Source of the DNA: Demequina sp. NBRC 110056
GTDB lineage: Bacteria > Actinomycetota > Actinomycetes > Actinomycetales > Demequinaceae
Reading direction: 5' to 3'
Assembly: GCF_002090155.1 (NCBI RefSeq)
Contig: NZ_BBRM01000006.1
Span: 186,001-250,000 of the forward strand
DNA length: 64,000 nucleotides
The notes beneath the pieces are model-generated. The model saw nothing but the letters and a program-made list of their open reading frames with translations, searched no databases and was not told where the DNA came from. The translations under genes and the position numbers were made by a program. Positions 1-64,000 of this stretch are shown piece by piece; the first letter of the stretch is position 1; every line of letters starts with the position of its first letter.

Positions 1-155
1 AACTCGAGCGTGCCGCGGAAGCGGTCGGCGAGCTCGGCGCCGGCGTCGGCCGATCCGGCCTGGTGCCCGGCGATGATGCGCTCGAGCTCCTCGCGGGTCG
101 CGGGATCGGGGTCGTCAGCGATCCAGGCCTGAGCCTGCTCGACGATCGAGGTCAT
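1..155 (-). CDS. Phosphosugar mutase (phosphomannomutase/phosphoglucomutase-like), N-terminal fragment
   Basis: The first 51 codons of a leftward gene that runs out of the window. The start ATG at 155 overlaps the punA stop in an ATGA junction, so the two are translationally coupled. The fragment begins MTSIVEQAQAWIADDPDP and continues through an acidic helical segment to FRGTLEF, where actinobacterial phosphohexomutases move into the GTAGLRG region. Family members interconvert hexose or pentose 1- and 6/5-phosphates. The pairing with punA (ribose 1-phosphate producer) is common in actinomycetes and supports a role in pentose salvage. No catalytic motif lies within the fragment, so the call rests on N-terminus and context. 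Confidence 0.75.
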   Translation of the reverse strand, partial: MTSIVEQAQAWIADDPDPATREELERIIAGHQAGSADAGAELADRFRGTLE

Positions 156-964
156 CGCATGGCCTCCACAATGTCCGCGAGCAGCCGCGAGATGCGCGGG
201 CCCGAGGAGGCGCCCACGTCGAGCACCTCCGAGTGGTCCAGGGTGTCGCCGCCGATGCCGGCAGCGAGGTTGGTGACGAGCGAGAGGCCGAGGATCTCGA
301 ACCCGGCCTGTCGCGCCGCGAGCACCTCGAGCGCGGTCGACATGCCCACGAGGTTGGCGCCGAGGATCGCGGCCATGCGCACCTCGGCCGGAGTCTCGTA
401 CTGCGGGCCCGTGAACTGCGCGTAGACGCCGTCCGGCAGCGACGAGTCGATCGACAGCGCGATGTCGCGCAGCCGCGGCGAGTACGCCTGCGTCATGTCG
501 ACGAAGCTCGCGCCCTCGAGCGGCGTCGCGCCGGTGAGGTTGATGTGGTCCGCGAGCAGGACCACCGAGCCGGGGCCGACCTCGGGTCGGGTCGAGCCGC
601 ACCCGTTGGTGATGACGAGCTGCTTCGCTCCGGCGGCGGCGGCCATGCGCACGCCGTGGGCGACCTTGCCGGCGTCGCGCACCTGATAGAAGTGCTGGCG
701 CGAGCCGAGCACGAGGACGTGGCGACCGTCCGCGGTGCGCAGCGCGCGCATCTTCGACGAGTGTCCGGCGACCGCGTGCGCGTCGAAGCCCGGGAGGTCG
801 GCGGCCTCGATCGACCCCACCTCCTCGCCGATCAGGTCGGCCGCGCCACCCCACCCGGACCCCAGCACGAGGGCGATGTCGAAGGAGTCGACGCCGGTGG
901 CGGCGCGGAGCGCGTCGGCGGCCTCGGCCGCACGCGTGGAGGCAGTGGAGGAAGCATCGGTCAT
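152..964 (-). CDS. punA: Purine nucleoside phosphorylase (trimeric class)
   Basis: A 270-residue protein, the usual size for trimeric purine nucleoside phosphorylase. It cleaves guanosine/inosine-type nucleosides with phosphate to a free base and ribose 1-phosphate. Visible motifs are LGSGWGG (phosphate loop, about residue 35), AGHSSK and HFYQ (phosphate and sugar contacts), the ITNGCGS strand, YETPAEVRM and VGMSTALEVLAARQ near the purine pocket. The start ATG at 964 is preceded by TAGGGT six bases upstream with no well-placed Shine-Dalgarno sequence, which suggests a leaderless transcript. The downstream phosphosugar mutase overlaps by four bases and would use the ribose 1-phosphate. Confidence 0.95.
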   Translation of the reverse strand: MTDASSTASTRAAEAADALRAATGVDSFDIALVLGSGWGGAADLIGEEVGSIEAADLPGFDAHAVAGHSSKMRALRTADGRHVLVLGSRQHFYQVRDAGKVAHGVRMAAAAGAKQLVITNGCGSTRPEVGPGSVVLLADHINLTGATPLEGASFVDMTQAYSPRLRDIALSIDSSLPDGVYAQFTGPQYETPAEVRMAAILGANLVGMSTALEVLAARQAGFEILGLSLVTNLAAGIGGDTLDHSEVLDVGASSGPRISRLLADIVEAMR

Positions 965-1133
965 GCTCCGACCCTAGCCCCGAAATGCCTGCTTCACCGC
1001 CTGAGGCGCGGCCCGTCGCCCCGGCTCAGGACGCGCTGCCTGGCGCCCTGAGCGCGAGGTGCGCATCGCACGCGGCCCACGGACCCACGCCCTCACGTCG
1101 CCCCCGCTGTCCACGATGCGGGACAATGGTCCT

Positions 1134-2528
1134 ATGGCGACGCGCATCGTGATCATCGGCGGCGGACCTGGAGGCTACGAGGCGGCGATCGTCGCGGTGA
1201 AGGAAGGTGCCGAGGTCACGCTCATCGAGCGTCAGGGCCTCGGCGGCAACGCCGTCCTCACCGACGTGGTCCCGTCGAAGACCGTCATCGCGACGGCCGA
1301 GTGGCGCACCATCGCGGACCGCGCCCCGCAGCTGGGCATCCGCGACACCGACGGCTCGGACTCCGCGGAGTTCTCCGAGCACGTGGTCGACATGCAGGCG
1401 ATCAACGCCCGGATCCGCAAGCTCGTGCTCAAGCAGTCGCACGACATCGCGACTCGCATGGCCAAGAACGACATCCGCGTCATCGACGGCGAGGCTCGGC
1501 TGCTCAGCCCGACCCAGGTCGAGGTGGCGGACGAGGTTCTCGACGCGGACGCGATCCTCATCGCGACCGGCGCCCGGCCGCGTGTGCTGCCCTCGGCGGT
1601 GCCCGATGGCGAGCGCATCCTCACGTGGACGCAGCTGTACGACCTCACCGAGGTGCCGGAGCACCTCATCGTCGTCGGCTCGGGCGTCACCGGAGCAGAG
1701 TTCGCGGGCGCGTACCGCCTGCTGGGCTCGGAGGTGACGCTCATCTCGAGCGGCGAGCGCGTGCTGTCCACCCAGGACCCCGAGGCGGCGGAGCTCATCC
1801 AGGACGTGTTCGCGTCACGCGGGATGCACGTCGTGGGGGGCGCCCGGGCGCAGGCGGTGGAGAACACCGGCGCCGGCGTGAAGGTGACGCTCGGCGACGG
1901 GCGCGTGGTGCACGGCACGCACTGCCTCATGGCTGTGGGCTCGGTGCCCAACACCCAGGACATGGGCCTCGAAGCCGCGGGCGTCGAGGTGGACGAGCGC
2001 GGCTACATCCGGGTCGACCGGGTCTCGCGGACCACGGCGCGCGGCGTCTACGCCGCAGGAGACTGCACCGGACTGCTGCCGCTCGCCTCGGTTGCGGCGA
2101 CCCAGGGCCGCATCGCGATGGCGCACGCCCTCGGCGACGCCGTGCAGCCCATCGAGCTGCGCCACGTCGCGTCCAACGTCTTCACGATCCCCGAGATCGC
2201 GACCGTCGGCGCCACGGAGCAGGAGCTCAAGGACCGCGGCATCTTCTACGAGGTGTCCCGGCTCGACCTCGCGCGCAACCCGCGCGCCAAGATGCTCGGC
2301 ATCGACTCCGGGTTCGTCAAGATCTTCGGCCACACCGTGACGGGGCAGATCCTCGGCGCCGTGATCGTCGGCTCCCGTGCCGGCGAGCACATCTTCCCGC
2401 TGTCGCTCGCGGTCGCCCACCACCTCACGGTCGACCAGGTCGCGAGCGCGTTCACCGTCTACCCGTCGCTGTCGGGCACGACGTCGGAGGTCGCGCGCCG
2501 CCTGCACGGCATGCGCGACCCGCGCTGA
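1134..2528 (+). CDS. lpdA: FAD-dependent NAD(P)H-quinone dehydrogenase, LpdA type
   Basis: A 464-residue flavoprotein of the disulfide oxidoreductase fold. It has an N-terminal FAD dinucleotide motif (VIIGGGPGGYEAA), a second nucleotide fold (IVVGSGVTGAEFAG), the YAAGDCTG FAD motif and a C-terminal dimerisation domain. The stretch that carries CxxxxC in true lipoamide dehydrogenases reads GNAVLTDVVPSKT and has no cysteine. It therefore matches the actinobacterial LpdA family that reduces quinones rather than disulfides. The ATG at 1134 is chosen because it begins the FAD motif directly and GACAAT lies six bases upstream (predicted leaderless). The longer frame from 1059 has no supporting homology. 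It diverges from punA. Confidence 0.9.
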   Translation: MATRIVIIGGGPGGYEAAIVAVKEGAEVTLIERQGLGGNAVLTDVVPSKTVIATAEWRTIADRAPQLGIRDTDGSDSAEFSEHVVDMQAINARIRKLVLKQSHDIATRMAKNDIRVIDGEARLLSPTQVEVADEVLDADAILIATGARPRVLPSAVPDGERILTWTQLYDLTEVPEHLIVVGSGVTGAEFAGAYRLLGSEVTLISSGERVLSTQDPEAAELIQDVFASRGMHVVGGARAQAVENTGAGVKVTLGDGRVVHGTHCLMAVGSVPNTQDMGLEAAGVEVDERGYIRVDRVSRTTARGVYAAGDCTGLLPLASVAATQGRIAMAHALGDAVQPIELRHVASNVFTIPEIATVGATEQELKDRGIFYEVSRLDLARNPRAKMLGIDSGFVKIFGHTVTGQILGAVIVGSRAGEHIFPLSLAVAHHLTVDQVASAFTVYPSLSGTTSEVARRLHGMRDPR

Positions 2529-2540
2529 CGGTCAACCCTC

Positions 2541-2584
2541 GGAAGGGCTCAGCCGTCGGAATGGCTCAGCCGTCGGAAGGGCTC
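2541..2584. repeat. 17-bp tandem repeat (2.6 copies) across a stop codon
   Basis: Units start at 2541, 2558 and 2575. The first two are GGAAGGGCTCAGCCGTC and GGAATGGCTCAGCCGTC, differing at one base; the third is cut to ten bases. The repeat spans the stop codon (2566-2568, minus strand) of the membrane protein and the short gap to lpdA. It looks like slippage or local duplication of the gene terminus. Confidence 0.85.
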
Positions 2585-4767
2585 GGTGAGGCGCTGGGTG
2601 AAGCGCTGGGTGAAGCGCTCGGTGAAGCCGATGCGCTCGCCGAGGGCGACACGCTCGCACCCGCCTCAGGCTGGACCTCGTTGACGTCCCCGTCGACGTC
2701 AGTGGGGGCCGATGCGCCCGTCGCCACCCGCGCCACCACCGGTAGGTGGTCGGACCAGCCCACGCCGTACGTCTCGAACGAGGTGAACTCGACTCCGCGG
2801 CCGAACAGGTGGTCGAGGGTGTCCGTCTCGAGCCCCGACGGGTCGTTGCCGAGGTAGGTCGGCGCGGGCACGTCGAGCACCTGCTGGGCGTCCGCGAAGC
2901 CCGCGGCCACGAGCGCGTCGACCACGGTGTCGGACGGCTCCGGCGCGAGCGACAGGCCCAGGACCAGGGGTTGGGGGCCGGACAACCAGTCGCTGAGCGC
3001 CTCGGCCTGACCGCCATCCTCGGCGATGGACGGGATGTGCGCGGTCGCGAAGGTCGCGCCCATGAAGTCCACGGCGACGGCGCTGCGGCTGACGCCGTCC
3101 TCGCTCGCGGGCAGCTCGAGCGTGCGCGGCTCGCCGAACGCGCGCGACGTGAGGATTGCGTTGCCGAGCTGCGGCTCGTGCGCGCCCGCATAGACGAAGG
3201 GCAGCCGCAGCTCGCCCGCGAGGTACTCGAGCATGTCGGTGCCGCCGGCGATGAGGAGGCCGCGGTCGACCTCCTGCAGCATGACGACGTCGGCGGCCGA
3301 TCCCCGCAGGGTCGCGTCGATCTCGTCGAGCGCGATCGAGGGCCCGCCCGTGACGCGCGGCTGGACGCCAGCGTGGAGGTTCCACGTCAGCGCCGTGGGC
3401 GCGATGAGGAAGTCCTTCGACAGGTTGCGCTCGGTCTCGTAGGTCGCGTGGGTCCAGAAGGCGAGACCCACGGCCACGATGATGCCGGTCGCCGCACCCA
3501 CGAGCACGCCTGGCGCGATCCACCCCTGCGGGACGCGCCCGCTCGAGGGGCTCGCGGAGACGGCCGATGCGCCCGCCGCCTGGTCCCGTGCGTTCACTTC
3601 CGCGGCGTCCTGGCCTGCGGGCGTGGGACCGCCCGTGTCGCCGGCGCCGCGCGCCGTCTCGTCGGGGGCGCTCTCCGCGGCGTTCGTGGTGGAGGCGGCG
3701 GCAGGCGAGGCGCCCGAGGTCCACGCGAACCACGCGGCTCCCGCGATCAGCGCCGCGCCGGCGAGCACGAACGGCACGGTCGTCGTCCCCGTCAGCCCGA
3801 GGCTCGAGTCGACGTGTGCCAGGAGAGGTGCCGCCACGATCGCCAGGCCGAACACGGTCGCTGCCCCCAGCCGGCGCATCGGCGAGCTGTCGGCCGGACG
3901 CAGGACGGCAGCGGCCGACAGGGCCGCCACGGCGGTGACGATCGGCAGCGACACGGCCGCGACGAGGCCGGGACGCAGCAGCAGGACGGCGAGCGCGGCG
4001 AGGCCGAGGACGGCGAGCACCGCGACCACCGTCCGAGACGTGCGGTGCACCTGCGCGGCGAGCACCGCGCCGGTCAGCAGCGACACGATCGCGAGCGCCG
4101 AGCCCGCGGACATGCGCACGTCGGCCTGGGCGTTGACCCACGCGACGTTCGCGAGGAGCGCGACCGTGAGGCCCCAGAACAGCCCGTACGCCCACCAGCC
4201 TCGGGAGGCGCCGACGGGCTCGAGGTCGCGGCACAGCCAGCCCATGAGCACCGCGAGCGCGGCGACGACGCCGAGCGCGACCCACCCAAGCAGGTCGAAG
4301 CGCCACACCGCGTCCCAGGTGCGCAGGACGGTCTGCTCCGCGACGGCGGCCGCCGCGCCCAGGGCGGTGCCGGCGACCGTCGGCCCCGCGCCGCCGTTGC
4401 CGAGCGCCATGCGAGCGGCGAGGACGACGGTGGTGAGGGCGAGCGCGAGCAGGTAGAGGCCGGCGTTGATGAGCCACAGGCCCTCGAGGAAGGGAAGGCC
4501 GATCCGGAGCACGCCCACGACGGCGAGCATGAACAGCAGCACCATCCCGGCGCCGAAGTGGCGGCCGGCGAGCGCACACAGCCATGCGAGCACGCCTCCG
4601 GCGGCGAACGCCGCGAGCGCCGCGAGAACGGCGAGCAGTCCGCTGTCGGCGGCAAGCCCCGACAGCAGCGGGCCGGCGCCCCTCACGGCGTCGATGAGCA
4701 GCCAGCTCGCGACGGCGACGAGTCCCAGCACGCGCCGCGCGGCGCTTCCCCCCTCGGACGTGTCCAT
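2566..4767 (-). CDS. Polytopic membrane protein with C-terminal endonuclease/exonuclease/phosphatase-like domain
   Basis: A 733-residue protein. After a short cytoplasmic start, about residues 15-480 hold roughly a dozen hydrophobic segments separated by a linker rich in Ala, Ser, Glu and Asp. The last 250 residues resemble the endonuclease/exonuclease/phosphatase fold: NLHAGV, MLQEVD, GNAILTSR, LDHLFGRG and SDHLPVVARV are recognisable. The Asp-x-Asn active-site motif expected near the middle (GDxNA) reads GLSLAPEP, so two key residues are replaced and catalysis is doubtful. The tail is a Pro-Ser-Ala repeat ending PSPSDG. The ATG at 4767 is used because upstream codons belong to the carboxylase gene. 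Function is unknown; cell-envelope lipid or nucleotide binding is possible. Confidence 0.75.
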   Translation of the reverse strand: MDTSEGGSAARRVLGLVAVASWLLIDAVRGAGPLLSGLAADSGLLAVLAALAAFAAGGVLAWLCALAGRHFGAGMVLLFMLAVVGVLRIGLPFLEGLWLINAGLYLLALALTTVVLAARMALGNGGAGPTVAGTALGAAAAVAEQTVLRTWDAVWRFDLLGWVALGVVAALAVLMGWLCRDLEPVGASRGWWAYGLFWGLTVALLANVAWVNAQADVRMSAGSALAIVSLLTGAVLAAQVHRTSRTVVAVLAVLGLAALAVLLLRPGLVAAVSLPIVTAVAALSAAAVLRPADSSPMRRLGAATVFGLAIVAAPLLAHVDSSLGLTGTTTVPFVLAGAALIAGAAWFAWTSGASPAAASTTNAAESAPDETARGAGDTGGPTPAGQDAAEVNARDQAAGASAVSASPSSGRVPQGWIAPGVLVGAATGIIVAVGLAFWTHATYETERNLSKDFLIAPTALTWNLHAGVQPRVTGGPSIALDEIDATLRGSAADVVMLQEVDRGLLIAGGTDMLEYLAGELRLPFVYAGAHEPQLGNAILTSRAFGEPRTLELPASEDGVSRSAVAVDFMGATFATAHIPSIAEDGGQAEALSDWLSGPQPLVLGLSLAPEPSDTVVDALVAAGFADAQQVLDVPAPTYLGNDPSGLETDTLDHLFGRGVEFTSFETYGVGWSDHLPVVARVATGASAPTDVDGDVNEVQPEAGASVSPSASASASPSASPSASPSASPSPSDG
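2572..2640. repeat. Short tandem repeats encoding a Pro-Ala-Ser tail
   Basis: Near-identical 12-base units of the type GGTGAAGCGCTG repeat about five times at the 3' end of the membrane-protein gene and encode the alternating Ser-Pro-Ser-Ala C-terminus. The block runs into the 17-bp repeat and contains one GCCGATGCG site at 2627. Confidence 0.75.
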
Positions 4768-4787
4768 GATCGACACCGTACCTGGGC

Positions 4788-6575
4788 TCAGGCGGGGTCG
4801 GCGATCTCGCAGATGACGGTGCCCGAGCTCACCGACGCGCCGACGGCGTGGTCGAGGCCGGTGATCGTCCCGGCCTTGTGGGCGACGAGCGGCTGCTCCA
4901 TCTTCATGGCCTCGAGGACGACGATGAGGTCGCCCTCGGCGACGGTCGCGCCGTCCTCGACCGCGATCTTCACGATCGTGCCCTGCATGGGGGAGGTCAG
5001 CGACGTGCCCGACGCGCCGCGAGCAGCGCCGCCGGTGCCGCGGCGAGCGCCGCGCTTCGTGGGCGCTCCGCGTCGCGCGCTCGCGCGTCCCGCCTGCGCC
5101 AAGGACGCGGGAAGGACGACCTCGAGGCGCTTGCCGCCGACCTCGACGACCACGCGCTCGGTGGGCTCGTACTCCGGTGCGGGGTCGGCACCCGCGCCGG
5201 CGCCACCCAGCTCGGCGACCGCATCGGCGAACTCGGACTCGATCCACGTGGTGTAGACGCCGAAGCGGCCGTGCGAGGCGGAGAACTCGGGGGCGTCGAG
5301 CACGGCGCGGTGGAACGGCAGCACCGTCGGGATGCCCTCGACCTCCATCTCCGCGAGAGCGCGGCGGGAGCGCTCGAGGGCCTGCTCGCGGGTCGCGCCG
5401 GTGACGATGACCTTGGCGATCATCGAGTCGAAGTTGCCCGACACGGTGTCGCCCTCGCGGACGCCGGCGTCGATGCGCACGCCGGGGCCGGTGGGGAAGC
5501 GCAGCGTGCGGATGGTGCCGGGGGCCGGCATGAAGTTCAGCGCGGGGTTCTCGCCGTTGATGCGGAACTCGAAGGAGTGGCCGCGCGTGACGGGCTCGAG
5601 CACGGAGATGGGCTCGCCGGCCGCGATGCGGAACTGCTCGCGCACGAGGTCGACGCCGGTGACCTCCTCGGTCACGGGGTGCTCGACCTGGAGGCGGGTG
5701 TTGACCTCGAGGAAGCTGATCGTGCCGTCGACGCCCACGAGGTACTCGCAGGTGCCCGCGCCCTCGTAGCCGGCCTCCGCGAGGATGGCCTGGCTCGCCT
5801 CGATCAGGCGACGGTTCTGGTCCTCGGTCAGGAACGGCGCGGGCGCCTCCTCGACCAGCTTCTGGTGGCGGCGCTGCAGCGAGCAGTCGCGCGTCGACAC
5901 CACCACGACGTTGCCGTGGCGGTCCGCGAGGCACTGAGTCTCGACGTGGCGGGGCTTGTCGAGGAAGCGTTCGACGAAGCACTCGCCGCGGCCGAAGGCG
6001 GCCACCGCCTCGCGCGTCGCGGAGTCGAACAGCTCGGGGATCTCCTCGCGGGTGCGGGCGACCTTGAGGCCGCGGCCGCCGCCGCCGAACGCCGCCTTGA
6101 TGGCGACGGGCAGGCCGTGCTCGTCGGCGAACGCGAGGACCTCGTCGGCGTTGGCCACGGGGTCCTTGGTGCCGGGGACCAGCGGGGCGCCGGCGCGCTG
6201 CGCGATGTGACGCGCGCTGACCTTGTCGCCGAGCGCGTCGATCGCCGCGGGAGAGGGGCCGATCCACGTGAGCCCGGCGTCGATGACGGCCTGCGCGAAC
6301 GCGGAGTTCTCCGCGAGGAAGCCGTAGCCCGGGTGCACCGACTGCGCGCCCGAGCGGCGGGCGACGTCGATGATCTTCTCGATGTCGAGGTAGGTCTCGG
6401 CGGCAGTCGATCCGCCGAGGGAGTAGGCCTCGTCCGCGAGGTGGACGTGCGGCGCGTCGCGGTCGGGCTCCGCGTAGACCGCGATCGAGCGCAGGCCGGC
6501 GTCGGCGCACGCACGGATCACGCGCACCGCGATCTCGCCGCGGTTGGCGATCAGGACGGAGGAGAAGGCAGACAC
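4788..6575 (-). CDS. Acyl-CoA carboxylase alpha subunit (biotin carboxylase plus biotin carrier)
   Basis: A 595-residue fusion typical of actinobacterial AccA/PccA. The N-terminal biotin carboxylase part shows [28 protein letters not shown], the ATP-grasp glycine loop [28 protein letters not shown] and RINGEN. A linker rich in Ala/Arg/Gly (about residues 495-520) joins it to the carrier domain, where EAMKMEQ carries the biotinylated Lys558. It carboxylates biotin with ATP and bicarbonate and works with a carboxyltransferase such as the beta/epsilon pair at 28404-30232. Biotin is attached by BirA (30266-31123). The GTG start at 6575 follows TACCGT by six bases and lacks a Shine-Dalgarno sequence, suggesting leaderless translation. 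Confidence 0.95.
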
Positions 6576-6581
6576 GCGGCT

Positions 6582-6587
6582 ACGGTA
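6582..6587 (-). promoter_or_regulatory. Predicted -10 element of a leaderless promoter for the carboxylase alpha gene
   Basis: TACCGT lies six bases before the GTG start at 6575, which places the likely transcription start at the start codon. The string TACCGTAGCCGCGTG is nearly the same as that before birA (TAGCCTAGCCGCGTG, 13 of 15 bases). The rest of 6588-6748 holds no gene; an inverted repeat TTGTGG/CCACAA is at 6722-6738. Confidence 0.5.
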
Positions 6588-6748
6588 GCGCGGCGGTGAA
6601 CGCGTTCCCCAACGGGGCGCGGGCGGGGCAGGAACTTTGGTCGCCGGGATAAGGCTCGGTCGACCCGTTTGTGGGATCCGAACAACGAGCTTGGCGATTT
6701 CTTGGGCTACGGGCGCGTAGGTTGTGGCACGTCCACAATCGGGCGTCG

Positions 6749-7402
6749 TCAGCCGCGCAGCTCGTGGAAGTCCACTCCCAGGGTCCGCAGCAGCACGCGC
6801 AGCAGCGGCAGGCTCACGCCCACCACGCCGTGGTAGTCGCCCTCGATCGCCGTGACGTAGGGGCCGCCGAGGCCGTCGACCGTGAACGCCCCCGCGACCT
6901 TGAGAGGCTCTCCCGTCGCGACGTACGCGTCGATCTCCGCGTCGCTGAGGTCCGCGAAGTGCACGACGGTCGAGGAGGTGTCGCCCGCGATGGTCGCGGC
7001 ACCCGTCGGTCCTCGGCGGTCGCGGCGGTTGTCGATCAGGGCATGGCCGCTGTGCAGGATGCCGGTCTGGCCGCGCATCGCGCGCCAGCGCTCCCGTGCG
7101 ACGCCGGGGGAGTGCGGCTTGCCCAGGATGTCGCCGTCGAACTCGAGCATCGAGTCGCAGCCGAGCACGATCGCGTCCGGGTCGTGGCGCGCGACCACGT
7201 CGTCGGCCTTCGCGCGCGCGAGCAGGTACGGCTGATCCCTCAGCGGCAGCACGGCGCCCGCCGCGCTCGCGGACGCGCGGGCGGCCGCGAGGATCGCGTC
7301 CTCGTCCACGCCGCTGACCTCGACGCGCGGCTCGACGCCAGCCGAGCGCAGCGTCGCGAGCCGGGCAGGTGACTGAGAGGCGAGCAGAAAGGGGACGGCC
7401 AT
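6749..7402 (-). CDS. maf: Maf family nucleotide pyrophosphatase
   Basis: A 217-residue protein of the Maf/Ham1-like house-cleaning family, which hydrolyses non-canonical or modified nucleoside triphosphates and is linked to septum formation. It begins with the substrate loop [14 protein letters not shown], followed by an acidic helix, the catalytic-base strand [28 protein letters not shown] and the C-terminal [20 protein letters not shown]. The ATG at 7402 directly precedes the family start. TAGGCT sits seven bases upstream without a Shine-Dalgarno sequence, so it may be leaderless. Maf next to an acyl-CoA carboxylase alpha gene is a common actinobacterial arrangement. Confidence 0.93.
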
Positions 7403-7525
7403 GGTCGCGAGCCTAACGGCCACGCGGCTGTCGCCACCGACCCGTCCCTCGCGATGCAGCTGGTCCCACTCTCGCTCCTGAGGAGAGCGCGCCGATGCGC
7501 GGGCGGCCTGCACGCGCCCGCCGGA

Positions 7526-7564
7526 CTCTCGCCGGCCCGGGGAGGAGGTCCGGGCCGGCGAGAG
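7526..7564 (-). terminator. Stem-loop terminator after the isomerase gene
   Basis: A perfect 15-bp stem (CTCTCGCCGGCCCGG with its complement) closes a nine-base loop 14 bases beyond the stop of the leftward isomerase gene. There is no clear T tract on either side, as is usual for high-G+C terminators. Confidence 0.75.
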
Positions 7565-7577
7565 GTGCGCCGCGGGA

Positions 7578-8444
7578 CTACCCGGCGAGGTGCGGTGCGA
7601 CGGCGGAGGAGAAGGTCTCCGCGGTGCGGCGCGCGACCTCGTCGTACGGCGCGGACCAGACGTCCTGATTGAAGATCTCGACCTCGACGTCGCCGTCGTA
7701 GCCGGTGGCCTCGACGGCCTGAGTGAGCGAGGCGAAGTCGATGACGCCCTCGCCCATGTAGCGGCGGCCGAGCAGCACGTCGGCCGGCAACGGGGTCGCG
7801 AAGTCGCACACCTGGTAGGTCGCGATGCGGCCCTCTCGACCGGCGCGAGCGATCTGCTCGAGGACCTGCGGGTCCCAGAACACGTGGAACGTGTCGACGG
7901 TGACGCCCACGACGCTCGGGTCGAAGGGCGCGGCGAGGTCGAGCGCCTGGCCGAGCGTCGACACGACCGCGCGGTCGGTGGCGTACATGGGGTGCAGCGG
8001 CTCGATCGCCAGGGTGACCCCCGCGGAGGCCGCGTGGGGTGCCAGCTCGGCGAGCGCATCGGCCACCCGGGCGCGGGCGTCGACGATGTCTCGTGAGCCG
8101 TCGGGCAGCCCGCCCACGACCAGCACGAGGACAGGCTTCGAGCCGGGTGCGCCGGCAGCCGCGAGCCGTGCCGTCTCCTCGATCGCGACGATGTTGTCGG
8201 CGATGGACGCGCGACGCTCGGGGCCCTCGGGCACCGTGAAGAAGCCGCCGCGGCAGTGCGTCGAGACCCGCAGGCCGGACGCCTCGATCATCGACTCCGC
8301 GGTGTCGAGCCCGACGGCCTGGACGGGCTCGCGCCACGTGCCGAGGGCCTCGTAGCCGGCGCCGACGGCGGCGTCGATGGCCTCCGCGAGCGACGCCGTG
8401 CGGACGGTGGCCTGGTTGAGGGACAGGCGGGGGTGCGCGGCCAT
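7578..8444 (-). CDS. Sugar phosphate isomerase/epimerase-like TIM-barrel protein
   Basis: A 288-residue protein of the xylose-isomerase-like TIM-barrel superfamily (AP endonuclease 2 fold). Metal-binding features are spread over the barrel: STHCRGGFF, TLAIEPLHPMY (Glu), VTVDTFHVFWDP (Asp, His), TYQVCDFATP and EVEIFNQDVW (Glu near the C-terminus). The start ATG at 8444 overlaps the upstream DUF993 gene stop by four bases. The three leftward genes 7578-10811 form one operon of isomerase, aldolase-like and dehydrogenase genes. This composition suggests stepwise oxidation, isomerisation and cleavage of an unusual sugar. The exact substrate cannot be read from sequence. Confidence 0.85.
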   Translation of the reverse strand: MAAHPRLSLNQATVRTASLAEAIDAAVGAGYEALGTWREPVQAVGLDTAESMIEASGLRVSTHCRGGFFTVPEGPERRASIADNIVAIEETARLAAAGAPGSKPVLVLVVGGLPDGSRDIVDARARVADALAELAPHAASAGVTLAIEPLHPMYATDRAVVSTLGQALDLAAPFDPSVVGVTVDTFHVFWDPQVLEQIARAGREGRIATYQVCDFATPLPADVLLGRRYMGEGVIDFASLTQAVEATGYDGDVEVEIFNQDVWSAPYDEVARRTAETFSSAVAPHLAG

Positions 8445-9604
8445 CACGCCTCGATCCCATTGAGCGAGAGCATGCCGTGCCACCGCTCGAGCGCGAGCTC
8501 GGGCTTCTCGAGGGCGCCGCACGCGTTGGCGAGCTCGACGATGCGCGACAGGTGCGGGAGCGAGCGCGCGGAGTGGAGCCCGCCGACCATCTGGAACGCA
8601 TCCTGGTGCCCGTTGAGCCAGGCCATGAACGCGACGCCCGTCTTGTAGTAGAAGGTGGGCACCGCGAAGATCTGTCGGGACAGCTCCTCGGTGGGGCCCA
8701 GGATCGCGCGGTAGCCGTCGACGTCTCCCGCATCGAGCGCCTGGATGGCCCCCGAGGCGTGCGGGCCGAGCGCCGCGAACGCTCCGAGCAGCGCGTCCGA
8801 GTGGCCCTGCTCGTCGCCCTCGATGAGGGAGACGTAGTGGAAGTCGTCGCCGGTGAGCATGCGCGCCGAGTCGGGCAGGCGCCGCCGGACGGCGATCTCG
8901 GAGTCCGAGTTGAGCAGGCTCATCTTGACGCCCTGCACGGCCTGCGGGTTGGCCTCGATGATCGCGAGCAGCGTGTCGGAGGCGACGGCCCAGTCGTCGG
9001 ACCCGAAGTAGCCCGCGAGCTGCGGGTCGAAGGCGGTGCCGAGCCAGTGCAGCACGACGGGCTTGCCGGCGACGGACAGCACCTCGTCGTAGACGCGGCG
9101 ATAGTCGTCCGCGGTCTGCGCGGCGCGGGCGAGGTGACGGCTGGCCATGAGCACGGCGCCCGCGCCGGCGTCCTCGGCGTGGAACAGCTGCTCCTTGTAG
9201 GCGTCGATCACCTCGTCGAGAGAGATGACCTGGTCCTCGACGTGGTCGGTGTTGACGCCCACCACGAGCGCGCCACCGACGCGGTTCGCCTCAGCGGCCG
9301 AGCGCACGATCAGCTCGCGCGTGGCGGCGGCGTCGAGGCCCATGTTGCGCTGGGCGGTGTCCATCGCATCGGCCACGCCCAGGCCCCAGGAGTACAGGTG
9401 GTGGCGGTAGGCGAGCGTCGCGTCCCAGTCGATCTGCGCCGGGATGCCAGGGGTGTTGTCCGCGTGGGCGACCGGGACCACGTGCGCGGCCGCGTAGGCG
9501 ACGCGAGAGGTGAGCGGGCCGGTGGGCCGGGTGAGGGCCGATGCGGGGGCGAGGTCGACGCGTGACGTCGCCCCCGCATCGGACAGCAGGGTGAGCTGGG
9601 TCAC
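8444..9604 (-). CDS. DUF993 family protein, dihydrodipicolinate synthase-like aldolase
   Basis: A 386-residue protein recognised as DUF993, an actinobacterial family distantly related to dihydrodipicolinate synthase/N-acetylneuraminate lyase TIM barrels. Typical segments are IPAQIDWDATLAYRHHLYS, VVGVNTDHVED, VVLHWLGTAFDPQLAGYFGS, QGVKMSLLNSDSE, FHYVSLIEGDEQGHSDALLG and FYYKTGVAFMAWLNGHQ. The Lys in VKMSLL is at the place where a Schiff-base lysine would be expected. The GTG start is one base after the stop of the upstream Gfo/Idh gene. Activity is not established; carbon-carbon cleavage of a keto sugar or keto acid is inferred from fold and context. Confidence 0.85.
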   Translation of the reverse strand: MTQLTLLSDAGATSRVDLAPASALTRPTGPLTSRVAYAAAHVVPVAHADNTPGIPAQIDWDATLAYRHHLYSWGLGVADAMDTAQRNMGLDAAATRELIVRSAAEANRVGGALVVGVNTDHVEDQVISLDEVIDAYKEQLFHAEDAGAGAVLMASRHLARAAQTADDYRRVYDEVLSVAGKPVVLHWLGTAFDPQLAGYFGSDDWAVASDTLLAIIEANPQAVQGVKMSLLNSDSEIAVRRRLPDSARMLTGDDFHYVSLIEGDEQGHSDALLGAFAALGPHASGAIQALDAGDVDGYRAILGPTEELSRQIFAVPTFYYKTGVAFMAWLNGHQDAFQMVGGLHSARSLPHLSRIVELANACGALEKPELALERWHGMLSLNGIEA

Positions 9605-9605
9605 G

Positions 9606-10811
9606 TCAGCTCTCCGCGACGGTGGGCGCCTCGGCTCCGGCGGGGGAGGCGGGCACGCCGTCGACGCTCAGCTCGGGCAGGTCGGTGCGCGCGCCGGTGC
9701 GGTGCGACTCGAGGCCCTTCTCCGCGAGCAGCATGCCGCGGGCGCCGGCGAGGAAGTCGTACGGGTGCGGGCCGTCCTCCGCGACGTGGCGGATGAACTC
9801 CTCCCACTGCGCGCGGAAGCCGTTGATGGCCTCCTCCGTGTCGGGCACCTCGACCCAGGTGGCGTCGAAGTCGATCTCGTTCTTGAGGTCGGGGTTCCAC
9901 ACAGGCTTGGGGGTCGCGTTGCGCGGCTGGATCTTGCAGCCGAACAGCCCGACGACCGCGGAGCCGTGGGTGCCGTCGACCTGGAACTCGACCAGCTCGT
10001 CGCGGTTGACGCGCGTGGTCCAGCTCGAGTTGATCTGGGCGGTGATGCCGCCGGCGAGCTCGAAGATGCCGTACGCGGCGTCGTCGGCGGTGGCGACGTA
10101 GGTCTCGCCGTTCTCATCGACGCGACGGTCGATCTCGGTGACGGCGCGGGCGTAGACGGACTCGACGCGGCCGAAGAGGTTCTCGAGCACGTAGTTCCAG
10201 TGGGGGAACATGTCGACGACGATGCCGCCGCCGTCCTCGGAGCGGTAGTTCCAGCTCGGGCGCTGCGACGGGTGCCAGTCGCCCTCGAAGACCCAGTAGC
10301 CGAACTCGCCGCGCACCGACAGGATGCGGCCGAAGAATCCGGAGTCGACGAGGCGACGGAGCTTGATGAGCCCGGGCAGGTACAGCTTGTCGTGGACGAC
10401 GCCGTTCTTGATACCGGCCTCGGTCGCGAGGCGCGACAGCTCGAGGGCCTCGTCGAAGGACTCCGCAGTGGGCTTCTCGGTGTAGATGGCCTTGCCCGCG
10501 GCGATGGCCTTCTTGATGGCCTTGGCGCGGGCCTTGGTGACGAGGAAGTCCGCGTAGATCTCCCAGCGGTCGTCCGCGAGGGCCTCGTCGAGGTTGGTCG
10601 TGTAGTGCTCGAGGCCGTGGCGCTCGGCGAGCTCGCGCAGCTTGTCCTCGTTGCGGCCGACGAGCAGGGGCTCGACCTGGACCTTCGTGCCGTCCGAGAG
10701 CTCTACGCCCCCGGCCTCGCGGATCGCGAGGATGGACCGCACCAGGTGTTGGCGGTAGCCCATGCGTCCGGAGACGCCGTTCATGATGATGCCGATGGTG
10801 CGCGTGGCCAC
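9606..10811 (-). CDS. Gfo/Idh/MocA family NAD(P)-dependent sugar oxidoreductase
   Basis: A 401-residue dehydrogenase, first gene of a leftward three-gene operon. The N-terminal Rossmann fold starts TIGIIMNGVSGRMGYRQHL, a GxxGxxG variant with an inserted Arg-Met, followed by YTEKPTAES, where the Lys of the EKP motif is conserved. The C-terminal domain contains NGVVHDKLYLPGL and HPSQRPSWNYRSEDGGGIVVDMFPHWNY, with the Asp and His expected in the active site. The GTG start at 10811 has GTGAGGG upstream. Its promoter carries the LacI-type operator at 10897-10910, which links it to the sugar operon at 12.5 kb. Substrate unknown. Confidence 0.88.
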   Translation of the reverse strand: MATRTIGIIMNGVSGRMGYRQHLVRSILAIREAGGVELSDGTKVQVEPLLVGRNEDKLRELAERHGLEHYTTNLDEALADDRWEIYADFLVTKARAKAIKKAIAAGKAIYTEKPTAESFDEALELSRLATEAGIKNGVVHDKLYLPGLIKLRRLVDSGFFGRILSVRGEFGYWVFEGDWHPSQRPSWNYRSEDGGGIVVDMFPHWNYVLENLFGRVESVYARAVTEIDRRVDENGETYVATADDAAYGIFELAGGITAQINSSWTTRVNRDELVEFQVDGTHGSAVVGLFGCKIQPRNATPKPVWNPDLKNEIDFDATWVEVPDTEEAINGFRAQWEEFIRHVAEDGPHPYDFLAGARGMLLAEKGLESHRTGARTDLPELSVDGVPASPAGAEAPTVAES

Positions 10812-11162
10812 TGTGCCCTCACTTCTTGAGTCTCGCCCGCCGCCTCGTTGCCGCGGTGCTCCTACGTGTTTCGTCCGCGGGCTCCTCGCCCCGAACGGAA
10901 AGCGTTTACCGAGTGTAGGCAGAAGGTGAGTGCGCGCGCAAGCCCGGCCCGCGCATCGGCGCGTCGGGCACCGGGGATCCGTGAGCGCAGTTCTCACGTG
11001 CGGAGCCGCGTGCCGCGCGTGGGTGCTGGACCCGCCGAGCGGCGTGCGTCGCCGAACACAGGGAACTCTGGCGAAGGTGCCGGCGCGGCGCGCCGTGGAA
11101 CGCGCGGTGCCGGGAGATCTGCGAATCGTGCCCGCGGTTGCGATCGGGGACTGGGGGAGGGC
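10812..11162. other. 351-bp intergenic region with operator-controlled promoter
   Basis: Upstream region of the leftward Gfo/Idh gene, behind the lacI stop. It contains a leftward promoter (TTGCGC at 10936-10941, 18-base spacer, TACACT at 10912-10917), the operator GGAAAGCGTTTACC overlapping the start region, and one GCGCATCGGC motif at 10951-10960 just upstream of the -35. The remaining 200 bases show no ORF with coding character. Confidence 0.7.
10897..10941 (-). promoter_or_regulatory. Promoter and LacI-type operator of the leftward catabolic operon
   Basis: Reading leftward: TTGCGC, 18 bases, TACACT, then GGTAAACGCTTTCC, so the operator would cover the transcription start. The operator matches the GGATAGCGCTTTCC sites at 12397-12410, 12429-12442 and 15428-15441, with GGAWAGCG/CGCTTTCC half sites. 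Repression by the neighbouring LacI protein with release by a sugar ligand is inferred. Confidence 0.7.
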
Positions 11163-12242
11163 TCAGCGGCCGGGGGTCGACTCCCGCACGATGACCTCCG
11201 TGCTCACGAGCTCCGCGCTCGCGTCCCCGTCGGCCAGCGCGAGCGCGAGCGCCTTCGCGCCCACCTCCTCGAGCGGCAGGCGGACCGTGGTGAGGCGAGG
11301 CGTCACGTCGCGTAGCGTCGGGATGTCGTCGAAGCCCGCGACGCCGATGTCCGTGCCCGGCTCGATCCCGAGGTCCCGCATCGCGGACATCGCACCGACC
11401 GCCATGACGTCGTTGACCGCGAACACCAGGTCCACGCCGTCGAGGCCGCGCTCGGCGAGCTCGCGCATGCCCTCGTAGCCGCCGTCGCGCGTGAACGCTG
11501 CGGGGATGATGCGGTCCGCGGGGATGGGGCTCCCCGCCGAGGCGAAGGCGGCCGTGAACCCCGCGAGGCGGTCGCCCGAGGTGCGCAGCCCGGCGGTGGT
11601 GGTGTCGGCCGCTCGCGCGGCAGCCGCCGCGGGGTCGGTCCCTGGCCCGGCCAGCACGGCAGCGTTGCGGTACCCAAGTCTGTGGAGGCGCTCGCCGAGC
11701 TCGCGCGCGCCGCCGTGGTTGTCGAGCGGCACGGCGCGGAACGGCGCGTCGGTGGAGGTGATGAAGACCGCGCGGCCGCCGGCGGCCTCGTAGGCGGCGA
11801 GCTCAGCGTGCAGGGCGGCCGTGTGCGGGTCGGGAGCGCGACGCGAGGCGGCGAGCACGATGGCCCGAGCGCGCTGGCCACGCATCGCGCGCACCAGCTC
11901 CACCTCCCGGGCGGTGTCGCGCGAGGTCTGCGCCATGGTGACGATGAGCCCGTTGCTGGCCGCGGCGTCGACCACCCCCGCGGCGATCGAGGAGAAGTAC
12001 GGGTCCGCGATGTCGCCGACGAGCAGCGCGACGGTGGTGGTCGTGCCGCGCGCGACGGCCTGCGCGGAGGTGTTCGCCGTGTAGCCCAGGCGCTCGGCCG
12101 CCGCGAGCACGAGCTGGCGGTTGGACTCCTTGACGTTGCGCGTCGACCCGTTCAGCGTGCGCGACGCCGTCGCGAGCGAGACCCCGGCCTCGCGCGCCAC
12201 ATCGTGCAGCGTCACGGGGGAGGTCCGCTCGAGGTCGGTCAC
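11163..12242 (-). CDS. LacI family transcriptional regulator of the sugar island
   Basis: A 359-residue LacI/GalR protein. The N-terminal helix-turn-helix reads VTLHDVAREAGVSLATASRTLNG, followed by the hinge helix LGYTANTSAQAVARG and a periplasmic-binding-protein-like sensor domain (VALLVGDIADPYFSSI, DGVDLVFAVNDVMAVGAM, IGVAGFDDIPTLRDVTP). The GTG at 12242 is preferred because AGGAG lies five bases before it; longer reading frames are read-through. It is transcribed away from the DUF6807-led operon, and two copies of GGATAGCGCTTTCC lie in the shared 267-bp region. It is therefore the likely repressor of both arms and of itself. Confidence 0.93.
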   Translation of the reverse strand: MTDLERTSPVTLHDVAREAGVSLATASRTLNGSTRNVKESNRQLVLAAAERLGYTANTSAQAVARGTTTTVALLVGDIADPYFSSIAAGVVDAAASNGLIVTMAQTSRDTAREVELVRAMRGQRARAIVLAASRRAPDPHTAALHAELAAYEAAGGRAVFITSTDAPFRAVPLDNHGGARELGERLHRLGYRNAAVLAGPGTDPAAAAARAADTTTAGLRTSGDRLAGFTAAFASAGSPIPADRIIPAAFTRDGGYEGMRELAERGLDGVDLVFAVNDVMAVGAMSAMRDLGIEPGTDIGVAGFDDIPTLRDVTPRLTTVRLPLEEVGAKALALALADGDASAELVSTEVIVRESTPGR

Positions 12243-12396
12243 CGGTGCTCCTAGCGTCGGGGGCGCCGGAGTGGCGCTCGTGGGGGAGGGCACGTCGCGA
12301 GCGTCGGCGGTGACGCTGTGGGGCAAGCCGTCCGGAGATAGCCTGGCACGCGGGACACCAGGTGTCACGCGGCTGAGGTGCGTGTCGGCGTTCCGG

Positions 12397-12442
12397 AGAT
12401 AGCGCTTTCCCCCGGCGCGGGTTAGTGTGGATAGCGCTTTCC
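12397..12442. promoter_or_regulatory. Twin LacI operators between lacI and the sugar operon
   Basis: Two near-identical palindromes, AGATAGCGCTTTCC at 12397-12410 and GGATAGCGCTTTCC at 12429-12442, have centres 32 bases apart, about three helical turns. TAGTGT just before the second copy could be the -10 of the rightward operon. A partial site (CCGGAGATAGCC) lies at 12332-12343. Confidence 0.8.
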
Positions 12443-12509
12443 AATGACGCAAGCTGGCGCCATCCGCCCCCACGACGGCGCCGCGACCACCCCCAAGGAG
12501 CACACCGAC

Positions 12510-13463
12510 GTGACCCCCGACCGCGCCGTGATCGCCGAGGACCGCGGTGACCGCATCGTCCTCACGGCGGGCGAGAGAGAGCTCGCCCACTACGTCTACC
12601 GACCGACCGACGTCCGCCTCGAGTCCCCGCGGCCGTACCTGAGCCCGATCCACACGCTCGGCGGGTCCCTCGTCTCGCTGTTCCGGCCGCACGACCACGT
12701 GTGGCACAAGGGCATCGCGTGGTCGCTTCCCGTCGTCGGCGACGAGAACTTCTGGGGCGGTCCCACCTTCGTCCGCGGCGACGGCTACGTGCAGCTGCCC
12801 AACAACGGCGAGCAGCGCCACGACGCCTTCGCGCTCGACCACGCCGAAGGAACCGCGACGCTGTCCGAGACGCTCACGTGGGTCACGGAGGCCGGCGAGC
12901 ACGTGTTCGACGAGCGCCGCACGCTCACCGCACGGATCGTCGACGCCGAGACCTGGGAGCTGGGATTCGAGACCCGGATGACCTCGACGACGGACCGCGT
13001 CCTGTCCATCGGCTCGCCGACCACGCGCGGCCGCGACAACGCGGGCTACGGCGGGCTGTTCTGGCGCGGCCCGCGGTCCTTCACGGGAGGCACGATCGTG
13101 GCGCCCGATGCGGAGGGCGGCGACGAGCTGCGCGGGACGCGCGCGCCGTGGATGGGGTTCCGCGGCGTCCACGACGGCGACGGCGCCGTGTCCACGGTGG
13201 TCATGGCCGACCACCCCGCCAACGTGGCGCACCCGCCGCAGTGGTTCGCGCGCACCGAGGACTTCGCGTGCCTGTGCCCCGCGCCCTTCTTCTCGGAGGA
13301 GCGCCCGGTCGCGCCCGGCGAGACGCTGCACGAGCGCTACCTCGTCCTCGTCCACGACGGCGGCTGGAGCAGCGCCGATGCGGGCGCGGCCGTCGCTCGC
13401 TCGCTCGCTTCCGGCACGGGGTCGGTTGACGTCGTGTCGAGCGCCGATGCGGGTCGAGCGTGA
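12510..13463 (+). CDS. DUF6807 (PmoA-like) family protein
   Basis: A 317-residue protein of the family often labelled PmoA, a name inherited from a wrong link to methane monooxygenase. The fold is beta-rich and resembles carbohydrate mutarotase domains. Characteristic stretches are RPYLSPIHTLGGSLVS, RPHDHVWHKGIAWSLPVV, NFWGGPTFVRG, GYGGLFWRGPRSFTGG and APWMGFRG; the clustered His and Trp residues look like a sugar or metal site. GTG at 12510 is chosen because AAGGAG precedes it by nine bases. An ATG at 12444 in the same frame abuts the operator and has no ribosome site. First gene of the rightward operon; overlaps the cupin gene by four bases. Confidence 0.85.
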   Translation: MTPDRAVIAEDRGDRIVLTAGERELAHYVYRPTDVRLESPRPYLSPIHTLGGSLVSLFRPHDHVWHKGIAWSLPVVGDENFWGGPTFVRGDGYVQLPNNGEQRHDAFALDHAEGTATLSETLTWVTEAGEHVFDERRTLTARIVDAETWELGFETRMTSTTDRVLSIGSPTTRGRDNAGYGGLFWRGPRSFTGGTIVAPDAEGGDELRGTRAPWMGFRGVHDGDGAVSTVVMADHPANVAHPPQWFARTEDFACLCPAPFFSEERPVAPGETLHERYLVLVHDGGWSSADAGAAVARSLASGTGSVDVVSSADAGRA

Positions 13464-14224
13464 GCGGCCCCCTCGCCCCGGGAGGGACGTCGGTGAGCGC
13501 GCTCACCGTCTACGACACGGTGGCGCCGGACGGGCTCGCCGGCGGCAGCCCGCACCTGCATGCGGTCGCGACGGAGGCGTACCTCGTCACGGCCGGCGCC
13601 GGCGAGCTGCACACGATCGACGCGGACGGCTTCCGGTCGACGCCGCTCGAGGCGGGCGCCACCGTGTGGTTCTCGCCAGGCGTGGTCCACCGAGCGGTGA
13701 ACCTGGGCGGGCTCGAGGTGCGGGTGGTGATGTCGCACGCAGGCCTGCCGGAGGCCGGAGATGCCGTGCTGACGTTCCCCGACGCCGTGCTCGCGGATCC
13801 TCGGCGCTACGCTGAGGCCGCCGCGCTGCCGGGGCCTCAGGCGGCGCCGTCGGAGCGGCTCGAAGCGGCGCTGCGCCGGCGCGATCTCGCGGTGGCCGGC
13901 TACCGGGAGCTCTTCGTCGACACCGCGCACGGGCGCGTGGTGAGCCCTGAGGCGTTGGCGCGGCTGCGCACGCGCGCCGCGGCCCTGGTCGCTCCGCGAA
14001 TTGACGCCTGGCGGCAGGTGGCCGCGGCCACCGTCGACCGGGTCGCGGCCGAGACCGCCGCGCGGCTCGACGCGCTGGCGAGGGGCGAGTTGGCAGCCCT
14101 CGCCGACGCGCGGGTGACCGTCCCCGCGACGGAGCACGCCTACGGCATGTGCGGCGTGCTCCAGAAGGAGGCGCCGCCCCACGACACGCACCCGACCGAC
14201 CTGACCCCTGGAGGATCCCGATGA
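13460..14224 (+). CDS. Cupin-domain protein
   Basis: A 254-residue protein whose first 100 residues form one cupin barrel: GGSPHLHAVATEAYLVTAG (metal-binding His-x-His and Glu) and later FSPGVVHRAVNLGG (His). The second half is mostly helical and rich in Ala, Arg and Glu, and I do not recognise it. The GTG start overlaps the previous stop (GTGA), and its own stop overlaps the ATG of the following dehydrogenase (ATGA), so all three are co-translated. Small cupins in such operons act as sugar isomerases or epimerases, or bind a regulatory sugar. No specific role is supported. Confidence 0.8.
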   Translation: MSGPLAPGGTSVSALTVYDTVAPDGLAGGSPHLHAVATEAYLVTAGAGELHTIDADGFRSTPLEAGATVWFSPGVVHRAVNLGGLEVRVVMSHAGLPEAGDAVLTFPDAVLADPRRYAEAAALPGPQAAPSERLEAALRRRDLAVAGYRELFVDTAHGRVVSPEALARLRTRAAALVAPRIDAWRQVAAATVDRVAAETAARLDALARGELAALADARVTVPATEHAYGMCGVLQKEAPPHDTHPTDLTPGGSR

Positions 14225-15324
14225 CCACGACCCTGCGAGCGGCGATCGTCGGCACCGGCGCCATCGCCCACGCCCACGCGGAGGCCCTCTCTGCGATCCC
14301 GGGCGGCACCCTCGTCGCCGTGGCCGACCGCGATCCCGCGAGCGCCGCGGCCTTCGCCGAACGGTTCGGCGGGGCGGTGCATGAGTCCCTCGAGGACCTG
14401 CTCGCGGTGGAGCGGCCCGACGTCGTGCACATTTGCACGCCGCCGGGCGTCCACGCACCGCAGGCGATCGCCGCGATGGAGGCCGGCGCGCACGTCGTGT
14501 GCGAGAAGCCCGCGGCGCTGTCCCTCGCCGAGCTCGACCGCATGGTCGAGGCCGCCGGGCGCACTGGGCGCGAGCTCGCGATCGTCTTCCAGCAGCGCAC
14601 CGGGACCGCGGCAGCCCACGTCAAGGACCTGCTCGACGCGGGCGCGCTGGGGCGACCCCTCGTCGGGGTGTGCCAGACGCTGTGGTTCCGCGACCAGGCC
14701 TACTTCGACGTGCCGTGGCGCGGCAAGTGGGCGACCGAGGGCGGCGGGCCGACGCTCGGGCACGCGATCCACCAGATCGATCTCCTCGCGTACCTGCTGG
14801 GGGAGTGGGAGTCGGTGCGCGCCGACCTCTGGCGAATCGACCGCGAGACCGGCACTGAGGACTCCTCGACGGCGACCGTCACCTTCGAGTCCGGCGCCGT
14901 CGCGTCGGTCGTGACGAGCGCGGTGTCCCCACGCGAGGTCTCCGCGATCCGGATCGACACGGAGCGCGCGACCGTCACCGTCGAGCACCTCTACGGCCAC
15001 GGCCACGACCACTGGCGCATCACTCCCGCGCCCGGCGTCGCGGAGGACGAGGTCGCGCGCTGGGCGCTGCCGAGCATGGAGGAGCCGAGCGGGCACGTCC
15101 CGCTGCTGCGCGAGATCTACGGAGCGCTCGCTGCTGGCGAGCCGCTGCCGCCGCTCGCGGCGGACCCCGCACGGTCCTTCGAGATCGTCACGGCGGTGTA
15201 CTCCTCGGCGGCCCACGACGGTGCCCGGGTCGCGCGCCAGTCGCTGCGCGAAGACACCGCGCGCATGGCCAGCCTCGAAGCGCCGGTGACCGAGCGCCGG
15301 CCCGGTCGGCGCGCCCTGAGCTGA
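14221..15324 (+). CDS. Gfo/Idh/MocA family oxidoreductase
   Basis: A 367-residue NAD(P)-dependent dehydrogenase. The Rossmann motif AAIVGTGAIAHAHAEAL is at residues 7-23, the VCEKPAALS motif carries the catalytic Lys, and the substrate domain has GGGPTLGHAIHQIDLLAYLLG with the expected His. It is the second dehydrogenase of this family in the island. The two are not close copies, so they may act on different carbons or different sugars. A GGAGG ribosome site precedes the ATG at 14221, which overlaps the cupin stop. The operon continues after a 194-bp gap with its own promoter. Confidence 0.9.
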   Translation: MTTTLRAAIVGTGAIAHAHAEALSAIPGGTLVAVADRDPASAAAFAERFGGAVHESLEDLLAVERPDVVHICTPPGVHAPQAIAAMEAGAHVVCEKPAALSLAELDRMVEAAGRTGRELAIVFQQRTGTAAAHVKDLLDAGALGRPLVGVCQTLWFRDQAYFDVPWRGKWATEGGGPTLGHAIHQIDLLAYLLGEWESVRADLWRIDRETGTEDSSTATVTFESGAVASVVTSAVSPREVSAIRIDTERATVTVEHLYGHGHDHWRITPAPGVAEDEVARWALPSMEEPSGHVPLLREIYGALAAGEPLPPLAADPARSFEIVTAVYSSAAHDGARVARQSLREDTARMASLEAPVTERRPGRRALS

Positions 15325-15518
15325 CCGCTTCGGGCTCCTGAGCGCGCCCGCGGAGGTTGCGAAACGGTCACGGTTTGAAACGTTTCCGGTTTCCCGTTGA
15401 CCGGTCCCAAACTTTGGGTTACGTTACGGATAGCGCTTTCCAAGGGAGGAGGGTGCGGCGGTACCGCCCCCACGATGCCGCCACCTAGGAGAACAACGAA
15501 GTTTTCGGGAGGAATGTG
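15325..15518 (+). promoter_or_regulatory. Promoter region of the ABC importer genes with three palindromes
   Basis: TTGACC (15397-15402) and TACGTT (15420-15425) are separated by 17 bases. The spacer contains CCCAAACTTTGGG (15406-15418), a perfect palindrome around one base. GAAACGTTTC (15377-15386) lies upstream, and GGATAGCGCTTTCC (15428-15441) covers the expected start. The last is the island LacI operator; GAAACGTTTC is typical of another LacI-family protein and recurs in variant form near the mannosidase genes. Dual control is inferred. Confidence 0.8.
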
Positions 15519-16847
15519 ATGTTCAACGTTCACAAGCGCCGCGGGATTCTCGCTGCGGCTGCGCTCACCACGGCCGGGGCCCTGACGCTCGCGGCCTGCT
15601 CATCGGACAGCTCGGACCCGGAGACCTCCGGTTCCAACGGCGGCGGTGAGGGCTCCGGCGGCGAGGCGGTCACCCTCGACTTCGCCTTCTGGGGCAACGA
15701 CGTCCGCGCCGACCTGTACAACCAGGCCATCGCGCTCTTCCAGGAGGAGTACCCGAACATCACGGTGAACTCGACGTTCCTGGGCTACCCCGAGTTCTGG
15801 GAGAAGCGCCAGACGGAGGCGGCCGGTGGCGGCCTGCCCGACGTCATGCAGTTCGACTACTCGTACCTGCGCCAGTACTCCGAGAACGGCCTGCTGCTCG
15901 ACCTCGGCCCGCACCTGGGCAACGAGATCGCCACGGACGGCTTCACGGAGCAGATCCTCGGCATCGGCGTCGTGGGCGGCACCACCACCGCCATCCCGAT
16001 CTCGACCAACGCGTGGGGCATGTACACCAACCCGCAGCTGCTCGAGGGAGTGGGCGTCGCCGACTTCGCCGGCGGCTCGTGGGAGGACTACCAGGCCTGG
16101 ATGGCCGAGGTCACCGAGGCCTCCGGCGGCGAGATCTGGGGCGGCACCGACTACACGGGCCGCATCCAGAACTTCGAGGTGCAGCTGCGCGCCGAGGGCA
16201 ACAACCTGTTCAACGAGGACGGCACCCCCGGCTTCGACGAGGCTCGCCTCGCCGAGTTCTGGGAGTCGGGCGCCTCGATGCGCGGCGACGGCGCGAGCGG
16301 CATCTCGCAGCAGCGCCTGGAGGAGATCAACCCGCTGTCCGGCTTCGGCGCGGCGCTGACCACCTCCGAGCTGACGTGGGACAACTTCGGCGGCGGCTAC
16401 CTGGGCGAGCTCGGCGAATCCTACACCGAGCTGGGCCTCATCGCCCCGCCGGTCACCGTCGAGGGTGCCAAGGACCTCTACCAGAAGCCGTCGATGCTCC
16501 ACGCGATCGCGGCCAACACCGACAACGCGGCCGAGTCCGCGATGCTGGTCGACTTCCTGGTGAACTCGCCCGAGGTGGGCGCCATCTTCGGCACCAACCG
16601 CGGCCTGCCGGCCTCGGCTGACATGCGCGACGGCATCACCTTCGAGGGTCTCGACGAGCAGATCCGTGCGTACGAGGAGTCCATCGCGGACCGCCTCGGC
16701 GACGCCCCGCCCGTGCCGCTGGTCGGCTACGGCTCGCTCGAGGAGAAGTTCCGCGTGCTCGGCACCGAGCTCGGCTTCGGCACCGTCTCCGTCGACGACG
16801 CCGTCAGCCAGTTCTTCGCCGAGATGGACGTCGTCCTCAACTCCTGA
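15519..16847 (+). CDS. Carbohydrate ABC transporter solute-binding lipoprotein
   Basis: A 442-residue family 1 extracellular binding protein. It has a lipoprotein signal with Arg-rich start, hydrophobic core and lipobox LAAC at Cys27, then a Ser/Gly linker and a binding domain (TLDFAFWGNDVRADLYNQAI, VMQFDYSYLRQY, SLEEKF near the end). ATG at 15519 is preferred over GTG three bases upstream because GGGAGG then has six-base spacing. It captures an oligosaccharide and passes it to the permeases at 16916-18804. No ATP-binding subunit is encoded nearby, so a shared MsiK/MsmK-like ATPase elsewhere is likely. The GH42 and GH51 enzymes downstream suggest galactose- or arabinose-containing oligosaccharides. 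Confidence 0.93.
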   Translation: MFNVHKRRGILAAAALTTAGALTLAACSSDSSDPETSGSNGGGEGSGGEAVTLDFAFWGNDVRADLYNQAIALFQEEYPNITVNSTFLGYPEFWEKRQTEAAGGGLPDVMQFDYSYLRQYSENGLLLDLGPHLGNEIATDGFTEQILGIGVVGGTTTAIPISTNAWGMYTNPQLLEGVGVADFAGGSWEDYQAWMAEVTEASGGEIWGGTDYTGRIQNFEVQLRAEGNNLFNEDGTPGFDEARLAEFWESGASMRGDGASGISQQRLEEINPLSGFGAALTTSELTWDNFGGGYLGELGESYTELGLIAPPVTVEGAKDLYQKPSMLHAIAANTDNAAESAMLVDFLVNSPEVGAIFGTNRGLPASADMRDGITFEGLDEQIRAYEESIADRLGDAPPVPLVGYGSLEEKFRVLGTELGFGTVSVDDAVSQFFAEMDVVLNS

Positions 16848-16855
16848 CCGTGCCG

Positions 16856-16888
16856 CCCTGGGGGTCCGCCGCGTGCGGGCCCCCGGGG
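16856..16888 (+). terminator. Stem-loop between binding-protein and permease genes
   Basis: TGGGGGTCCGC pairs with GCGGGCCCCCG around a five-base loop, directly after the binding-protein stop. Such hairpins stabilise the upstream message and lower permease expression. A matching hairpin is present at the same place in the second importer (42563-42592). Confidence 0.7.
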
Positions 16889-16915
16889 TAGCCTCAGTCC
16901 CACCCAGGAGAGAAA

Positions 16916-17899
16916 GTGACCAGCACCGTGCCCCGTGCCGCAGAAGCCACGGAGTCGCGCGGAGGGGACAACGCCCCCGCCACGCGATCGCCCCGCCACG
17001 AGACCCAACGATCACGCCACTGGCGCGAGAACCTCGCCGGCTACGGATTCCTGACACCCTGGCTCGTCGGGTTCTTCGGCCTCACGCTGATCCCGATGGT
17101 CTACTCGCTGTACCTCAGCTTCACCAGCTACAACATCTTCTCGCCGCCCGAGTGGATCGGCTTCGACAACTACATCCGGATGTTCGAGGACCCGGTCTAC
17201 CTCAACTCGGTCAAGATCACGGCGATCTACGTGCTCGTGGGCGTTCCGATCAAGCTCGCCGCCGCCCTGGGCGTCGCGATGCTGCTGAACTACCGCGACC
17301 GGGGAGCGGGCTTCTTCCGCTCGTCGTTCTACGCCCCGTCGCTCATCGGCGCCTCGGTGTCCGTCGCGATCGTGTGGCGCGCGATGTTCTCCACCGACGG
17401 CCCCGTCGACGACACCCTCAGCTTCTTCGGCCTCGAGATCGGCGGCTGGGTGGGCAACGTCGCGCTCGTGCTGCCCATGATGATCCTGCTGGCGGTGTGG
17501 CAGTTCGGCGCACCCATGGTGATCTTCCTCGCGGGCCTCAAGCAGGTGCCACGCGAGCTCTACGAGGCGGCCGACATGGACGGCGCGGGACCCATCCGCA
17601 AGTTCAAGTCGATCACCCTGCCGATGCTCTCCGCGGTGGTGTTCTTCAACCTGCTGCTCGAGATCATCGGGGCCTTCCAGGTGTTCTCGTCGGCGTACAT
17701 CATCTCGAACGGCTCCGGCGGGCCGGCCGGCATGACCAACTTCTACACGGTCTACCTCTACAAGCGGGCCTTCACCGACGGCCAGATGGGCTACGCCTCC
17801 GCGATGGCGTGGGCGCTCGTCATCGTCGTCGCGATCCTCGCCTTCGTCCTGTTCCGCACCTCGAAGATGTGGGTGCACTACCAGGGAGACAGCAAGTGA
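16916..17899 (+). CDS. Carbohydrate ABC transporter permease (MalF/UgpA-like)
   Basis: A 327-residue inner-membrane permease with about six transmembrane helices after a charged N-terminal tail of 40 residues. The cytoplasmic EAA loop that docks the ATPase reads YEAADMDGAGPIRKFKSITLP at about residues 218-238. The GTG start follows AGGAGAG. It ends in a four-base overlap with the second permease gene, and the two form the membrane channel for the binding protein at 15519-16847. Confidence 0.93.
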   Translation: MTSTVPRAAEATESRGGDNAPATRSPRHETQRSRHWRENLAGYGFLTPWLVGFFGLTLIPMVYSLYLSFTSYNIFSPPEWIGFDNYIRMFEDPVYLNSVKITAIYVLVGVPIKLAAALGVAMLLNYRDRGAGFFRSSFYAPSLIGASVSVAIVWRAMFSTDGPVDDTLSFFGLEIGGWVGNVALVLPMMILLAVWQFGAPMVIFLAGLKQVPRELYEAADMDGAGPIRKFKSITLPMLSAVVFFNLLLEIIGAFQVFSSAYIISNGSGGPAGMTNFYTVYLYKRAFTDGQMGYASAMAWALVIVVAILAFVLFRTSKMWVHYQGDSK

Positions 17900-18804
17900 G
17901 CACCCTGCGCGAGATCCGCACCCCCGTCGAGCCCACGCCCGGCCGCCGCGCGGACAAGCCCCGCTTCACCCGCAAGCAGATCAACACCGCGATCTGGTTC
18001 GTGGTCCTCATGGCGTTCACCGCGATCGTCCTGTACCCGCTGCTGTGGCTGCTCATGTCGACGTTCAAGGACAACAGCGAGTTCGGCCAGAACCAGGGCC
18101 TCGTCCCCAACGACCCGACCCTCGACAACTACGTCAAGGTGTTCGAGGGCATCGCGGGCGTGCCGATGTGGCGCTTCTTCACCAACTCCGCCATCATCGC
18201 GATCGCCGCGACCTTCGGCACCCTGCTGAGCTCGTCGATGGCGGCCTACGCGTTCGCGCGCATCCGCTTCCGCGGCGTCGGGATCTTCTTCGCGGCGATG
18301 ATCGGCACGCTGCTGCTGCCGTTCCACGTCGTGATCATCCCGCAGTACATCATGTTCAACAACCTGGGCATGATCGACACCTACTGGCCGCTGATCCTGC
18401 CCAAGTTCCTCGCGACCGAGGCGTTCTTCGTCTTCCTCATGGTCCAGTTCATGCGCGGCATCCCGCGCGAGATGGACGAGGCCGCGAGGGTCGACGGCGC
18501 CGGCCACGTGAGGACCTTCACGTCGATCATGCTCCCGCTGATCCAGCCCGCGCTGGTGACGAGCGCGATCTTCAGCTTCATCTGGACGTGGAACGACTTC
18601 CTCGCGCCGCTGATGTACATCACGAGCCCGGAGAAGTACCCGCTCCCCATCGCGCTACGCCTGTACAACGACCAGACCAGCACCTCGGACTACGGAGCGA
18701 CCGTGACGGCATCGTTCATCGCCCTGATCCCGATCCTGCTGTTCTTCCTCGTCTTCCAGCGCTTCCTGGTGGCGGGCGTGGCGACGCAGGGGCTCAAGGG
18801 CTGA
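17896..18804 (+). CDS. Carbohydrate ABC transporter permease (MalG/UgpE-like)
   Basis: A 302-residue permease with six predicted transmembrane helices. The first follows RKQINTAIW. The EAA loop reads DEAARVDGAGHVRTFTSIMLP, and the family signature FIWTWNDFLAPLMY precedes the last helices. The GTG start overlaps the previous stop (GTGA). It pairs with the preceding permease in one importer. The next gene begins two bases after its stop, so transcription probably continues. Confidence 0.93.
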   Translation: MSTLREIRTPVEPTPGRRADKPRFTRKQINTAIWFVVLMAFTAIVLYPLLWLLMSTFKDNSEFGQNQGLVPNDPTLDNYVKVFEGIAGVPMWRFFTNSAIIAIAATFGTLLSSSMAAYAFARIRFRGVGIFFAAMIGTLLLPFHVVIIPQYIMFNNLGMIDTYWPLILPKFLATEAFFVFLMVQFMRGIPREMDEAARVDGAGHVRTFTSIMLPLIQPALVTSAIFSFIWTWNDFLAPLMYITSPEKYPLPIALRLYNDQTSTSDYGATVTASFIALIPILLFFLVFQRFLVAGVATQGLKG

Positions 18805-18805
18805 C

Positions 18806-19474
18806 ATGGGCATCTCACGGGAGCAGCGTGCCGCACGGCGACTGGACCGCGACGGCATCGGCCCGGTCCTGCACGACCGGCCCATCGGCGCGTGGCCCGG
18901 CGCCGTGGGCGGCTTCGCCCTCTGGGGCGAGGTGCTGCTCACCGGCATCATGGTGACGATCGCCTCGCTCGGCGTCGTGACGGCGCCGGCCGCGCTCGCG
19001 GCCGGCAGCCGCCACCTGACCCGGTACGCGCGCTCCGAGTCGTCTCGGTGGGCGCTGTTCTGGCGCGATGTGCGCGCGGCGCTTCCCGGAGGCATCGGCA
19101 TCGGCGCGGCTGCGGCGGTGCTCGCCACCGTCCTCGCCGTCGACATCTCGCTCGCGCGCACCGGCGTGCTGCCCGCGGCCCCCGTGGTCGAGGCGATCAG
19201 CTGGGCTGGTCTCCTCGCCGCGGGCACCGTGCTGCTGGCCGCGGCCGGGCAGTGGGACGCCCACGCCGGCTGGCGCGCGGCCGTGATGCGGGCGCTGTCG
19301 CAGCTGCGGGGCGACGTCGGCGGCGCGGCGTATCTCGCGTCGACGGTCGCGTTCGTGGGAGTCTGCACCTGGGCGCTTCCGGCGCTGCTGGTGCCCGCGC
19401 TCGGCTGCGCGGCCATCGCGGTGGTCGCGATCCCCGCCCGCCCTCGCCGTCGTGACGGCGAGGACCTGGCCTGA
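18806..19474 (+). CDS. DUF624 (YesL-like) membrane protein
   Basis: A 222-residue protein with about five hydrophobic segments. Features such as the early LWGEVLLTGIMVTIASLGVVTAPAA block and the following LTRYARSESSRWALFWRDVR are typical of DUF624/YesL. The family is regularly found next to carbohydrate ABC permeases and glycosidases in Firmicutes and actinobacteria, but its role is unknown; an accessory part in uptake is inferred. It starts with ATG two bases after the permease stop. Residue usage (Ala-rich, RPRRRDGED tail) matches its neighbours. Confidence 0.75.
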   Translation: MGISREQRAARRLDRDGIGPVLHDRPIGAWPGAVGGFALWGEVLLTGIMVTIASLGVVTAPAALAAGSRHLTRYARSESSRWALFWRDVRAALPGGIGIGAAAAVLATVLAVDISLARTGVLPAAPVVEAISWAGLLAAGTVLLAAAGQWDAHAGWRAAVMRALSQLRGDVGGAAYLASTVAFVGVCTWALPALLVPALGCAAIAVVAIPARPRRRDGEDLA

Positions 19475-19565
19475 CCCGGCCGGCGCATCGGCGCTGCTCG
19501 GGGCGGGTGGCACCACCCACGGAACCACGACGGCGCGGCTTCTGACGGCCGCGCGAAGGAGAGGC

Positions 19566-21572
19566 ATGCACTACGGCGGCGACTACAACCCCGAGCAGTG
19601 GACCGAGGAGATCTGGCACGAGGACGTCGCGCGGATGCGCGAGGCCGGCGTCACCATGGTGAGCCTCGGCATCTTCGCGTGGAGCCGTCTGCAGCCGGCT
19701 GAGGGGGAGTTCGACTTCGCGTGGCTCGATCGCGTGATCGACCTGCTCCACGAGGGCGGGATCGCCGTCGACCTCGCCACGGCCACCGCCTCGCCGCCGC
19801 CGTGGATGCACGAGCGCTACCCCGAGATCCTGCCGGTGACCGCCGAGGGCGTGACGCTCGGGCCGGGCAGTCGCCAGCACTACGCGCCCAGCTCGCCGGT
19901 CTACCGGCGCCTCGCCGCGGAGCTCGTGACGGCTCTCGTGGAGCGCTACGCGGACCACCCGGCGATCGTCATGTGGCACGTCAACAACGAGTACGGCTGC
20001 CACCTGCACGCCGACTACTCGGACAACGCCCGCGACGCCTTCCGCGCCTGGCTGCGCGAGCGGTACGGCTCCGTCGACGCCCTCAACGACGCGTGGGGCA
20101 CGGCCTTCTGGTCGCAGCGCTACACGAGCTTCGACCAGGTGCTGCCGCCGCGCGCGGCGCCGTACAGCCACAACCCGGGCCAGCTGCTCGACTTCCGCCG
20201 CTTCACGTCGGACATGCTCCTCGAGTGCTACCTCATGGAGAAGGAGATCATCCGCGCCGCGGGGGCGACGCAGCCCATCACCACCAACTTCATGGGCGCC
20301 TTCAAGCCGGCCAACTACCAGGAGTGGGCCGAGCACATGGACGTCATCACCGATGACGCGTACCCGGACCCCGACGACCCGGAGTCCTTCCGCGACGCCG
20401 CGTTCCAGCGCGACCTCATGCGCTCGCTCAAGCCCGGCACCCCGTGGCTGCTGATGGAGCAGGTGACCGGTGCGCTCAACTGGCGGCCCACCAACGCGCC
20501 CAAGGCTCCGCAGCAGATGGCCGCGCTCTCCATGCAGTGCGTCGGCCGCGGCGCCGACGGCGTCCTGTTCTTCCAGTGGCGCCAGTCGCGCGCCGGCGCG
20601 GAGAAGTTCCACGCGGCGATGCTGCCCCACGCGGGGACCGGCACGCGGATCTGGCGCGAGGTCACCGAGCTCGGCGCGCAGCTGGGCTCGCTGCCCGAGC
20701 TCCCCTCCGGTGGGGCCGATGCGCGGGTCGCCCTGGTGATGGACTGGGAGAGCTGGTGGGCGGTCGAGTCTCCCGACCACCCGTCGAACGTGCTCGACTA
20801 CGTCGCCGTGCTGCAGCGCTGGTACCGCGCCCTGCACCGGCGTCACGTGATGGTCGACATCGTGCCGCCCGAGCGCGTCACGGCGGACGCCTACGACCTC
20901 GCCATCGCCCCCGCGCTGTACCTGCTGCGAGCCGGCGGTGCCGAGGCCCTGTCGACCTTCGTCGCCGGCGGCGGCCACCTGCTCGCCGGGCCGTTCACTG
21001 ACGTGGTCGACGAGCGCGACGCGTTCCTGGACGGTGGCTTCCTCACGCGGCTCGGGCCCGCGCTCGGGGTGACCATCGAGGACTTCGGCGCGCTTGCGCA
21101 GCCGGGAGGCACCGGACAGTCCGAGGCGCCGCTCGCCGGACCGTTCGGCACCGTCGCCGGCACGCTCCTCGCCGAGGAGGTCGTGCTGAGGGGCGCGACG
21201 CCGGTCGCCACGTTCGCGGGCGGGCGCCGCGACGGCGACCCCGCGCTTACCGAGCACGCCCACGGAGAGGGAACCGGCTGGTACCTCGCCACCGTGCCCG
21301 ACGAGCAGGGCGCCGATGCGCTCGCCGGCTGGGCGCTCGACCGTGCGGGCATCGCGCCCGTCCTCGAGGGTCTGCCCGTGGGCGTCGAGGCGGCCCAGCG
21401 AGGCTCGGTGGTCACGGTCATCAACCACGGGTCCGAGCCGGCGGTGGTCGACGTGGCGGGGCGCGACCTCCTGCGCGGCGAGCCGGTCACCGAGGTCCAC
21501 CTCGACGCGTTCGGCTACGCGCTGGTCGACACCGCCGCATCCGACACCGCGACGCCGGACGCCGCGCGATGA
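19566..21572 (+). CDS. Family 42 beta-galactosidase
   Basis: A 668-residue GH42 enzyme that removes terminal beta-galactosyl units. The N-terminus MHYGGDYNPEQW is the family hallmark. The TIM barrel carries the acid/base Glu142 in HVNNEYGCH and the nucleophile Glu298 in LLMEQVTGALNWR. A trimerisation domain and a small C-terminal beta domain follow. No signal peptide is seen, so it acts in the cytoplasm on imported oligosaccharides. ATG at 19566 has GGAGAGG just upstream; a GTG start as far up as 19452 stays open but includes the repeated GCGCATCGGC motif at 19483. It overlaps the glycerate kinase gene by four bases. Confidence 0.93.
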   Translation: MHYGGDYNPEQWTEEIWHEDVARMREAGVTMVSLGIFAWSRLQPAEGEFDFAWLDRVIDLLHEGGIAVDLATATASPPPWMHERYPEILPVTAEGVTLGPGSRQHYAPSSPVYRRLAAELVTALVERYADHPAIVMWHVNNEYGCHLHADYSDNARDAFRAWLRERYGSVDALNDAWGTAFWSQRYTSFDQVLPPRAAPYSHNPGQLLDFRRFTSDMLLECYLMEKEIIRAAGATQPITTNFMGAFKPANYQEWAEHMDVITDDAYPDPDDPESFRDAAFQRDLMRSLKPGTPWLLMEQVTGALNWRPTNAPKAPQQMAALSMQCVGRGADGVLFFQWRQSRAGAEKFHAAMLPHAGTGTRIWREVTELGAQLGSLPELPSGGADARVALVMDWESWWAVESPDHPSNVLDYVAVLQRWYRALHRRHVMVDIVPPERVTADAYDLAIAPALYLLRAGGAEALSTFVAGGGHLLAGPFTDVVDERDAFLDGGFLTRLGPALGVTIEDFGALAQPGGTGQSEAPLAGPFGTVAGTLLAEEVVLRGATPVATFAGGRRDGDPALTEHAHGEGTGWYLATVPDEQGADALAGWALDRAGIAPVLEGLPVGVEAAQRGSVVTVINHGSEPAVVDVAGRDLLRGEPVTEVHLDAFGYALVDTAASDTATPDAAR

Positions 21573-22675
21573 GGATCGTCCTCGCGCCCGACTCCTTCAA
21601 GGGCACGGCCTCGGCAGAGGACGCAGCCGCGGCGCTCGCCGCCGGCTGGCGGTCGGTCGATCCGACGGTCGACGTCGTGGTGCGTGCCATGGCGGACGGG
21701 GGAGAGGGCACCATCGACGCGCTCGCGGCGGCGCCCGGCGCGGCGCGCCACGCGACGGAGGTGAGCGGCCCCGACGGGCGGCCCGTGACGGCCGCCTGGG
21801 TGACGCTCCCCGAGGGCGGCCTCACGACCGCGGTGATCGAGCTCGCCCAGTCCTCCGGCATCACCCTCATGGACCCGCTGGCGGCGCTCGACGCCCACAC
21901 CCTCGGCCTCGGCCAGGTGGTGCTCGCGGCTCTCGAGGACGGCGCGCAGCGGCTCCTCATCGCGGTCGGAGGGTCCGCCTCCACCGACGGCGGGACCGGC
22001 GCTTTGCGAGCCCTGGGAGCCCAGTTCTCAGACGTCGAGGGTGCGCCCCTGCCGCTCGGCGCCCGCGGCCTCGAGTCGGTCGCGCGCGTCTCGCTCGACG
22101 GCCTGGTGCCGCTGCCCACCGGCGGCGTGACCGTGCTCACCGACGTCACCAACCCGCTTACAGGGCCCTCCGGAGCGGCCGCGGTCTATGGGCCCCAGAA
22201 GGGCGCGAGCCCCGAGGACGTGCCCCGCATGGACGCCGCGCTCGCGCGCCTCGCCCACGTCGTCACCTCCCAGGTGCCCGATCGCGCGCCCGACCCGACC
22301 GCGCCCGGCGCCGGCGCAGCGGGCGGCACCGCCTACGGGCTCGCGCTGTGGGGGGCGACCCTCGCGCACGGCGCGTCGGCGGTGGCCGATGCGATCGACC
22401 TCGACGGCGCGCTAGCGGGCGCCGACCTCGTGATCACCGGCGAGGGTCGTTACGACGGCCAGTCGGGCCAGGGGAAGGTCGTATCGGAGGTGGCCCGCCG
22501 CGCCGGCGCCGCCGGCGTCCCCGTGGCCCTCGTCGCCGGCGCCATCGACGCGCCGACCGACGGCTTCGCCGGGGCGGTCTCGCTCACCGACCTCGCCGGC
22601 AGCGGCGAGGCCGCGATGGCCAGCACCCTCGAGTGGCTCCGTGCCGCCGGCTCCCAGCTCGCGCATCGGCCCTGA
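21569..22675 (+). CDS. glxK: Glycerate kinase
   Basis: A 368-residue glycerate kinase of the GarK/GlxK family, which phosphorylates D-glycerate to a phosphoglycerate. Motifs are RIVLAPDSFKGTASA at the start, ADGGEGTIDAL, LLIAVGGSASTDGGTGAL, VTNPLTGPSGAAAVYGPQKGA and LVITGEGRYDGQSGQGKVV. The ATG overlaps the GH42 stop. Its presence at the end of a glycosidase operon hints that the pathway releases glycerate or a precursor such as tartronate semialdehyde. This would fit cleavage by the DUF993 protein. The final codons Ala-His-Arg-Pro and stop are formed by a GCGCATCGGC motif. Confidence 0.92.
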   Translation: MRIVLAPDSFKGTASAEDAAAALAAGWRSVDPTVDVVVRAMADGGEGTIDALAAAPGAARHATEVSGPDGRPVTAAWVTLPEGGLTTAVIELAQSSGITLMDPLAALDAHTLGLGQVVLAALEDGAQRLLIAVGGSASTDGGTGALRALGAQFSDVEGAPLPLGARGLESVARVSLDGLVPLPTGGVTVLTDVTNPLTGPSGAAAVYGPQKGASPEDVPRMDAALARLAHVVTSQVPDRAPDPTAPGAGAAGGTAYGLALWGATLAHGASAVADAIDLDGALAGADLVITGEGRYDGQSGQGKVVSEVARRAGAAGVPVALVAGAIDAPTDGFAGAVSLTDLAGSGEAAMASTLEWLRAAGSQLAHRP

Positions 22676-22704
22676 CGCGGCCCCTTCACGCGACCACCCC
22701 GGCA

Positions 22705-22784
22705 CCCCAGCCCGACCGACCCAGCCCCGATCCACCCAGCCTCGACCGATTCAGCCCCGACCCACCCAGCCTCGACCGACCCAG
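22705..22784 (+). repeat. 15-bp tandem repeat upstream of the arabinofuranosidase gene
   Basis: About five copies of a 15-base unit, CCCAGCCYCGACCGA or CCCAGCCCCGAYCCA, with alternate copies more alike (30-base higher-order period). The array fills most of the 117-bp gap between glxK and the GH51 gene and ends just before AGGAGAACCC, which serves as ribosome site. The DNA lacks dyad symmetry, so it is not a terminator. Confidence 0.85.
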
Positions 22785-22792
22785 GAGAACCC

Positions 22793-24313
22793 ATGACCGA
22801 CGTGACCGTCTCCCTCGACCCCAGCGCGCGCATCGGCGCTGTGCCTCGACGCCTGTTCGGGGGCTTCGTCGAGCACCTCGGGCGGCACGTCTACGACGGC
22901 ATCCACGAGCCGAGCCACCCGAGCGCCGACGAGGACGGCTTCCGTCGGGACGTCATCGAGCTCGTGCGCGAGCTGGGGGTCTCGACCATCCGCTACCCGG
23001 GCGGCAACTTCGTCTCGGGCTACCGGTGGGAGGACGGCGTCGGTCCGCAGGAGGAGCGTCCCACGCGGCTCGACCTGGCGTGGCACTCCATCGAGACCAA
23101 CGAGGTGGGCCTGCACGAGTTCTCGGGATGGCTCGACAAGGTCGGCTCCGACCTCATGCTCGCGGTGAACCTGGGCACGCGCGGGATCGAGGAGGCGGTC
23201 GACCTGCTCGAGTACGCGAACGTGCCCGGCGGCACCGCGATGTCCGAGCTGCGCCGCGACAACGGACGCGACGAGCCGTTCGCGATCGACATGTGGTGCC
23301 TGGGCAACGAGATGGACGGGCCATGGCAGCTGGGCCACCTCGACGCCGACTCCTACGGCCGGCTCGCGTCGCGCACCGCCCACGCGATGAAGCTCATGGA
23401 CCCGTCGATCCGCACCGTCGCGTGCGGCTCGTCGAGCTGGGACATGGACACGTTTGGCGCGTGGGAGCGCACGGTGCTCGGCCACGCCTACGACAACGTC
23501 GACTACATCTCGTGCCACGCCTACTACGAGGAGCGCGACGGCGACCGCGCGGCCTTCCTCGCCTCGGGCGAGCACATGGCGCGCTTCATCCAGGAGGTCG
23601 TCATCGCGGCGGACCACGTGAAGGCGCTCAAGCGGTCGGACAAGACCATCGACATCTCGTTCGATGAGTGGAACGTCTGGTACATGAACCGGCCCGCCCC
23701 GGGCTCGTTCGACGGGAAGGCCGTCGACGAGTTCGAGTTCGCGCCGCGCCTGCTCGAGGACCGCTACACGGTGCTGGACGCGGTCGTGTTCGGCTCGCTG
23801 CTCATCACGCTCCTGCGCCACTGTGATCGGGTGACGAGCGCGTCGCTCGCGCAGCTCGTGAACGTCATCGCGCCCATCATGACGGAGCCCGGCGGCCCTG
23901 CGTGGCGGCAGACCACGTTCTTCCCCTTCGCGCTCACGTCGCGGTTGGCGACGGGACAGGCGCTGCGGGTGCCCGTGACGTCAGGGACGTTCGCCACCTC
24001 GCGGCTCGGCGAGGTCGCCGACGTCGACGCCGTGGCGACGTGGGACGAGGAGGCCGGAACCGCGGCGGTGTTCGTGGTCAACCGGGCGCTCGATGGGTCG
24101 CGGACCGTTCGCGTCGACGTCAGCGCCCTAGGCTCGACCTCGATCGCCGAGGCGCACCTCATCGCCGACGACGACCTCGACGCCGCGAACACCCTCGAGG
24201 ATCCCGAGCGCGTCGCGCCCGTGGACCTTGAGGGTGCGGTCATCGAGGAAGGGGTGCTGACCCTCACCCTGCCCGCGGTGTCGTGGGCGGCTGTGTCGTT
24301 GCAGGTCGGGTAG
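22793..24313 (+). CDS. abfA: Family 51 alpha-L-arabinofuranosidase
   Basis: A 506-residue GH51 enzyme. The start RLFGGFVEHLGRHVYDGI and TIRYPGGNFVSGYRWEDGVG are family signatures. The acid/base is Glu173 in CLGNEMDGPW and the nucleophile Glu292 in SFDEWNVWY. The C-terminal 130 residues form the expected beta sandwich. It removes terminal arabinofuranosyl groups from arabinan, arabinoxylan or arabinogalactan fragments; no signal peptide, so it is intracellular. AGGAG precedes the ATG at 22793. Together with GH42 it suggests that the importer takes up arabinogalacto-oligosaccharides. Confidence 0.95.
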   Translation: MTDVTVSLDPSARIGAVPRRLFGGFVEHLGRHVYDGIHEPSHPSADEDGFRRDVIELVRELGVSTIRYPGGNFVSGYRWEDGVGPQEERPTRLDLAWHSIETNEVGLHEFSGWLDKVGSDLMLAVNLGTRGIEEAVDLLEYANVPGGTAMSELRRDNGRDEPFAIDMWCLGNEMDGPWQLGHLDADSYGRLASRTAHAMKLMDPSIRTVACGSSSWDMDTFGAWERTVLGHAYDNVDYISCHAYYEERDGDRAAFLASGEHMARFIQEVVIAADHVKALKRSDKTIDISFDEWNVWYMNRPAPGSFDGKAVDEFEFAPRLLEDRYTVLDAVVFGSLLITLLRHCDRVTSASLAQLVNVIAPIMTEPGGPAWRQTTFFPFALTSRLATGQALRVPVTSGTFATSRLGEVADVDAVATWDEEAGTAAVFVVNRALDGSRTVRVDVSALGSTSIAEAHLIADDDLDAANTLEDPERVAPVDLEGAVIEEGVLTLTLPAVSWAAVSLQVG

Positions 24314-24337
24314 AGCTGCGCGTCGGTTGACGGTGCT

Positions 24338-24416
24338 CGTCAGGTGAGTGTGCTCGCCGCCTGACGTTGCTCCCGCCCTCGCGTCGGCCACACGACAGAG
24401 CCGCAGCGAGGGCGGG
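24338..24416. terminator. Two stem-loops between convergent genes
   Basis: CGTCAGG (24338-24344) pairs with CCTGACG (24360-24366), and CCCGCCCTCGC (24372-24382) pairs perfectly with GCGAGGGCGGG (24406-24416). They sit between the rightward GH51 gene and the leftward efflux gene and probably terminate both. Confidence 0.7.
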
Positions 24417-24438
24417 GCGCCCCTTCCTTGGGAGAGCG

Positions 24439-26100
24439 CTAGGGAGCGGTCTGCGGCTCAGGCTCGGGCGCTGCCTGCGACTCCGCCTCCGGCGTCTCGT
24501 CGGCCGGCTCTGCCGACAGCGACTTGTCGCCGCGCGGCAGCGCCACGAGCATCAGCACGGCGGTGCCGGCCGCGATGATCGCGGAGATCAGCATCGCGTG
24601 CTGGTTGGCGCTCATGAACGCCTCCTGCGCGGAGGCCAGGATCTGCGCGGCCACGTCCCCGGCGCCGGCCTCGGCCATCTGGTCGGTCACGGCGACGGCG
24701 CCCGCGAGCGAGTCCTCGACGGCGCCAGTGGCCTCGGCGGGCAGGCCCTCGGCCGCCCCGCTGATGTTCGACGCGTACTGGTTGGCGATGAGCGAGCCCA
24801 GCACCGCGATGCCGAGCGACGCGCCCAGCTCGCGGGTGGTGTCGTTCATCGCCGAGCCCATGCCGGAGCGGTTGCGCGGCACGGAGGACATCAGCATGTT
24901 GGTCGCGGGGGTCATCACGAGCGCCATGCCCAGGGTGACGAGGCTCATCGCGATCAGGAAGTCCCAGTAGGACGGCACCGTGGGCCAGGTGGTCATGAGG
25001 AGGAAGCCGCCGGCGATGATGACGAGGCCGGGCACGACGGTCCAGCGGGTGCCGACCTTCTCGACGAGCTTGGGCACCATCGGGCCGACGATCATCATGG
25101 GCAGCATCGACGGGATGAACGCGACGGACGTGGTCAGCGCGTCGTAGCCCATCACCAGCTGGAAGATCTGCGTCATGCCGAAGAAGGCGCCCATCATCGC
25201 GAAGAAGGTGAGGGTCACGGACAGCACGGACAGCGAGAACCGCGAGCGCAGGAACAGCGTGAGGTCGAGCATCGGGTGCTTCGCGCGCAGCTCCCACCAG
25301 ATGAACGCCGCGAGCGAGAGGCTGCCGAGCGCCGCGGCGATCACGGTCGCGGAGTCCTCGAAGCCGTGCGACGGGGCCTCCATGATCGTGTAGACGATGC
25401 CGGCGAGCGCGACGGTGATGAGGGCGCCTCCCAGCCAGTCGACGGGGGTCTGCTTCTCGTCCACGGACTCGGGGACGATGCGCCAGGTGACGACGAGCGA
25501 CACCAGGCCGAACGCGGCGCCCAGCAGGAACGCGGAGTGCCAGTCGAAGAAGTGCAGCAGGACGCCGGTCAGCACCGAGCCGATCATCATGCCGACGCCG
25601 GCCACGGCGGACCAGATCGCGATCGCCTTGGGGCGCTCCTTCGACGGGAACACCACGTTGACGATCGACAGCGTGGTGGGCATGACGAGCGCCCCGCCGA
25701 TGCCCATGATCGCGCGCGACGCGATGAGCTCGCCGCCGGTGGTCGCGAAGAACGGCGCGTAGATCGAGGCGGCGATGAAGATCACCAGGCCGACCAGCAT
25801 GGTGCGCTTGCGCCCGTAGCGGTCGGCGATCGCGGCGGCGATGAACAGCAGCGCGGCGAACACGAGGGCGAAGGCCTCGACCACCCAGGTGAGCTGGAGC
25901 TGCGTGAGGGAGAACTCGACGGCCAGGTCGGGCAGGGCCAGGTTGAGGCTCATGTTCGCGATCATCGCGGTCATGAGTCCGAGGCACAGCGTCGCGAGGA
26001 TCGCCCACCGCTTGCGGTAGGTGGACTCCGCGATGCCCTCGGCGAGGGCGTCGTCGAGTCCCGCGACGGTGGCGGGCGCGGACGCGGGGGAGTGGGACAC
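24439..26100 (-). CDS. MFS drug-efflux transporter, DHA2 (EmrB/QacA) family
   Basis: A 553-residue transporter with about 14 transmembrane helices. Motif A between helices 2 and 3 reads IADRYGRKRTML. The D1-type motif RWAILATLCLGLMTAMIANMS starts the first helix, and SRAIMGIGGALVMPTTLSIV is typical of DHA2 exporters. The tail is acidic and Pro/Glu-rich. It exports hydrophobic toxic compounds by proton antiport. The GTG at 26100 has GGAGG five bases upstream. It is divergent from a MarR gene, with the promoter TTGATA-17-TACTCT overlapped by GCGAAGTA boxes, so derepression by a MarR ligand is likely. Confidence 0.9.
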   Translation of the reverse strand: MSHSPASAPATVAGLDDALAEGIAESTYRKRWAILATLCLGLMTAMIANMSLNLALPDLAVEFSLTQLQLTWVVEAFALVFAALLFIAAAIADRYGRKRTMLVGLVIFIAASIYAPFFATTGGELIASRAIMGIGGALVMPTTLSIVNVVFPSKERPKAIAIWSAVAGVGMMIGSVLTGVLLHFFDWHSAFLLGAAFGLVSLVVTWRIVPESVDEKQTPVDWLGGALITVALAGIVYTIMEAPSHGFEDSATVIAAALGSLSLAAFIWWELRAKHPMLDLTLFLRSRFSLSVLSVTLTFFAMMGAFFGMTQIFQLVMGYDALTTSVAFIPSMLPMMIVGPMVPKLVEKVGTRWTVVPGLVIIAGGFLLMTTWPTVPSYWDFLIAMSLVTLGMALVMTPATNMLMSSVPRNRSGMGSAMNDTTRELGASLGIAVLGSLIANQYASNISGAAEGLPAEATGAVEDSLAGAVAVTDQMAEAGAGDVAAQILASAQEAFMSANQHAMLISAIIAAGTAVLMLVALPRGDKSLSAEPADETPEAESQAAPEPEPQTAP

Positions 26101-26163
26101 GTGGCCTCCGGGAAGAGCGGGCGCCGCCGGGGTCCGGCGGCGCGGTACGATCATTCGCATCGA

Positions 26164-26207
26164 GCGAAGTAGTTTCCGAGAGTACTTCGTCTTGGGCGAA
26201 GTATCAA
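26164..26207 (-). promoter_or_regulatory. Efflux-gene promoter with three MarR-type octamers
   Basis: The octamer GCGAAGTA occurs at 26164-26171 and 26196-26203, with its inverse TACTTCGT at 26183-26190. On the minus strand TTGATA (26202-26207) and TACTCT (26179-26184) are 17 bases apart, so two octamers overlap the hexamers. This layout fits repression by the divergent MarR protein. Confidence 0.75.
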
Positions 26208-26267
26208 GCGCCGATGCGCGGGCTGGGTCCCAGCCCCGCCGCACCGGCGGCGACGGGAAGGGTCGGC

Positions 26268-26768
26268 GTGGATCGCGAGGAGCTCATCGGCCGCGTGGGC
26301 GAGCTGCAGGACGAGTTCGCGCGCTCCTCGATGCGTGCCCAATCCAAGGAGATGCTCGACCAGCACCTGACCCTGGCCCAGTTCCGGGCGTTGGTCCTGC
26401 TCCACGGGCAGGAGGGGCTGACCATGTCGGAGGTCGCCGACGTCCTCGCGATGCGCCCCAACATCGCCACCGGGGTGGTGCAGCGCCTCGAGGATCGCGG
26501 CTGGGTGGAGCGCACGCGCGACGCGGACGACGGCCGCGTGCGCCGCGTCGGCCTCACGGCCGACGGCATCGCCACGGTCGACGGCATCGTCACGGAGGCT
26601 CGAAGCGACTTCCTCGACCTCGCGAGCGCGCTCACCGACGAGCAGCTCGGCCAGATGGCGTCGATCCTCGAGACGCTCATCGTGGCGCGCGCGGCGCAGG
26701 GTCGTGGTGCGGCCGGCACTGGTGGCGCCGCGGGTGCTGAGCCCGCCGCAGACACCGATCCCGCGTAG
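26268..26768 (+). CDS. MarR family transcriptional regulator (efflux repressor)
   Basis: A 166-residue winged-helix protein. LTLAQFRALVLLHGQEGLTMSEVADVL and RPNIATGVVQRLEDRGWVERTRDADDGRVRRVGLT are the recognition helix and wing with the usual Asp-x-Arg in the beta turn. The C-terminal dimer helix leads to an Ala/Gly-rich tail. GTG at 26268 is chosen because GGGAAGGG lies before it. An ATG at 26214 in the same frame falls inside a GCCGATGCG motif and lacks a ribosome site. It is divergent from the DHA2 exporter and probably controls both genes through the octamers at 26164-26203. Confidence 0.88.
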   Translation: MDREELIGRVGELQDEFARSSMRAQSKEMLDQHLTLAQFRALVLLHGQEGLTMSEVADVLAMRPNIATGVVQRLEDRGWVERTRDADDGRVRRVGLTADGIATVDGIVTEARSDFLDLASALTDEQLGQMASILETLIVARAAQGRGAAGTGGAAGAEPAADTDPA

Positions 26769-26771
26769 GGG

Positions 26772-27278
26772 TCAGGGCGCGAGGTCGGCGTCGAGCGCGC
26801 TGCACTGCTCGGCGACCTCGCCGGGCAGCAGCGACGTCAGCAGCTCTGCGAGCGCCGCGTGGTGCGCCTCGGGCACCCGGTCGAGCAGGGTCGAGCGGAT
26901 GATGGCTGTGTAGGCGGCTCGTGAGTCCTCGACGACGGCGGCGCCCTTGTCTGTGAGGACGGCCCAGCTCGCGCGCCGGTCGTGGTCGCAGGACTCGCGG
27001 GTGACGAGCCCAGCGGACTCAAGCCGTGTGATCGAGTGGGACAGGCGCGACAGCGAGGCGTCCGAGGTGCGCGCGATCTGGGTCAGCTGCAGGCGGCGGT
27101 CCGCCTGGTGCGACAGCGCGTCGAGCACGGTGTACTGGAAGTGGTTGAGCCCCGTGGCGGCGCGCAGTCGCTCGTCGAGGACGCCGGGGAGGGTGCCGAG
27201 CACTGCGGAGAACCGTCGCCACAGCAGCTCCTCGGAGCTGGTGAGCTCCGGAGCGCTGGTGTCGGTGGTCGCGGTCAC
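26772..27278 (-). CDS. MarR family transcriptional regulator
   Basis: A 168-residue protein with GLNHFQYTVLDALSHQADRRLQLTQIA and DASLSRLSHSITRLESAGLVTRES plus a wing with HDRRASWAVLT. It is transcribed away from the DoxX gene. The GTG start at 27278 follows TAGAAT by six bases, so the message is probably leaderless. The stop lies three bases from the stop of the first MarR gene. The palindrome TTGGTTG-6-CAACCAA in the shared upstream region is a likely binding site for control of itself and doxX. The ligand is unknown; MarR/DoxX pairs often respond to electrophiles or oxidants. Confidence 0.88.
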   Translation of the reverse strand: MTATTDTSAPELTSSEELLWRRFSAVLGTLPGVLDERLRAATGLNHFQYTVLDALSHQADRRLQLTQIARTSDASLSRLSHSITRLESAGLVTRESCDHDRRASWAVLTDKGAAVVEDSRAAYTAIIRSTLLDRVPEAHHAALAELLTSLLPGEVAEQCSALDADLAP

Positions 27279-27295
27279 GGGCCGATTCTAACAAG

Positions 27296-27346
27296 TTGAC
27301 GCTTCAAGGGACAGTGGCCTAGCGTATTGGTTGAACAATCAACCAA
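27296..27346 (+). promoter_or_regulatory. doxX promoter and MarR operator
   Basis: TTGACG (27296-27301), 18 bases, then TAGCGT (27320-27325) form a rightward promoter. The palindrome TTGGTTGAACAATCAACCAA (27327-27346, seven-base arms, six-base spacer) directly follows the -10, where a bound repressor would block initiation. TTGACGCTTCAA at 27296-27307 is a second small inverted repeat. Confidence 0.75.
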
Positions 27347-27383
27347 GCGCTCGGGTTCGAGCGCGCCCCGAAGGAGACACCTC

Positions 27384-27746
27384 ATGACCATCGCCTACTG
27401 GATCGTCGCCGGCATCCTCGCCCTCGCGTTCCTCGCCGCCGGAGCCCAGAAGCTCCTCCAGCCGGAGTCCAAGCTGCGCGAGTCGGGCGTCCTGCCCGAG
27501 CGCCGCGCGCTGGGCGCCGAGCGCGGCATCGGAGCGGTCGAGGTGCTGGGCGCGCTGGGCCTCATCCTGCCGCCGCTGACGGGCGTCGCGGTCGTCCTCG
27601 CGCCCATCGCCGCCGTCGGCCTCGCGATCACGATGCTCGTCGCCGTCGTCAACCACCGCCAGCACAACGAGCCGTTCGTGCCCGCGCTGGGCCTGGGCGT
27701 CGTCGCGGCCATCGTGGCGGTGCTCGGCTTCCTCGCCTGGGTCTGA
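27384..27746 (+). CDS. DoxX family membrane protein
   Basis: A 120-residue protein with four predicted transmembrane helices. AGAQKLLQPESKLRESGVLPERRALG after helix 1, and the Asn-His near NHRQHNEPFVPALGLG before the last helix, are typical of DoxX/DoxX-like proteins. These are associated with redox stress and quinone or thiol metabolism, with unclear biochemistry. AAGGAG lies eight bases before the ATG at 27384. It is divergent from MarR at 26772-27278. Confidence 0.85.
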   Translation: MTIAYWIVAGILALAFLAAGAQKLLQPESKLRESGVLPERRALGAERGIGAVEVLGALGLILPPLTGVAVVLAPIAAVGLAITMLVAVVNHRQHNEPFVPALGLGVVAAIVAVLGFLAWV

Positions 27747-27775
27747 CCCCGACCTGCCACCACGGGCCACGCTGC

Positions 27776-27802
27776 GGCGGTCGCGTCTGAAGCGCGGCCG
27801 CC
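27776..27802. terminator. Stem-loop between convergent doxX and elyC-like genes
   Basis: GGCGGTCGCG and CGCGGCCGCC form a 10-bp stem with one G-T pair around a seven-base loop, 30 bases after the doxX stop and 18 bases beyond the stop of the leftward gene. Confidence 0.6.
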
Positions 27803-27819
27803 GCGGCGGCGTCCGTCCG

Positions 27820-28407
27820 TCAGGCGCCGATGCGGTCGCGGCCGATCTCGACCGCCGCCTTCCACGTCGCGGGCAGCTCCCGGACGTAGCCGGTGAACGT
27901 GTGGGTGCGCAGCAGCACCGGCGGGTGCGCGCCCTGGACGTCGAGCCCCACGGAGCGGCACAGCCACATCGCGCGCGGCAGGTGGAACTCCTGCGAGCAC
28001 ACGATGACGCTCGTCAGCCCCAGCCCGTCGCGGGCGTTCTGCGCCGACGCCCGCGTGTCGTGGCCGAACGGGTCGCGCGTGAGGGCGGCGGCCGGAACGC
28101 CGAGCTCGAGCGCGGTGCGCTCCATCGCCTCGGTCTCGTCGAGCCCCTCGCGGTTGTTCCCGGCGCCCGTGAGCACGAGGCGCGAGACCAGGCCGCGCTC
28201 GTAGAGCGCGGCACCCGCCTCGACGCGCTGCCTGAGGAAGAGGCTGGGCCGCCCGTCCTCCCACACCCGCGCACCCAGGACGAGTGCCGCATCGGCCGTG
28301 CGGAAGTCGCCGGTGAGGGCCGATGCGCGCTCGCCTCGCGTGCTCAGGCGCGCGTATGCCTGGGGCGCCGCGGCCGCCGCGGCGAGCAGGCGCAGCGCTC
28401 GGCTCAT
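27820..28407 (-). CDS. DUF218 family (ElyC/SanA/YdcF-like) protein
   Basis: A 195-residue protein. After a short hydrophobic N-terminus (ALRLLAAAAAAPQ) it shows the DUF218 pattern: ALVLGARVWEDGRPSLFLRQRVEAG, LVLTGAGNNREGLDETEAM, FGHDTRASAQNARDG and IVCSQEFHLPRAMWLCR. Family members affect envelope integrity or peptidoglycan precursor use. The ATG at 28407 overlaps the stop of the carboxylase epsilon gene by four bases, so it is the last gene of the accD-accE operon. The longer frame to 28494 lies inside the epsilon gene. A GCGCATCGGCGCC string forms its last codons. Confidence 0.85.
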   Translation of the reverse strand: MSRALRLLAAAAAAPQAYARLSTRGERASALTGDFRTADAALVLGARVWEDGRPSLFLRQRVEAGAALYERGLVSRLVLTGAGNNREGLDETEAMERTALELGVPAAALTRDPFGHDTRASAQNARDGLGLTSVIVCSQEFHLPRAMWLCRSVGLDVQGAHPPVLLRTHTFTGYVRELPATWKAAVEIGRDRIGA

Positions 28408-28646
28408 CCGAGCGAGTGACGCCAGGCCGAGGCGCCGCGGGCGAGCGGCAGGGCGTCGTGGCGGCCGCGTAGGGTGCGCGAGCGGTCCATCCATGCCGAG
28501 GTCGGCGCCCCCGGCGGGTCGTCGTCCTGCCCGCTCGACGCGACGGCGACGACGCCCGCCACGAGGGCGGCCAGCTCGGCCTCGTCGGGCGCTCCGCGCA
28601 CGATGCGCAGTCCCGTCGCGGCGGCGAGGGCGTCCTCGGTGCTCAC
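28404..28646 (-). CDS. Acyl-CoA carboxylase epsilon subunit
   Basis: An 80-residue protein of the actinobacterial epsilon-subunit type: [24 protein letters not shown] near the start, then [11 protein letters not shown], close to the usual AWxxRARALR ending. Epsilon subunits stabilise the alpha-beta carboxylase complex. The GTG at 28646 overlaps the beta-subunit stop (GTGA), and its own stop overlaps the next ATG. The link to the beta subunit is the main support, since the sequence itself is short and variable. Confidence 0.88.
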
Positions 28647-30232
28647 AGCGGGATGTTCCCGTGCTTCTTGGGCGGCAGCGACGCGCGCTTGGTCCGCAGC
28701 GCTCGAAGCGACCGGACGATGTGCGCGCGAGTCTGGGAGGGCTCGATGACAGCGTCCACGTAGCCGCGGTCCGCCGCGTCGTAGGGATTGACGATCTGCT
28801 CCTCGTACTCCGCGGTGAGGCGAGCGCGCTCGGCCTCGACGTCGCCGCCGTCCTCGGCCACCTTCGCGAGGGCGCGACGCTGGAGGATGTTGACCGCTCC
28901 GCCCGCGCCCATCACGGCGATCTGCGCCGTCGGCCACGCGAGGTTGACGTCGGCGCCCAGCTGCTTGGACGCCATGACGATGTACGCGCCGCCGTACGCC
29001 TTGCGGGTGATGACGGTGACGAGCGGCACGGTCGCCTCGGCGTACGCGTAGATGAGCTTCGCGCCGCGGCGGATGATGCCCTGGTGCTCCTGGTCGACCC
29101 CCGGGAGGAAGCCCGGCACGTCGACGAACGTCAGCACCGGGATGTTGAAGGCGTCGCAGGTGCGCACGAAGCGCGCCGCCTTCTCCGACGCGTTGATGTC
29201 GAGCGTGCCGGCCATCGACTGCGGCTGGTTCGCGACGATGCCCACGGACTGACCCTCGACGTGGCCGAAGCCCACGAGGACGTTGGGGGCGAACAGCGGC
29301 TGGATCTCGAACAGCTCGCCGTCGTCGAGGACCGTCTCCACCACGGCCTTCATGTCGTACGGCTGGTTGTCCGAGTCGGGCACGATCGTGTCGAGGGCGA
29401 GGTCGTCCTCGGTGGGCTCGAGATCAGCCTCGTGCTCCCACGCGGGCGGGTCGGACAGGTTGTTCTGCGGCAGGTACTGCAGCAGGTGCTGGACGTACTC
29501 GATCGCGTCGTCCTCGTCGGAGGCGAGGTAGTGCGCGACGCCCGACTTGGCGTTGTGCGCCTGGCCGCCGCCCAGCTCCTCGAACGTGACGTTCTCGCCC
29601 GTGACCGACTTGATGACGTCGGGGCCGGTGATGAACATCTGCGACGTGCCGTCGGCCATGACGATGAAGTCGGTGAGCGCGGGGGAGTACACCGCGCCGC
29701 CGGCGCTTGGGCCGAGGATGAGCGAGATCTGCGGGATGACGCCCGAGGCCGCGACGTTGCGCCGGAACATCTCCGCGAACTGGGTGAGCGCCGCGACGCC
29801 CTCCTGGATGCGTGCGCCGCCGCCGTCGGAGATGCCGATGAGCGGCACCCCGGTGCGCAACGCGAAGTCCTGGACCTTCGTGATCTTCTGGCCGTGAACC
29901 TCGCCCAGCGATCCGCCGAACACGGTGAAGTCCTGCGAGAACACCGCGACCTGACGGCCGTCGATGGTGCCGTAGCCGGTGATGACGCCGTCGCCGTAGG
30001 GACGGTTGCCGTCGAGGCCGAAGTTGCGGCTGCGGTGACGGCTCAGGGCGTCGAGCTCGACGAACGAGCCCTCGTCGAGCAGCTGCTCGACGCGCTCGCG
30101 GGCGGACTTCTTGCCGCGCGCGTGCTGCTTGTCCTGGGCGACGGCCTCGCGCTGGGCGACTGCCTCGTCGAGCTTGCCGCGCAGCTGCTCGAGCGCGCCG
30201 GCGGTGGACTTCTTCGGCGTGATGTCGGACAC
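28643..30232 (-). CDS. Acyl-CoA carboxylase beta subunit (carboxyltransferase)
   Basis: A 529-residue carboxyltransferase of the AccD/PccB type. It transfers the carboxyl group from biotin to acetyl- or propionyl-CoA. Signatures include [38 protein letters not shown], the two glycine-rich oxyanion loops [10 protein letters not shown] and [31 protein letters not shown], and [26 protein letters not shown] lies four bases before the GTG at 30232. It is divergent from birA with only 33 bases between, and their -10 boxes overlap. The partner alpha subunit is 22 kb away at 4788-6575. Confidence 0.95.
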
Positions 30233-30253
30233 GTTCCTCCCTTGTCTGCCCGA

Positions 30254-30260
30254 TAGCCTA
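30254..30260. promoter_or_regulatory. Back-to-back -10 boxes of birA and accD
   Basis: TAGCCTA contains TAGCCT on the plus strand, six bases before the birA GTG (predicted leaderless), and TAGGCT on the minus strand, 22 bases before the accD start with a ribosome site between. Binding of polymerase on one strand would exclude the other, so the two genes probably compete. Confidence 0.55.
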
Positions 30261-30265
30261 GCCGC

Positions 30266-31123
30266 GTGGATCACCCGTCGCCCGCAGCCGTCGCCCGCTC
30301 GCGCGAGCCGCTGCGCGCGCTCGACGTGGAGCCCATCGTGGGCCCGTCCCGCCAGCTCTCGCGGCTCGACGTGGTCGCCGCGTCGCCCAGCACCAACACC
30401 GCGCTGCTGCGTGCCGTGGAGGCCGCGCCCGACGAGTGGCCGGCGTTCTCCGGCATCGTGGCGGACCACCAGACGGCGGGCCGCGGGCGCGCGGGCCGGT
30501 CGTGGGCCACGCCGCAGGGTGCGGCCCTGACGGTGTCGATCCTGCTGCGTCCCGAGGGCATCGGTGCCGCCGGGTTCGGGTGGGCTCCGCTCGTCGCTGG
30601 CCTGGCGACGGTGCGCGCGCTGCGCGACGCCGGCGTGGGCGCGTTCCTCAAGTGGCCCAACGACGTGGTGGTCGAGGCGGGCGCGAAGGAGATCCCGGGC
30701 TGGGGCCGCTGGCGCAAGTCCGTGGGCATCCTCTGCGAGGGGGTTCCGGGTCAGAGCGCGATCGTCGTCGGCATCGGCATCAACGTGTCGCAGGCCACGA
30801 CCGAGCTGCCTGTCCCGCACGCCGCGTCTCTCGCGACGCTGGGCGCGACGGACCTCGACCGGGTGCGGCTGCTGCGCTCGCTCGCCGCGCACCTGCGCGA
30901 CGGCGTGGCCGCGTGGGAGGGCGAGTCGGACGACTACAGCGTGCGGCCCGAGGTGGAGAAGGTGTGCGCGACCATCGGCTGGGACGTGACCGTCGACGTG
31001 CCGGGCGGGACCCCCGTCAGCGGCCGCGCGGTCGGGCTGAGCTCGACGGGCGGCCTGCTCGTCGAGGCGGACGGCGCGGTCACCGAGGTCCTCGCGGGCG
31101 ACGTGCGGGTGCGCCGGGCGTAG
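30266..31123 (+). CDS. birA: Biotin-[acetyl-CoA-carboxylase] ligase
   Basis: A 285-residue monofunctional biotin ligase without an N-terminal DNA-binding domain. It joins biotin to the carrier lysine of carboxylases through biotinyl-AMP. Motifs are [24 protein letters not shown] (the adenylate-binding GRGRxGR loop), LKWPNDVVV with the catalytic Lys, and [10 protein letters not shown]. The C-terminal SH3-like domain includes [22 protein letters not shown]. The GTG at 30266 has TAGCCT six bases upstream and no Shine-Dalgarno sequence. Being adjacent and divergent to the carboxylase beta gene fits its role. Confidence 0.95.
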
Positions 31124-31131
31124 CGCTGCCC

Positions 31132-32304
31132 TCACGCGAGGCTCGGCGCGATCACCTCGCTCAGCACCGCGCGTGCCTCCACTCCCTGGTCGGGCTGGTC
31201 GTAGGCGCCGGTGAGCACCGCGGCGACGATCCCGCTGTCGGGCAGCGCCATCACGTACTGGCCGCCGTTGCCGATGCCGCCGCGCCACCCCGGACCCGCG
31301 CCCCCCGGCGCGAACGATCCGCCCAGGTAGACGTGGAAGCCGTAGGCCGCATCGGCGCTCCAGGTCCGCTCCGCGGCGACCGTCGTCGCCCGCTCGAGCC
31401 AGGCGCGGGGCACGACCTGCCTGCCCCTCCACGCGCCGTCGAGCAGCAGCGCCCCCACCCGGGCGAGGCCGGTGGCGGACAGGCGTAGGCCAGACGCGGG
31501 CGACGCGTGCCCGTTGCCTCCCGCCATCCACTGCCAGGTGTCGATCCCGAGCGGCCCGAGCAGCCTCGCCGCAGCGAACCGCGGCAGGCTCGCGCCCGTG
31601 CCGGTCTCGAGGAGGGTGCCGAGAATCGCCGTCGCGCCGCCGGAGTAGCGCCAGCGCGTGCCCGCAGGCTCCGTCCGGGGCTGGCTGAGGATGTACGCGT
31701 CGCGGTCGCGGGCGAGCTCCATCGCGATCTCGCCGTTGCGCGCGTCCGCGTACGGCAGCTCCTCGCGCCACGCGGTGCCCATGGTCTTGCTCAGCACGTG
31801 CGCGACGGTGAGGTCCGCGCTTCCCGCGGCCTCCATGGAGCGCCGATGCGCGGGCAGGTGGTCGACGAGCCTCGCCTCGGGCGGCGGTACGAGCCCTTCC
31901 TCGTGGGCGATGCCGTAGAGCAGCCCCGTCACGGTCTTGGTGACCGAGCGCAGGTCGTGCAGGGTCGCCGGGCCGTGCTCGACGACGCCGAGCCGCTCGC
32001 CCCAGCGCGCATCGGCCCCGGAGCGGAAGTGCTCGGCGACGGTCGCGCCGTCCCGGGTGATGACGACCGCGTGGGCCCGGTCGAGGGCGCCGCTCGCGGC
32101 GAGGTGATCGAGGCGCGAGGCGATCGCGGAACCGGGCACGCCGACTCGCGCGGACGTCGCTGAGCTCGGGACTGGCTCGGAGGCGCGGACGCGTCTCGCG
32201 CGGTCGGGGCTCGCCGGGGTGAACACCCGTGGGCGCAGGAAGGTGCGCCACGCCCGGGGCATGCTCGACAGCGGGATCCTCGCCACGGCGCCACTGTGCC
32301 ACAC
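31132..32304 (-). CDS. Serine hydrolase, class C beta-lactamase/penicillin-binding fold
   Basis: A 390-residue protein of the beta-lactamase-like serine hydrolase family. The catalytic S-x-x-K is Ser120-Val-Thr-Lys123 in [10 protein letters not shown]. The second motif is YSGG (where class C enzymes have YxN) and the end contains [22 protein letters not shown] in place of KTG. Such sequences are usually esterases or peptidases rather than resistance enzymes. No signal peptide is evident; the N-terminus is Arg/Pro-rich. The GTG at 32304 has AGAGG nearby; GTG at 32286 and ATG at 32262 are alternatives. It is convergent with birA and divergent from the esterase. Confidence 0.82.
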
Positions 32305-32342
32305 GGCCTCTAGCAGGCACGACCGGCGCGGCTTGGTCCAAA

Positions 32343-32360
32343 TTCCACCACGTGGTAGAA
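32343..32360. promoter_or_regulatory. 18-bp palindrome upstream of the esterase gene
   Basis: TTCCACCACGTGGTAGAA is symmetric except for one base pair. It lies in the 122-bp gap between the divergent serine hydrolase and esterase genes, 67 bases before the esterase ATG. It looks like a repressor site (TetR- or LacI-like); the regulator is not encoded next to it. Confidence 0.55.
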
Positions 32361-32426
32361 AAGTCGTCCTGAGCGGCCTGTGCGCGCCGTCTCGCGATCT
32401 CGAGCCGTGCCATGCAAAGGAGCATC

Positions 32427-33461
32427 ATGACCGCCGACGCCACGACCGCCACCCCCGAGGCCGCGCCGCGGCCCCGACGCCGGCTCCGCCGCGCGCTGAT
32501 CTGGACGGCATCGATCCTCGGCGGGCTCGTGCTGGTGCTCGCGGGCCTGTTCCTCTACTTCGTCTGGGTGCCCGCTCCCGAGGAGCCCGACCTCGACGCT
32601 GACGTGGTGCACGCCTCGCTCACCGTCGACGGGCTCGAGCGGACCTACACCGCCGTGGTGCCCGAGGGCGTGGAGCCCGGGGCGCCGCTGTGGGTGGCGC
32701 TGCACGGCTCCAACATGGACGGCGACGGCATGCGCGGCGCGACCGGCTTCCAGCTGGACGAGCTCGCGGTCGAGCACGGCTTTGTCGTGCTCTACCCGGA
32801 CGGCTACGAGAAGTCCTGGCACGGCTGCCGCACCGAGACGCCGTACCCGGCGCGCATCGACGGCATCGACGACGTCGCGTTCCTCGAGGCGCTCATCGGC
32901 GAGGCCGCGTCCGAGTACGGGTCGGACCCCGCTCGCGTCTACGGCGTGGGCTACTCGAACGGCTCGCACATGCTGTTCCGCATGGCCGCCGAGTCTCCCG
33001 GCACCTTCGCCGGGATCCAGGCCAATGCCGCGAACTACCCGGCTGCCGACAACTACGGCTGCGAGCCGCTCACCGAGCCCGTGCCGACCATCCTCGTCGA
33101 GGGCACGTCCGACCCGATCAACCCCTACGAGGGCGGTCAGGCCGGGGCCTTCGGTCAGAACCTCGGCGAGGTGCTGTCCGCGCAGGACTCCGCGCTCGCG
33201 ATCGCCGCGGTCAACGGCGTCGAGGACGAGGCGACCGAGGAGGTCGTCGGCGGCACCGCCGGCGAGGCGGACGCCGTCACCGCGACCGTCTACGGCGCCG
33301 CGTCCGATGCTCCCGTCGCTCTGTTCACGGTCGAGGGTGGCGGCCACACGGTGCCGAACCCGGTGACGCAGACGCCGCGCATCATGGGCGGGGGCACCGA
33401 GCACCTCAACGCGCCCGTGGTCGCGTGGGAGCTGTTCTCGGCGCTCGAGGGCGGCGAGTAG
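32427..33461 (+). CDS. Poly(3-hydroxybutyrate) depolymerase/feruloyl-esterase-like (LpqC) hydrolase
   Basis: A 344-residue alpha/beta hydrolase. A basic N-terminus ([13 protein letters not shown]) precedes one hydrophobic helix (about residues 28-50), so it is membrane-anchored or exported. The LpqC/depolymerase pattern follows: [51 protein letters not shown], nucleophile Ser177 in [26 protein letters not shown] (Asp) and [11 protein letters not shown] (His). The real substrate could be aryl esters of plant cell walls rather than polyhydroxybutyrate. AAAGGAG stands five bases before the ATG at 32427; the GTG/ATG start at 32412 overlaps that site. Confidence 0.87.
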
Positions 33462-33465
33462 CGGC

Positions 33466-34158
33466 TCAGCCCTCGACGGGCTCGACGTTCTCCGGCCCGT
33501 TGTTCCTGGGGCTACCCACGGCCTTGCGCACCGGATGCCACTCGAGGTCGGGGGCGGGCATCGCGATGACGTCGAGCAGCGTGCCCTGATCCGCGTCCCT
33601 GTCGAGCCACGCATCGAGCGCGTCCGCGCCCATCATGACCGGTTGCCGGTCGTGGATGTCGCGCATGTCGCCGCGGGCGGCGGTGGTGACGATGGTGGTG
33701 GTGACGAGCCACGCGGCGTCCTCGCCGGCGGCCTTGTCCTTCCAGAACTCGTACAGCCCCGCGAACGCGAGGGGCGCGTCGTCCTCCGGGTGGATCCAGA
33801 ACGGCTGCTTGCCGTCCGCGCCCGTCTGCCACTCGAAGTAGCCGGAGGCGGGGACCGCGCATCGGCGCTTCGCGAAGGCCGTCCGGAAGGACGGCTTCTC
33901 CGCGAGGGTCTCCGAACGTGCGTTGATCATGCGCGCTCCGATGCCGGGGTCCTTCGCCCAGGACGGCACCAGTCCCCAGCGCGCCGCCTCGAGCCGGCGG
34001 CCCGGGTCATCCTCCTTGGGCGGGATCACGATCGCGACCTGCTGGGTGGGAGAGACGTTCCAGTTGGGAGCCAGGCGCGCGTCGTCGGCCACCGTCGCGA
34101 TGGCGAAGTGGTCGATGAGGTCCTGCTCGGCGAGGAAGTTCGCGTACCGGCCGCACAT
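33466..34158 (-). CDS. SOS response-associated peptidase (SRAP, YedK/HMCES-like)
   Basis: A 230-residue SRAP protein that crosslinks to abasic sites in single-stranded DNA through its N-terminal cysteine. The protein must start MCGRYANF so that Cys2 is exposed after methionine removal; this fixes the start at 34158 although the frame stays open to 34224. Other active residues are Asn in PNWNVSPTQ, Arg/Asn in MINARSETL, Glu in ASGYFEWQ and His in IHDRQPVMM. No SOS box was recognised upstream. It lies beside the first direct repeat of the SWIM/hydrolase segment. Confidence 0.95.
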   Translation of the reverse strand: MCGRYANFLAEQDLIDHFAIATVADDARLAPNWNVSPTQQVAIVIPPKEDDPGRRLEAARWGLVPSWAKDPGIGARMINARSETLAEKPSFRTAFAKRRCAVPASGYFEWQTGADGKQPFWIHPEDDAPLAFAGLYEFWKDKAAGEDAAWLVTTTIVTTAARGDMRDIHDRQPVMMGADALDAWLDRDADQGTLLDVIAMPAPDLEWHPVRKAVGSPRNNGPENVEPVEG

Positions 34159-34185
34159 ACGAGCCATGGTGCCACGGCCCTCGAG

Positions 34186-34233
34186 CGGCAGCGAGGTGAC
34201 GGGCGCACCCGGCCGCGCGCGCATCGGCCCTGC
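34186..34233. repeat. Direct repeat, left copy, next to SWIM/hydrolase segment
   Basis: A stretch of about 47 bases beginning CGGCAGCGAGGTGACGGGCG and ending ATCGGCCCTGCTC. It matches the copy at 35322-35372 at roughly nine of ten bases with one 2-bp gap. It overlaps the 5' end region of the SRAP gene and includes a GCGCATCGGC motif. Confidence 0.8.
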
Positions 34234-34251
34234 TCACGGCCGGAGAGCGTA

Positions 34252-34551
34252 CTAGCGGAGACTCTCGGGGTGCTGCGCAGCGACGACGGCGGCGACGACG
34301 TGCTTGCACCAGGAGGTCTCGGTGCTGGTACAGGTGCAGGACCAGCTGGGAGCCGTGGCGTCGAGAAGGAAACGCACGGTACGGCCGCCAGATTCAGGCG
34401 TGGCGCCGACCGTCACGATGATCGTCCCGCGCTCGGTGCGATACTCGATGGCTGCTGCGCGCGCGATGCGCTCGCCCGCCTTGCGATCCGAGCGTCGTGC
34501 GTCGTCGAGACGGCTCTCGAGTGCGGCGATCCTCCGCAGGTCGTCACTCAC
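34252..34551 (-). CDS. Small SWIM zinc-finger protein
   Basis: A 99-residue protein. Residues about 66-82 form a SWIM zinc finger, Cys-x-Cys-x7-Cys-x-His (SCTCTSTETSWCKHVVAA). The first half is charged (RRIAALESRLDDARRSDRKAGERI) and may be a coiled coil. SWIM modules bind DNA or proteins; this one stands alone without helicase or transposase domains. GTG at 34551 overlaps the upstream hydrolase stop by eight bases, so the two genes are coupled. The larger frame to 34650 would lie within the hydrolase gene. Confidence 0.75.
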   Translation of the reverse strand: MSDDLRRIAALESRLDDARRSDRKAGERIARAAAIEYRTERGTIIVTVGATPESGGRTVRFLLDATAPSWSCTCTSTETSWCKHVVAAVVAAQHPESLR

Positions 34552-35263
34552 CGGCGACCTCGCGGGCGATGATGCTGGCGAGCGCGCGTGGCTCGGAGAG
34601 CATCGGCCAGTGCCCCGTCGGGAGGTCGACGAGGGCGACATCCGAATCATCGCGGATCGGCGCGAACATCGGGTTCCCGGAGGCGGCCATCTCCCGCACC
34701 GTAGAGCTGGGAATCGAGCAGCACACCAGGGTCACAGGGATGAGGTGGCGTCGGGGATCGCGCAGCACCACGGGCTCTCGGCACGCTCCCGCCGGGTGCG
34801 GGACGCTACGAGCCGCGAGGAGCGCGCGGTCCTGGTCGGACAGGCCGTCGCTGCTCACGCCCTGGCTGGCGAGCTCTTCCAGGCCGGGAAAGGGGAGCTC
34901 CGCGATCCGGGCCGTCAGATCGGGTCGAGGAACGTGTCCGTCGGTGACGGGGCCGGAGTCGACGTACAGGATGCGCACAAGGGCCTCGGGCAAGCGATCC
35001 GCGACTGCAGTCGCGATGGCTCCTGCACCGCTGTGCGCGGCAAGGACCGCGCGACCGTGGACGAGCACTCGCCGCAGGACGTGATCGACATGGTCGTCGA
35101 AGTCGATCCCCGCTCGGTCGACATCCGCGCCTTCGAGCCCCGGAAGAGTGATCTGCTCCGCGGTCACGCCACGCTCGCCGAGCGCGCTCGCGACGTCATC
35201 CCATACCCAACCTCCAAGCCAGTAGCCGGGGATGAGCAGAACAGGTGGCGGCGATGATGCCAT
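34544..35263 (-). CDS. Alpha/beta hydrolase
   Basis: A 239-residue hydrolase. PPVLLIPGYWLGGWVWDDVASAL gives the oxyanion region (normally HG, here PGYW), the nucleophile Ser is in LAAHSGAGAIATAVAD, an acidic residue lies in ILYVDSGPV, and the His is in LPTGHWPMLSEP. It resembles small salicylate/methyl-ester-type esterases. The codon bias is slightly looser than in its neighbours. With the SWIM gene it occupies a 1.1-kb segment bounded by imperfect direct repeats, which suggests insertion or duplication. Confidence 0.83.
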   Translation of the reverse strand: MASSPPPVLLIPGYWLGGWVWDDVASALGERGVTAEQITLPGLEGADVDRAGIDFDDHVDHVLRRVLVHGRAVLAAHSGAGAIATAVADRLPEALVRILYVDSGPVTDGHVPRPDLTARIAELPFPGLEELASQGVSSDGLSDQDRALLAARSVPHPAGACREPVVLRDPRRHLIPVTLVCCSIPSSTVREMAASGNPMFAPIRDDSDVALVDLPTGHWPMLSEPRALASIIAREVAGE

Positions 35264-35321
35264 TTCTCCAGTGTGCCTCAGCGGTGACGTGTCGGTCAGG
35301 GCGAGAGAAGAGGTGCCCGAA

Positions 35322-35372
35322 CGGCCGCGAGGTGACGGGCGTGCCCGGCCGCGCGCGCATCGGCCCTTCTCC
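35322..35372. repeat. Direct repeat, right copy, upstream of tadA
   Basis: A stretch of about 50 bases beginning CGGCCGCGAGGTGACGGGCG and ending ATCGGCCCTTCTC, the same orientation as the copy at 34186-34233. It ends 46 bases before the tadA start. Confidence 0.8.
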
Positions 35373-35403
35373 ACAGGCCCTACCCGATCGCGTGGAATGT
35401 CGC

Positions 35404-35409
35404 TACTGT
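35404..35409 (+). promoter_or_regulatory. Predicted -10 of tadA
   Basis: TACTGT lies eight bases before the tadA ATG at 35418 with no ribosome site between, suggesting a leaderless or very short leader transcript. Confidence 0.45.
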
Positions 35410-35417
35410 CAGGGCGT

Positions 35418-36650
35418 ATGACCACGGGGGCGGTGGCAGACATCGAGGGCGAGGTGCGCGAGCGCATCCGCACCACCGGCATGGATCCCCGTCGCGACGC
35501 CGCCCAGGTGCGTGCCTTCGTCGACGAGGCGCTGGCGTCATGGGAGAAGCGCTCTCTCACCGGAGCCGTCGCCCCGCTCGCGGACGCCGCCGGCACCGCG
35601 AAGGCCGTGATGGACGCCGTCGCGGGCCTCGGGCCGCTCCAGCGGTACATGGAGGACCCCGAGATCGAGGAGATCTGGATCAATGGGCCTCGCGAGGTGT
35701 TCGTCGCTCGTGGCGGGGAGCCGGAGCTGACGACCACCCTGCTGTCCGCCGACGAGGTGCGCGACCTGGTGGAGCAGATGCTGCGGTCGAGCGGCCGCCG
35801 GCTGGACCTCAGCTCGCCCTTCGTCGATGCGACGCTGCCCGGCGGCGAGCGCCTCCATGTCGTCATCCCGGAGATCACGCGCGAGCACTGGGCCGTCAAC
35901 ATCCGCAAGTACGTCGCTCGGGCGCACACCGTCACCGACCTCGTGCGGCTCGGATCGCTCACGGCGCAGGCCGCCGCGTTCCTCGACGCCGCCGTCGACA
36001 GTGGCCTCAACATCCTGGTGTCCGGCGCGACGCAGGCGGGCAAGACGACGATGCTCGGAGCGCTCGCCGGATCCGTGCCGCCGCGCGAGCGCATCGTCAC
36101 GTGCGAGGAGGTGTTCGAGCTCGCCCTCGGCAACCGGGACGTGGTCGCGATGCAGTGCCGGCAGCCATCGCTCGAAGGCACGGGTGAGGTACCGCTCCGG
36201 CGGCTCGTGAAGGAGGCGCTCAGGATGCGGCCCAGTCGCATCATCATCGGCGAGGTGCGGGAGGCCGAGGCGCTCGACATGCTCATCGCACTGAACGCCG
36301 GAATACCAGGGATGGGAACGATCCACGCCAACTCCGCGCGAGACGCGATCACGAAGATGTGCACGCTGCCGCTGCTCGCCGGGGAGAACGTGTCCGACCG
36401 CTTCGTGATCCCCACCGTCGCCTCGGCCCTCGATCTCGTCGTGCACCTCGACCTCGACCTGCGCACGGGTGCCCGGCAGGTGCGCGAGGTGGTGGGCGTC
36501 ATGGGCCGCGCCGACGGCGGAGTCATCGAGACCTCCACGATCTTCGAGCGGCGCGGGACGGAGCTGGCAAGGGGACCCGGGTTCCCGCCCCGCGAGGAAC
36601 GCCTGCGGTCCCGCGGGCACGACGTGGCTCGGCTGCTGGCGGGAGCGTGA
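35418..36650 (+). CDS. tadA: Tad/CpaF-type pilus assembly ATPase
   Basis: A 410-residue secretion ATPase. After an N-terminal helical domain, the RecA-like domain shows Walker A GATQAGKTT (Lys209), RIVTCEEVFELAL (Asp box), Walker B with RIIIGEVREAEALDML, the His box GTIHANSARDAI and a C-terminal EVVGVMGRADGGVI. It powers assembly of thin Flp/Tad pili at the membrane. It starts the operon 35418-39975, followed by tadB, tadC, a pilin-like gene and three TadE/G-like genes. A tadZ/CpaE-like gene, usual just upstream, is absent; a hydrolase gene faces away there. Confidence 0.92.
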   Translation: MTTGAVADIEGEVRERIRTTGMDPRRDAAQVRAFVDEALASWEKRSLTGAVAPLADAAGTAKAVMDAVAGLGPLQRYMEDPEIEEIWINGPREVFVARGGEPELTTTLLSADEVRDLVEQMLRSSGRRLDLSSPFVDATLPGGERLHVVIPEITREHWAVNIRKYVARAHTVTDLVRLGSLTAQAAAFLDAAVDSGLNILVSGATQAGKTTMLGALAGSVPPRERIVTCEEVFELALGNRDVVAMQCRQPSLEGTGEVPLRRLVKEALRMRPSRIIIGEVREAEALDMLIALNAGIPGMGTIHANSARDAITKMCTLPLLAGENVSDRFVIPTVASALDLVVHLDLDLRTGARQVREVVGVMGRADGGVIETSTIFERRGTELARGPGFPPREERLRSRGHDVARLLAGA

Positions 36651-36651
36651 G

Positions 36652-37512
36652 ATGGACGCGCTCTGGGGGATCGTGCTCGGCGTCGGGCTGTTCCTGGTGT
36701 GGTGGTCGCTGTGGGTGCCCAGCGGACAGCCGCGGGCGTCGCGCGACGGGTGGACGGCACGGACGCAGGACGCGCTCGTCCGCGCCGGCGCGCCGAGCGT
36801 CACGCCCGCGGCGCTGATCGTCACCTCCATCGGCCTGGCGGTCGTCACGTGGATCCTCATCGCGGGGCTGACGGGATCGGCGGTCATCGGCGCGTGCTTC
36901 GCCGTGATCGCCGCGCGAGGCCCCTTCGCGCTCGTCTCGGCACGCGCCCGGCGGCGGGCGGTCGCAACGCGGGAGCTCTGGCCCGAGGTGGTGGACTCGC
37001 TCGCCTCGGGCATCCGCGCCGGCCTCTCGCTCCCGGAGGCCGTCGGCCAAGTCGGCGTTCGCGGGCCCGAGGCGCTGCGCGAGCCGTTCCTCCGCTTCGC
37101 CGAGGACTACCGTGCCTCCGGACGCTTCCAGGACTGCCTCGACCTGCTGAAGGCGCGGCTCGCCGATCCCGTCGCCGACCGCATCATCGAGACGCTGCGC
37201 CTCACCCGCGAGGTCGGAGGCACCGACGTGGGCAGGGTGCTGCGGACCCTCGCCGCGTTCCTGCGCGACGACGCACGCCTGCGCGGAGAGCTCGAGGCGC
37301 GGCAGAGCTGGACCGTCAACGCCGCACGCCTCGCGGTGGCGGCGCCCTGGATCGTGCTGGCGCTGCTCGCAACGCAGGGCTCGACGACCGCGGCGTACGA
37401 CTCGGCAGCGGGCGTCGCCGTGCTCGTCATCGGCGGCGCATGCACGGTGGTGGCCTACAGGCTGATGATGCGTATGGGCCGCCTTCCGCAGGAGCGGCGG
37501 GTGCTGCGATGA
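36652..37512 (+). CDS. tadB: Tad pilus inner-membrane platform protein TadB
   Basis: A 286-residue type II secretion F-domain protein. It has N-terminal hydrophobic helices, a cytoplasmic segment with ELWPEVVDSLASGIRAGLSLPEAVGQVG and [26 protein letters not shown], and two C-terminal helices (AAPWIVLALLATQ, GVAVLVIGGACTVVAY). With TadC it forms the platform that couples TadA to pilin assembly. The ATG follows the tadA stop directly (TGAGATG) and its stop overlaps tadC (ATGA). Confidence 0.9.
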   Translation: MDALWGIVLGVGLFLVWWSLWVPSGQPRASRDGWTARTQDALVRAGAPSVTPAALIVTSIGLAVVTWILIAGLTGSAVIGACFAVIAARGPFALVSARARRRAVATRELWPEVVDSLASGIRAGLSLPEAVGQVGVRGPEALREPFLRFAEDYRASGRFQDCLDLLKARLADPVADRIIETLRLTREVGGTDVGRVLRTLAAFLRDDARLRGELEARQSWTVNAARLAVAAPWIVLALLATQGSTTAAYDSAAGVAVLVIGGACTVVAYRLMMRMGRLPQERRVLR

Positions 37513-38432
37513 TCGCGGCGGCCGTGGTCTACGGGACGATGCTCGGTCTCGGGGCGTCGCTCATCCTGGCGTGGTGGCGCGCGCGGCGACCGACGCTCGA
37601 GGCGCGCGTCGCGCCCTTCGTCCGAAGCTCCGTGAGCAGCGAGGTCGCGGCCCGGGACGCGACCGTCACGCCGTTCCCGACTCTCGAACGCCTGATCGCG
37701 CCGGTGGCGCGAGACCTGGCGCGGGTCCTGGAGCGATGGGGCGTGACCGCCACCGACGTCCAGCGCCGGCTCACGCGGGCTGGGTCCGCGGCCAGTCCCG
37801 AGCAGTACCGGGCCCAGCAGGTCGCGTGCGGTGCGGCCGGCCTGGGCGTCGGGTGCGCGGTCGGCGGGCTGCTCATGGCGACGCGTGGCACGAGCCTTCT
37901 CGCCGCGGCCATCCTCGTGGCGGTCGCGACGGCAGGCGGCATCGTCGCGCGCGATCTCGCGCTCAGCGCGGCCGTCCGGCGTCGCCAGCGGGCGGTGCTC
38001 GCGGAGCTCCCGACCGTCGTCGAGCTGCTCGCCCTCGCGGTGAGCGCAGGCGAGTCGGCCCCGGCCGCCATCAAGCGCGTCGCATCGACGAGCTCCGGCG
38101 TCGTCGCCGACGAGCTGCGGACCACCCTCGCGCGGGTGCGAGCGGGGGAGCGCCTCCCTGACGCGCTCTCGGCGGTGGCGGACGGCACGGGGATCGCCGC
38201 GATGCGTCGATTCGCCGATGGCGTCAGCACGGCGATCGAGCGAGGAACACCGCTGTCCGACGTCCTCCAGGCTCAGGCGCAGGACATCCGCGCCGCGAGC
38301 CAGCAGGAGCTCCTGGAGGAAGGCGGCCGGCGGGAGATCGCGATGATGGTCCCGGTCGTGTTCCTGATCCTGCCGGTGACCGTCATCTTCGCGGTCTTCC
38401 CGGGGCTGGTCGCGATCGATCTGGGCGGCTAG
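37509..38432 (+). CDS. tadC: Tad pilus inner-membrane platform protein TadC
   Basis: A 307-residue F-domain protein. It begins with a hydrophobic helix and ARRPTLEARVAPFVR, then a pair of helices, the domain AVLAELPTVVELLALAVSAGESAPAAIKR and a terminal helix MMVPVVFLILPVTVIFAVFPGL. Its start overlaps the tadB stop. Role as for TadB. A 45-bp gap with GGGGG as ribosome site leads to the pilin gene. Confidence 0.9.
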   Translation: MIAAAVVYGTMLGLGASLILAWWRARRPTLEARVAPFVRSSVSSEVAARDATVTPFPTLERLIAPVARDLARVLERWGVTATDVQRRLTRAGSAASPEQYRAQQVACGAAGLGVGCAVGGLLMATRGTSLLAAAILVAVATAGGIVARDLALSAAVRRRQRAVLAELPTVVELLALAVSAGESAPAAIKRVASTSSGVVADELRTTLARVRAGERLPDALSAVADGTGIAAMRRFADGVSTAIERGTPLSDVLQAQAQDIRAASQQELLEEGGRREIAMMVPVVFLILPVTVIFAVFPGLVAIDLGG

Positions 38433-38477
38433 CGCCGCCCGGCGCAAGACCGAGGTACGGAGACAAAGGGGGATGCA

Positions 38478-38663
38478 ATGACACGACTGCTCAACGACGC
38501 GCGAGCGCTGCTGACCGGGCCCGAGTCCGAGAGGGGGGACGTGCCGGGCTGGGTGCTCATCACGCTCATGACGGCCGGCCTGGTCGCCCTCATCTGGGCG
38601 CTCGCGGGGCCGGCTCTTGGCGAGGTCTTCACCGATGCGATCGAGTCCGTCACGGGCTCCTGA
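38478..38663 (+). CDS. Flp-type pilin-like small protein
   Basis: A 61-residue protein. A charged leader (RALLTGPESERG) is followed by DVPGWVLITLMTAGLVALIW, one hydrophobic helix, and a short acidic tail. Cleavage after the Gly in ERG by a prepilin peptidase would leave a mature peptide of about 41 residues. That is close to Flp pilins, but the usual Glu-Tyr after the cleavage site is replaced by Gly-Trp. Position after tadC is where actinobacterial pilin genes lie. It is probably the main pilus subunit. Confidence 0.75.
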   Translation: MTRLLNDARALLTGPESERGDVPGWVLITLMTAGLVALIWALAGPALGEVFTDAIESVTGS

Positions 38664-39024
38664 CGGGGATCGCGGCAGCGCCGCCGTCGAGTTCGTGCTC
38701 GTCGGCACGCTGGTGCTGCTCCTCGGGCTCGCGCTCCTCCAGCTGATCCTCGCGCTGCACGTGCGCAACACCCTCACGTCCAGCGCCTTCGAGGGAGCCC
38801 GAAGCGCTGCGCTCGCCGATCGCGGGCTCGCCGACGGCGAGGCCCGTGCCGAGTCCCTGGCGACGGACGCCCTCGGCGGCATCTCCGCCGTCGCGCAGGC
38901 ACGCGAGGAGACGGTGGCGGGAGCGACCGTCGTGGTGGTCGAGGTCGCCGCGCCCATGCCGGTCATCGGGCTGTGGGGTCCTGGGATCCTGCGCGTCGAG
39001 GCCCGAGCGTTCGAGGAGTCCTGA
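38635..39024 (+). CDS. TadE-like pseudopilin
   Basis: A 129-residue protein whose start overlaps the end of the pilin gene by 29 bases. DGDRGSAAVEFVLVGTLVLLLGLALLQ is the TadE signature: a Gly cleavage site, Glu at position 5 and a hydrophobic helix, then HVRNTLTSSAFEGARSAA. The ATG at 38635 is preferred; the ORF stays open to 38617. It is probably processed and located at the pilus base or tip. Confidence 0.83.
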   Translation: MRSSPSRAPDGDRGSAAVEFVLVGTLVLLLGLALLQLILALHVRNTLTSSAFEGARSAALADRGLADGEARAESLATDALGGISAVAQAREETVAGATVVVVEVAAPMPVIGLWGPGILRVEARAFEES

Positions 39025-39025
39025 G

Positions 39026-39520
39026 GTGAGCGGCGTGCGCAGGGCCGATGCGCGGGTGGGGCTTCGAGACGACGCCGGGGGAGCGCTCGTCGAGTTTCTC
39101 GGGGTGACGGTCCTCCTGCTGGTGCCGCTGGTCTACGCGGCCATCGCGATCGCGCAGATCCAGGCGGCGACGTATGCCGCCGAAGGGTCGAGCGCGGCGG
39201 CGGCGCGTGGCGCCGCGCTCGCGATCATCGAGGAGCTCGACGGAGGCGCGAGCGATGCCGAGGCCGTCGCCACTGCGCGGGCGCGGGCTGCCGCCGTCGT
39301 CGAGCTGGCGGCGGACGACTTCGACGTCGCCGGAGCGCGGGACGTGCTCGTGCGCTGCGGCGCGGCGGGCTGCACCGGGGAGGACGGCGAGGTGCTCGTC
39401 GACGTGGTGTTCTCGGTGCCGCTTCCGGGCATGCCGAGCTTCATGTCGGGCGTGATCCCGCTCGAGGTCGAGGTGTCGGCATCGTCCAAGGCGGACGCGG
39501 GCCTGCTGTGGGCGCCATGA
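39026..39520 (+). CDS. TadE-like pseudopilin, second copy
   Basis: A 164-residue protein starting with GTG two bases after the previous stop. RDDAGGALVEFLGVTVLLLVPLVYAA repeats the cleavage site and hydrophobic helix of TadE. AAEGSSAAAARGAALAI follows, then a beta-rich tail with RCGAAGCTG (two Cys that may pair). A minor pilin role like the first TadE is inferred. Confidence 0.82.
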   Translation: MSGVRRADARVGLRDDAGGALVEFLGVTVLLLVPLVYAAIAIAQIQAATYAAEGSSAAAARGAALAIIEELDGGASDAEAVATARARAAAVVELAADDFDVAGARDVLVRCGAAGCTGEDGEVLVDVVFSVPLPGMPSFMSGVIPLEVEVSASSKADAGLLWAP

Positions 39521-39975
39521 GAGCGCGGTGCACCCGGCGGCCTCCGGCTGGCGATGCGGGGAGCGTCTCGCTCTTCACGCTGGGGTGGATCGTCGTCGCG
39601 CTGCTCGCGATCGCCGTCCTCGTCGGCGCGACGCAGGTGCACCTCGCGCGGACCCGGCTGGTCAACCTCGCCGACGAGCTGGCGATCGCCGCACTGAACG
39701 ACACGCTTCGGGACGCCTACGAGTCGGCGGAGGCCGGCGACGTGGGGCTCACCCTCGATGACCGTGCGTTGGCCTCCGCGGTCGCCGAGCGGCTCGCCTC
39801 TGCCGACGCCCGCGACTGGATTCGCGAGGTGCGCGTGGTCGAGGTCGGCAGCGAGGACGACGCGACCGTCGAGGTCGTCCTGCGACGCACGGTGCTGCCG
39901 CTCGTGCCCGACGCCGACTGGCTCTCGGGCGCTGGCGTCACGGTCACCGCGACCGGGAGCGCCCGCGCGAGCTGA
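39517..39975 (+). CDS. TadG-like pilus-associated protein
   Basis: A 152-residue protein. GDAGSVSLFTLGWIVVALLAIAVLVGATQ holds a class III-like signal and one transmembrane helix, followed by VHLARTRLVNLADELAIAAL, a pattern found in actinobacterial pilus-assembly (Rv3654c-like/TadG N-terminal) proteins. It lacks the large von Willebrand domain of full TadG. It overlaps the previous stop (ATGA) and is the last gene of the Tad operon. Confidence 0.78.
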   Translation: MRARCTRRPPAGDAGSVSLFTLGWIVVALLAIAVLVGATQVHLARTRLVNLADELAIAALNDTLRDAYESAEAGDVGLTLDDRALASAVAERLASADARDWIREVRVVEVGSEDDATVEVVLRRTVLPLVPDADWLSGAGVTVTATGSARAS

Positions 39976-40503
39976 GCGGCGCACACCTCTCCGCCTCGTC
40001 GCCGCGCTGCCTGCGGGGACCCTCACTGCCAGACCTCCGACACTGCCGAACATGCGCGCTGACGCCACCCCGCGCATCGGCGCTGCTGGAGCCGCGGACG
40101 CGGCGTGTCGCCCGCAGGCTGTTCGGAACTGTCGGCGGGAGGAATGCCCGAGCCCGTACCGGTCAACACACGGGCGGTGCCCAAGGGGCTGGTGGTGCGC
40201 GGGCGGATGCGCAGCAGCCTCACCCGTCTCTCGCGTCCCAGGTGTGTGTTGAGCGGTACGCACACGCAGCTTCCGCGCCGGCGCGCGCCCCTCCTCCTGA
40301 CAGTGCGAACCAGAAAGCTGCGCGACACGCCGGCGAGCGCACGCCAGGGGCTGAGCGACCGGCGCGTCGCCCACGATTCTGGTTCGTACTGTCAGCGGGA
40401 ATCGGCGGCGGGAGCGCTGCGGCGTGCGAGCGTCGCCCCCAGAGACGACCACGGCCGGCCCACCCGTAGGTGGACCGGCCGCGCCTGTCGAACGTGGACT
40501 CGA
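39976..40503. other. 528-bp region between convergent genes with three large imperfect palindromes
   Basis: The region separates tadG and the leftward importer. It contains three successive palindromic units of about 100 bases: arms at 40041-40057/about 40114-40130, 40156-40172/about 40240-40256, and 40297-40315/40377-40395. The third has CTGACAGTGCGAACCAGAA against TTCTGGTTCGTACTGTCAG (18 of 19 pairs). The second pairs CGTACCGGTCAACACAC with GTGTGTTGAGCGGTACG (16 of 17). Units one and three share right-end sequence (GTTCG-ACTGTC-GCGGGA). No ORF has coding character. Confidence 0.75.
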
Positions 40504-41454
40504 TCAGGTCTTGACTGCGCCCTCCATGATGCCGCGCACGATCTGGCGGCCGGCGACGGCCAGCAGCGCGATGAGCGGCAGGGTGGCGAGGAAGGATCCC
40601 GTCAGAACGATGGAGTTCTTGGGGGTGTTGCCCACGCGGAGGTTGTGGAGCGCGGGGCCGATGGTCTGGGCGTCGGAGCCGCCGACCGCGACCAGCGCCC
40701 ACTGGTACTCGTTCCACGCGCCCACGGCGGTGATGAGGCCGAGGACGCCCATGGCGGGTCGGATGGTCGGCACCACGATCTCCCAGAACACGCGGAACGT
40801 GGTGGCGCCGTCGACGCGGGCGGACTCGATGATCTCGTCGGGGATCGCGTCCTCGATGAACTGCCGCATGTAGAACACGCCGAACGCTGACACCAGCGCC
40901 GGGACCGTCACCGCGAGCAGGGTGTCCACCCAGCCCAGGTTGTCCATGATCTGGTAGAGCCCGACGATGCCCAGCTGGGCGGGGATCGTGAGGGTCAGGA
41001 CCACGAAGTAGAACAACGGGTCGCGGCCCTTGAACCGCAGCTTCGCGAAGGCGAACCCGGCGAGCGAGCAGAAGAACAGCGTCGCCGCCACGACCACCGC
41101 GACCACGATGAGCGAGTTGATGAACGAGTTGACGAACTGGACGTTGTCGTAGGCCGGGTAGCCGCGCTCGCGGATCGCGACCGTCATGATGTCCCAGTTG
41201 AACCGGAAGAACGGTCCCGGGGTCACCTGGGGGGCGCCCGCCTGGAAGATCTTGTCGTCCTTCCAGGAGGACATGATGCCCGCCCAGTAGATGGGCCATG
41301 CGCCCACCAGCAGGATGAAGATCAGCAGCAGGTAGTTGAACCAGCCGGCAGGGGTGTCCTGCGGGCTGCGGCCCAGGAGGGCCGCCTTCTGGCGCTTGGG
41401 ACGCTTCTCCGGCACGGGTGCCTGGTCGGGCGTGGACTCAGCGGTCGCGGTCAC
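40504..41454 (-). CDS. Carbohydrate ABC transporter permease (MalG/MsmG-like)
   Basis: A 316-residue permease with six predicted helices. The EAA loop reads ESARVDGATTFRVFWEIVVP at the expected position before ITAVGAWNEYQWAL. The N-terminal 35 residues are hydrophilic (STPDQAPVPEKRPKRQ). The GTG at 41454 overlaps the upstream permease stop. Last gene of the leftward importer operon. Confidence 0.92.
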   Translation of the reverse strand: MTATAESTPDQAPVPEKRPKRQKAALLGRSPQDTPAGWFNYLLLIFILLVGAWPIYWAGIMSSWKDDKIFQAGAPQVTPGPFFRFNWDIMTVAIRERGYPAYDNVQFVNSFINSLIVVAVVVAATLFFCSLAGFAFAKLRFKGRDPLFYFVVLTLTIPAQLGIVGLYQIMDNLGWVDTLLAVTVPALVSAFGVFYMRQFIEDAIPDEIIESARVDGATTFRVFWEIVVPTIRPAMGVLGLITAVGAWNEYQWALVAVGGSDAQTIGPALHNLRVGNTPKNSIVLTGSFLATLPLIALLAVAGRQIVRGIMEGAVKT

Positions 41455-42506
41455 TTGCGGCCTCCGATCTTGTTCGACAGGAACGCGTTGATCCCGGCGA
41501 TCACGACCACGACGACGAACAGCACCCACGACATGGCGCCGGCGTAGCCGAAGTCCTTCGGGTCGCCCCAGCCCGTGTACCAGATGAGCTGCGCGACGGT
41601 GCGCCACAGGTGGCGCAGGCCGCCGCCGTCACCGGAGCTGGGATCCTCGTCGAGCAGCACCGGCTCGGCGAACAGCTGGAGGGAGCCGATGGTCGACAGC
41701 ACCACCGTGAAGATCACCATGGGGCGGATCATCGGCACGGTGATCGACCACAGCTGGCGCCACGCGCCGGCGCCGTCGAGCGCGGCCGCCTCGTAGACGT
41801 CCTTGGGGATCGACTGCATGGCCGCCAAGTAGAGGAGGGCGTTGTAGCCGGTCCACTTCCAGTTGACCATGATGATGATCGCGAGCCACGAGGACCAGCG
41901 CTGCTGGCGCCAGTCGATGCCCGGCAGCGTCTGGGCGGCGTCGCCCACGCCGGTGGTGAACTCGAAGCCCAGCATGCCCATGAGCCAGTTGGCCTGGCCG
42001 TACTGCTCCGAGAAGAACGTCACGAACACGAGCGAGGACGCGACGATGGGCGTGATGTACGGCACCAGGATGCCGATGCGGAACAGCGACTGCGCGCGCA
42101 GGCGGCGGTTGAGCAGCGACGCCAGGATGAGCGCGAAGAGCAGCTGCGGCACCGCGGAGAAGACGAAGAGGCCGAGGGTGTTGATCAGGGCCTGGGGGAA
42201 CTCCCAGTTGGTCAGCACCTTCTCGTAGTTCTGGAGGCCGATCCACCGCTCGGTGTACAGGTTGATCGAGCTGCCGCTCGGGTACACCGGCTGCTCGGCG
42301 CGGTACGTCTGGAAGGACACCAGCGCCGAGTACACGATCGGGAAGATCCCGAACGCGACGAACAGGATGAAGAACGGCGAGACGAGGATGTAGGGGACCA
42401 CGACGTGGTCGAAGCGCGCCCAGATGGAGCTCTTGGGTCCCTTGCGCTTCACGCGCTCGGTGCCGGTTGCGCCGGCTGGTTCAGCCGTCACGCTGCTGGC
42501 GGGCAT
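41451..42506 (-). CDS. Carbohydrate ABC transporter permease (MalF/MsmF-like)
   Basis: A 351-residue permease with six or seven helices, starting after FDHVVVPYILVSPFFILFV. The EAA loop is YEAAALDGAGAWRQLWSITVP. A periplasmic loop between helices has IGLQNYEKVLTNWEF. GGAGG lies seven bases before the ATG. Functions with the permease at 40504-41454 and the lipoprotein at 42616-43947; no ATPase is encoded nearby. Confidence 0.92.
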   Translation of the reverse strand: MPASSVTAEPAGATGTERVKRKGPKSSIWARFDHVVVPYILVSPFFILFVAFGIFPIVYSALVSFQTYRAEQPVYPSGSSINLYTERWIGLQNYEKVLTNWEFPQALINTLGLFVFSAVPQLLFALILASLLNRRLRAQSLFRIGILVPYITPIVASSLVFVTFFSEQYGQANWLMGMLGFEFTTGVGDAAQTLPGIDWRQQRWSSWLAIIIMVNWKWTGYNALLYLAAMQSIPKDVYEAAALDGAGAWRQLWSITVPMIRPMVIFTVVLSTIGSLQLFAEPVLLDEDPSSGDGGGLRHLWRTVAQLIWYTGWGDPKDFGYAGAMSWVLFVVVVVIAGINAFLSNKIGGRK

Positions 42507-42562
42507 TGGTACCTCCGTTGGTCGAACAACGCTCGTGGGGTGAGTGTAGGTCCGGGCGGTGC

Positions 42563-42592
42563 GACGGGGGCGAGCATGAGCCCGCCCCCGTC
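42563..42592 (-). terminator. Stem-loop between binding-protein and permease genes
   Basis: GACGGGGGCG pairs perfectly with CGCCCCCGTC around a ten-base loop, 23 bases beyond the binding-protein stop. Same position and likely role as the hairpin at 16856-16888. Confidence 0.72.
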
Positions 42593-42615
42593 ACACCGGT
42601 TCACCGGGTGGTGCT

Positions 42616-43947
42616 TTACGCGGCGTCGGCAGCCTCAGCGGCGGCCACGGCCTCGTCCCACGCGTCCTCGATCGCGATGTTGCCGGCCTGAACCTCGTTC
42701 AGGACCGTCTCCACCGCGGTGCGGATGGCGGCGTTGTTCGGCGCGTAGTAGATGGCGCCGGGGATGTCCATCGCGGTCTGCGAGAAGATCTGACCGGTCG
42801 GAGCGTCGTTGAAGAACGGGTTGGTCTGGGCCTGGATGCCCTCGTTCTCGTACAGCGAGCTCTGCGACGGCAGGTTGCCCGTCTCGTCGAAGATCGCGAT
42901 CTGCTGGTCAGGCTGGACCAGCCACTCGATGAAGTTGTAGGCCTCCTGAGTGGTGTACTCGTCGAACTGCGCGGGGATCGTGTAGAACGAGCCGCCCCAG
43001 TTGCCGCCGGGTCCAGGGATGTCAGCGATGTCCCACGAGCCCTCAGGCGCGCCGGAGTCGATGATGTTGGCCTGCATCCACGCGGGGCAGGGCAGGGTCG
43101 CGAAGTCACCGTTCGAGAAGCCCGTGTTCCACTCGGGGCCCCACGGGGTGATGTTGGCCGACAGGCCCTCCTCGATGACCTTGAGCGCGACGTCGAACGC
43201 GGGCTTGCTGGCGTCCATGTCGAGCTCGTTGTTGCGGTTGTAGTAGGCGTAGCCCGTGCCGAGCTGCGTCTGCGCACCGTTGAGGATCTGGGTCACGTTG
43301 TCGACGAACGGCTTGCCGGTCGCGTCCTTGTACTCGATGCCCATGTCGATGAAGGACTGCCAGTCCTCGCCCCATGCGCCCGAGACTGCCTCGCGCTCGG
43401 AGTCGAGGCCGGCGTCGGCGAACAGGTCGTGGCGGTAGCACATCGCGAGGCCACCGACGTCGGAGCCGAGGCCGATGAGGTACGAGCCGTCGGCGGAGGA
43501 GGCCTGGCCCCACTTCCAGTCGAGGTAGTTCTCCTCGTACTTGCCCGCACCGAGGTCGAGCAGGTTGGTGAAGTTCTCCTGCTGCGCGAGGAAGCCAGCC
43601 ATGTAGCCCTCGTCGATCGCGGAGACCTCCGAGGCGCCGGAGCCGGCGATGAGGGCCTGGGTGAGCTTGTCGTGCTGGGCGCCGTACTCGCCGGAGTCGA
43701 GGACGATGTCGACGTGCGGGTTCTCCGACTCGTACTGCGTCTCGAGAGCCTCAAGGCCGAAGGTGCCCCAGTAGGACACGTTGAGGGTGACGGGCTCCTT
43801 CTCCTCGGGAGCCTCCGACTCCTCAGCGGTGGGAGCGTCCGTGGGCTCCTCGGTCTCGCCGTCGCCGCTCGAGCACGCGGTCAGCAGCATGGCCGAGGCC
43901 GCGCCGATGGCGAGCGCACTCGCCGTCCGGGATCGAGTCCACTTCAT
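42616..43947 (-). CDS. Carbohydrate ABC transporter solute-binding lipoprotein
   Basis: A 443-residue family 1 binding protein with a lipoprotein signal (basic MKWTRSR, lipobox LLTAC at Cys25) and a strongly acidic linker (ETEEPTDAPTAEESEAPEEK). The binding domain follows (VTLNVSYWGTFGLEALETQYE, EVSAIDEGYMAGFL, CPAWMQANIID). AAGGGGAA precedes the ATG at 43947. It lies downstream of a beta-mannosidase gene in the same direction, so manno-oligosaccharides are the likely ligand. The two aromatic-rich patches (NWGGSFYTIP, IEWLVQP) fit sugar stacking. Confidence 0.92.
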   Translation of the reverse strand: MKWTRSRTASALAIGAASAMLLTACSSGDGETEEPTDAPTAEESEAPEEKEPVTLNVSYWGTFGLEALETQYESENPHVDIVLDSGEYGAQHDKLTQALIAGSGASEVSAIDEGYMAGFLAQQENFTNLLDLGAGKYEENYLDWKWGQASSADGSYLIGLGSDVGGLAMCYRHDLFADAGLDSEREAVSGAWGEDWQSFIDMGIEYKDATGKPFVDNVTQILNGAQTQLGTGYAYYNRNNELDMDASKPAFDVALKVIEEGLSANITPWGPEWNTGFSNGDFATLPCPAWMQANIIDSGAPEGSWDIADIPGPGGNWGGSFYTIPAQFDEYTTQEAYNFIEWLVQPDQQIAIFDETGNLPSQSSLYENEGIQAQTNPFFNDAPTGQIFSQTAMDIPGAIYYAPNNAAIRTAVETVLNEVQAGNIAIEDAWDEAVAAAEAADAA

Positions 43948-44176
43948 GTTGAATTCCCCTTTGAATCTGGCGCCCCGTCGTTGGGACGCAGTTGTCACCA
44001 TAGACTGGTACGAAACCTTTCGACAGAGCCTCTGGTTACGATTTGGTGACGATCCCGAATCGTTTCGAGCGCGGCGAGCGTGGATCGTTTCGACCGGACG
44101 TGCGAAAACGGGCCCGCCGGGCGCGCCGTGAGGCGCATCCGACGGGCCCGTCGCGGCGGTGCGAGCGGTGCGGCGG
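43948..44176 (-). promoter_or_regulatory. Upstream region of the second importer with CGAAACG-type sites and a terminator
   Basis: On the minus strand the sites TCGAAACGATCC, CGAAACGATTCG and TCGAAAGGTTTCG occur within about 80 bases. They resemble the GAAACGTTTC palindrome at 15377 and CGAAACGTTCCG near 46785, so one LacI-family regulator may control mannosidase and importer. ACGGGCCCG (44108-44116) and CGGGCCCGT (44143-44151) form a stem just beyond the mannosidase stop. Confidence 0.6.
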
Positions 44177-46768
44177 TCAGCCCACCAGGGAGTTCACGGA
44201 CACCAGGACGCGCTCGCCGAGGAACGCCTCCGGGTCGACCTCGGCGGCGCACGCGATGCGGAACACGTGGGACTCGCCCGCGAGCAGCGTCACCAGGGCG
44301 TCGTCCGCCTCGGCGTCGGGGTGGACCTTGTCCGCGAGCACCGTGAGGTCCCTCACCAGGGCCGATGCGGTCACGGACACCTCGTACCCGTCGCCGGTGC
44401 GCACGGCCGATGCGGTCAGGGGGGAGCGCTCGTAGGTCACGTCCTTGTCCTCGGCGAAGGCGTGCAGGGCACGCACGTGGTCGTCGTCGCCGGGGTAGCC
44501 GGCGTCGGCCACGAGGATCTCCGCGGCGGCGTCCGCCGCCTCGAGGACGTGGCCGGGCACCTCCAGCACCGCCTGACCGCGCGCTGCGACGCTCAGGTGG
44601 GCGGTCGCGACCGCGAGCTCGGTGCCGTCGAGCGCCATGCGCGTGAACGTCAGCGTCTCCGACCAGTCGGCGTCGGTGTCGTTGACGGCGATCAGGCGCA
44701 GGGTCCCGTCGGGGTCGAGGCCGCCGTCCGCGCCGCGCGGCTGGAACGTCAGGAGGCGGTCGGCGTAGGCGTGCTTGAGGGCGTACCAGAGCGGCTTGAG
44801 GCGCTCGTCGCCGTCGACGGCGGCCCACGAGGTCACCGGCCAGCAGTCGTTGAGCTGCCAGACGATGGTGCCGGCCGTGTGTGGCCACCATGACCGGTAG
44901 TGCTCGACGCCGTACTGGATGGCGCGCGCCTGGTTGAGCGATGTCACCCAGTGCCACTCCTCGAAGTCCGCGCCGTCGGGCAGGTGCGGGGCGAAGCCGC
45001 GGTTGAGCTTGCCGTTGCCGTCGTGCGCCTTCTGATGCAGCAGCCAGCCCTCGGAGTCCTGGCGGCGCTGGTCCTCGGGGATCGAGCGGGTGAGCGTCGC
45101 CCACGTCGCCGGACCCTGGAAGCCGAACTCCGACATGAACGGCGGCGCGGTGTCGCGGTAGTGGGAGTAGTCCTTGCGGTTCCACACCTCCCACTCGTGG
45201 ACGGTGCCCACGGTCGGATCGTTCGGGTGGACGTCGTCCTCGTAGGGGTGGGTCGAGTACGGGCTCGACGGCGTGTACGGGCGGGAAGGGTCGAGCTCGG
45301 CGAGCACGCGCGGGAAGACCTCCTCGTAGTACATCTGACCCCAGTCGGTGATGCCGGCGGCCTGCATCGCGGGCTGCCAGCCCCACGCCCACCAGCCCCA
45401 CACGTTCTCGTTGGACCCGTTCCACACGACGAGGGACGGGTGCGGGGAGAGGCGGGTGACGTTCTCGCGCGCCTCCGCCTCGATCTCCGCGGCCGTCTCG
45501 TCGTCCTCGGCGTACGCGGCGCAGGCCATGAGGAAGTCCTGCCACACCATGATCCCGAGCTCGTCGCACAGCTCGTAGAAGTCCTCGGTCTCGTAGATGC
45601 CGCCGCCCCAGATGCGCAGCAGGTTCATGTTCGCGTCGAGCGCCTGGCCCAGGCGGGTGCGCAGCCGGTCGCGGGTGATGCGGGTCATGAGGTGGTCGTC
45701 GGGGATCCAGTTCGCGCCCTTGACGAGCACGCGGGTGCCGTTGATGACGAGGGCGAAGCCGCGGCCGTCCGCGCCGCGGTCGACGTCGATGGAGCGGAAC
45801 CCGATGCGCCGGGCGAAGGAGTCGAGGTGCTCGTCGCCCGCGAGCAGGTCGACGGCGAGGTCGTGGAGGGCCGCCTCGCCGTACCCCGCGGGCCACCACA
45901 GGGCGGCGTCCGGAACCTCGAGGCGGAGGGTCGCGTGCGTCTCGCCAGAGGGCACCTCAGCGGTCGCCTCGGCGCCGGCGACGCTCGCGCGCACCGTGAG
46001 CGGGGCGTCGGTGTCCCGCTCGACCTCGACGTGCACGGTGGCGACGCCCGTGGAGCCGTCGACGTCGACCAGGGGGCGCACGCTCGCGAGGCGCGCGATG
46101 CGCCACCGCTCGAGGCGCACGGCCTTCCAGATGCCGGCGGTCTGCAGGTCGGGCCCCCAGTCCCAGCCGAACGAGCACGCCATCTTGCGGATCGCGTTGA
46201 ACGGGTGAGGGTAGTTGCGGGTGCCGGCGAGGATCTCGTCGGGGTCGCCCTCGGCGAGGCCTTGGCGCGCGGCCTCCGCGACGAGCTCGAGGCTCGGCTG
46301 GGGGCGCGGGCGGTCGCCGAGGACGGCCTCGCGGCCGTACGCGTAGTCGAGCGCGGAGCCGAAGTCGACGGTGAGCTCGTCCTCCCCGGTGAGGGCCTCG
46401 CGGACGTCGAAGCGGTAGGAGCGGTGCATGTTGAAGGTGCGGCCGAGCTCGGTGCCGCCCAGCGCGACGGTGGCGACGGTGTCGAGGCCGTCGAACACCA
46501 GGTCCACGCGCTCGCCCTCGGCGGCGGCGGGGGCGCGCAGCGTGGTGGCGTAGCGCCACGTGCAGCGCCACATCCATTCGAGCGCCTTCTCGTTGCGGTC
46601 GAGGTAGGGGTCCGGGATGAGGCCGGCGCGCAGCAGGTCGACGTGGGTCGACCCGGGGACCTCGGCGGGCACGGAGGCGCCCGCGACCTCGTCCGGAGCG
46701 TCGCCTCCCGTGTGCGTGAGGGTCCAGCCGTCGTGGACGGCGGTCGCGGTGAGCGTCGTTGCGGTCAT
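44177..46768 (-). CDS. Family 2 beta-mannosidase
   Basis: An 863-residue GH2 enzyme. The N-terminal sugar-binding domain includes VPGSTHVDLLRAGLIPDPYLDRNE and WRCTWRYATTL. NYPHPFNAIRKMACSFGWDWGPDL and LRIWGGGIYETEDFYELCDELGIMVWQDFLMACAAY are typical of beta-mannosidases. The acid/base is in WNGSNENVWG (about Glu452) and the nucleophile in MSEFGFQG (about Glu546). No signal peptide, so it acts on imported mannobiose and longer oligomers. The ATG at 46768 is chosen because GGAG lies five bases upstream; GTG at 46774 is also open. It shares a 227-bp divergent region with pflB. Confidence 0.93.
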   Translation of the reverse strand: MTATTLTATAVHDGWTLTHTGGDAPDEVAGASVPAEVPGSTHVDLLRAGLIPDPYLDRNEKALEWMWRCTWRYATTLRAPAAAEGERVDLVFDGLDTVATVALGGTELGRTFNMHRSYRFDVREALTGEDELTVDFGSALDYAYGREAVLGDRPRPQPSLELVAEAARQGLAEGDPDEILAGTRNYPHPFNAIRKMACSFGWDWGPDLQTAGIWKAVRLERWRIARLASVRPLVDVDGSTGVATVHVEVERDTDAPLTVRASVAGAEATAEVPSGETHATLRLEVPDAALWWPAGYGEAALHDLAVDLLAGDEHLDSFARRIGFRSIDVDRGADGRGFALVINGTRVLVKGANWIPDDHLMTRITRDRLRTRLGQALDANMNLLRIWGGGIYETEDFYELCDELGIMVWQDFLMACAAYAEDDETAAEIEAEARENVTRLSPHPSLVVWNGSNENVWGWWAWGWQPAMQAAGITDWGQMYYEEVFPRVLAELDPSRPYTPSSPYSTHPYEDDVHPNDPTVGTVHEWEVWNRKDYSHYRDTAPPFMSEFGFQGPATWATLTRSIPEDQRRQDSEGWLLHQKAHDGNGKLNRGFAPHLPDGADFEEWHWVTSLNQARAIQYGVEHYRSWWPHTAGTIVWQLNDCWPVTSWAAVDGDERLKPLWYALKHAYADRLLTFQPRGADGGLDPDGTLRLIAVNDTDADWSETLTFTRMALDGTELAVATAHLSVAARGQAVLEVPGHVLEAADAAAEILVADAGYPGDDDHVRALHAFAEDKDVTYERSPLTASAVRTGDGYEVSVTASALVRDLTVLADKVHPDAEADDALVTLLAGESHVFRIACAAEVDPEAFLGERVLVSVNSLVG

Positions 46769-46995
46769 GCGCACTCCAGTGTGAGGTCGAAACGTTCCGT
46801 GTTGCCCAGTCTGCCATGCCCCGCCCGACCTTTTCTACCGGATGGTAAGTGCGAGGCGGTCGGGCGCATCGGCGCTGTTCCAGGGCCGAAGGTCCCATCG
46901 GCCGCGCCCGGCGCGGGCGTACGTTCGAGAGGAACGCCGATGGTCGCCCAACCCGGGCCCCACGGCATCGTGTCCCAACCCGGGAGGAGCCCGAC
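46769..46995. promoter_or_regulatory. Divergent region between beta-mannosidase and pflB
   Basis: It holds CGAAACGTTCCG at 46784-46795 on the mannosidase side, an inverted repeat CTACCGGATGGTAA at about 46837-46850, and GGCGCATCGGCGCTG at 46864-46878. No Rex- or Fnr-like site was recognised, so anaerobic control of pflB cannot be inferred from known boxes. Confidence 0.5.
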
Positions 46996-49269
46996 ATGAC
47001 CGCCACCGAGATTCCCGCATCGGCCGCCGACCAGGCCGCGAACGCGACCGAGTGGAGGACCTTCGAGCGCGGCCCGTGGGCCGACGCGATCGACGTCCGC
47101 GGATTCATCCAGCTCAACTACGCGCCCTACGAGGGCGACGCCGCGTTCCTCGAGGGCCCCACCGAGCGCACCACCCGCGCCTGGGAGTCCATCACCGCCA
47201 AGTTCCCGGCTGAGCGCGAGAAGGGCGTCTACGACGTCGACCCCGCCACCCCGAGCTCGATCACCTCGCACGCCCCGGGCTACGTGCTCGAGGGCGAGGA
47301 CGTGGTCGTGGGCCTGCAGACGGACGCGCCGCTGAAGCGCGCCATCATGCCCAACGGCGGCTGGCGCATGGTCGCGAAGTCGCTCGAGACCTACGGCTAC
47401 GACGTCGACCCGCAGCTCGAGAAGATCTTCACCGACTACCGCAAGACCCACAACGCCGGCGTCTTCGACGTCTACCCGCCCAACGTCCGTGCCGCCCGCT
47501 CGAGCCACATCGTCACCGGCCTGCCGGACGCCTACGGCCGCGGCCGCATCATCGGCGACTACCGCCGCGTCGCGCTCTACGGCGTGGACGCGCTGATCGC
47601 CGCCAAGAAGGCCGAGCGCGGCTCGCTCGACATGGACCGCTCGACCGAGGACATCATCCGCGACCGCGAGGAGAACTCGGAGCAGATCCGCTCGCTCCTC
47701 GAGCTCAAGCAGATGGCGGCGAGCTACGGCTACGACATCTCCGGTCCCGCGAAGGACTTCCGCGAGGCCGTGCAGTGGCTCTACTTCGCGTACCTGGGCG
47801 CGGTCAAGGAGCAGAACGGCGCCGCGATGTCGCTGGGTCGCACCTCGACCTTCCTCGACATCTACGCCGCCCGCGACCTCGCCGAGGGCGCGGTCACCGA
47901 GGCCGAGGTCCAGGAGATCGTCGACGACTTCGTCATCAAGCTGCGCATCGTGCGCTTCCTGCGCACCCCGGAGTACGACGCGCTGTTCTCGGGCGACCCG
48001 ACGTGGGTCACCGAGTCCATCGGCGGCCTGGGCGACGACGGCCGCCCGCTCGTCACCAAGACCTCCTTCCGCTTCCTGCAGACGCTCTACAACCTCGGCC
48101 CCGCCCCCGAGCCGAACCTCACCGTGTTCTGGTCGGAGAAGCTGCCCGCCGGGTTCAAGGAGTTCTGCGCGCAGGTGTCGATCGACACCTCGTCGATCCA
48201 GTACGAGTCCGACGACCTGATCCGCTCGCAGTGCGGTGACGACGCCGCGATCGCCTGCTGCGTGTCCGCCATGGAGGTGGGCAAGCAGATGCAGTTCTTC
48301 GGCGCTCGCGTCAACCTCGCCAAGGCGCTGCTGTACGCGATCAACGGCGGCCGCGACGAGAACTCCGGCAAGCAGGTCGCCCCGGTGACCGCGCCGCTGA
48401 CGGGCGAGGTGCTCGACTTCGAGGAGACCCTGGCGTCGTACGACGTGCTGCTCGACTGGCTCGCCGAGACCTACGTCGACGCGCTCAACTGCATCCACTT
48501 CATGCACGACAAGTACGCCTACGAGCGCCTCGAGATGGCCCTGCACGACAAGGACATCCTGCGCACCATGGCGTGCGGCATCGCCGGCCTCTCGGTCGCG
48601 GCGGACTCGCTGTCCGCGATCAAGTACGCCGAGGTCCGCCCGGTGCGCGACGAGACCGGCCTCGCGGTCGACTACGAGGTGACCGGCGAGTACCCGACCT
48701 ACGGCAACGACGACGACCGCGTCGACGACATCGCCGTCGAGCTCGTGCGCCGCTTCATGGTCAAGGTGCGCCGCCAGCCCACCTACCGGAACGCGAAGCA
48801 CACGCAGTCGGTGCTGACCATCACGTCCAACGTCGTCTACGGCAAGCACACGGGCAACACCCCCGACGGCCGCCGCTCCGGCGAGCCCTTCGCTCCCGGC
48901 GCCAACCCGATGAACGGACGCGACACCCACGGCATCGTCGCCTCGGCGCTGTCGGTCGCGAAGCTGCCCTACGACGAGGCCCAGGACGGCATCTCGCTCA
49001 CCACCACCGTGGTGCCCGCGGGACTCGGCCGCGACAAGGCCGAGCAGATCCGCAACCTCGTGGGCGTGCTCGACGCGTACGACGTGTCCCACGGCTTCCA
49101 CATGAACGTCAACGTGCTCAACCGCGAGACGCTCGAGGACGCCATGGAGCACCCGGAGAACTACCCGCAGCTCACCATCCGCGTCTCCGGCTACGCCGTG
49201 AACTTCGTGCGGCTCACCCGCGAGCAGCAGCTCGACGTCCTGTCCCGCACCTTCCACGGTTCGCTCTAG
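46996..49269 (+). CDS. pflB: Formate C-acetyltransferase (pyruvate formate-lyase)
   Basis: A 757-residue glycyl radical enzyme that converts pyruvate and CoA to acetyl-CoA and formate without oxygen. The catalytic Cys pair is Cys421-Cys422 in IACCVSAM, and the radical Gly732 is in RVSGYAVNF near the C-terminus. Other family stretches are [31 protein letters not shown] and [31 protein letters not shown] stands before the ATG at 46996; upstream open frame is noncoding. The activase gene follows after nine bases. A formate channel gene is not adjacent. Confidence 0.97.
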
Positions 49270-49278
49270 GAGCCCATC

Positions 49279-50208
49279 ATGTCGGTCCCCACCGTCTCCA
49301 CCTCCTCCCCGACCAGCAGCGCCGATGCGCTCGCCCAGGACGCCGCCGACGTCCCGGGCGGCGCGTGCATCGGAGAGGGTGCTGGGTCTCCCGCGCCCGT
49401 CGCCTCGGCGGCGCCCAGCGTGGCGGCGCCCTCGCTCGATCGCGCCGACGCCGACCTCCGGGAGAGCCTGCGCTCGCCCGGTGAGTCCGCATCGGTCCAC
49501 TCGTGGGAGCTGGTCACGGCGGTCGACGGACCCGGCACGCGCCTGACGTTCTTCCTCGCGGGCTGCCCGCTGCGGTGCCTGTACTGCCACAACCCCGACA
49601 CCTGGCAGATGCGCCGGGGCGAGCGTCAGAGCCTCGACGAGGTCGTGAGCCGCATCCGCAGGTACGCGCAGGTGCTGCGCACCACGGGCGGCGGCGTGAC
49701 GATCTCCGGCGGCGAGCCGCTGCTCCAGCCGCAGTTCGTGGAGAACGTCTTCGCGGCCTGCCAGGAGATGGGCGTCCACACGGCGCTCGACACCTCGGGA
49801 TTCCTCGGGGCGCGCGCCACCAACCGGCTGCTGTCGAACACGAACCTCGTGCTCCTCGACGTGAAGAGCGGCGACCCCGACACCTACAAGACGGTCACCG
49901 GTCGCTCCCTCGCCCCGACGCTCGACTTCGGGCGGCGGCTCGCGGCACAGGACATCCCGATCTGGGTGCGCTTCGTCGTGGTGCCGGACCTCACGGACGA
50001 CGAGGACAACGTCGAGAAGGCCGCGGAGTACATCGCGTCGCTGCGCTCCGTGCAGCGCGTGGAGGTGCTGCCGTTCCACCAGATGGGTCGCGACAAGTGG
50101 CGCGCCCTCGGCGAGGACTACGCGCTCGAGAACACCGAGCCGCCGAGCGCCGAGCTGGTCGCCCGCGTGCGGCGTCAGTTCGCCCGCAGGGGCCTCATCG
50201 CCTTCTAG
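49279..50208 (+). CDS. pflA: Pyruvate formate-lyase activating enzyme with N-terminal extension
   Basis: A 309-residue radical SAM enzyme that installs the glycyl radical on PflB. The iron-sulfur cluster cysteines are Cys96, Cys100 and Cys103 in GCPLRCLYCHNPDTW. The SAM-binding motif GGGVTISGGEPLLQP follows, then LLDVKSGDPDTYK and VRFVVVPDLTDDEDN. PflA proteins are usually near 245 residues; this one has about 65 extra at the N-terminus, rich in Ala, Ser and Pro and without clear fold. AGGAG precedes the ATG at 49279, which supports that start; no good internal start with a ribosome site was found. Confidence 0.95.
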   Translation: MSVPTVSTSSPTSSADALAQDAADVPGGACIGEGAGSPAPVASAAPSVAAPSLDRADADLRESLRSPGESASVHSWELVTAVDGPGTRLTFFLAGCPLRCLYCHNPDTWQMRRGERQSLDEVVSRIRRYAQVLRTTGGGVTISGGEPLLQPQFVENVFAACQEMGVHTALDTSGFLGARATNRLLSNTNLVLLDVKSGDPDTYKTVTGRSLAPTLDFGRRLAAQDIPIWVRFVVVPDLTDDEDNVEKAAEYIASLRSVQRVEVLPFHQMGRDKWRALGEDYALENTEPPSAELVARVRRQFARRGLIAF

Positions 50209-50510
50209 CGGCCCTGCGCGGTCCCAGTGTGGGTCTGCCCCCTCCACGGGCCGCTGCCACGGGTGATGACACGGGTGCTGCCACGTGCGCTGCCATGCCA
50301 GCCCGCGCATCGGCCCTCACGGCGCCGGGCGCGCACCGCGGGGGCCGTCGCCACGCAGACCCCTCGCCGCGCACACCCCTCGCTCAAGGTGCCCGGCCGC
50401 TGCGTGGGCCCTAGGTCCCCGGGACCTCGGCCTCAGGAACGGTGCCGCCGCCAGGCATACGGTCGAATCAGAGGCCACAGCAGTGGCCAGACCCAGAGGA
50501 GAGAACTGCC
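50209..50510 (+). other. 302-bp adhE upstream region
   Basis: Contains short direct repeats of CTGCCACG/GCTGCCA between 50253 and 50300, the motif GCGCATCGGC at 50305-50314, and a leader hairpin GGCCAC-AGCA-GTGGCC at 50473-50488 just ahead of the ribosome site GGAGAG. No firm -35/-10 pair was found; TACGGT at about 50457 is a weak -10 candidate. No gene. Confidence 0.5.
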
Positions 50511-53237
50511 ATGACCGCCACCGAGGCCGCCCCGGCCACCGTCACCGAGCCGTCCATCGCCGAGGAGATCGACCGCCTCGTCGCGAACGCGCAGAAGGCG
50601 CTCGACGCCTACTCGGCCTTCACGCAGGATGACGTCGACCTGCTCGTCAAGAAGGCCTCCGTCGCGGCCCTCAACCAGCACGGTGACCTCGCCGTCAAGG
50701 CGGTCGAGGAGACCGGCCGCGGCGTGTTCGAGGACAAGGCCGTGAAGAACATCTTCGCGTGCGAGCACGTCACCCACTCGATGGCCCCGATGAAGACCGT
50801 GGGCGTCATCAACGAGGACCCGATCCTCGGGATCACCGAGATCGCGGAGCCCGTCGGCGTCGTCTGCGGCGTCACCCCGGTCACCAACCCGACCTCGACC
50901 GCGATCTTCAAGTCGCTCGTCGCGCTCAAGACCCGCAACCCGATCATCTTCGCGTTCCACCCGAGCGCCCAGCAGTCGTCCGTCGCCGCCGCCCGCATCG
51001 TGCGCGACGCCGCGGTCGCCGCGGGCGCCCCCGAGAACTGCATCCAGTGGGTGGAGCACCCCTCGATCGAGGCGACCAACACCCTGATGAACCACGACGG
51101 CGTCGCGCTGATCCTCGCGACCGGCGGCAACGCGATGGTGAAGGCGGCCTACAGCTGCGGCAAGCCCGCGCTCGGCGTCGGCGCGGGCAACGTGCCCGCC
51201 TACGTCCACCAGTCGGCCAACCTCAAGCGCGCCGTCAACGACATCGTCATCTCGAAGGCGTTCGACAACGGCATGGTGTGCGCCTCCGAGCAGGCCGTGA
51301 TCCTCGACGAGGTCATCTACGACGAGGCGCTCGCCGAGTTCGACCGCCTCCACGCCTACCGCGTGACCGCCGAGGAGAAGGCCAAGCTCGAGGAGTTCAT
51401 CTTCGGCGTCACGGCCGACGGCGAGAACTGCGCCGGCGCCAAGCTCAACCCGAACGTCGTGGGCAAGTCCCCCCAGTGGATCGCCGAGCAGGCGGGCTTC
51501 GAGGTCCCCGAGGAGGTCTCGATCATCCTGGCCGAGGTCTCCGAGGTGGGCGAGTCCGAGCCGCTCACCCGCGAGAAGCTGTGCCCGGTGCTGGCCGTCC
51601 TCAAGGCCGAGTCCACCGAGCAGGGCCTGCTCATGGCCGAGCAGATGGTCGAGTTCCACGGCCTGGGCCACTCCGCCGCGATCCACGCGACCGACCAGGA
51701 CCTCATCCAGGAGTTCGGCCGTCGCGTCAAGGCGATCCGCGTCATCACCAACTCGCCCTCGAGCCAGGGCGGGATCGGCGACATCTACAACGCCTTCCTG
51801 CCGTCGCTGACGCTCGGCTGCGGCTCCTACGGCCACAACTCGGTGAGCAACAACGTGACCGCAGTGAACCTCATCAACGTCAAGCGCATCGGCCGGAGGA
51901 ACAACAACATGCAGTGGTTCAAGGTGCCGTCCAAGACGTACTTCGAGCCCAACGCGATCCAGTACCTGCGCGACATGGAGGGCGTCGAGCGCGTCACCAT
52001 CATCACCGACGCGACCATGACCCGCATCGGCATCGTCGACAAGGTCCTCGACGTGCTGAACCGCCGCGGCAACAACGTGTCGGTGCAGATCATCGACAAC
52101 GTCGAGCCCGAGCCGTCGGTCCAGACCGTCAAGAAGGGCGCCGAGGTGCTGCGCGCCTTCAAGCCCGACACCCTGATCGCGGTGGGCGGCGGCTCGCCGA
52201 TGGACGCCGCGAAGGTGATGTGGCTGCTGTACGAGCACCCCGAGGTGGACTTCGCCGACCTCAAGGAGAAGTTCTTCGACGTCCGCAAGCGCGCCTTCCG
52301 CTTCCCGAAGCTGGGCGAGCTCGCCAAGTTGGTCTGCATCCCGACCACGTCGGGCACAGGCTCGGAGGTGACGCCGTTCGCGGTGATCTCCGACCCCGAG
52401 ACCGGCCGCAAGTACCCGCTCGCCGACTACGCGCTCACGCCGACCGTCGCGATCACGGACCCCGTCCTGACCGCGCAGCTGCCGGCACGCGTCGCCGCCG
52501 ACTCGGGCTTCGACGCCCTGACCCACGCCACCGAGGCCTACGTCTCCGTGTACGCGAACGACTTCACCGACGGCATGGCCCTGCAGGCCATCCGCCTGGT
52601 CTTCGAGAACATCGAGGAGTCGGTCACCGTGGGCGGCAAGGCGGAGAAGGCGCGCGAGAAGATGCACAACGCGGCGACCATCGCGGGCATGGCCTTCGGC
52701 AACGCCTTCCTGGGCCTGGTGCACGCGATGAGCCACGTCACCGGCTCGACGTTCCACGTCGCGCACGGTCGCACCAACGCCATCTACCTGCCGCACGTGA
52801 TCCGCTACAACGGCAAGGTCCCGACCAAGCCCACCTCGTGGCCCAAGCAGGAGTCCTACGTGGCTCCCGAGCGCTACCAGGAGATCGCGAAGATGCTGGG
52901 CCTGCCCCACAGCACCCCGGACGAGGCGGTCGAGGCCTACGCGTCCGCCGTCGAGGAGCTGCGCGACAAGGTGGGCATCGAGCGGTCCTTCCAGCAGGTG
53001 GGCGTCGAGGAGGCGGACTTCATCGGCTCGCTCGACACCCTCGCCATGAACGCCTACGAGGACCAGTGCGCGCCCGCGAACCCGCGGCTGCCGATGCTGG
53101 CCGACATGAAGGTGATGATGGAGGCCGCGTACTACGGCGTCCGCTACGAGGACATCAGGAACCGTGCGGTGAAGGCGGAGGCCCCCGCGGCCAAGCCCGC
53201 CGCCAAGACCTCGCGCGCCAAGAAGGCCGCGAAGTAG
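50511..53237 (+). CDS. adhE: Bifunctional acetaldehyde-CoA/alcohol dehydrogenase
   Basis: A 908-residue fusion enzyme that reduces acetyl-CoA through acetaldehyde to ethanol and regenerates NAD. The aldehyde dehydrogenase half (about 1-440) has VGVVCGVTPVTNPTSTAIFK and the catalytic Cys257 in NGMVCASEQAV. The iron-dependent alcohol dehydrogenase half has AVGGGSPMDAAKVMW, PTTSGTGSEVTPFAV, and metal ligands in DALTHATEAYVS and HAMSHVTGSTFHVAHG. The tail is Ala/Lys-rich. AdhE normally forms filaments (spirosomes). GGAGAG precedes the ATG at 50511. With PflB it gives the mixed-acid branch acetyl-CoA to ethanol. Confidence 0.97.
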   Translation: MTATEAAPATVTEPSIAEEIDRLVANAQKALDAYSAFTQDDVDLLVKKASVAALNQHGDLAVKAVEETGRGVFEDKAVKNIFACEHVTHSMAPMKTVGVINEDPILGITEIAEPVGVVCGVTPVTNPTSTAIFKSLVALKTRNPIIFAFHPSAQQSSVAAARIVRDAAVAAGAPENCIQWVEHPSIEATNTLMNHDGVALILATGGNAMVKAAYSCGKPALGVGAGNVPAYVHQSANLKRAVNDIVISKAFDNGMVCASEQAVILDEVIYDEALAEFDRLHAYRVTAEEKAKLEEFIFGVTADGENCAGAKLNPNVVGKSPQWIAEQAGFEVPEEVSIILAEVSEVGESEPLTREKLCPVLAVLKAESTEQGLLMAEQMVEFHGLGHSAAIHATDQDLIQEFGRRVKAIRVITNSPSSQGGIGDIYNAFLPSLTLGCGSYGHNSVSNNVTAVNLINVKRIGRRNNNMQWFKVPSKTYFEPNAIQYLRDMEGVERVTIITDATMTRIGIVDKVLDVLNRRGNNVSVQIIDNVEPEPSVQTVKKGAEVLRAFKPDTLIAVGGGSPMDAAKVMWLLYEHPEVDFADLKEKFFDVRKRAFRFPKLGELAKLVCIPTTSGTGSEVTPFAVISDPETGRKYPLADYALTPTVAITDPVLTAQLPARVAADSGFDALTHATEAYVSVYANDFTDGMALQAIRLVFENIEESVTVGGKAEKAREKMHNAATIAGMAFGNAFLGLVHAMSHVTGSTFHVAHGRTNAIYLPHVIRYNGKVPTKPTSWPKQESYVAPERYQEIAKMLGLPHSTPDEAVEAYASAVEELRDKVGIERSFQQVGVEEADFIGSLDTLAMNAYEDQCAPANPRLPMLADMKVMMEAAYYGVRYEDIRNRAVKAEAPAAKPAAKTSRAKKAAK

Positions 53238-53244
53238 GGCAGCG

Positions 53245-53265
53245 GCCCGGGCGACCCGCCCGGGC
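53245..53265 (+). terminator. Stem-loop directly after adhE
   Basis: GCCCGGGCG and CGCCCGGGC form a perfect nine-pair stem with a three-base loop, eight bases after the stop. Confidence 0.65.
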
Positions 53266-53315
53266 GCGCACCTCACCAGTCGTCGCCGGCCTTGGACACA
53301 CCCGGCGCGAACGGG

Positions 53316-53345
53316 GCCCCGGTACTTCGGTGCCGGGGCTTTCCC
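53316..53345 (+). terminator. Intrinsic terminator with TTCG tetraloop
   Basis: GCCCCGGTAC-TTCG-GTGCCGGGGC followed by TTTCCC: a ten-pair stem with the extra-stable UUCG loop and a short T run. It is the best intrinsic terminator in the window and closes the adhE unit. Confidence 0.9.
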
Positions 53346-53425
53346 GTGTCTGGTGGTCTGGCCCCTGTGCGGGACGTGGCTCGCGGTGCGCTCACGCGGG
53401 CACCGCGCTCAGCCGGGAACCGTCC

Positions 53426-54559
53426 TCAGGTGGTGCCGCGTGCGGCTGCGGTGCTGTCGCGCACGACGAGCTCCACCGGCACCGCGATGCGATGCTCACC
53501 GTCGGCCGCGGGGACGGGCCCGTCGTCCGACTCTCGCTGCGCGGCGATCGCGCTCACGAGCGCTTCGGCGGCGGCGCGGCCCTTCGCGCGGAAGTCCTGG
53601 CGGATGGTGGTCAGGCCGGGCGTGACGGCTCGCGCGATGGGGGCGTCGTCGAAGCCGACCACGGACAGTTCCGCGGGAACGGCGATCGACGCCTCCCGGG
53701 CGGCGCCGATGACGGCGGCGGCCATGTCGTCGGAGAAGCTCACGACACCGGTCGGCGCCGCGCCTCCGAGCAGCTCGCGTGCGCCGGGCAACGCGTGCGC
53801 CTCGTCGTTGTCTTCGATGGTCAACATGCGCGGCATGAGCCCGGCTGCGCTGATCGCCTCGACCGCGCCGGCTCGCCGCTCGTCGGCCACGGTGTTCACG
53901 AGACGAGCCGTCGGGTCATCCACCCACCCGGGTGCGCCGCTCGGGTCGATCGTGAAGATCGCGATGTCCGTGTGCCCGAGGTCGATGAGGTGCTGCGCCG
54001 CGAGGCGTCCACCCTCACGCTCATCGAGGCCGACGCGAGCGTAGCCGGGGAGCGCCTCGTTGTCGACGAATACGAGGGGCAGCCCGCGCCTGCGCAGCCA
54101 CTCGACCGACTCCTGGCCCACGTCGCACGCGCACACCAGGGCACCGTCGATGGGCAGGTCGCGGGCGGCGAGGTGGTCGCCGGCGCGGGCGGCGGGGATG
54201 AGGGACACAGCGAGGCCGGTGGGGGCGAGCGTGTCGGCGACGGCGCCGAAGAAGGCCGCCGAGACGGGGTCGAGGAACGCCCCCTCGAGCGAGTCGGTGA
54301 GGACCACGCCGACGGCTCCGACGCTGCCACGGGCGAGGGCACGGGCGGCAGGATCCGGGCCGAGGTAGCCGAGCTCGGCCGCCGTCTCGAGGATCCGCTC
54401 GCGCAGGTCGGGGGAGAGCTGGTCGGGCTTGGAGAAGGCGTTGGAGACGGTCATGCGGCTCACGCCCACCGCCTCGGCGACGGTCTTGAGCGTCACGCGA
54501 CCCATGCCCACGGCCTCCTCCGGCGCTCCGGCCGCGACGAGGTGCGTCACGGTCTCCAT
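53426..54559 (-). CDS. LacI family transcriptional regulator
   Basis: A 377-residue regulator. The helix-turn-helix VTLKTVAEAVGVSRMTVSNAFSKPDQLS starts at about residue 22, followed by hinge LGYLGPDPAARALARG and a sensor domain (GVVLTDSLEGAFLDPVSAAFFGAV, LPLVFVDNEALPGYARVGLDE, LSVVGFDDAPIARAVTPGLTTIRQD). GAGGAGG lies six bases before the ATG at 54559. It follows a small ORF by 11 bases behind a strong promoter, so the two form one unit. Targets are unknown; the CGAAACG-type sites of the mannosidase and importer genes are candidates. Confidence 0.92.
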   Translation of the reverse strand: METVTHLVAAGAPEEAVGMGRVTLKTVAEAVGVSRMTVSNAFSKPDQLSPDLRERILETAAELGYLGPDPAARALARGSVGAVGVVLTDSLEGAFLDPVSAAFFGAVADTLAPTGLAVSLIPAARAGDHLAARDLPIDGALVCACDVGQESVEWLRRRGLPLVFVDNEALPGYARVGLDEREGGRLAAQHLIDLGHTDIAIFTIDPSGAPGWVDDPTARLVNTVADERRAGAVEAISAAGLMPRMLTIEDNDEAHALPGARELLGGAAPTGVVSFSDDMAAAVIGAAREASIAVPAELSVVGFDDAPIARAVTPGLTTIRQDFRAKGRAAAEALVSAIAAQRESDDGPVPAADGEHRIAVPVELVVRDSTAAARGTT

Positions 54560-54570
54560 GTCGAGCCTCC

Positions 54571-54858
54571 TCAGGATAGGGGCGGCACGGGCGGCGACGC
54601 GCCGAGCCGCGAGCGGTGTCGCGTCGCTCGTCGCGGCGCCTGCCTCATGTCTGGAGCGCCGATGCGCACGGCGGTGGCGACGTCGGCCTCGGCGCCAGCC
54701 GTTCGAGCCGTTGGCACGAGCGCGCGGAGGGCGTCCTCGGTGCAGGGGGCAAGCCGCCAGGGTCGATCGGTGGAGTGTGATTCCGGGGTGTTGAGCCCGC
54801 TGCGCGCCAGCCTGCGGGTGGGGATGATGCCGGCGATGCCGAGCTGCACGGTGTCCAT
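54571..54858 (-). CDS. Unrecognised 95-residue ORF, possible gene remnant
   Basis: A small leftward frame starting MDTVQLGIAGIIPTRRLA with GAGGAGG six bases before the ATG. The first 25 codons have the local G/C-ending bias; later codons (CGA, TCA, CTT, CTA) do not, and the end is Arg/Pro-rich (RHRSRLGASPPVPPLS). I do not recognise it. It ends 11 bases before the LacI gene and stands behind the promoter at 54911-54950. Options are a real small leader protein, or a truncated gene whose promoter now serves the regulator. It contains a GCCGATGCG motif at 54658. Confidence 0.35.
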   Translation of the reverse strand: MDTVQLGIAGIIPTRRLARSGLNTPESHSTDRPWRLAPCTEDALRALVPTARTAGAEADVATAVRIGAPDMRQAPRRATRHRSRLGASPPVPPLS

Positions 54859-54910
54859 GGCGCCTCCTCGCGGCCGAGCCTGCGGCGGATCCGCGGGGCC
54901 CTCAACCGAT

Positions 54911-54950
54911 CTATACCGGTACAGTAACTCCGCCATCTGTACCGGTCAAG
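54911..54950 (-). promoter_or_regulatory. Strong promoter with two 14-bp operators
   Basis: Leftward TTGACC (54944-54949), 17 bases, TACTGT (54921-54926). CTATACCGGTACAG at 54911-54924 and CTGTACCGGTCAAG at 54937-54950 are two copies of a palindrome with core TACCGGTA; centres are 26 bases apart and they cover -35 and -10/start. The pattern suggests a GntR- or TetR-type repressor not encoded next to it. Confidence 0.75.
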
Positions 54951-55033
54951 AGGGGCGCCGTGGCGCCACGGGGTGGGATCGGTCGCCGCCGGTCAGCGCG
55001 CGCCCGTGCGTGCCCGCGCCTCAGCTCCCGCCG

Positions 55034-56419
55034 TCAGTGCCCGCCGGTGAGGGGAGCCATGGCGCGCGCGAGCAGCGAGGATCGCCGGGTGAGCCGCTCC
55101 TCGCCGTCGGCGAGCCGCATGGTCGTCAGCCCGGCGTTGACGCCGAGCCAGCGCAGCGGCTCGGGCTCCCAGGCGTGTGAGCGGTGACCGACCCACGGGA
55201 GCGCGGTGAGCTCGGTGTCCTGCCCCAGGATGAGGTCGCGCAGCGTCCGGCCGGCGAGGTTCGTGGTGGTGACGCCGTCGCCCACGTAGCCGCCCGCCCA
55301 GGCGAGGCCCGTGTCGCTGTCGAGGCCGACCGAGGCCTCCCAGTCCCGAGCGATCCCCAGGGCGCCGCCCCAGCGGTGGGTGATGCGCGCATCGGCGAGG
55401 CTGGGGAAGAGCTCGACGAGGGTGTCCTGGAGGAGCCGGAACACCGTGGCGTCGGAGTCGAACCGCGGGTGCGTCGCCGAGCCGAAGTGGTACGGCGCGC
55501 CGCGCCCGCCGAAGACCATGCGCCCGTCCGCGGTGCGCTGGCCGTAGATGATGAGGTGGCGGTAGTCGCTGAACGTCTCGCGTTCCGCGAGGCCGATGCG
55601 CTCCCAGACCTGGTCGGACAGTGGCTCGGTGGCGATCATCAGCGAGTACACCGGGGCGACGGCGCGCTCGTAGCCGGGCAGCCCGGCCGTGTAGCCCTCG
55701 GTCGCGCGCACGACGACGTCGGCGGTGACGGTTCCTCCCGGCGTCGTCACGCGGTGGGGCTCGAGGGCGGTGACCTCGGTGCCCTCGTACAGCGTGACTC
55801 CCGCGTCCTGGACGCCGCGGGCGAGGGCGCGCGCGAGGGCGGCGGGATGGATGGCGGCGCAGTCCGGCGTGTACGTGCCGCCGAGCACGTCGGTGGCGGC
55901 GAGCCGCGCCCGCGCCTGGTCGGCGTCGAGGAGCCTGACCTGCTCCTCGCCCAGCCCGAGCGCGTGCTCTCCCGCGACGTCGGCGCGTGCGCGCTCGAGC
56001 TGCACGGGCGTGCGCGCGAGCGTGACGGTCCCGCCCTTGGCGATGAGGTGGCCGACGCCCAGCTCGCGGCCGCGTGCGACCACCTCGTCGACGGAGGCCC
56101 GCATGGCGGCGTCTTGGGCGAGGGCCGCCTCGGGTCCGTGGTCGTGGGCGACGGACGCGAGCGACATGGGCAGCAGCGCGGAGGCCCAGCCGCCGTTGCG
56201 CCCCGAGGCGCCGAACCCCGCGAACTCCTTCTCGAGGACGACGATGCTCAGGTCAGGGCGTGCCTGGGCGAGATACCAGGCCGTCCACAGCCCGGTGTAG
56301 CCGGCGCCGACGATAGCGACGTCCGCGGTGACGTCCCGCGACAGGGGCGCGGCCGGCTCGAGGCCGGCGAGGGACTCGGGCAGCGTCGCGAGCCACAGTG
56401 ACGGTGGCGGCGCCGTCAC
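55034..56419 (-). CDS. FAD-dependent amine/amino-acid oxidoreductase (DAO family, PuuB-like)
   Basis: A 461-residue flavoprotein of the D-amino-acid oxidase fold. The FAD motif DVAIVGAGYTGLWTAWYLA is at about residues 34-52, followed by FGASGRNGGWASALLP, the signature of gamma-glutamylputrescine oxidase-like enzymes. GGRGAPYHFGS, HRWGGALGIARDW and GYVGDGVTTTNLAGRTLRDLILG complete the flavin site. It probably oxidises an amine such as putrescine or a glutamylated form. The GTG at 56419 overlaps the Lrp gene stop (GTGA). The polyamine importer starts on the other side of the Lrp gene. Confidence 0.88.
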   Translation of the reverse strand: MTAPPPSLWLATLPESLAGLEPAAPLSRDVTADVAIVGAGYTGLWTAWYLAQARPDLSIVVLEKEFAGFGASGRNGGWASALLPMSLASVAHDHGPEAALAQDAAMRASVDEVVARGRELGVGHLIAKGGTVTLARTPVQLERARADVAGEHALGLGEEQVRLLDADQARARLAATDVLGGTYTPDCAAIHPAALARALARGVQDAGVTLYEGTEVTALEPHRVTTPGGTVTADVVVRATEGYTAGLPGYERAVAPVYSLMIATEPLSDQVWERIGLAERETFSDYRHLIIYGQRTADGRMVFGGRGAPYHFGSATHPRFDSDATVFRLLQDTLVELFPSLADARITHRWGGALGIARDWEASVGLDSDTGLAWAGGYVGDGVTTTNLAGRTLRDLILGQDTELTALPWVGHRSHAWEPEPLRWLGVNAGLTTMRLADGEERLTRRSSLLARAMAPLTGGH

Positions 56420-56892
56420 CTCACCCCCCACGAGTACGTCTGCTTGCGCAGCTCGAGGTAGACGAAGGTCTCGGTGGTCAGCACGCCGGGGATGGTGCGG
56501 ATGGAGCCGCTGACGAGGTCGAGAAGATGGCGGTCGGACTCGCAGACGATCTCCACGAGGATGTCGAAGGTGCCGGCCGTGATGACGACGTAGTCGACAG
56601 CCTCGAGGGCCTCGAGGGCCGCCGCGACGGGCTCGGGCGGTCCGGTCACCTTGACCCCGACCATCGCCTGGCGTGCGAAACCCAGCTCCATGGGGTTGGT
56701 CACGCCGATGATCTGCAGCACCCCGGCGTCGAGGAGGCGCTGGACGCGGGCGCGCACGGCGGCCTCCGACAGGCCGACGACCTTGCCGATGGCCGCGTAG
56801 GACGTGCGGCCGTCCTGCTGCAGCTGCTCGACGATCACCTTGTTGACCTCGTCGAGGGGGACGATGCTCTTGGACGTCTCGGCGGAGCTCAT
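56416..56892 (-). CDS. Lrp/AsnC family transcriptional regulator
   Basis: A 158-residue regulator. VIVEQLQQDGRTSYAAIGKVVGLSEAAVRARVQRLLDAGVLQIIGVTNP is the helix-turn-helix region. The RAM ligand domain includes AMVGVKVTGPPEPVAAALEAL, VDYVVITAGTFDILVEIV and IPGVLTTETFVYLEL. The promoter is TTGACC, 17 bases, CACACT, with only seven bases between the -10 and the ATG at 56892, so the message is probably leaderless. It is the first gene of the unit with the FAD oxidoreductase and likely controls the divergent pot genes in response to an amine or amino acid. Confidence 0.92.
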   Translation of the reverse strand: MSSAETSKSIVPLDEVNKVIVEQLQQDGRTSYAAIGKVVGLSEAAVRARVQRLLDAGVLQIIGVTNPMELGFARQAMVGVKVTGPPEPVAAALEALEAVDYVVITAGTFDILVEIVCESDRHLLDLVSGSIRTIPGVLTTETFVYLELRKQTYSWGVR

Positions 56893-57148
56893 GCGTGTGA
56901 GTGTGGTCTGCGAGCGCGGCCAGGTCAACTGCTGACGGGGCGGACACGCCACGGTTTCATTACGTAGATGTAACATTTCACGCTGGATTCGTGGTCTGGA
57001 GCAGGAATCACCACTCAAACCCTCGCGGCGCACACGATTTCGTGCCAGTATCACCAACACGTCCTGCAGCCGCAGGGTGACCTATCCGCGAGAGGTGGCG
57101 CGGGCCGCGAGGTTCGCCGTCGCCGACGAGAGCCACGAGGAAGCCGCC
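56893..57148. promoter_or_regulatory. Divergent region between lrp and potD
   Basis: Holds the lrp promoter (CACACT 56900-56905, TTGACC 56923-56928 on the minus strand) and an A/T-rich segment around 56955-56980. The latter contains TTACGTAGATGTAA (arms TTAC/GTAA), a plausible Lrp-type site in an otherwise G+C-rich region. GAGGAAG before 57149 is the potD ribosome site. Confidence 0.6.
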
Positions 57149-58336
57149 ATGTCTGAGGTCACGCCGCCGGGAGAGAACACCAAGAAGGGCGTGTCGCGCC
57201 GCGGGTTCATCGTGGGAGGTGCCGCGGGACTCGCGGGCATCGCCGCCGCCTACTACCTCACGCGAGGCAACGGCGGTCCAGGCGGCACGCTCGAGGGCTG
57301 CGTCACGACGGACCTGTCCGACACCGAGGCCCGCCTTGCGGTCTCGAACTGGCCGGAGTACATCGACGAGGACGACGGCGACGTGCTGTCGACGCTCAGC
57401 CTGTTCATGCAGCAGAGCGGCATCGACGTCACGTACACGCCGGACGTCAACGACAACGTCGAGTTCTTCACGAAGGTGCGCAACCAGCTGGGAGCCTGCC
57501 AGCCCACCGGCCGCGACCTCTTCGTGCTCACCGACTGGATGGCGGCACGCATGATCGAGGCGGGCTGGATCCAGCAGCTCACCAAGGCCAACGTCCCCAA
57601 CCTCGACGCGAACCTGATCTCGTCGCTCGAGGGCCCCGGCTGGGACCCGAACCGCGACTACTCGGCGCCGTGGCAGTCGGGCTTCACCGGCATCGCGTAC
57701 AACAAGTCGCTCGTCGGCGAGGTGCGCACCATGGACGAGCTGCTCACCCGCGAGGACCTCAAGGGCCGCGTGACGATGCTCACCGAGATGCGCGACACCA
57801 TGGGCCTGCTCATGCTCTCCAACGGCGCGGATCCGTCGAACTTCTCCGACTCCGACTGGTCGGCCGCGCTCGACAAGCTGTCGAAGGCGCGCACGGACGG
57901 CCAGATCCGCGCCTTCACGGGCAACGAGTACATCAACGATCTCGCCGCCGGCAACATCGCGGCGTGCGTCGCCTGGTCCGGGGACGTCGCCGCAGCCGAG
58001 GACGAGAACCTCGTGTTCCTCCCGCCGGAGGAGGGCATGATGATCTGGTCGGACAACATGCTCGTGCCGGTGCAGGGCACCCACAAGGCGAACGCCGAGA
58101 AGTGGATCAACCACTACTACGACCCCAAGATCGCCGCCCAGCTCGCCGCCTACGTCTGGTACGTCTGCCCCGTCGAGGGCGCGCGCGAGGAGATGGAGTC
58201 GATCGACCCGTCGCTCGTGGACAACCCGCTGATCTTCCCGACGGAGGAGTACCTCGCGTCGACCCACGGCTTCATGGCTCTCGACGAGTCCACCGCGCAG
58301 GGCTACGAGCAGGACTTCTCGGATGTCATTGGCTGA
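57149..58336 (+). CDS. potD: Spermidine/putrescine-binding protein with Tat signal
   Basis: A 395-residue polyamine-binding protein. SRRGFIVGG at residues 16-24 is a twin-arginine export signal with the hydrophobic AGLAGIAAAYYL. The mature part has LAVSNWPEYIDEDD, typical of PotD/PotF, then DLFVLTDWMAARMIEAGWIQ, AVAWSGD-type residues (ACVAWSGDVAAAEDENL) and WSDNMLVPVQGTHKANAEKWINHYYDP. ATG at 57149 is preferred because it has a ribosome site and starts the signal region. The stop overlaps potA by 14 bases. Confidence 0.93.
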   Translation: MSEVTPPGENTKKGVSRRGFIVGGAAGLAGIAAAYYLTRGNGGPGGTLEGCVTTDLSDTEARLAVSNWPEYIDEDDGDVLSTLSLFMQQSGIDVTYTPDVNDNVEFFTKVRNQLGACQPTGRDLFVLTDWMAARMIEAGWIQQLTKANVPNLDANLISSLEGPGWDPNRDYSAPWQSGFTGIAYNKSLVGEVRTMDELLTREDLKGRVTMLTEMRDTMGLLMLSNGADPSNFSDSDWSAALDKLSKARTDGQIRAFTGNEYINDLAAGNIAACVAWSGDVAAAEDENLVFLPPEEGMMIWSDNMLVPVQGTHKANAEKWINHYYDPKIAAQLAAYVWYVCPVEGAREEMESIDPSLVDNPLIFPTEEYLASTHGFMALDESTAQGYEQDFSDVIG

Positions 58337-59471
58337 CGGTCGCACTCGCGACCTCCGCCTGGCGGGGCTGCACAAGCAGTACCCGAACGGCTTCGCCGCG
58401 GTCCAGTCCCTCGACCTCGAGATTCCGCAGGGATCGTTCTTCGCGCTGCTGGGCCCCTCGGGCTGCGGCAAGACCACGACGCTGCGGATGGTCGCCGGGC
58501 TGGAGGTGCCGACCGCCGGCACGATCCACATCGGTGACCAGGACATCACCCACGAGAAGCCGTACAAGCGCCCCGTCAACACCGTGTTCCAGAACTACGC
58601 GCTGTTCCCGCACCTGACGATCGCGGAGAACGTCGAGTTCGGCCCGCGTCGTCGGGGCGAGAAGGACGTCTCCGCGCAGGCGAAGGAGATCCTCGAGCTC
58701 ACCGAGCTGACCGAGCAGGCGTCCAAGAAGCCGGCGCAGCTGTCGGGTGGGCAGCAGCAGCGCGTCGCCCTCGCGCGCGCGCTCATCAACCGGCCCGAGG
58801 TGCTGCTCCTCGACGAGCCGCTGGGGGCGCTCGACCTCAAGCTCCGCCGCGCGATGCAGATCGAGCTCAAGCGCATCCAGGAGGAGGTGGGCCTCACCTT
58901 CGTGCACGTCACGCACGACCAGGAGGAGGCCATGACGATGGCGGACACCGTGGCCGTCATGAACCTCGGCGTCATCGAGCAGATGGGCACCCCCTACGAG
59001 CTCTACACGAACCCGCGCACCACCTTCGTCGCGAACTTCCTGGGCCGCTCGAACCTCATCAAGGGCACCGTGCTGGGCAGGGAAGGCTCGGGGGCCGATG
59101 CGGTCGTCAAGGTCGACATGCACGGCACCGTCGTCACGATCAGCGCGGCGCGCGTGCACACCGAGTCGTCCGAGGGCTGGGTGGGCATCCGTCCCGAGAA
59201 GGTGCTGATCCAGCCGGAGGGCACGCCCATTGACGCGCCCGGCGACCACTTCTCGGGCGCGGTCGTGACCGGCTCGAGCTACATCGGCGTCTCCACGGAG
59301 TACGAGCTGCTCATGCCGTGGGGCCAGGAGATCACCTGCTTCGAGCAGAACACCGGACGCCGCGGCGGCCTCGTGCCCGTCGGCACGCGCGTGGACGTGT
59401 CGTGGAGGCCCGAGTTCGCGTTCCTCCTCGACTCGTCGCAGGACGCCGAGGCCGGGATCCAGGAGACCTGA
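58323..59471 (+). CDS. potA: Spermidine/putrescine ABC transporter ATP-binding protein
   Basis: A 382-residue ATPase. Walker A is GPSGCGKTT (Lys50), the Q-loop is NTVFQNYALFPHL, the signature LSGGQQQRVALARAL, Walker B VLLLDEPLGALD and the switch His in VHVTHDQEEAMTM. The C-terminal TOBE domain contains GWVGIRPEKVLIQPEG and SSYIGVSTEYELL. It energises the importer with PotB, PotC and PotD and could in principle not serve the sugar importers, whose ATPase is missing here. Confidence 0.96.
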   Translation: MSLADGRTRDLRLAGLHKQYPNGFAAVQSLDLEIPQGSFFALLGPSGCGKTTTLRMVAGLEVPTAGTIHIGDQDITHEKPYKRPVNTVFQNYALFPHLTIAENVEFGPRRRGEKDVSAQAKEILELTELTEQASKKPAQLSGGQQQRVALARALINRPEVLLLDEPLGALDLKLRRAMQIELKRIQEEVGLTFVHVTHDQEEAMTMADTVAVMNLGVIEQMGTPYELYTNPRTTFVANFLGRSNLIKGTVLGREGSGADAVVKVDMHGTVVTISAARVHTESSEGWVGIRPEKVLIQPEGTPIDAPGDHFSGAVVTGSSYIGVSTEYELLMPWGQEITCFEQNTGRRGGLVPVGTRVDVSWRPEFAFLLDSSQDAEAGIQET

Positions 59472-59472
59472 G

Positions 59473-60336
59473 GTGGCGGCCCTGCAGCGCGCCCTCGGCC
59501 GCAACTCCGCCTACCTCCTCGTAGGCCCGGCGGCACTGTGGCTCGGGATCTTCTTCGTGATCCCGATGATCTCGCTGCTCACGACGTCGCTGTCCGATCC
59601 CGCGGGATCGCCGATCTACGGCTACAGCATGACGTGGCGCTTCGAGAACTACGTCGACGTGGTCGCCGACTACTGGCCGTACCTGGTGCGCTCGTTCGTC
59701 TACGCGGGCATCGCGACGGTCCTGTGCCTCATCCTCGGCTACACCCTCGCCTACGCCATCGCCTTCAAGGCGGGGCGGTTCAAGACCCTCATGCTCGTGC
59801 TCGTGGTGGCGCCGTTCTTCACGTCGTTCCTGGTGCGCACCCTGTCCTGGAAGCTCATCCTCGCGGACAACGGGTGGCTCGTGGAGACCCTCAAGACGCT
59901 GCACCTCATGCCGGAGGACGGCCGCCTGCTGGCCACGCCTATCGCGGTCGTCGCGGGCCTCACCTACAACTTCCTGCCGTTCATGATCTTGCCGCTGTAT
60001 GCGAGCCTCGAGAAGATCGACCCCAAGCTCAACGAGGCCGCTGCGGACCTGTACGCGAACCCCTTCAAGCGCTTCTGGAACGTCGTGTGGCCGTTGTCGC
60101 TGCCGGGCGTCGTGGGCGGCACGCTGCTGACCTTCATCCCGGCCTCTGGCGACTACATCAACGCCTCGCTCCTGGGCAACCCGAACACCCAGATGGTCGG
60201 CAACCGCATCCAGTCGCTGTTCACCACGGGCAGCGACTACCCGCACGCGGCGGCGCTGTCGGTCATCCTCATGGTGCTGATCGTGGTGATGGTGATGGTC
60301 TACGTGCGCCGCGCGGGGACGGAGGACCTGCTGTGA
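59473..60336 (+). CDS. potB: Spermidine/putrescine ABC transporter permease PotB
   Basis: A 287-residue permease with six predicted helices. It has LVGPAALWLGIFFVIPMISLL in helix 1, FTSFLVRTLSWKLILADNGWL, and an EAA loop NEAAADLYANPFKRFWNVVWPLSLPGV followed by IPASGDYINASLLG, all typical of PotB. GTG start two bases after the potA stop. Overlaps the potC start by one base. Confidence 0.93.
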   Translation: MAALQRALGRNSAYLLVGPAALWLGIFFVIPMISLLTTSLSDPAGSPIYGYSMTWRFENYVDVVADYWPYLVRSFVYAGIATVLCLILGYTLAYAIAFKAGRFKTLMLVLVVAPFFTSFLVRTLSWKLILADNGWLVETLKTLHLMPEDGRLLATPIAVVAGLTYNFLPFMILPLYASLEKIDPKLNEAAADLYANPFKRFWNVVWPLSLPGVVGGTLLTFIPASGDYINASLLGNPNTQMVGNRIQSLFTTGSDYPHAAALSVILMVLIVVMVMVYVRRAGTEDLL

Positions 60337-61154
60337 TGACCCGCCTCGGCCACTGGATCGGCAAGCACCTGGTGCTCGCGCTCGGCGCGCTCGTGCTGCT
60401 GTACATGTACATCCCCAACTTCATCGTCGCGCTCATGTCGTTCAACGACGCGTCCGCGTCGCGCAACCTGTACTCGTTCCAGTCCTTCACGTGGGACAAC
60501 TGGCTCAACCCGTGCGAGCCCCTCGGCATGTGCGAGTCGCTGCGCGTGAGCATCAGCATCGGCCTCATCGCGACGCTCGTCGCGACGGTGCTGGGTACGC
60601 TCGCGGCCTTCGCGCTCGTGCGTCACCGCTTCGAGGGTCGCAGCACGATGAACCTGCTGGTGTTCCTGCCGATGGCGACCCCCGAGATCGTCATGGGCTC
60701 GTCGCTCCTGGCGCTGTTCGTCGCCGCTGGGATGGGCGGCCGGCTCGGCTTCGGGACCATCCTCATCGCCCACATCCTGTTCTGCCTGTCGTTCGTGGTC
60801 GTCACGGTGCGGTCGCGCCTGTCGGGGCTCGACTCGAACCTCGAGAAGGCCGCGATGGACCTCTACGCCAACGAGTGGCAGACGTTCTGGCGGGTGACGT
60901 TCCCGCTGGTGTTCCCCGGCATCCTCGCCGCGGCGCTGCTGAGCTTCTCGCTGTCGTTCGACGACTTCATCATCACCAACCTCAACTCGGGTCAGACGGT
61001 GACGTTCCCCATGTTCGTGTGGGGTGCGGCGCAGCGCGGCGTGCCGATGCAGGTCAATGTCATCGGCACCGTGATGTTCCTCGCGGCGCTCGCGATCGTC
61101 ATCATCGGCGAGGTGGGCGCGAGCCGGCGCCGCAAGCTCCTCGCCAGCCGCTGA
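60336..61154 (+). CDS. potC: Spermidine/putrescine ABC transporter permease PotC
   Basis: A 272-residue permease. It shows LVLLYMYIPNFIVALMSFND in helix 1, the EAA loop KAAMDLYANEWQTFWRVTFPLVFPGI, and LSFSLSFDDFIITNLNSG, a PotC hallmark. The ATG at 60336 shares its A with the potB stop; GTG at 60333 is a second option and has better spacing from GGAGG. Last gene of the pot operon; a tandem-repeat array follows. Confidence 0.93.
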   Translation: MTRLGHWIGKHLVLALGALVLLYMYIPNFIVALMSFNDASASRNLYSFQSFTWDNWLNPCEPLGMCESLRVSISIGLIATLVATVLGTLAAFALVRHRFEGRSTMNLLVFLPMATPEIVMGSSLLALFVAAGMGGRLGFGTILIAHILFCLSFVVVTVRSRLSGLDSNLEKAAMDLYANEWQTFWRVTFPLVFPGILAAALLSFSLSFDDFIITNLNSGQTVTFPMFVWGAAQRGVPMQVNVIGTVMFLAALAIVIIGEVGASRRRKLLASR

Positions 61155-61170
61155 CTCCGCCCGCTTCCGC

Positions 61171-61350
61171 GAGCGAAGTGGGCCCTCCTGGTGCAGCGGC
61201 GCGCGTTGGTGTGCGAGTTGGGCCCTACTGATGCACGTGGGCGCCTTGGCGCGCGAGTGGGGCCCTACGGGTGCAGCGGCACGCCCTGGTGTGCGAAGTG
61301 GGCCCCACTGGTGCCTGGAGGCGTCTTGATGAGCGAGAAGGGCCCAACCC
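61171..61350. repeat. 40-bp tandem repeat array (4.5 copies) between convergent genes
   Basis: Units begin at 61171, 61211, 61251, 61291 and 61331 (partial). The consensus is close to GTGCGAAGTGGGGCCCTACT followed by GGTGCAGCGGCGCGCCTTGG. Copies are 65-85 percent alike; GGGCCC is kept in every unit. Forty is not a multiple of three and frames are broken, so it is noncoding. It lies between potC and the aminotransferase gene and may act as a bidirectional transcription end. Confidence 0.88.
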
Positions 61351-61399
61351 GCGTGAGAGGGGCCGGGGCGCCGATGCGCGCGCCGGGTCGGTCGGCGTC

Positions 61400-62800
61400 C
61401 TACAGCTTCGCGTAGGCCTCCGTGAGGACCGCGCGCAGGATCCGGGCGATCTCGTCGAAGTGCTCCTGTCCGAGGATCAGCGGCGGCGCCAGCTGGATGA
61501 CGGGGTCGCCGCGGTCGTCGGCGCGGCAGTACAGGCCGGCCTCGAACAGCGCGGGGGACAGGAACCCGTACAGGACCCGCTCGCACTCCTCGGCGGAGAA
61601 CGACTCCTTGGTCGCCTTGTCCTTGACCAGCTCGATCCCGTAGAAGTACCCGTCGCCGCGGACGTCACCCACGATGGGCAGGTCCGTCAGGGTGTCGAGC
61701 GCGGCACGGAAGTCGCCCTCGGTGTCCTTCACGTGGCCCAGCACGTCCTCCTCGTCGAACAGCGCGAGGTTGCGCAGCGCGACCGCCGTGGACACCGGGT
61801 GACCGCCGAAGGTGTAGCCGTGGGCGAATGCGACCTCCTGCTCGAGGAACGGCTCCATGAGGCGGTCATCGATCAGGACGGCGCCCAGCGGCGAGTAGCC
61901 GGAGGTGAGGCCCTTCGCGGAGGTGATCATGTCCGGCTGATAGCCGTACCGCTCGGCGCCGAACATCTCGCCGAGGCGCCCGTACGCGCAGATGACCTCG
62001 TCCGACACGAGCAGCACGTCGTACTGGTCGCAGATCTCCCGCACGCGCGGCCAGTAGCCCGGGGGAGGCGTGAAGCATCCTCCGGCGTTCTGCACGGGCT
62101 CGAGGAACACGGCCGCCACGGAGTCGGGCCCCTCGTTCTCGATCGCGACCGCGATCTGGTCCGCGGCCCATCGCCCGAACGCCTCGGGGTCGGAGCCGTC
62201 GAGCAGCCCGCCCGTGAGCTCAGAGGCGCGGTAGAGGTTCGTGTTGGGCACCCTGAAGGTGGACGGCACGAGCGGCTCGAACTGCTGCTTGAGCTCGGGG
62301 ATTCCCGTGATCGACAGGGCTCCCTGGGTGGTGCCGTGGTACGCGACGGCGCGCGAGATCACCTTGTGCTTCATGGGCTTGCCGGTGAGCTTGAAGTAGT
62401 TCTTCGCGAGCTTCCACGCGGTCTCCACGGCCTCGCCGCCGCCCGATGTGAAGAACACACGGTTCAGCGATCCCGGGGCCAGGGTGGCGAGCCTGTCCGC
62501 GAGCTCGATCGCCGTGGGGTGCGCGTAGGACCAGAGGGGGTGGAAGGCGAGCGTCGACGCTTGGGCGGCCGCCGCCTCGGCGAGCTCGGTGCGGCCGTGC
62601 CCCAGCTGGTTGACGAACAGGCCCGCAAGGCCGTCCAGGTAGCGCTTGCCGTGAGCGTCGTAGATGTACGCGCCCTCGCCGCGCACGATCACCGGGACGT
62701 CGTGGTCACGGTAGCGGTGGTGCTGGGTGAAGTGCATCCACAGGTGGTCCTTGGCGGCACGCTGCGCGTCCTGATAGTCCATGTCGGCATTGTCGCGCAT
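61400..62800 (-). CDS. Class III (omega) aminotransferase, polyamine type
   Basis: A 466-residue PLP enzyme. The PLP lysine is Lys296 in TSAKGLTSGYSPLGA. Other signatures are RYLDGLAGLFVNQLGHG, VFFTSGGGEAVETAWKLAKNYF, AYHGTTQGALSITG, VFLEPVQNAGGCFTPPPGYW and LLVSDEVICAYGRLG (the Asp that holds the pyridine). The sequence resembles putrescine/beta-alanine-pyruvate aminotransferases. Likely role: transamination of putrescine or gamma-aminobutyrate. ATG at 62800 has GAGGGG five bases upstream; an internal ATG at 62782 is possible. It diverges from a second FAD oxidoreductase. Confidence 0.92.
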   Translation of the reverse strand: MRDNADMDYQDAQRAAKDHLWMHFTQHHRYRDHDVPVIVRGEGAYIYDAHGKRYLDGLAGLFVNQLGHGRTELAEAAAAQASTLAFHPLWSYAHPTAIELADRLATLAPGSLNRVFFTSGGGEAVETAWKLAKNYFKLTGKPMKHKVISRAVAYHGTTQGALSITGIPELKQQFEPLVPSTFRVPNTNLYRASELTGGLLDGSDPEAFGRWAADQIAVAIENEGPDSVAAVFLEPVQNAGGCFTPPPGYWPRVREICDQYDVLLVSDEVICAYGRLGEMFGAERYGYQPDMITSAKGLTSGYSPLGAVLIDDRLMEPFLEQEVAFAHGYTFGGHPVSTAVALRNLALFDEEDVLGHVKDTEGDFRAALDTLTDLPIVGDVRGDGYFYGIELVKDKATKESFSAEECERVLYGFLSPALFEAGLYCRADDRGDPVIQLAPPLILGQEHFDEIARILRAVLTEAYAKL

Positions 62801-62934
62801 GGCCCCTCGCGCCGCAACTGATCCGTCTGTAGTATGGCTCCTAGACAACGAAAAACGCTGTTTCGGCCGTGTTTCTACAACAGAAACCGTGGCAGTATGG
62901 CGATGTTGGCGCTTGCACCAGAGAGGGGAGCCAC
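62801..62934. promoter_or_regulatory. Divergent region between aminotransferase and FAD oxidoreductase genes
   Basis: GTTTCTACAACAGAAAC at 62870-62886 is an inverted repeat with six-base arms and a five-base centre; GTTTCGGCC and further GTTTC/GAAAC strings lie beside it. TAGTAT at 62832-62837 is a possible -10. A shared operator for polyamine catabolism is likely. Confidence 0.6.
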
Positions 62935-64000
62935 GTGGTCGCGACGGTCTTCGAGCGGCTCGCGCCGCCCGAGGCGGACGTCCGCGCCGCGCTCGCCCCC
63001 GCAGTACCGGGCTCCGGGTGGATGGCCGGGGTCGAGGCGCCGTCGTTCCCACCGCTGACCGAGGACGTCTCGGCCGATCTCGTGATCGTCGGCGCGGGGT
63101 ACAGCGGCCTGTGGACCGCGATCCTCGCGAAGGAGCGCGACCCCCACCGCAGCGTCGTCGTCCTCGAGGGGGCGCGGATCGGCTGGGCGGCGTCCGGCCG
63201 CAACGGCGGGTTCTGCGAGCCGAGCCTCACGCACGGTCACGAGAACGGGCTCGCGCGCTGGCCCGACGAGATCGCGACGCTGGAGGCCATGGGCCGCGCG
63301 AACCTCGACGAGATCGAGAGCACCGTCGAGCGCTACGGCATGGACGCGCACTTCGAGCGCACCGGCTCGCTGACGGTGGCCGTCGAGCCCCACCAGCTCG
63401 CCTGGCTCGGCGAGGGCGCGCTGGACGCGGCTCAGGTGCGAACGCGGGTTGACTCGCCCACCTACCTCGGGGGCGAGCTCGACCCCGACTCCGCGCTCGT
63501 CCATCCCTACCGGTTGGCCGTCGAGCTCGCGCGCGTGGCGACCGAGCTGGGGGTCGTGATCCACGAGCGCACACCGGTCGAGCGCATCGGCGCTCACGAG
63601 GTGATCGCGCGGCCGCGGCACGCCCCGGGCGGCGCCACACGGCGCGGCCGGCCGCGTCCCGTCGCGCCCGCGCCCGGCGCAGGCGGATCTCCCGCCGGGC
63701 AACCGCTCACCGAGCGCTCGGGCGCCGCGCGATCGAGCACCGCACGTTCAGAGACGTCACGGTCCGGCTCAGGGGCTGCCAGCACGGTCACCGTCCGTGC
63801 CGGACGCATCGCGCTCGCGACCAACGCCTTCCGCTCCCTGCTGCGGCGCAACGCCCTCATGACGGTGCCGGTCTACGACTACGTGCTGATGACCGAGCCG
63901 CTGACCGACGCGCAGCTGGCGAGCGTCGGCTGGGAGGGCCGCGAGGGCGTGGGCGACATGGCCAACCAGTTCCACTACTACCGGCTGACGCGCGACAACC
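62935..64000 (+). CDS. FAD-dependent amine oxidoreductase (PuuB-like) with in-frame low-complexity insertion, 3' end missing
   Basis: The frame is open from GTG at 62935 to the window end (355 codons). GGGGAG lies five bases before the start. SADLVIVGAGYSGLWTAILAK is the FAD motif and WAASGRNGGFCEPSLTHGHENG the substrate-side signature shared with the gene at 55034-56419. HYYRLTRDN at the window end leads into the next flavin segment. Between residues about 226 and 284 a Pro/Arg/Ser/Ala-rich stretch (PVAPAPGAGGSPAG, RSSTARSETSRSGSG) is inserted where the paralogue has only a few residues. Its codons include TCA, CGA, GCA, TCT and CAA, rare elsewhere. The flanks align normally and the frame is kept. 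Confidence 0.88.
   Translation, partial: MVATVFERLAPPEADVRAALAPAVPGSGWMAGVEAPSFPPLTEDVSADLVIVGAGYSGLWTAILAKERDPHRSVVVLEGARIGWAASGRNGGFCEPSLTHGHENGLARWPDEIATLEAMGRANLDEIESTVERYGMDAHFERTGSLTVAVEPHQLAWLGEGALDAAQVRTRVDSPTYLGGELDPDSALVHPYRLAVELARVATELGVVIHERTPVERIGAHEVIARPRHAPGGATRRGRPRPVAPAPGAGGSPAGQPLTERSGAARSSTARSETSRSGSGAASTVTVRAGRIALATNAFRSLLRRNALMTVPVYDYVLMTEPLTDAQLASVGWEGREGVGDMANQFHYYRLTRDN

Follow-up and report, generated by a model that had tools for sequence, protein, structure and literature searches.

A frequent nine-base word of Demequina, probably a DNA uptake core with clade-specific dialects

The window, i.e. the whole 64-kb stretch of DNA analyzed here, carries 45 exact copies of the 9-mer GCCGATGCG, 23 on the + strand and 22 on the - strand, where the first-pass annotation had counted 44; the first copy is at 2627 and the last at 63583-63591. 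Twelve of the 45 lie between genes, the intergenic label following our own gene calls and no curated annotation. Scanning the window for tRNA genes and Rfam families gave no matches. The copies, all of them exact matches, are distributed as follows.

2627..2635, +, GCCGATGCG copy
2708..2716, +, GCCGATGCG copy
3563..3571, +, GCCGATGCG copy
3875..3883, -, GCCGATGCG copy
5220..5228, -, GCCGATGCG copy
7491..7499, +, intergenic GCCGATGCG copy
8055..8063, -, GCCGATGCG copy
9365..9373, -, GCCGATGCG copy
9537..9545, +, GCCGATGCG copy
10952..10960, -, intergenic GCCGATGCG copy
13374..13382, +, GCCGATGCG copy
13443..13451, +, GCCGATGCG copy
19484..19492, -, intergenic GCCGATGCG copy
20715..20723, +, GCCGATGCG copy
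21312..21320, +, GCCGATGCG copy
22385..22393, +, GCCGATGCG copy
22662..22670, -, GCCGATGCG copy
22829..22837, -, GCCGATGCG copy
26210..26218, +, intergenic GCCGATGCG copy
27826..27834, +, GCCGATGCG copy
28288..28296, -, GCCGATGCG copy, close inverted partner at 28319
28319..28327, +, GCCGATGCG copy, close inverted partner at 28288
31348..31356, -, GCCGATGCG copy
31842..31850, +, GCCGATGCG copy
32008..32016, -, GCCGATGCG copy
33858..33866, -, GCCGATGCG copy
34220..34228, -, intergenic GCCGATGCG copy
35356..35364, -, intergenic GCCGATGCG copy
39044..39052, +, intergenic GCCGATGCG copy
40073..40081, -, intergenic GCCGATGCG copy
42072..42080, +, GCCGATGCG copy
44361..44369, +, GCCGATGCG copy
44406..44414, +, GCCGATGCG copy
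46865..46873, -, intergenic GCCGATGCG copy (hinges on the start of the next gene)
47016..47024, -, GCCGATGCG copy
49321..49329, +, GCCGATGCG copy
50306..50314, -, intergenic GCCGATGCG copy
51885..51893, -, GCCGATGCG copy
52023..52031, -, GCCGATGCG copy
54658..54666, +, intergenic GCCGATGCG copy
55388..55396, -, GCCGATGCG copy
55592..55600, +, GCCGATGCG copy
59094..59102, +, GCCGATGCG copy
61370..61378, +, intergenic GCCGATGCG copy
63583..63591, -, GCCGATGCG copy

No other 9-mer of the window is as strongly over-represented as this word (45 against 4.05 expected under an order-3 Markov model), and 100 dinucleotide shuffles gave a mean of 3.6 and a largest count of 10, which bears out the earlier claim of over-representation made from an expectation of about two per 64 kb. 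The over-representation is real and genome-wide, the 2.94-Mb genome having 1,861 copies (930 forward and 931 reverse), or one per about 1.6 kb on both strands, as compared with 56 and 66 genome-wide for the control, GCCGATGCG read backwards. A word of 9-12 bp far above expectation, at about one copy per 1-2 kb genome-wide, is also what characterizes the DNA uptake sequences (DUS) and uptake signal sequences (USS).

Counting against models was done in an own-genome sample of 484 kb, consisting of the window and 420 kb of contig C2. Here 290 copies were observed against 33.7 (order 3), 52.2 (order 4), 101.9 (order 5), 189.9 (order 6) and 268.5 (order 7) expected; since training used this very sample, the higher orders absorb the word itself, and orders 4-6, which had been suggested as a check, all stay below the observed count. 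Single-base variants, the other suggested check, are not equally frequent: most of the 27 one-base neighbours are near background, with four clear excesses, namely GCCGATGCC (73 observed/26 expected), GACGATGCG (56/27), GCCGATGAG (46/22) and GCGGATGCG (33/19), as compared with 290/34 for GCCGATGCG. GCCGATGCC and GACGATGCG are words of other dialects. GCCAATGCG (3/0.7) is too small in number to judge, GCCGATGCT is not enriched (21/20) and GCCGACGCG shows no depletion (85 observed, 89.8 expected). Jointly the 27 neighbours reach 719 against about 617 from summed order-3 expectations and outnumber the word itself, which was counted against the uptake reading given below; in Neisseria, too, one-base variants outnumber the DUS (PMC3630211, in excerpt).

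Copies are spaced almost at random throughout the sample (the gaps have a coefficient of variation of 1.12), and seven neighbouring pairs lie <40 bp apart in the 484 kb, four of them inverted. Long word-free stretches were also viewed as marks of acquired DNA and gave a mixed picture from which nothing is claimed; the longest (14.3 kb) resembles a transport and catabolic cluster and others seem to carry respiratory and glycolytic genes, as judged by eye from translations.

The copies are about 3.3-fold denser between genes, with 81 in 51.6 kb of intergenic and 209 in 432.4 kb of coding DNA (odds ratio 3.25, P 3e-16), and this confirms the earlier impression based on about ten copies in some 5 kb. 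Strand neutrality, occurrence in both kinds of DNA and a higher intergenic density are likewise properties of DUS and USS; they are clear in the own genome and less clear in some dialect samples, the intergenic ratio in small samples being 0.7 for GCCGATGCC and 1.0 for GCCGACGCT. Called genes flank 80 of the 81 intergenic copies on both sides, and since tandem (29), convergent (27) and divergent (24) gaps are alike and inverted pairs are rare, a role as terminator was set aside. The extended consensus of the first-pass annotation stands for the intergenic copies as AGSGCCGATGCGCGSGCYGG (69/81 with enough flank), spanning about 20 bp and ending about 9 bp past the core, and does not stand equally for all copies, the flanks being weaker when these are pooled. 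Within genes, codon usage and the encoded proteins together predict 5.3 occurrences of GCC GAT GCG, whereas 98 were observed; the corresponding observed/expected figures are 42/2.5 for NNC GCA TCG GCN and 54/31.9 for CGC ATC GGC. GAT makes up 8.6% of Asp codons, yet it is used in 130 of 299 Ala-Asp-Ala, and the unusual use of this codon had been rightly remarked. The excess of the word lies at the DNA level. The earlier argument against a polar signal also largely holds, with the genomic strands at 930/931 and with 134 leading and 107 lagging copies in 20 of the 21 windows of genome G016 (P 0.09), or 137 and 114 in all 21 (P 0.16), a leading share of 55-56%.

The top dispersed 9-mer was determined in 45 sampled genomes of the family Demequinaceae, and a CGATGC or CGACGC core lies within it in 35 of them, while the word itself differs. 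We designate GCCGATGCG as dialect A, GACGATGCG as dialect B and GGCCGATGCY as dialect C. By whole-genome counts, the A word occurs at 0.56-0.66/kb in six genomes, which have the B word at 0.10-0.12/kb; the B word occurs at 0.43-0.68/kb in 15 other genomes and the C word (GGCCGATGCC or its form in T) at 0.18-0.47/kb in 12, and GCCCGACGCTG is the word of one genome. In the rest of the order (229 genomes), GCCGATGCG nowhere rises above about 0.13/kb. The five A genomes included in the tree form one clade, adjoining a clade of seven C genomes. Most genomes are rich in a single word, but mixtures occur: in G018 the A word reaches 0.30/kb alongside the B word at 0.44/kb, and G031 and G011 are rich in both A and C words. 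G004, G027 and G043 have no dialect word among their top words in 60 kb each and are low in all three words genome-wide, the first 20 kb of G027 having 11 copies of GCCCGACGC where 2.0 are expected, and D. oxidasica (L021) showed no clear word in 22 kb. Clade-specific dialects around a shared core, seen here with some mixed or wordless genomes, are again a property of DUS and USS. Candidate words in Georgenia satyanarayanai (L045; a local tandem repeat), Kineosporia (L047) and Paenibacillus (L066; both mostly local tandem repeats) were rejected.

Dialect A is kept up at aligned coding sites of the five A genomes, where the word is retained in 74 of 133 comparisons, against 54 of 390 for one-base neighbours, 24.2% for NNNGATNNN words and 19.7% for all 9-mers, the comparisons being non-independent. 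Upkeep of the B word is weak (312 of 822, 38%, against 26.6% for neighbours and 34.4% for NNNGATNNN words). Among 435 A-site comparisons with B genomes, the A word is kept in 74 and the B word present in 9; sites do not persist through a switch of dialect, which thus looks like turnover. The coding copies arose mostly in place and not by insertion in the manner of REP-type elements, orthologous coding sites being gap-free in 149 of 154 A-A and 409 of 435 A-B comparisons. Gaps between A genomes are found at 3.2% of word sites and 3.0% of random sites of the same genes; in the other sets the word-site figure is about twice the random one (A-B 6.0/2.9, B-A 14.1/7.1, B-B 9.3/4.4%), so that a minor share of copies may lie in inserted stretches.

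The genes of a natural transformation apparatus (pilus, ComEA/ComEC, DprA), as expected for DUS and USS, are present. comEC, dprA and N-methyl prepilins were each found in 46 of 47 genomes; comEC and dprA alone prove nothing because most of the 14 control genomes also carry them (10 and 11, respectively). By Pfam, applied to the own genome only, comEA accompanies comEC, and a type IVa pilus operon has two T2SSE ATPases, T2SSF, prepilins, prepilin peptidase and PilM. The operon has 0 copies of the word over 12.8 kb, with 7.7 expected. G004, G027 and G043 still have comEC, dprA and prepilins, and word and machinery are thus not strictly coupled. There are several prepilins, including a solo one at G000:C7:175141, and solo pilins were recognized by our own motif in 10 of 16 fetched loci; all ten are acidic (pI 4.1-5.9) and therefore do not suggest a DNA receptor, which leaves this candidate unsupported.

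We consider, with a probability of about 0.65, that GCCGATGCG forms the core of the DUS used by a Demequina species, and a DUS with dialects, evolved apart from those of Neisseriaceae and Pasteurellaceae, is the best explanation of the data. The type IVa pilus or the com machinery would have a DNA-binding component with a preference for double-stranded DNA bearing GCCGATGCG, PilT would retract the pilus, one strand would enter the cell by way of ComEA and ComEC, and DprA/RecA would recombine it. Mutations creating a perfect word would spread because word-bearing fragments would be taken up and recombined more often, and would be kept where protein constraint permits. Such a model predicts the observed pattern, with a copy on one strand or the other about every 1.6 kb, an intergenic excess and synonymous sites bent to the word. 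If receptor preference shifted in a lineage, the genome would drift to a new word, and dialects around the shared CGAYGC core would result. Among the three candidates of the first-pass annotation, the uptake-like sequence is favoured by the dialects and by the pilus and com genes, the mobile repeat is disfavoured by the gap-free sites, and a methylation or nucleoid-protein site by itself leaves species words around a shared core unexplained.

The likeness to the Neisseriaceae DUS covers a short non-palindromic word in thousands of coding and intergenic copies, clade-specific dialects with a shared core, and minority copies of other dialects' words, which resemble the 'peregrine' DUS of Neisseria; the 1,861 copies are close to the figure for N. 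meningitidis and N. gonorrhoeae, whose genomes of 2.2-2.3 Mb contain roughly 1,900 DUS (PMC3630211, in excerpt). The 9-bp core is shared with the Pasteurellaceae USS, which has two known versions (same excerpt), and for which the minor pilin ComN is the predicted receptor (PMC12616744, in excerpt). The Demequina sequence differs from the DUS, and its host is a monoderm actinobacterium. Close inverted pairs, which are typical of DUS at terminators and non-defining, are many in Neisseria and rare here (4 in 484 kb), and the Neisseriaceae receptor is the minor pilin ComP, no ComP having been found in Demequina. A longer degenerate flank is a further likeness to the USS; the Demequina word differs from the USS in sequence, in its GC-rich flank and in belonging to an unrelated organism.

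The best of the alternatives, though improbable, is recognition of the word by an abundant protein of the chromosome or by a modifying enzyme (a nucleoid protein, a methylase or a HIP1-like system), with specificity changing between species. The near-random spacing on both strands over the whole sampled sequence agrees with it, and over-represented words of no known function do exist, such as HIP1 of cyanobacteria, a very frequent short word also in coding sequence; HIP1 is a palindrome, unlike the long, non-palindromic GCCGATGCG, and we know of no dialect series for it like that of Demequina. Protein sites usually tolerate variants, whereas most one-base variants here are at background, and restriction sites are usually avoided and not enriched.

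Slightly less probable is a Chi-like site regulating an AddAB/AdnAB-type helicase-nuclease, with recognition diverged between species. In its favour, Chi is likewise over-represented and species-specific (PMC3630211, in excerpt), and G016 has a slight leading excess. E. coli Chi is strongly oriented, whereas the present word is strand-balanced; it is also longer, RecC, the one enzyme of this kind looked for, was found in 0 of 47 genomes, and neither the 20-bp intergenic consensus nor the intergenic concentration is needed by Chi.

A small mobile or REP-like repeat inserting copies is very unlikely: the extended consensus, some close pairs and the doubled gap rates outside A-A speak for it, and against it, in the four comparison sets 86 to 97% of the word sites aligned in coding sequence lack gaps, A-A gaps hardly differ in frequency from those at random sites, the consensus stops shortly past the core, and the surplus gaps would equally fit words in protein stretches under loose constraint. 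An origin as a side effect of codon usage, base composition or mutation bias (e.g. C to T at GCCGACGCG) is hardly tenable. The word has G or C at seven of its nine positions, and the expectations of Markov orders 6-7 come near the count. Against this, 98 observed with 5.3 expected given protein refutes the codon-usage form, and composition was rejected on the Markov counts (290/34 at order 3); undepleted GCCGACGCG, the still denser copies between genes and a preferred word that changes between related clades also speak against this reading.

Returning to the uptake sequence, no report of such a word in Actinobacteria (Micrococcus luteus included), Gram-positive bacteria or Demequina was found by title or abstract start among the papers listed, in a search covering subscription literature thinly and with a weak Demequina-specific test, and none of the papers holding the letters of GCCGATGCG, among the matches listed, concerns an over-represented word by its title. 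To our knowledge, self-DNA uptake tags have so far been reported only from two Gram-negative families. It is rather probable that sequence-specific self-DNA uptake evolved here a third time, in monoderm Actinomycetota (Demequina), via a type IVa pilus and with at least three to five dialects, which may act as gene-exchange barriers between species. If true, such watermarking evolves repeatedly, including in cells without an outer membrane, and the third independent case would come from a Gram-positive genus of high G+C content in which dozens of species have been sequenced. It would provide a natural dialect series for testing molecular drive, receptor co-evolution and DNA-level species barriers, and would hint at how Demequina may be transformed in the laboratory.

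The 9-mer GCCGATGCG was the most over-represented word of its length in the window, where 45 copies (23 on the forward and 22 on the reverse strand) were counted; 100 shuffles gave 3.6 on average. Across its 2,937,786 bases (10 contigs) the genome carries 930 forward and 931 reverse copies, i.e. one per 1.58 kb, and the same letters read backwards, used as control, occur 56 and 66 times. In 484 kb of this genome 290 copies were observed, for which Markov models expect 33.7 (order 3, an 8.6-fold excess), 52.2 (order 4) and 101.9 (order 5); orders 6 and 7 expect 190 and 269, nearer to the observed count because the training sequence itself contains the word. The 27 one-base neighbours add up to 719 in the same sequence, which exceeds their summed expectation by a factor of about 1.2, and among those with useful counts four (GCCGATGCC, GACGATGCG, GCCGATGAG and GCGGATGCG) stand out with 1.8–2.8-fold enrichment. 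The over-representation proposed by the first-pass annotation was thus confirmed: the count is not what a Markov model of order 4–6 predicts and single-base variants are not equally frequent, the two points on which that annotation had let its claim depend. The copies are spaced nearly at random (coefficient of variation 1.12). The longest word-free stretch of the sampled own sequence covers 14.3 kb (contig G000:C2, about 203866-218199), holds genes for acyl-CoA metabolism and for an ABC transporter of branched-chain type (translations judged by eye) and is possibly acquired. Another over-represented word of the window is the palindrome ATCGCGAT (22 versus 3.8), which amounts to 11 sites since the count takes both strands; in G004 samples ATCGCGATG is likewise in excess (16 versus 2.0).

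Genes were called by our own simple codon-usage gene finder, whose starts are approximate and whose annotation is not curated. With these calls the 432.4 kb of coding sequence contain 209 copies and the 51.6 kb of intergenic sequence 81 (odds ratio 3.25), so the greater density between genes, also noticed earlier, holds over the 484 kb. Within single genes 106 of 208 copies run with the gene and 102 against it. Given the encoded proteins and codon usage, GCC GAT GCG was observed 98 times against 5.3 expected, the antisense reading NNC GCA TCG GCN 42 times against 2.5 and CGC ATC GGC 54 times against 31.9; the cause of the excess works at the level of DNA and not of protein. Copies between genes have additional flanks, approximately G.AGS ahead of the core and CGSGCYGGS behind it (69 copies). 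The genes on either side are in tandem for 29 of the intergenic copies, convergent for 27 and divergent for 24; hence these copies are not simply terminators or promoters.

The family set comprised 47 genomes, 44 of them within Demequina, with 26 to 1,861 copies of GCCGATGCG each. Words were sampled in 45 genomes (7-420 kb each, G035 and G036 left out), and in 35 of these the top dispersed over-represented 9-mer holds CGATGC or CGACGC. As for the remaining ten, whole-genome counts are high in G006 (B word) and G041 (A word), the samples of G033, G045 and G046 are below 15 kb each, and G004, G027, G039, G043 and G044 have no such core in the top 9-mer of the sampled sequence. Three dialects were distinguished by whole-genome counts over rounded genome sizes: A, GCCGATGCG at 0.56-0.66/kb in the own genome (G000), G001, G002, G016, G028 and G041; B, GACGATGCG at 0.43-0.68/kb in 15 genomes; and C, GGCCGATGCC or GGCCGATGCT at 0.18-0.47/kb in 12 genomes. 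A and C words are both abundant in G011 and G031, and G018 carries the B word (0.44/kb) beside the A word (0.30/kb). Other words were found in G037 (GCCCGACGCTG), G034 (CGCCGACGCTG) and G023 (GGACGATGCC), with 60 kb sampled for each. In Demequina sp. SYSU T00192, 15 copies of the B word were counted over 22 kb. No clear word emerged from 22 kb of D. oxidasica NBRC 106264, and G017, the D. oxidasica genome of the set, has the C word at 0.185/kb genome-wide. The pyruvate formate-lyase gene of NBRC 106264 is 100% identical to that of G017 (2,220/2,220 bases) and 82% to that of the window, and the assignment of the window to Demequina rests on this match. In the window, at 44177-53237, pyruvate formate-lyase and an AdhE-like fusion adjoin a GH2 gene (Pfam; the gene between the first two lay outside the scan), which suggests a fermentative sugar degrader. 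Among 229 genomes of the order outside the family (248 in all), searched for the A word alone, its highest density was about 0.13/kb in a table read by eye. Two further sequences were noticed: CCACTGGTA is over-represented in G037 and G025 (7 and 6 copies per 20 kb, expected at most 0.1), and in Georgenia satyanarayanai (L045:3707-4740) AGTCGGCTG is part of tandem repeats on both strands, with a period of 18 or 36.

A FastTree tree, shown without support values, was built from six proteins near comEC in 38 of the 47 genomes; seven had been left out from the start, and G011 and G041 were removed because data were missing. Its five A genomes form one clade adjoining a clade of seven C genomes; the C genomes G003, G017 and G032 branch lower. 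B falls into two groups, a large clade also containing G023, and the pair G021 and G029 in a clade with the wordless G004, G027 and G043. These three keep comEC, dprA and prepilins; judged from their samples, specificity may have been lost or a dialect may have gone unrecognised.

Orthologous sites were compared in genes around comEC. Of 154 comparisons among seven A genomes, 74 showed the same word and 5 a gap; gaps make up 3.2% at word sites and 3.0% at sites drawn at random from these genes. For A-B, B-A and B-B the word sites have about double the gap rate of random sites (6.0/2.9%, 14.1/7.1% and 9.3/4.4%), which we read as words sitting in loosely constrained stretches, but insertions may have brought in some of the copies. 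The A word was kept in 74 of 133 comparisons among the five A genomes of the tree, compared with 54 of 390 where the site was a one-base neighbour and 24.2% where it was a NNNGATNNN word, and the B word in 312 of 822 (38.0%), against 411 of 1,545 (26.6%) and 34.4%. Upkeep is clear in A and slight in B; the comparisons share branches, so no P value is given.

ComEC, DprA and N-methylated prepilins were each found in 46 of 47 family genomes. In the own genome comEA (SLBB and helix-hairpin-helix) adjoins comEC (with a metallo-beta-lactamase domain), and a type IV pilus operon on G000:C2 comprises genes for two T2SSE ATPases (taken for pilB and pilT), pilC, prepilins, a prepilin peptidase, pilM, and pilN and pilO named from position alone. 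One further prepilin stands apart:
G000:C7:175141, solo prepilin
Such genes alone prove nothing because control genomes have them too (of 14, 10 have ComEC, 11 DprA and 8 prepilins), and the set does no more than make the uptake reading possible. The pilus operon from pilT on, with the next genes, has no copy of GCCGATGCG over 12.8 kb (L262:6794-19565, G000:C2 about 382793-395564), where 7.7 are expected (P 5e-4 for that single stretch, picked after the fact).

We consider GCCGATGCG to be a DNA uptake word with a probability of about 0.65. The misfits are the wordless genomes that still carry the genes, the genomes mixing dialect words, the weak upkeep of the B word, the lack of a convincing receptor candidate, the word-free pilus operon and a slight leading-strand excess in G016, where leading and lagging copies number 134 and 107 in 20 windows (137 and 114 when a window whose skew contradicts its place is added). 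The main rivals are both unlikely: a site for another chromosomal protein or a modification and, with a slightly lower probability, a Chi-like site. RecC was found in none of the 47 family genomes.

No report of an uptake sequence was found for Actinomycetota in literature on Actinobacteria, Micrococcus, Gram-positives and the word itself (subscription papers mostly outside coverage), nor for Demequina in a weaker search. The part consulted of a 2025 paper gives just two families as known to use such words (PMC12616744). The actinobacterium Micrococcus luteus transforms via Flp pili according to a review, 12 of whose 19 passages make no mention of uptake words in it (PMC6370729). As far as the consulted part of the Neisseriaceae work describes it (PMC3630211), the DUS pattern is matched in Demequina by a word that is peaked, shows no strand preference, has its cause at the level of DNA and is about as dense as DUS, by dialects built around one core and by pilus-based transformation genes. 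Under the uptake reading, the simplest mechanism would be uptake bias together with recombination, by which the preferred word would build up in the genome.
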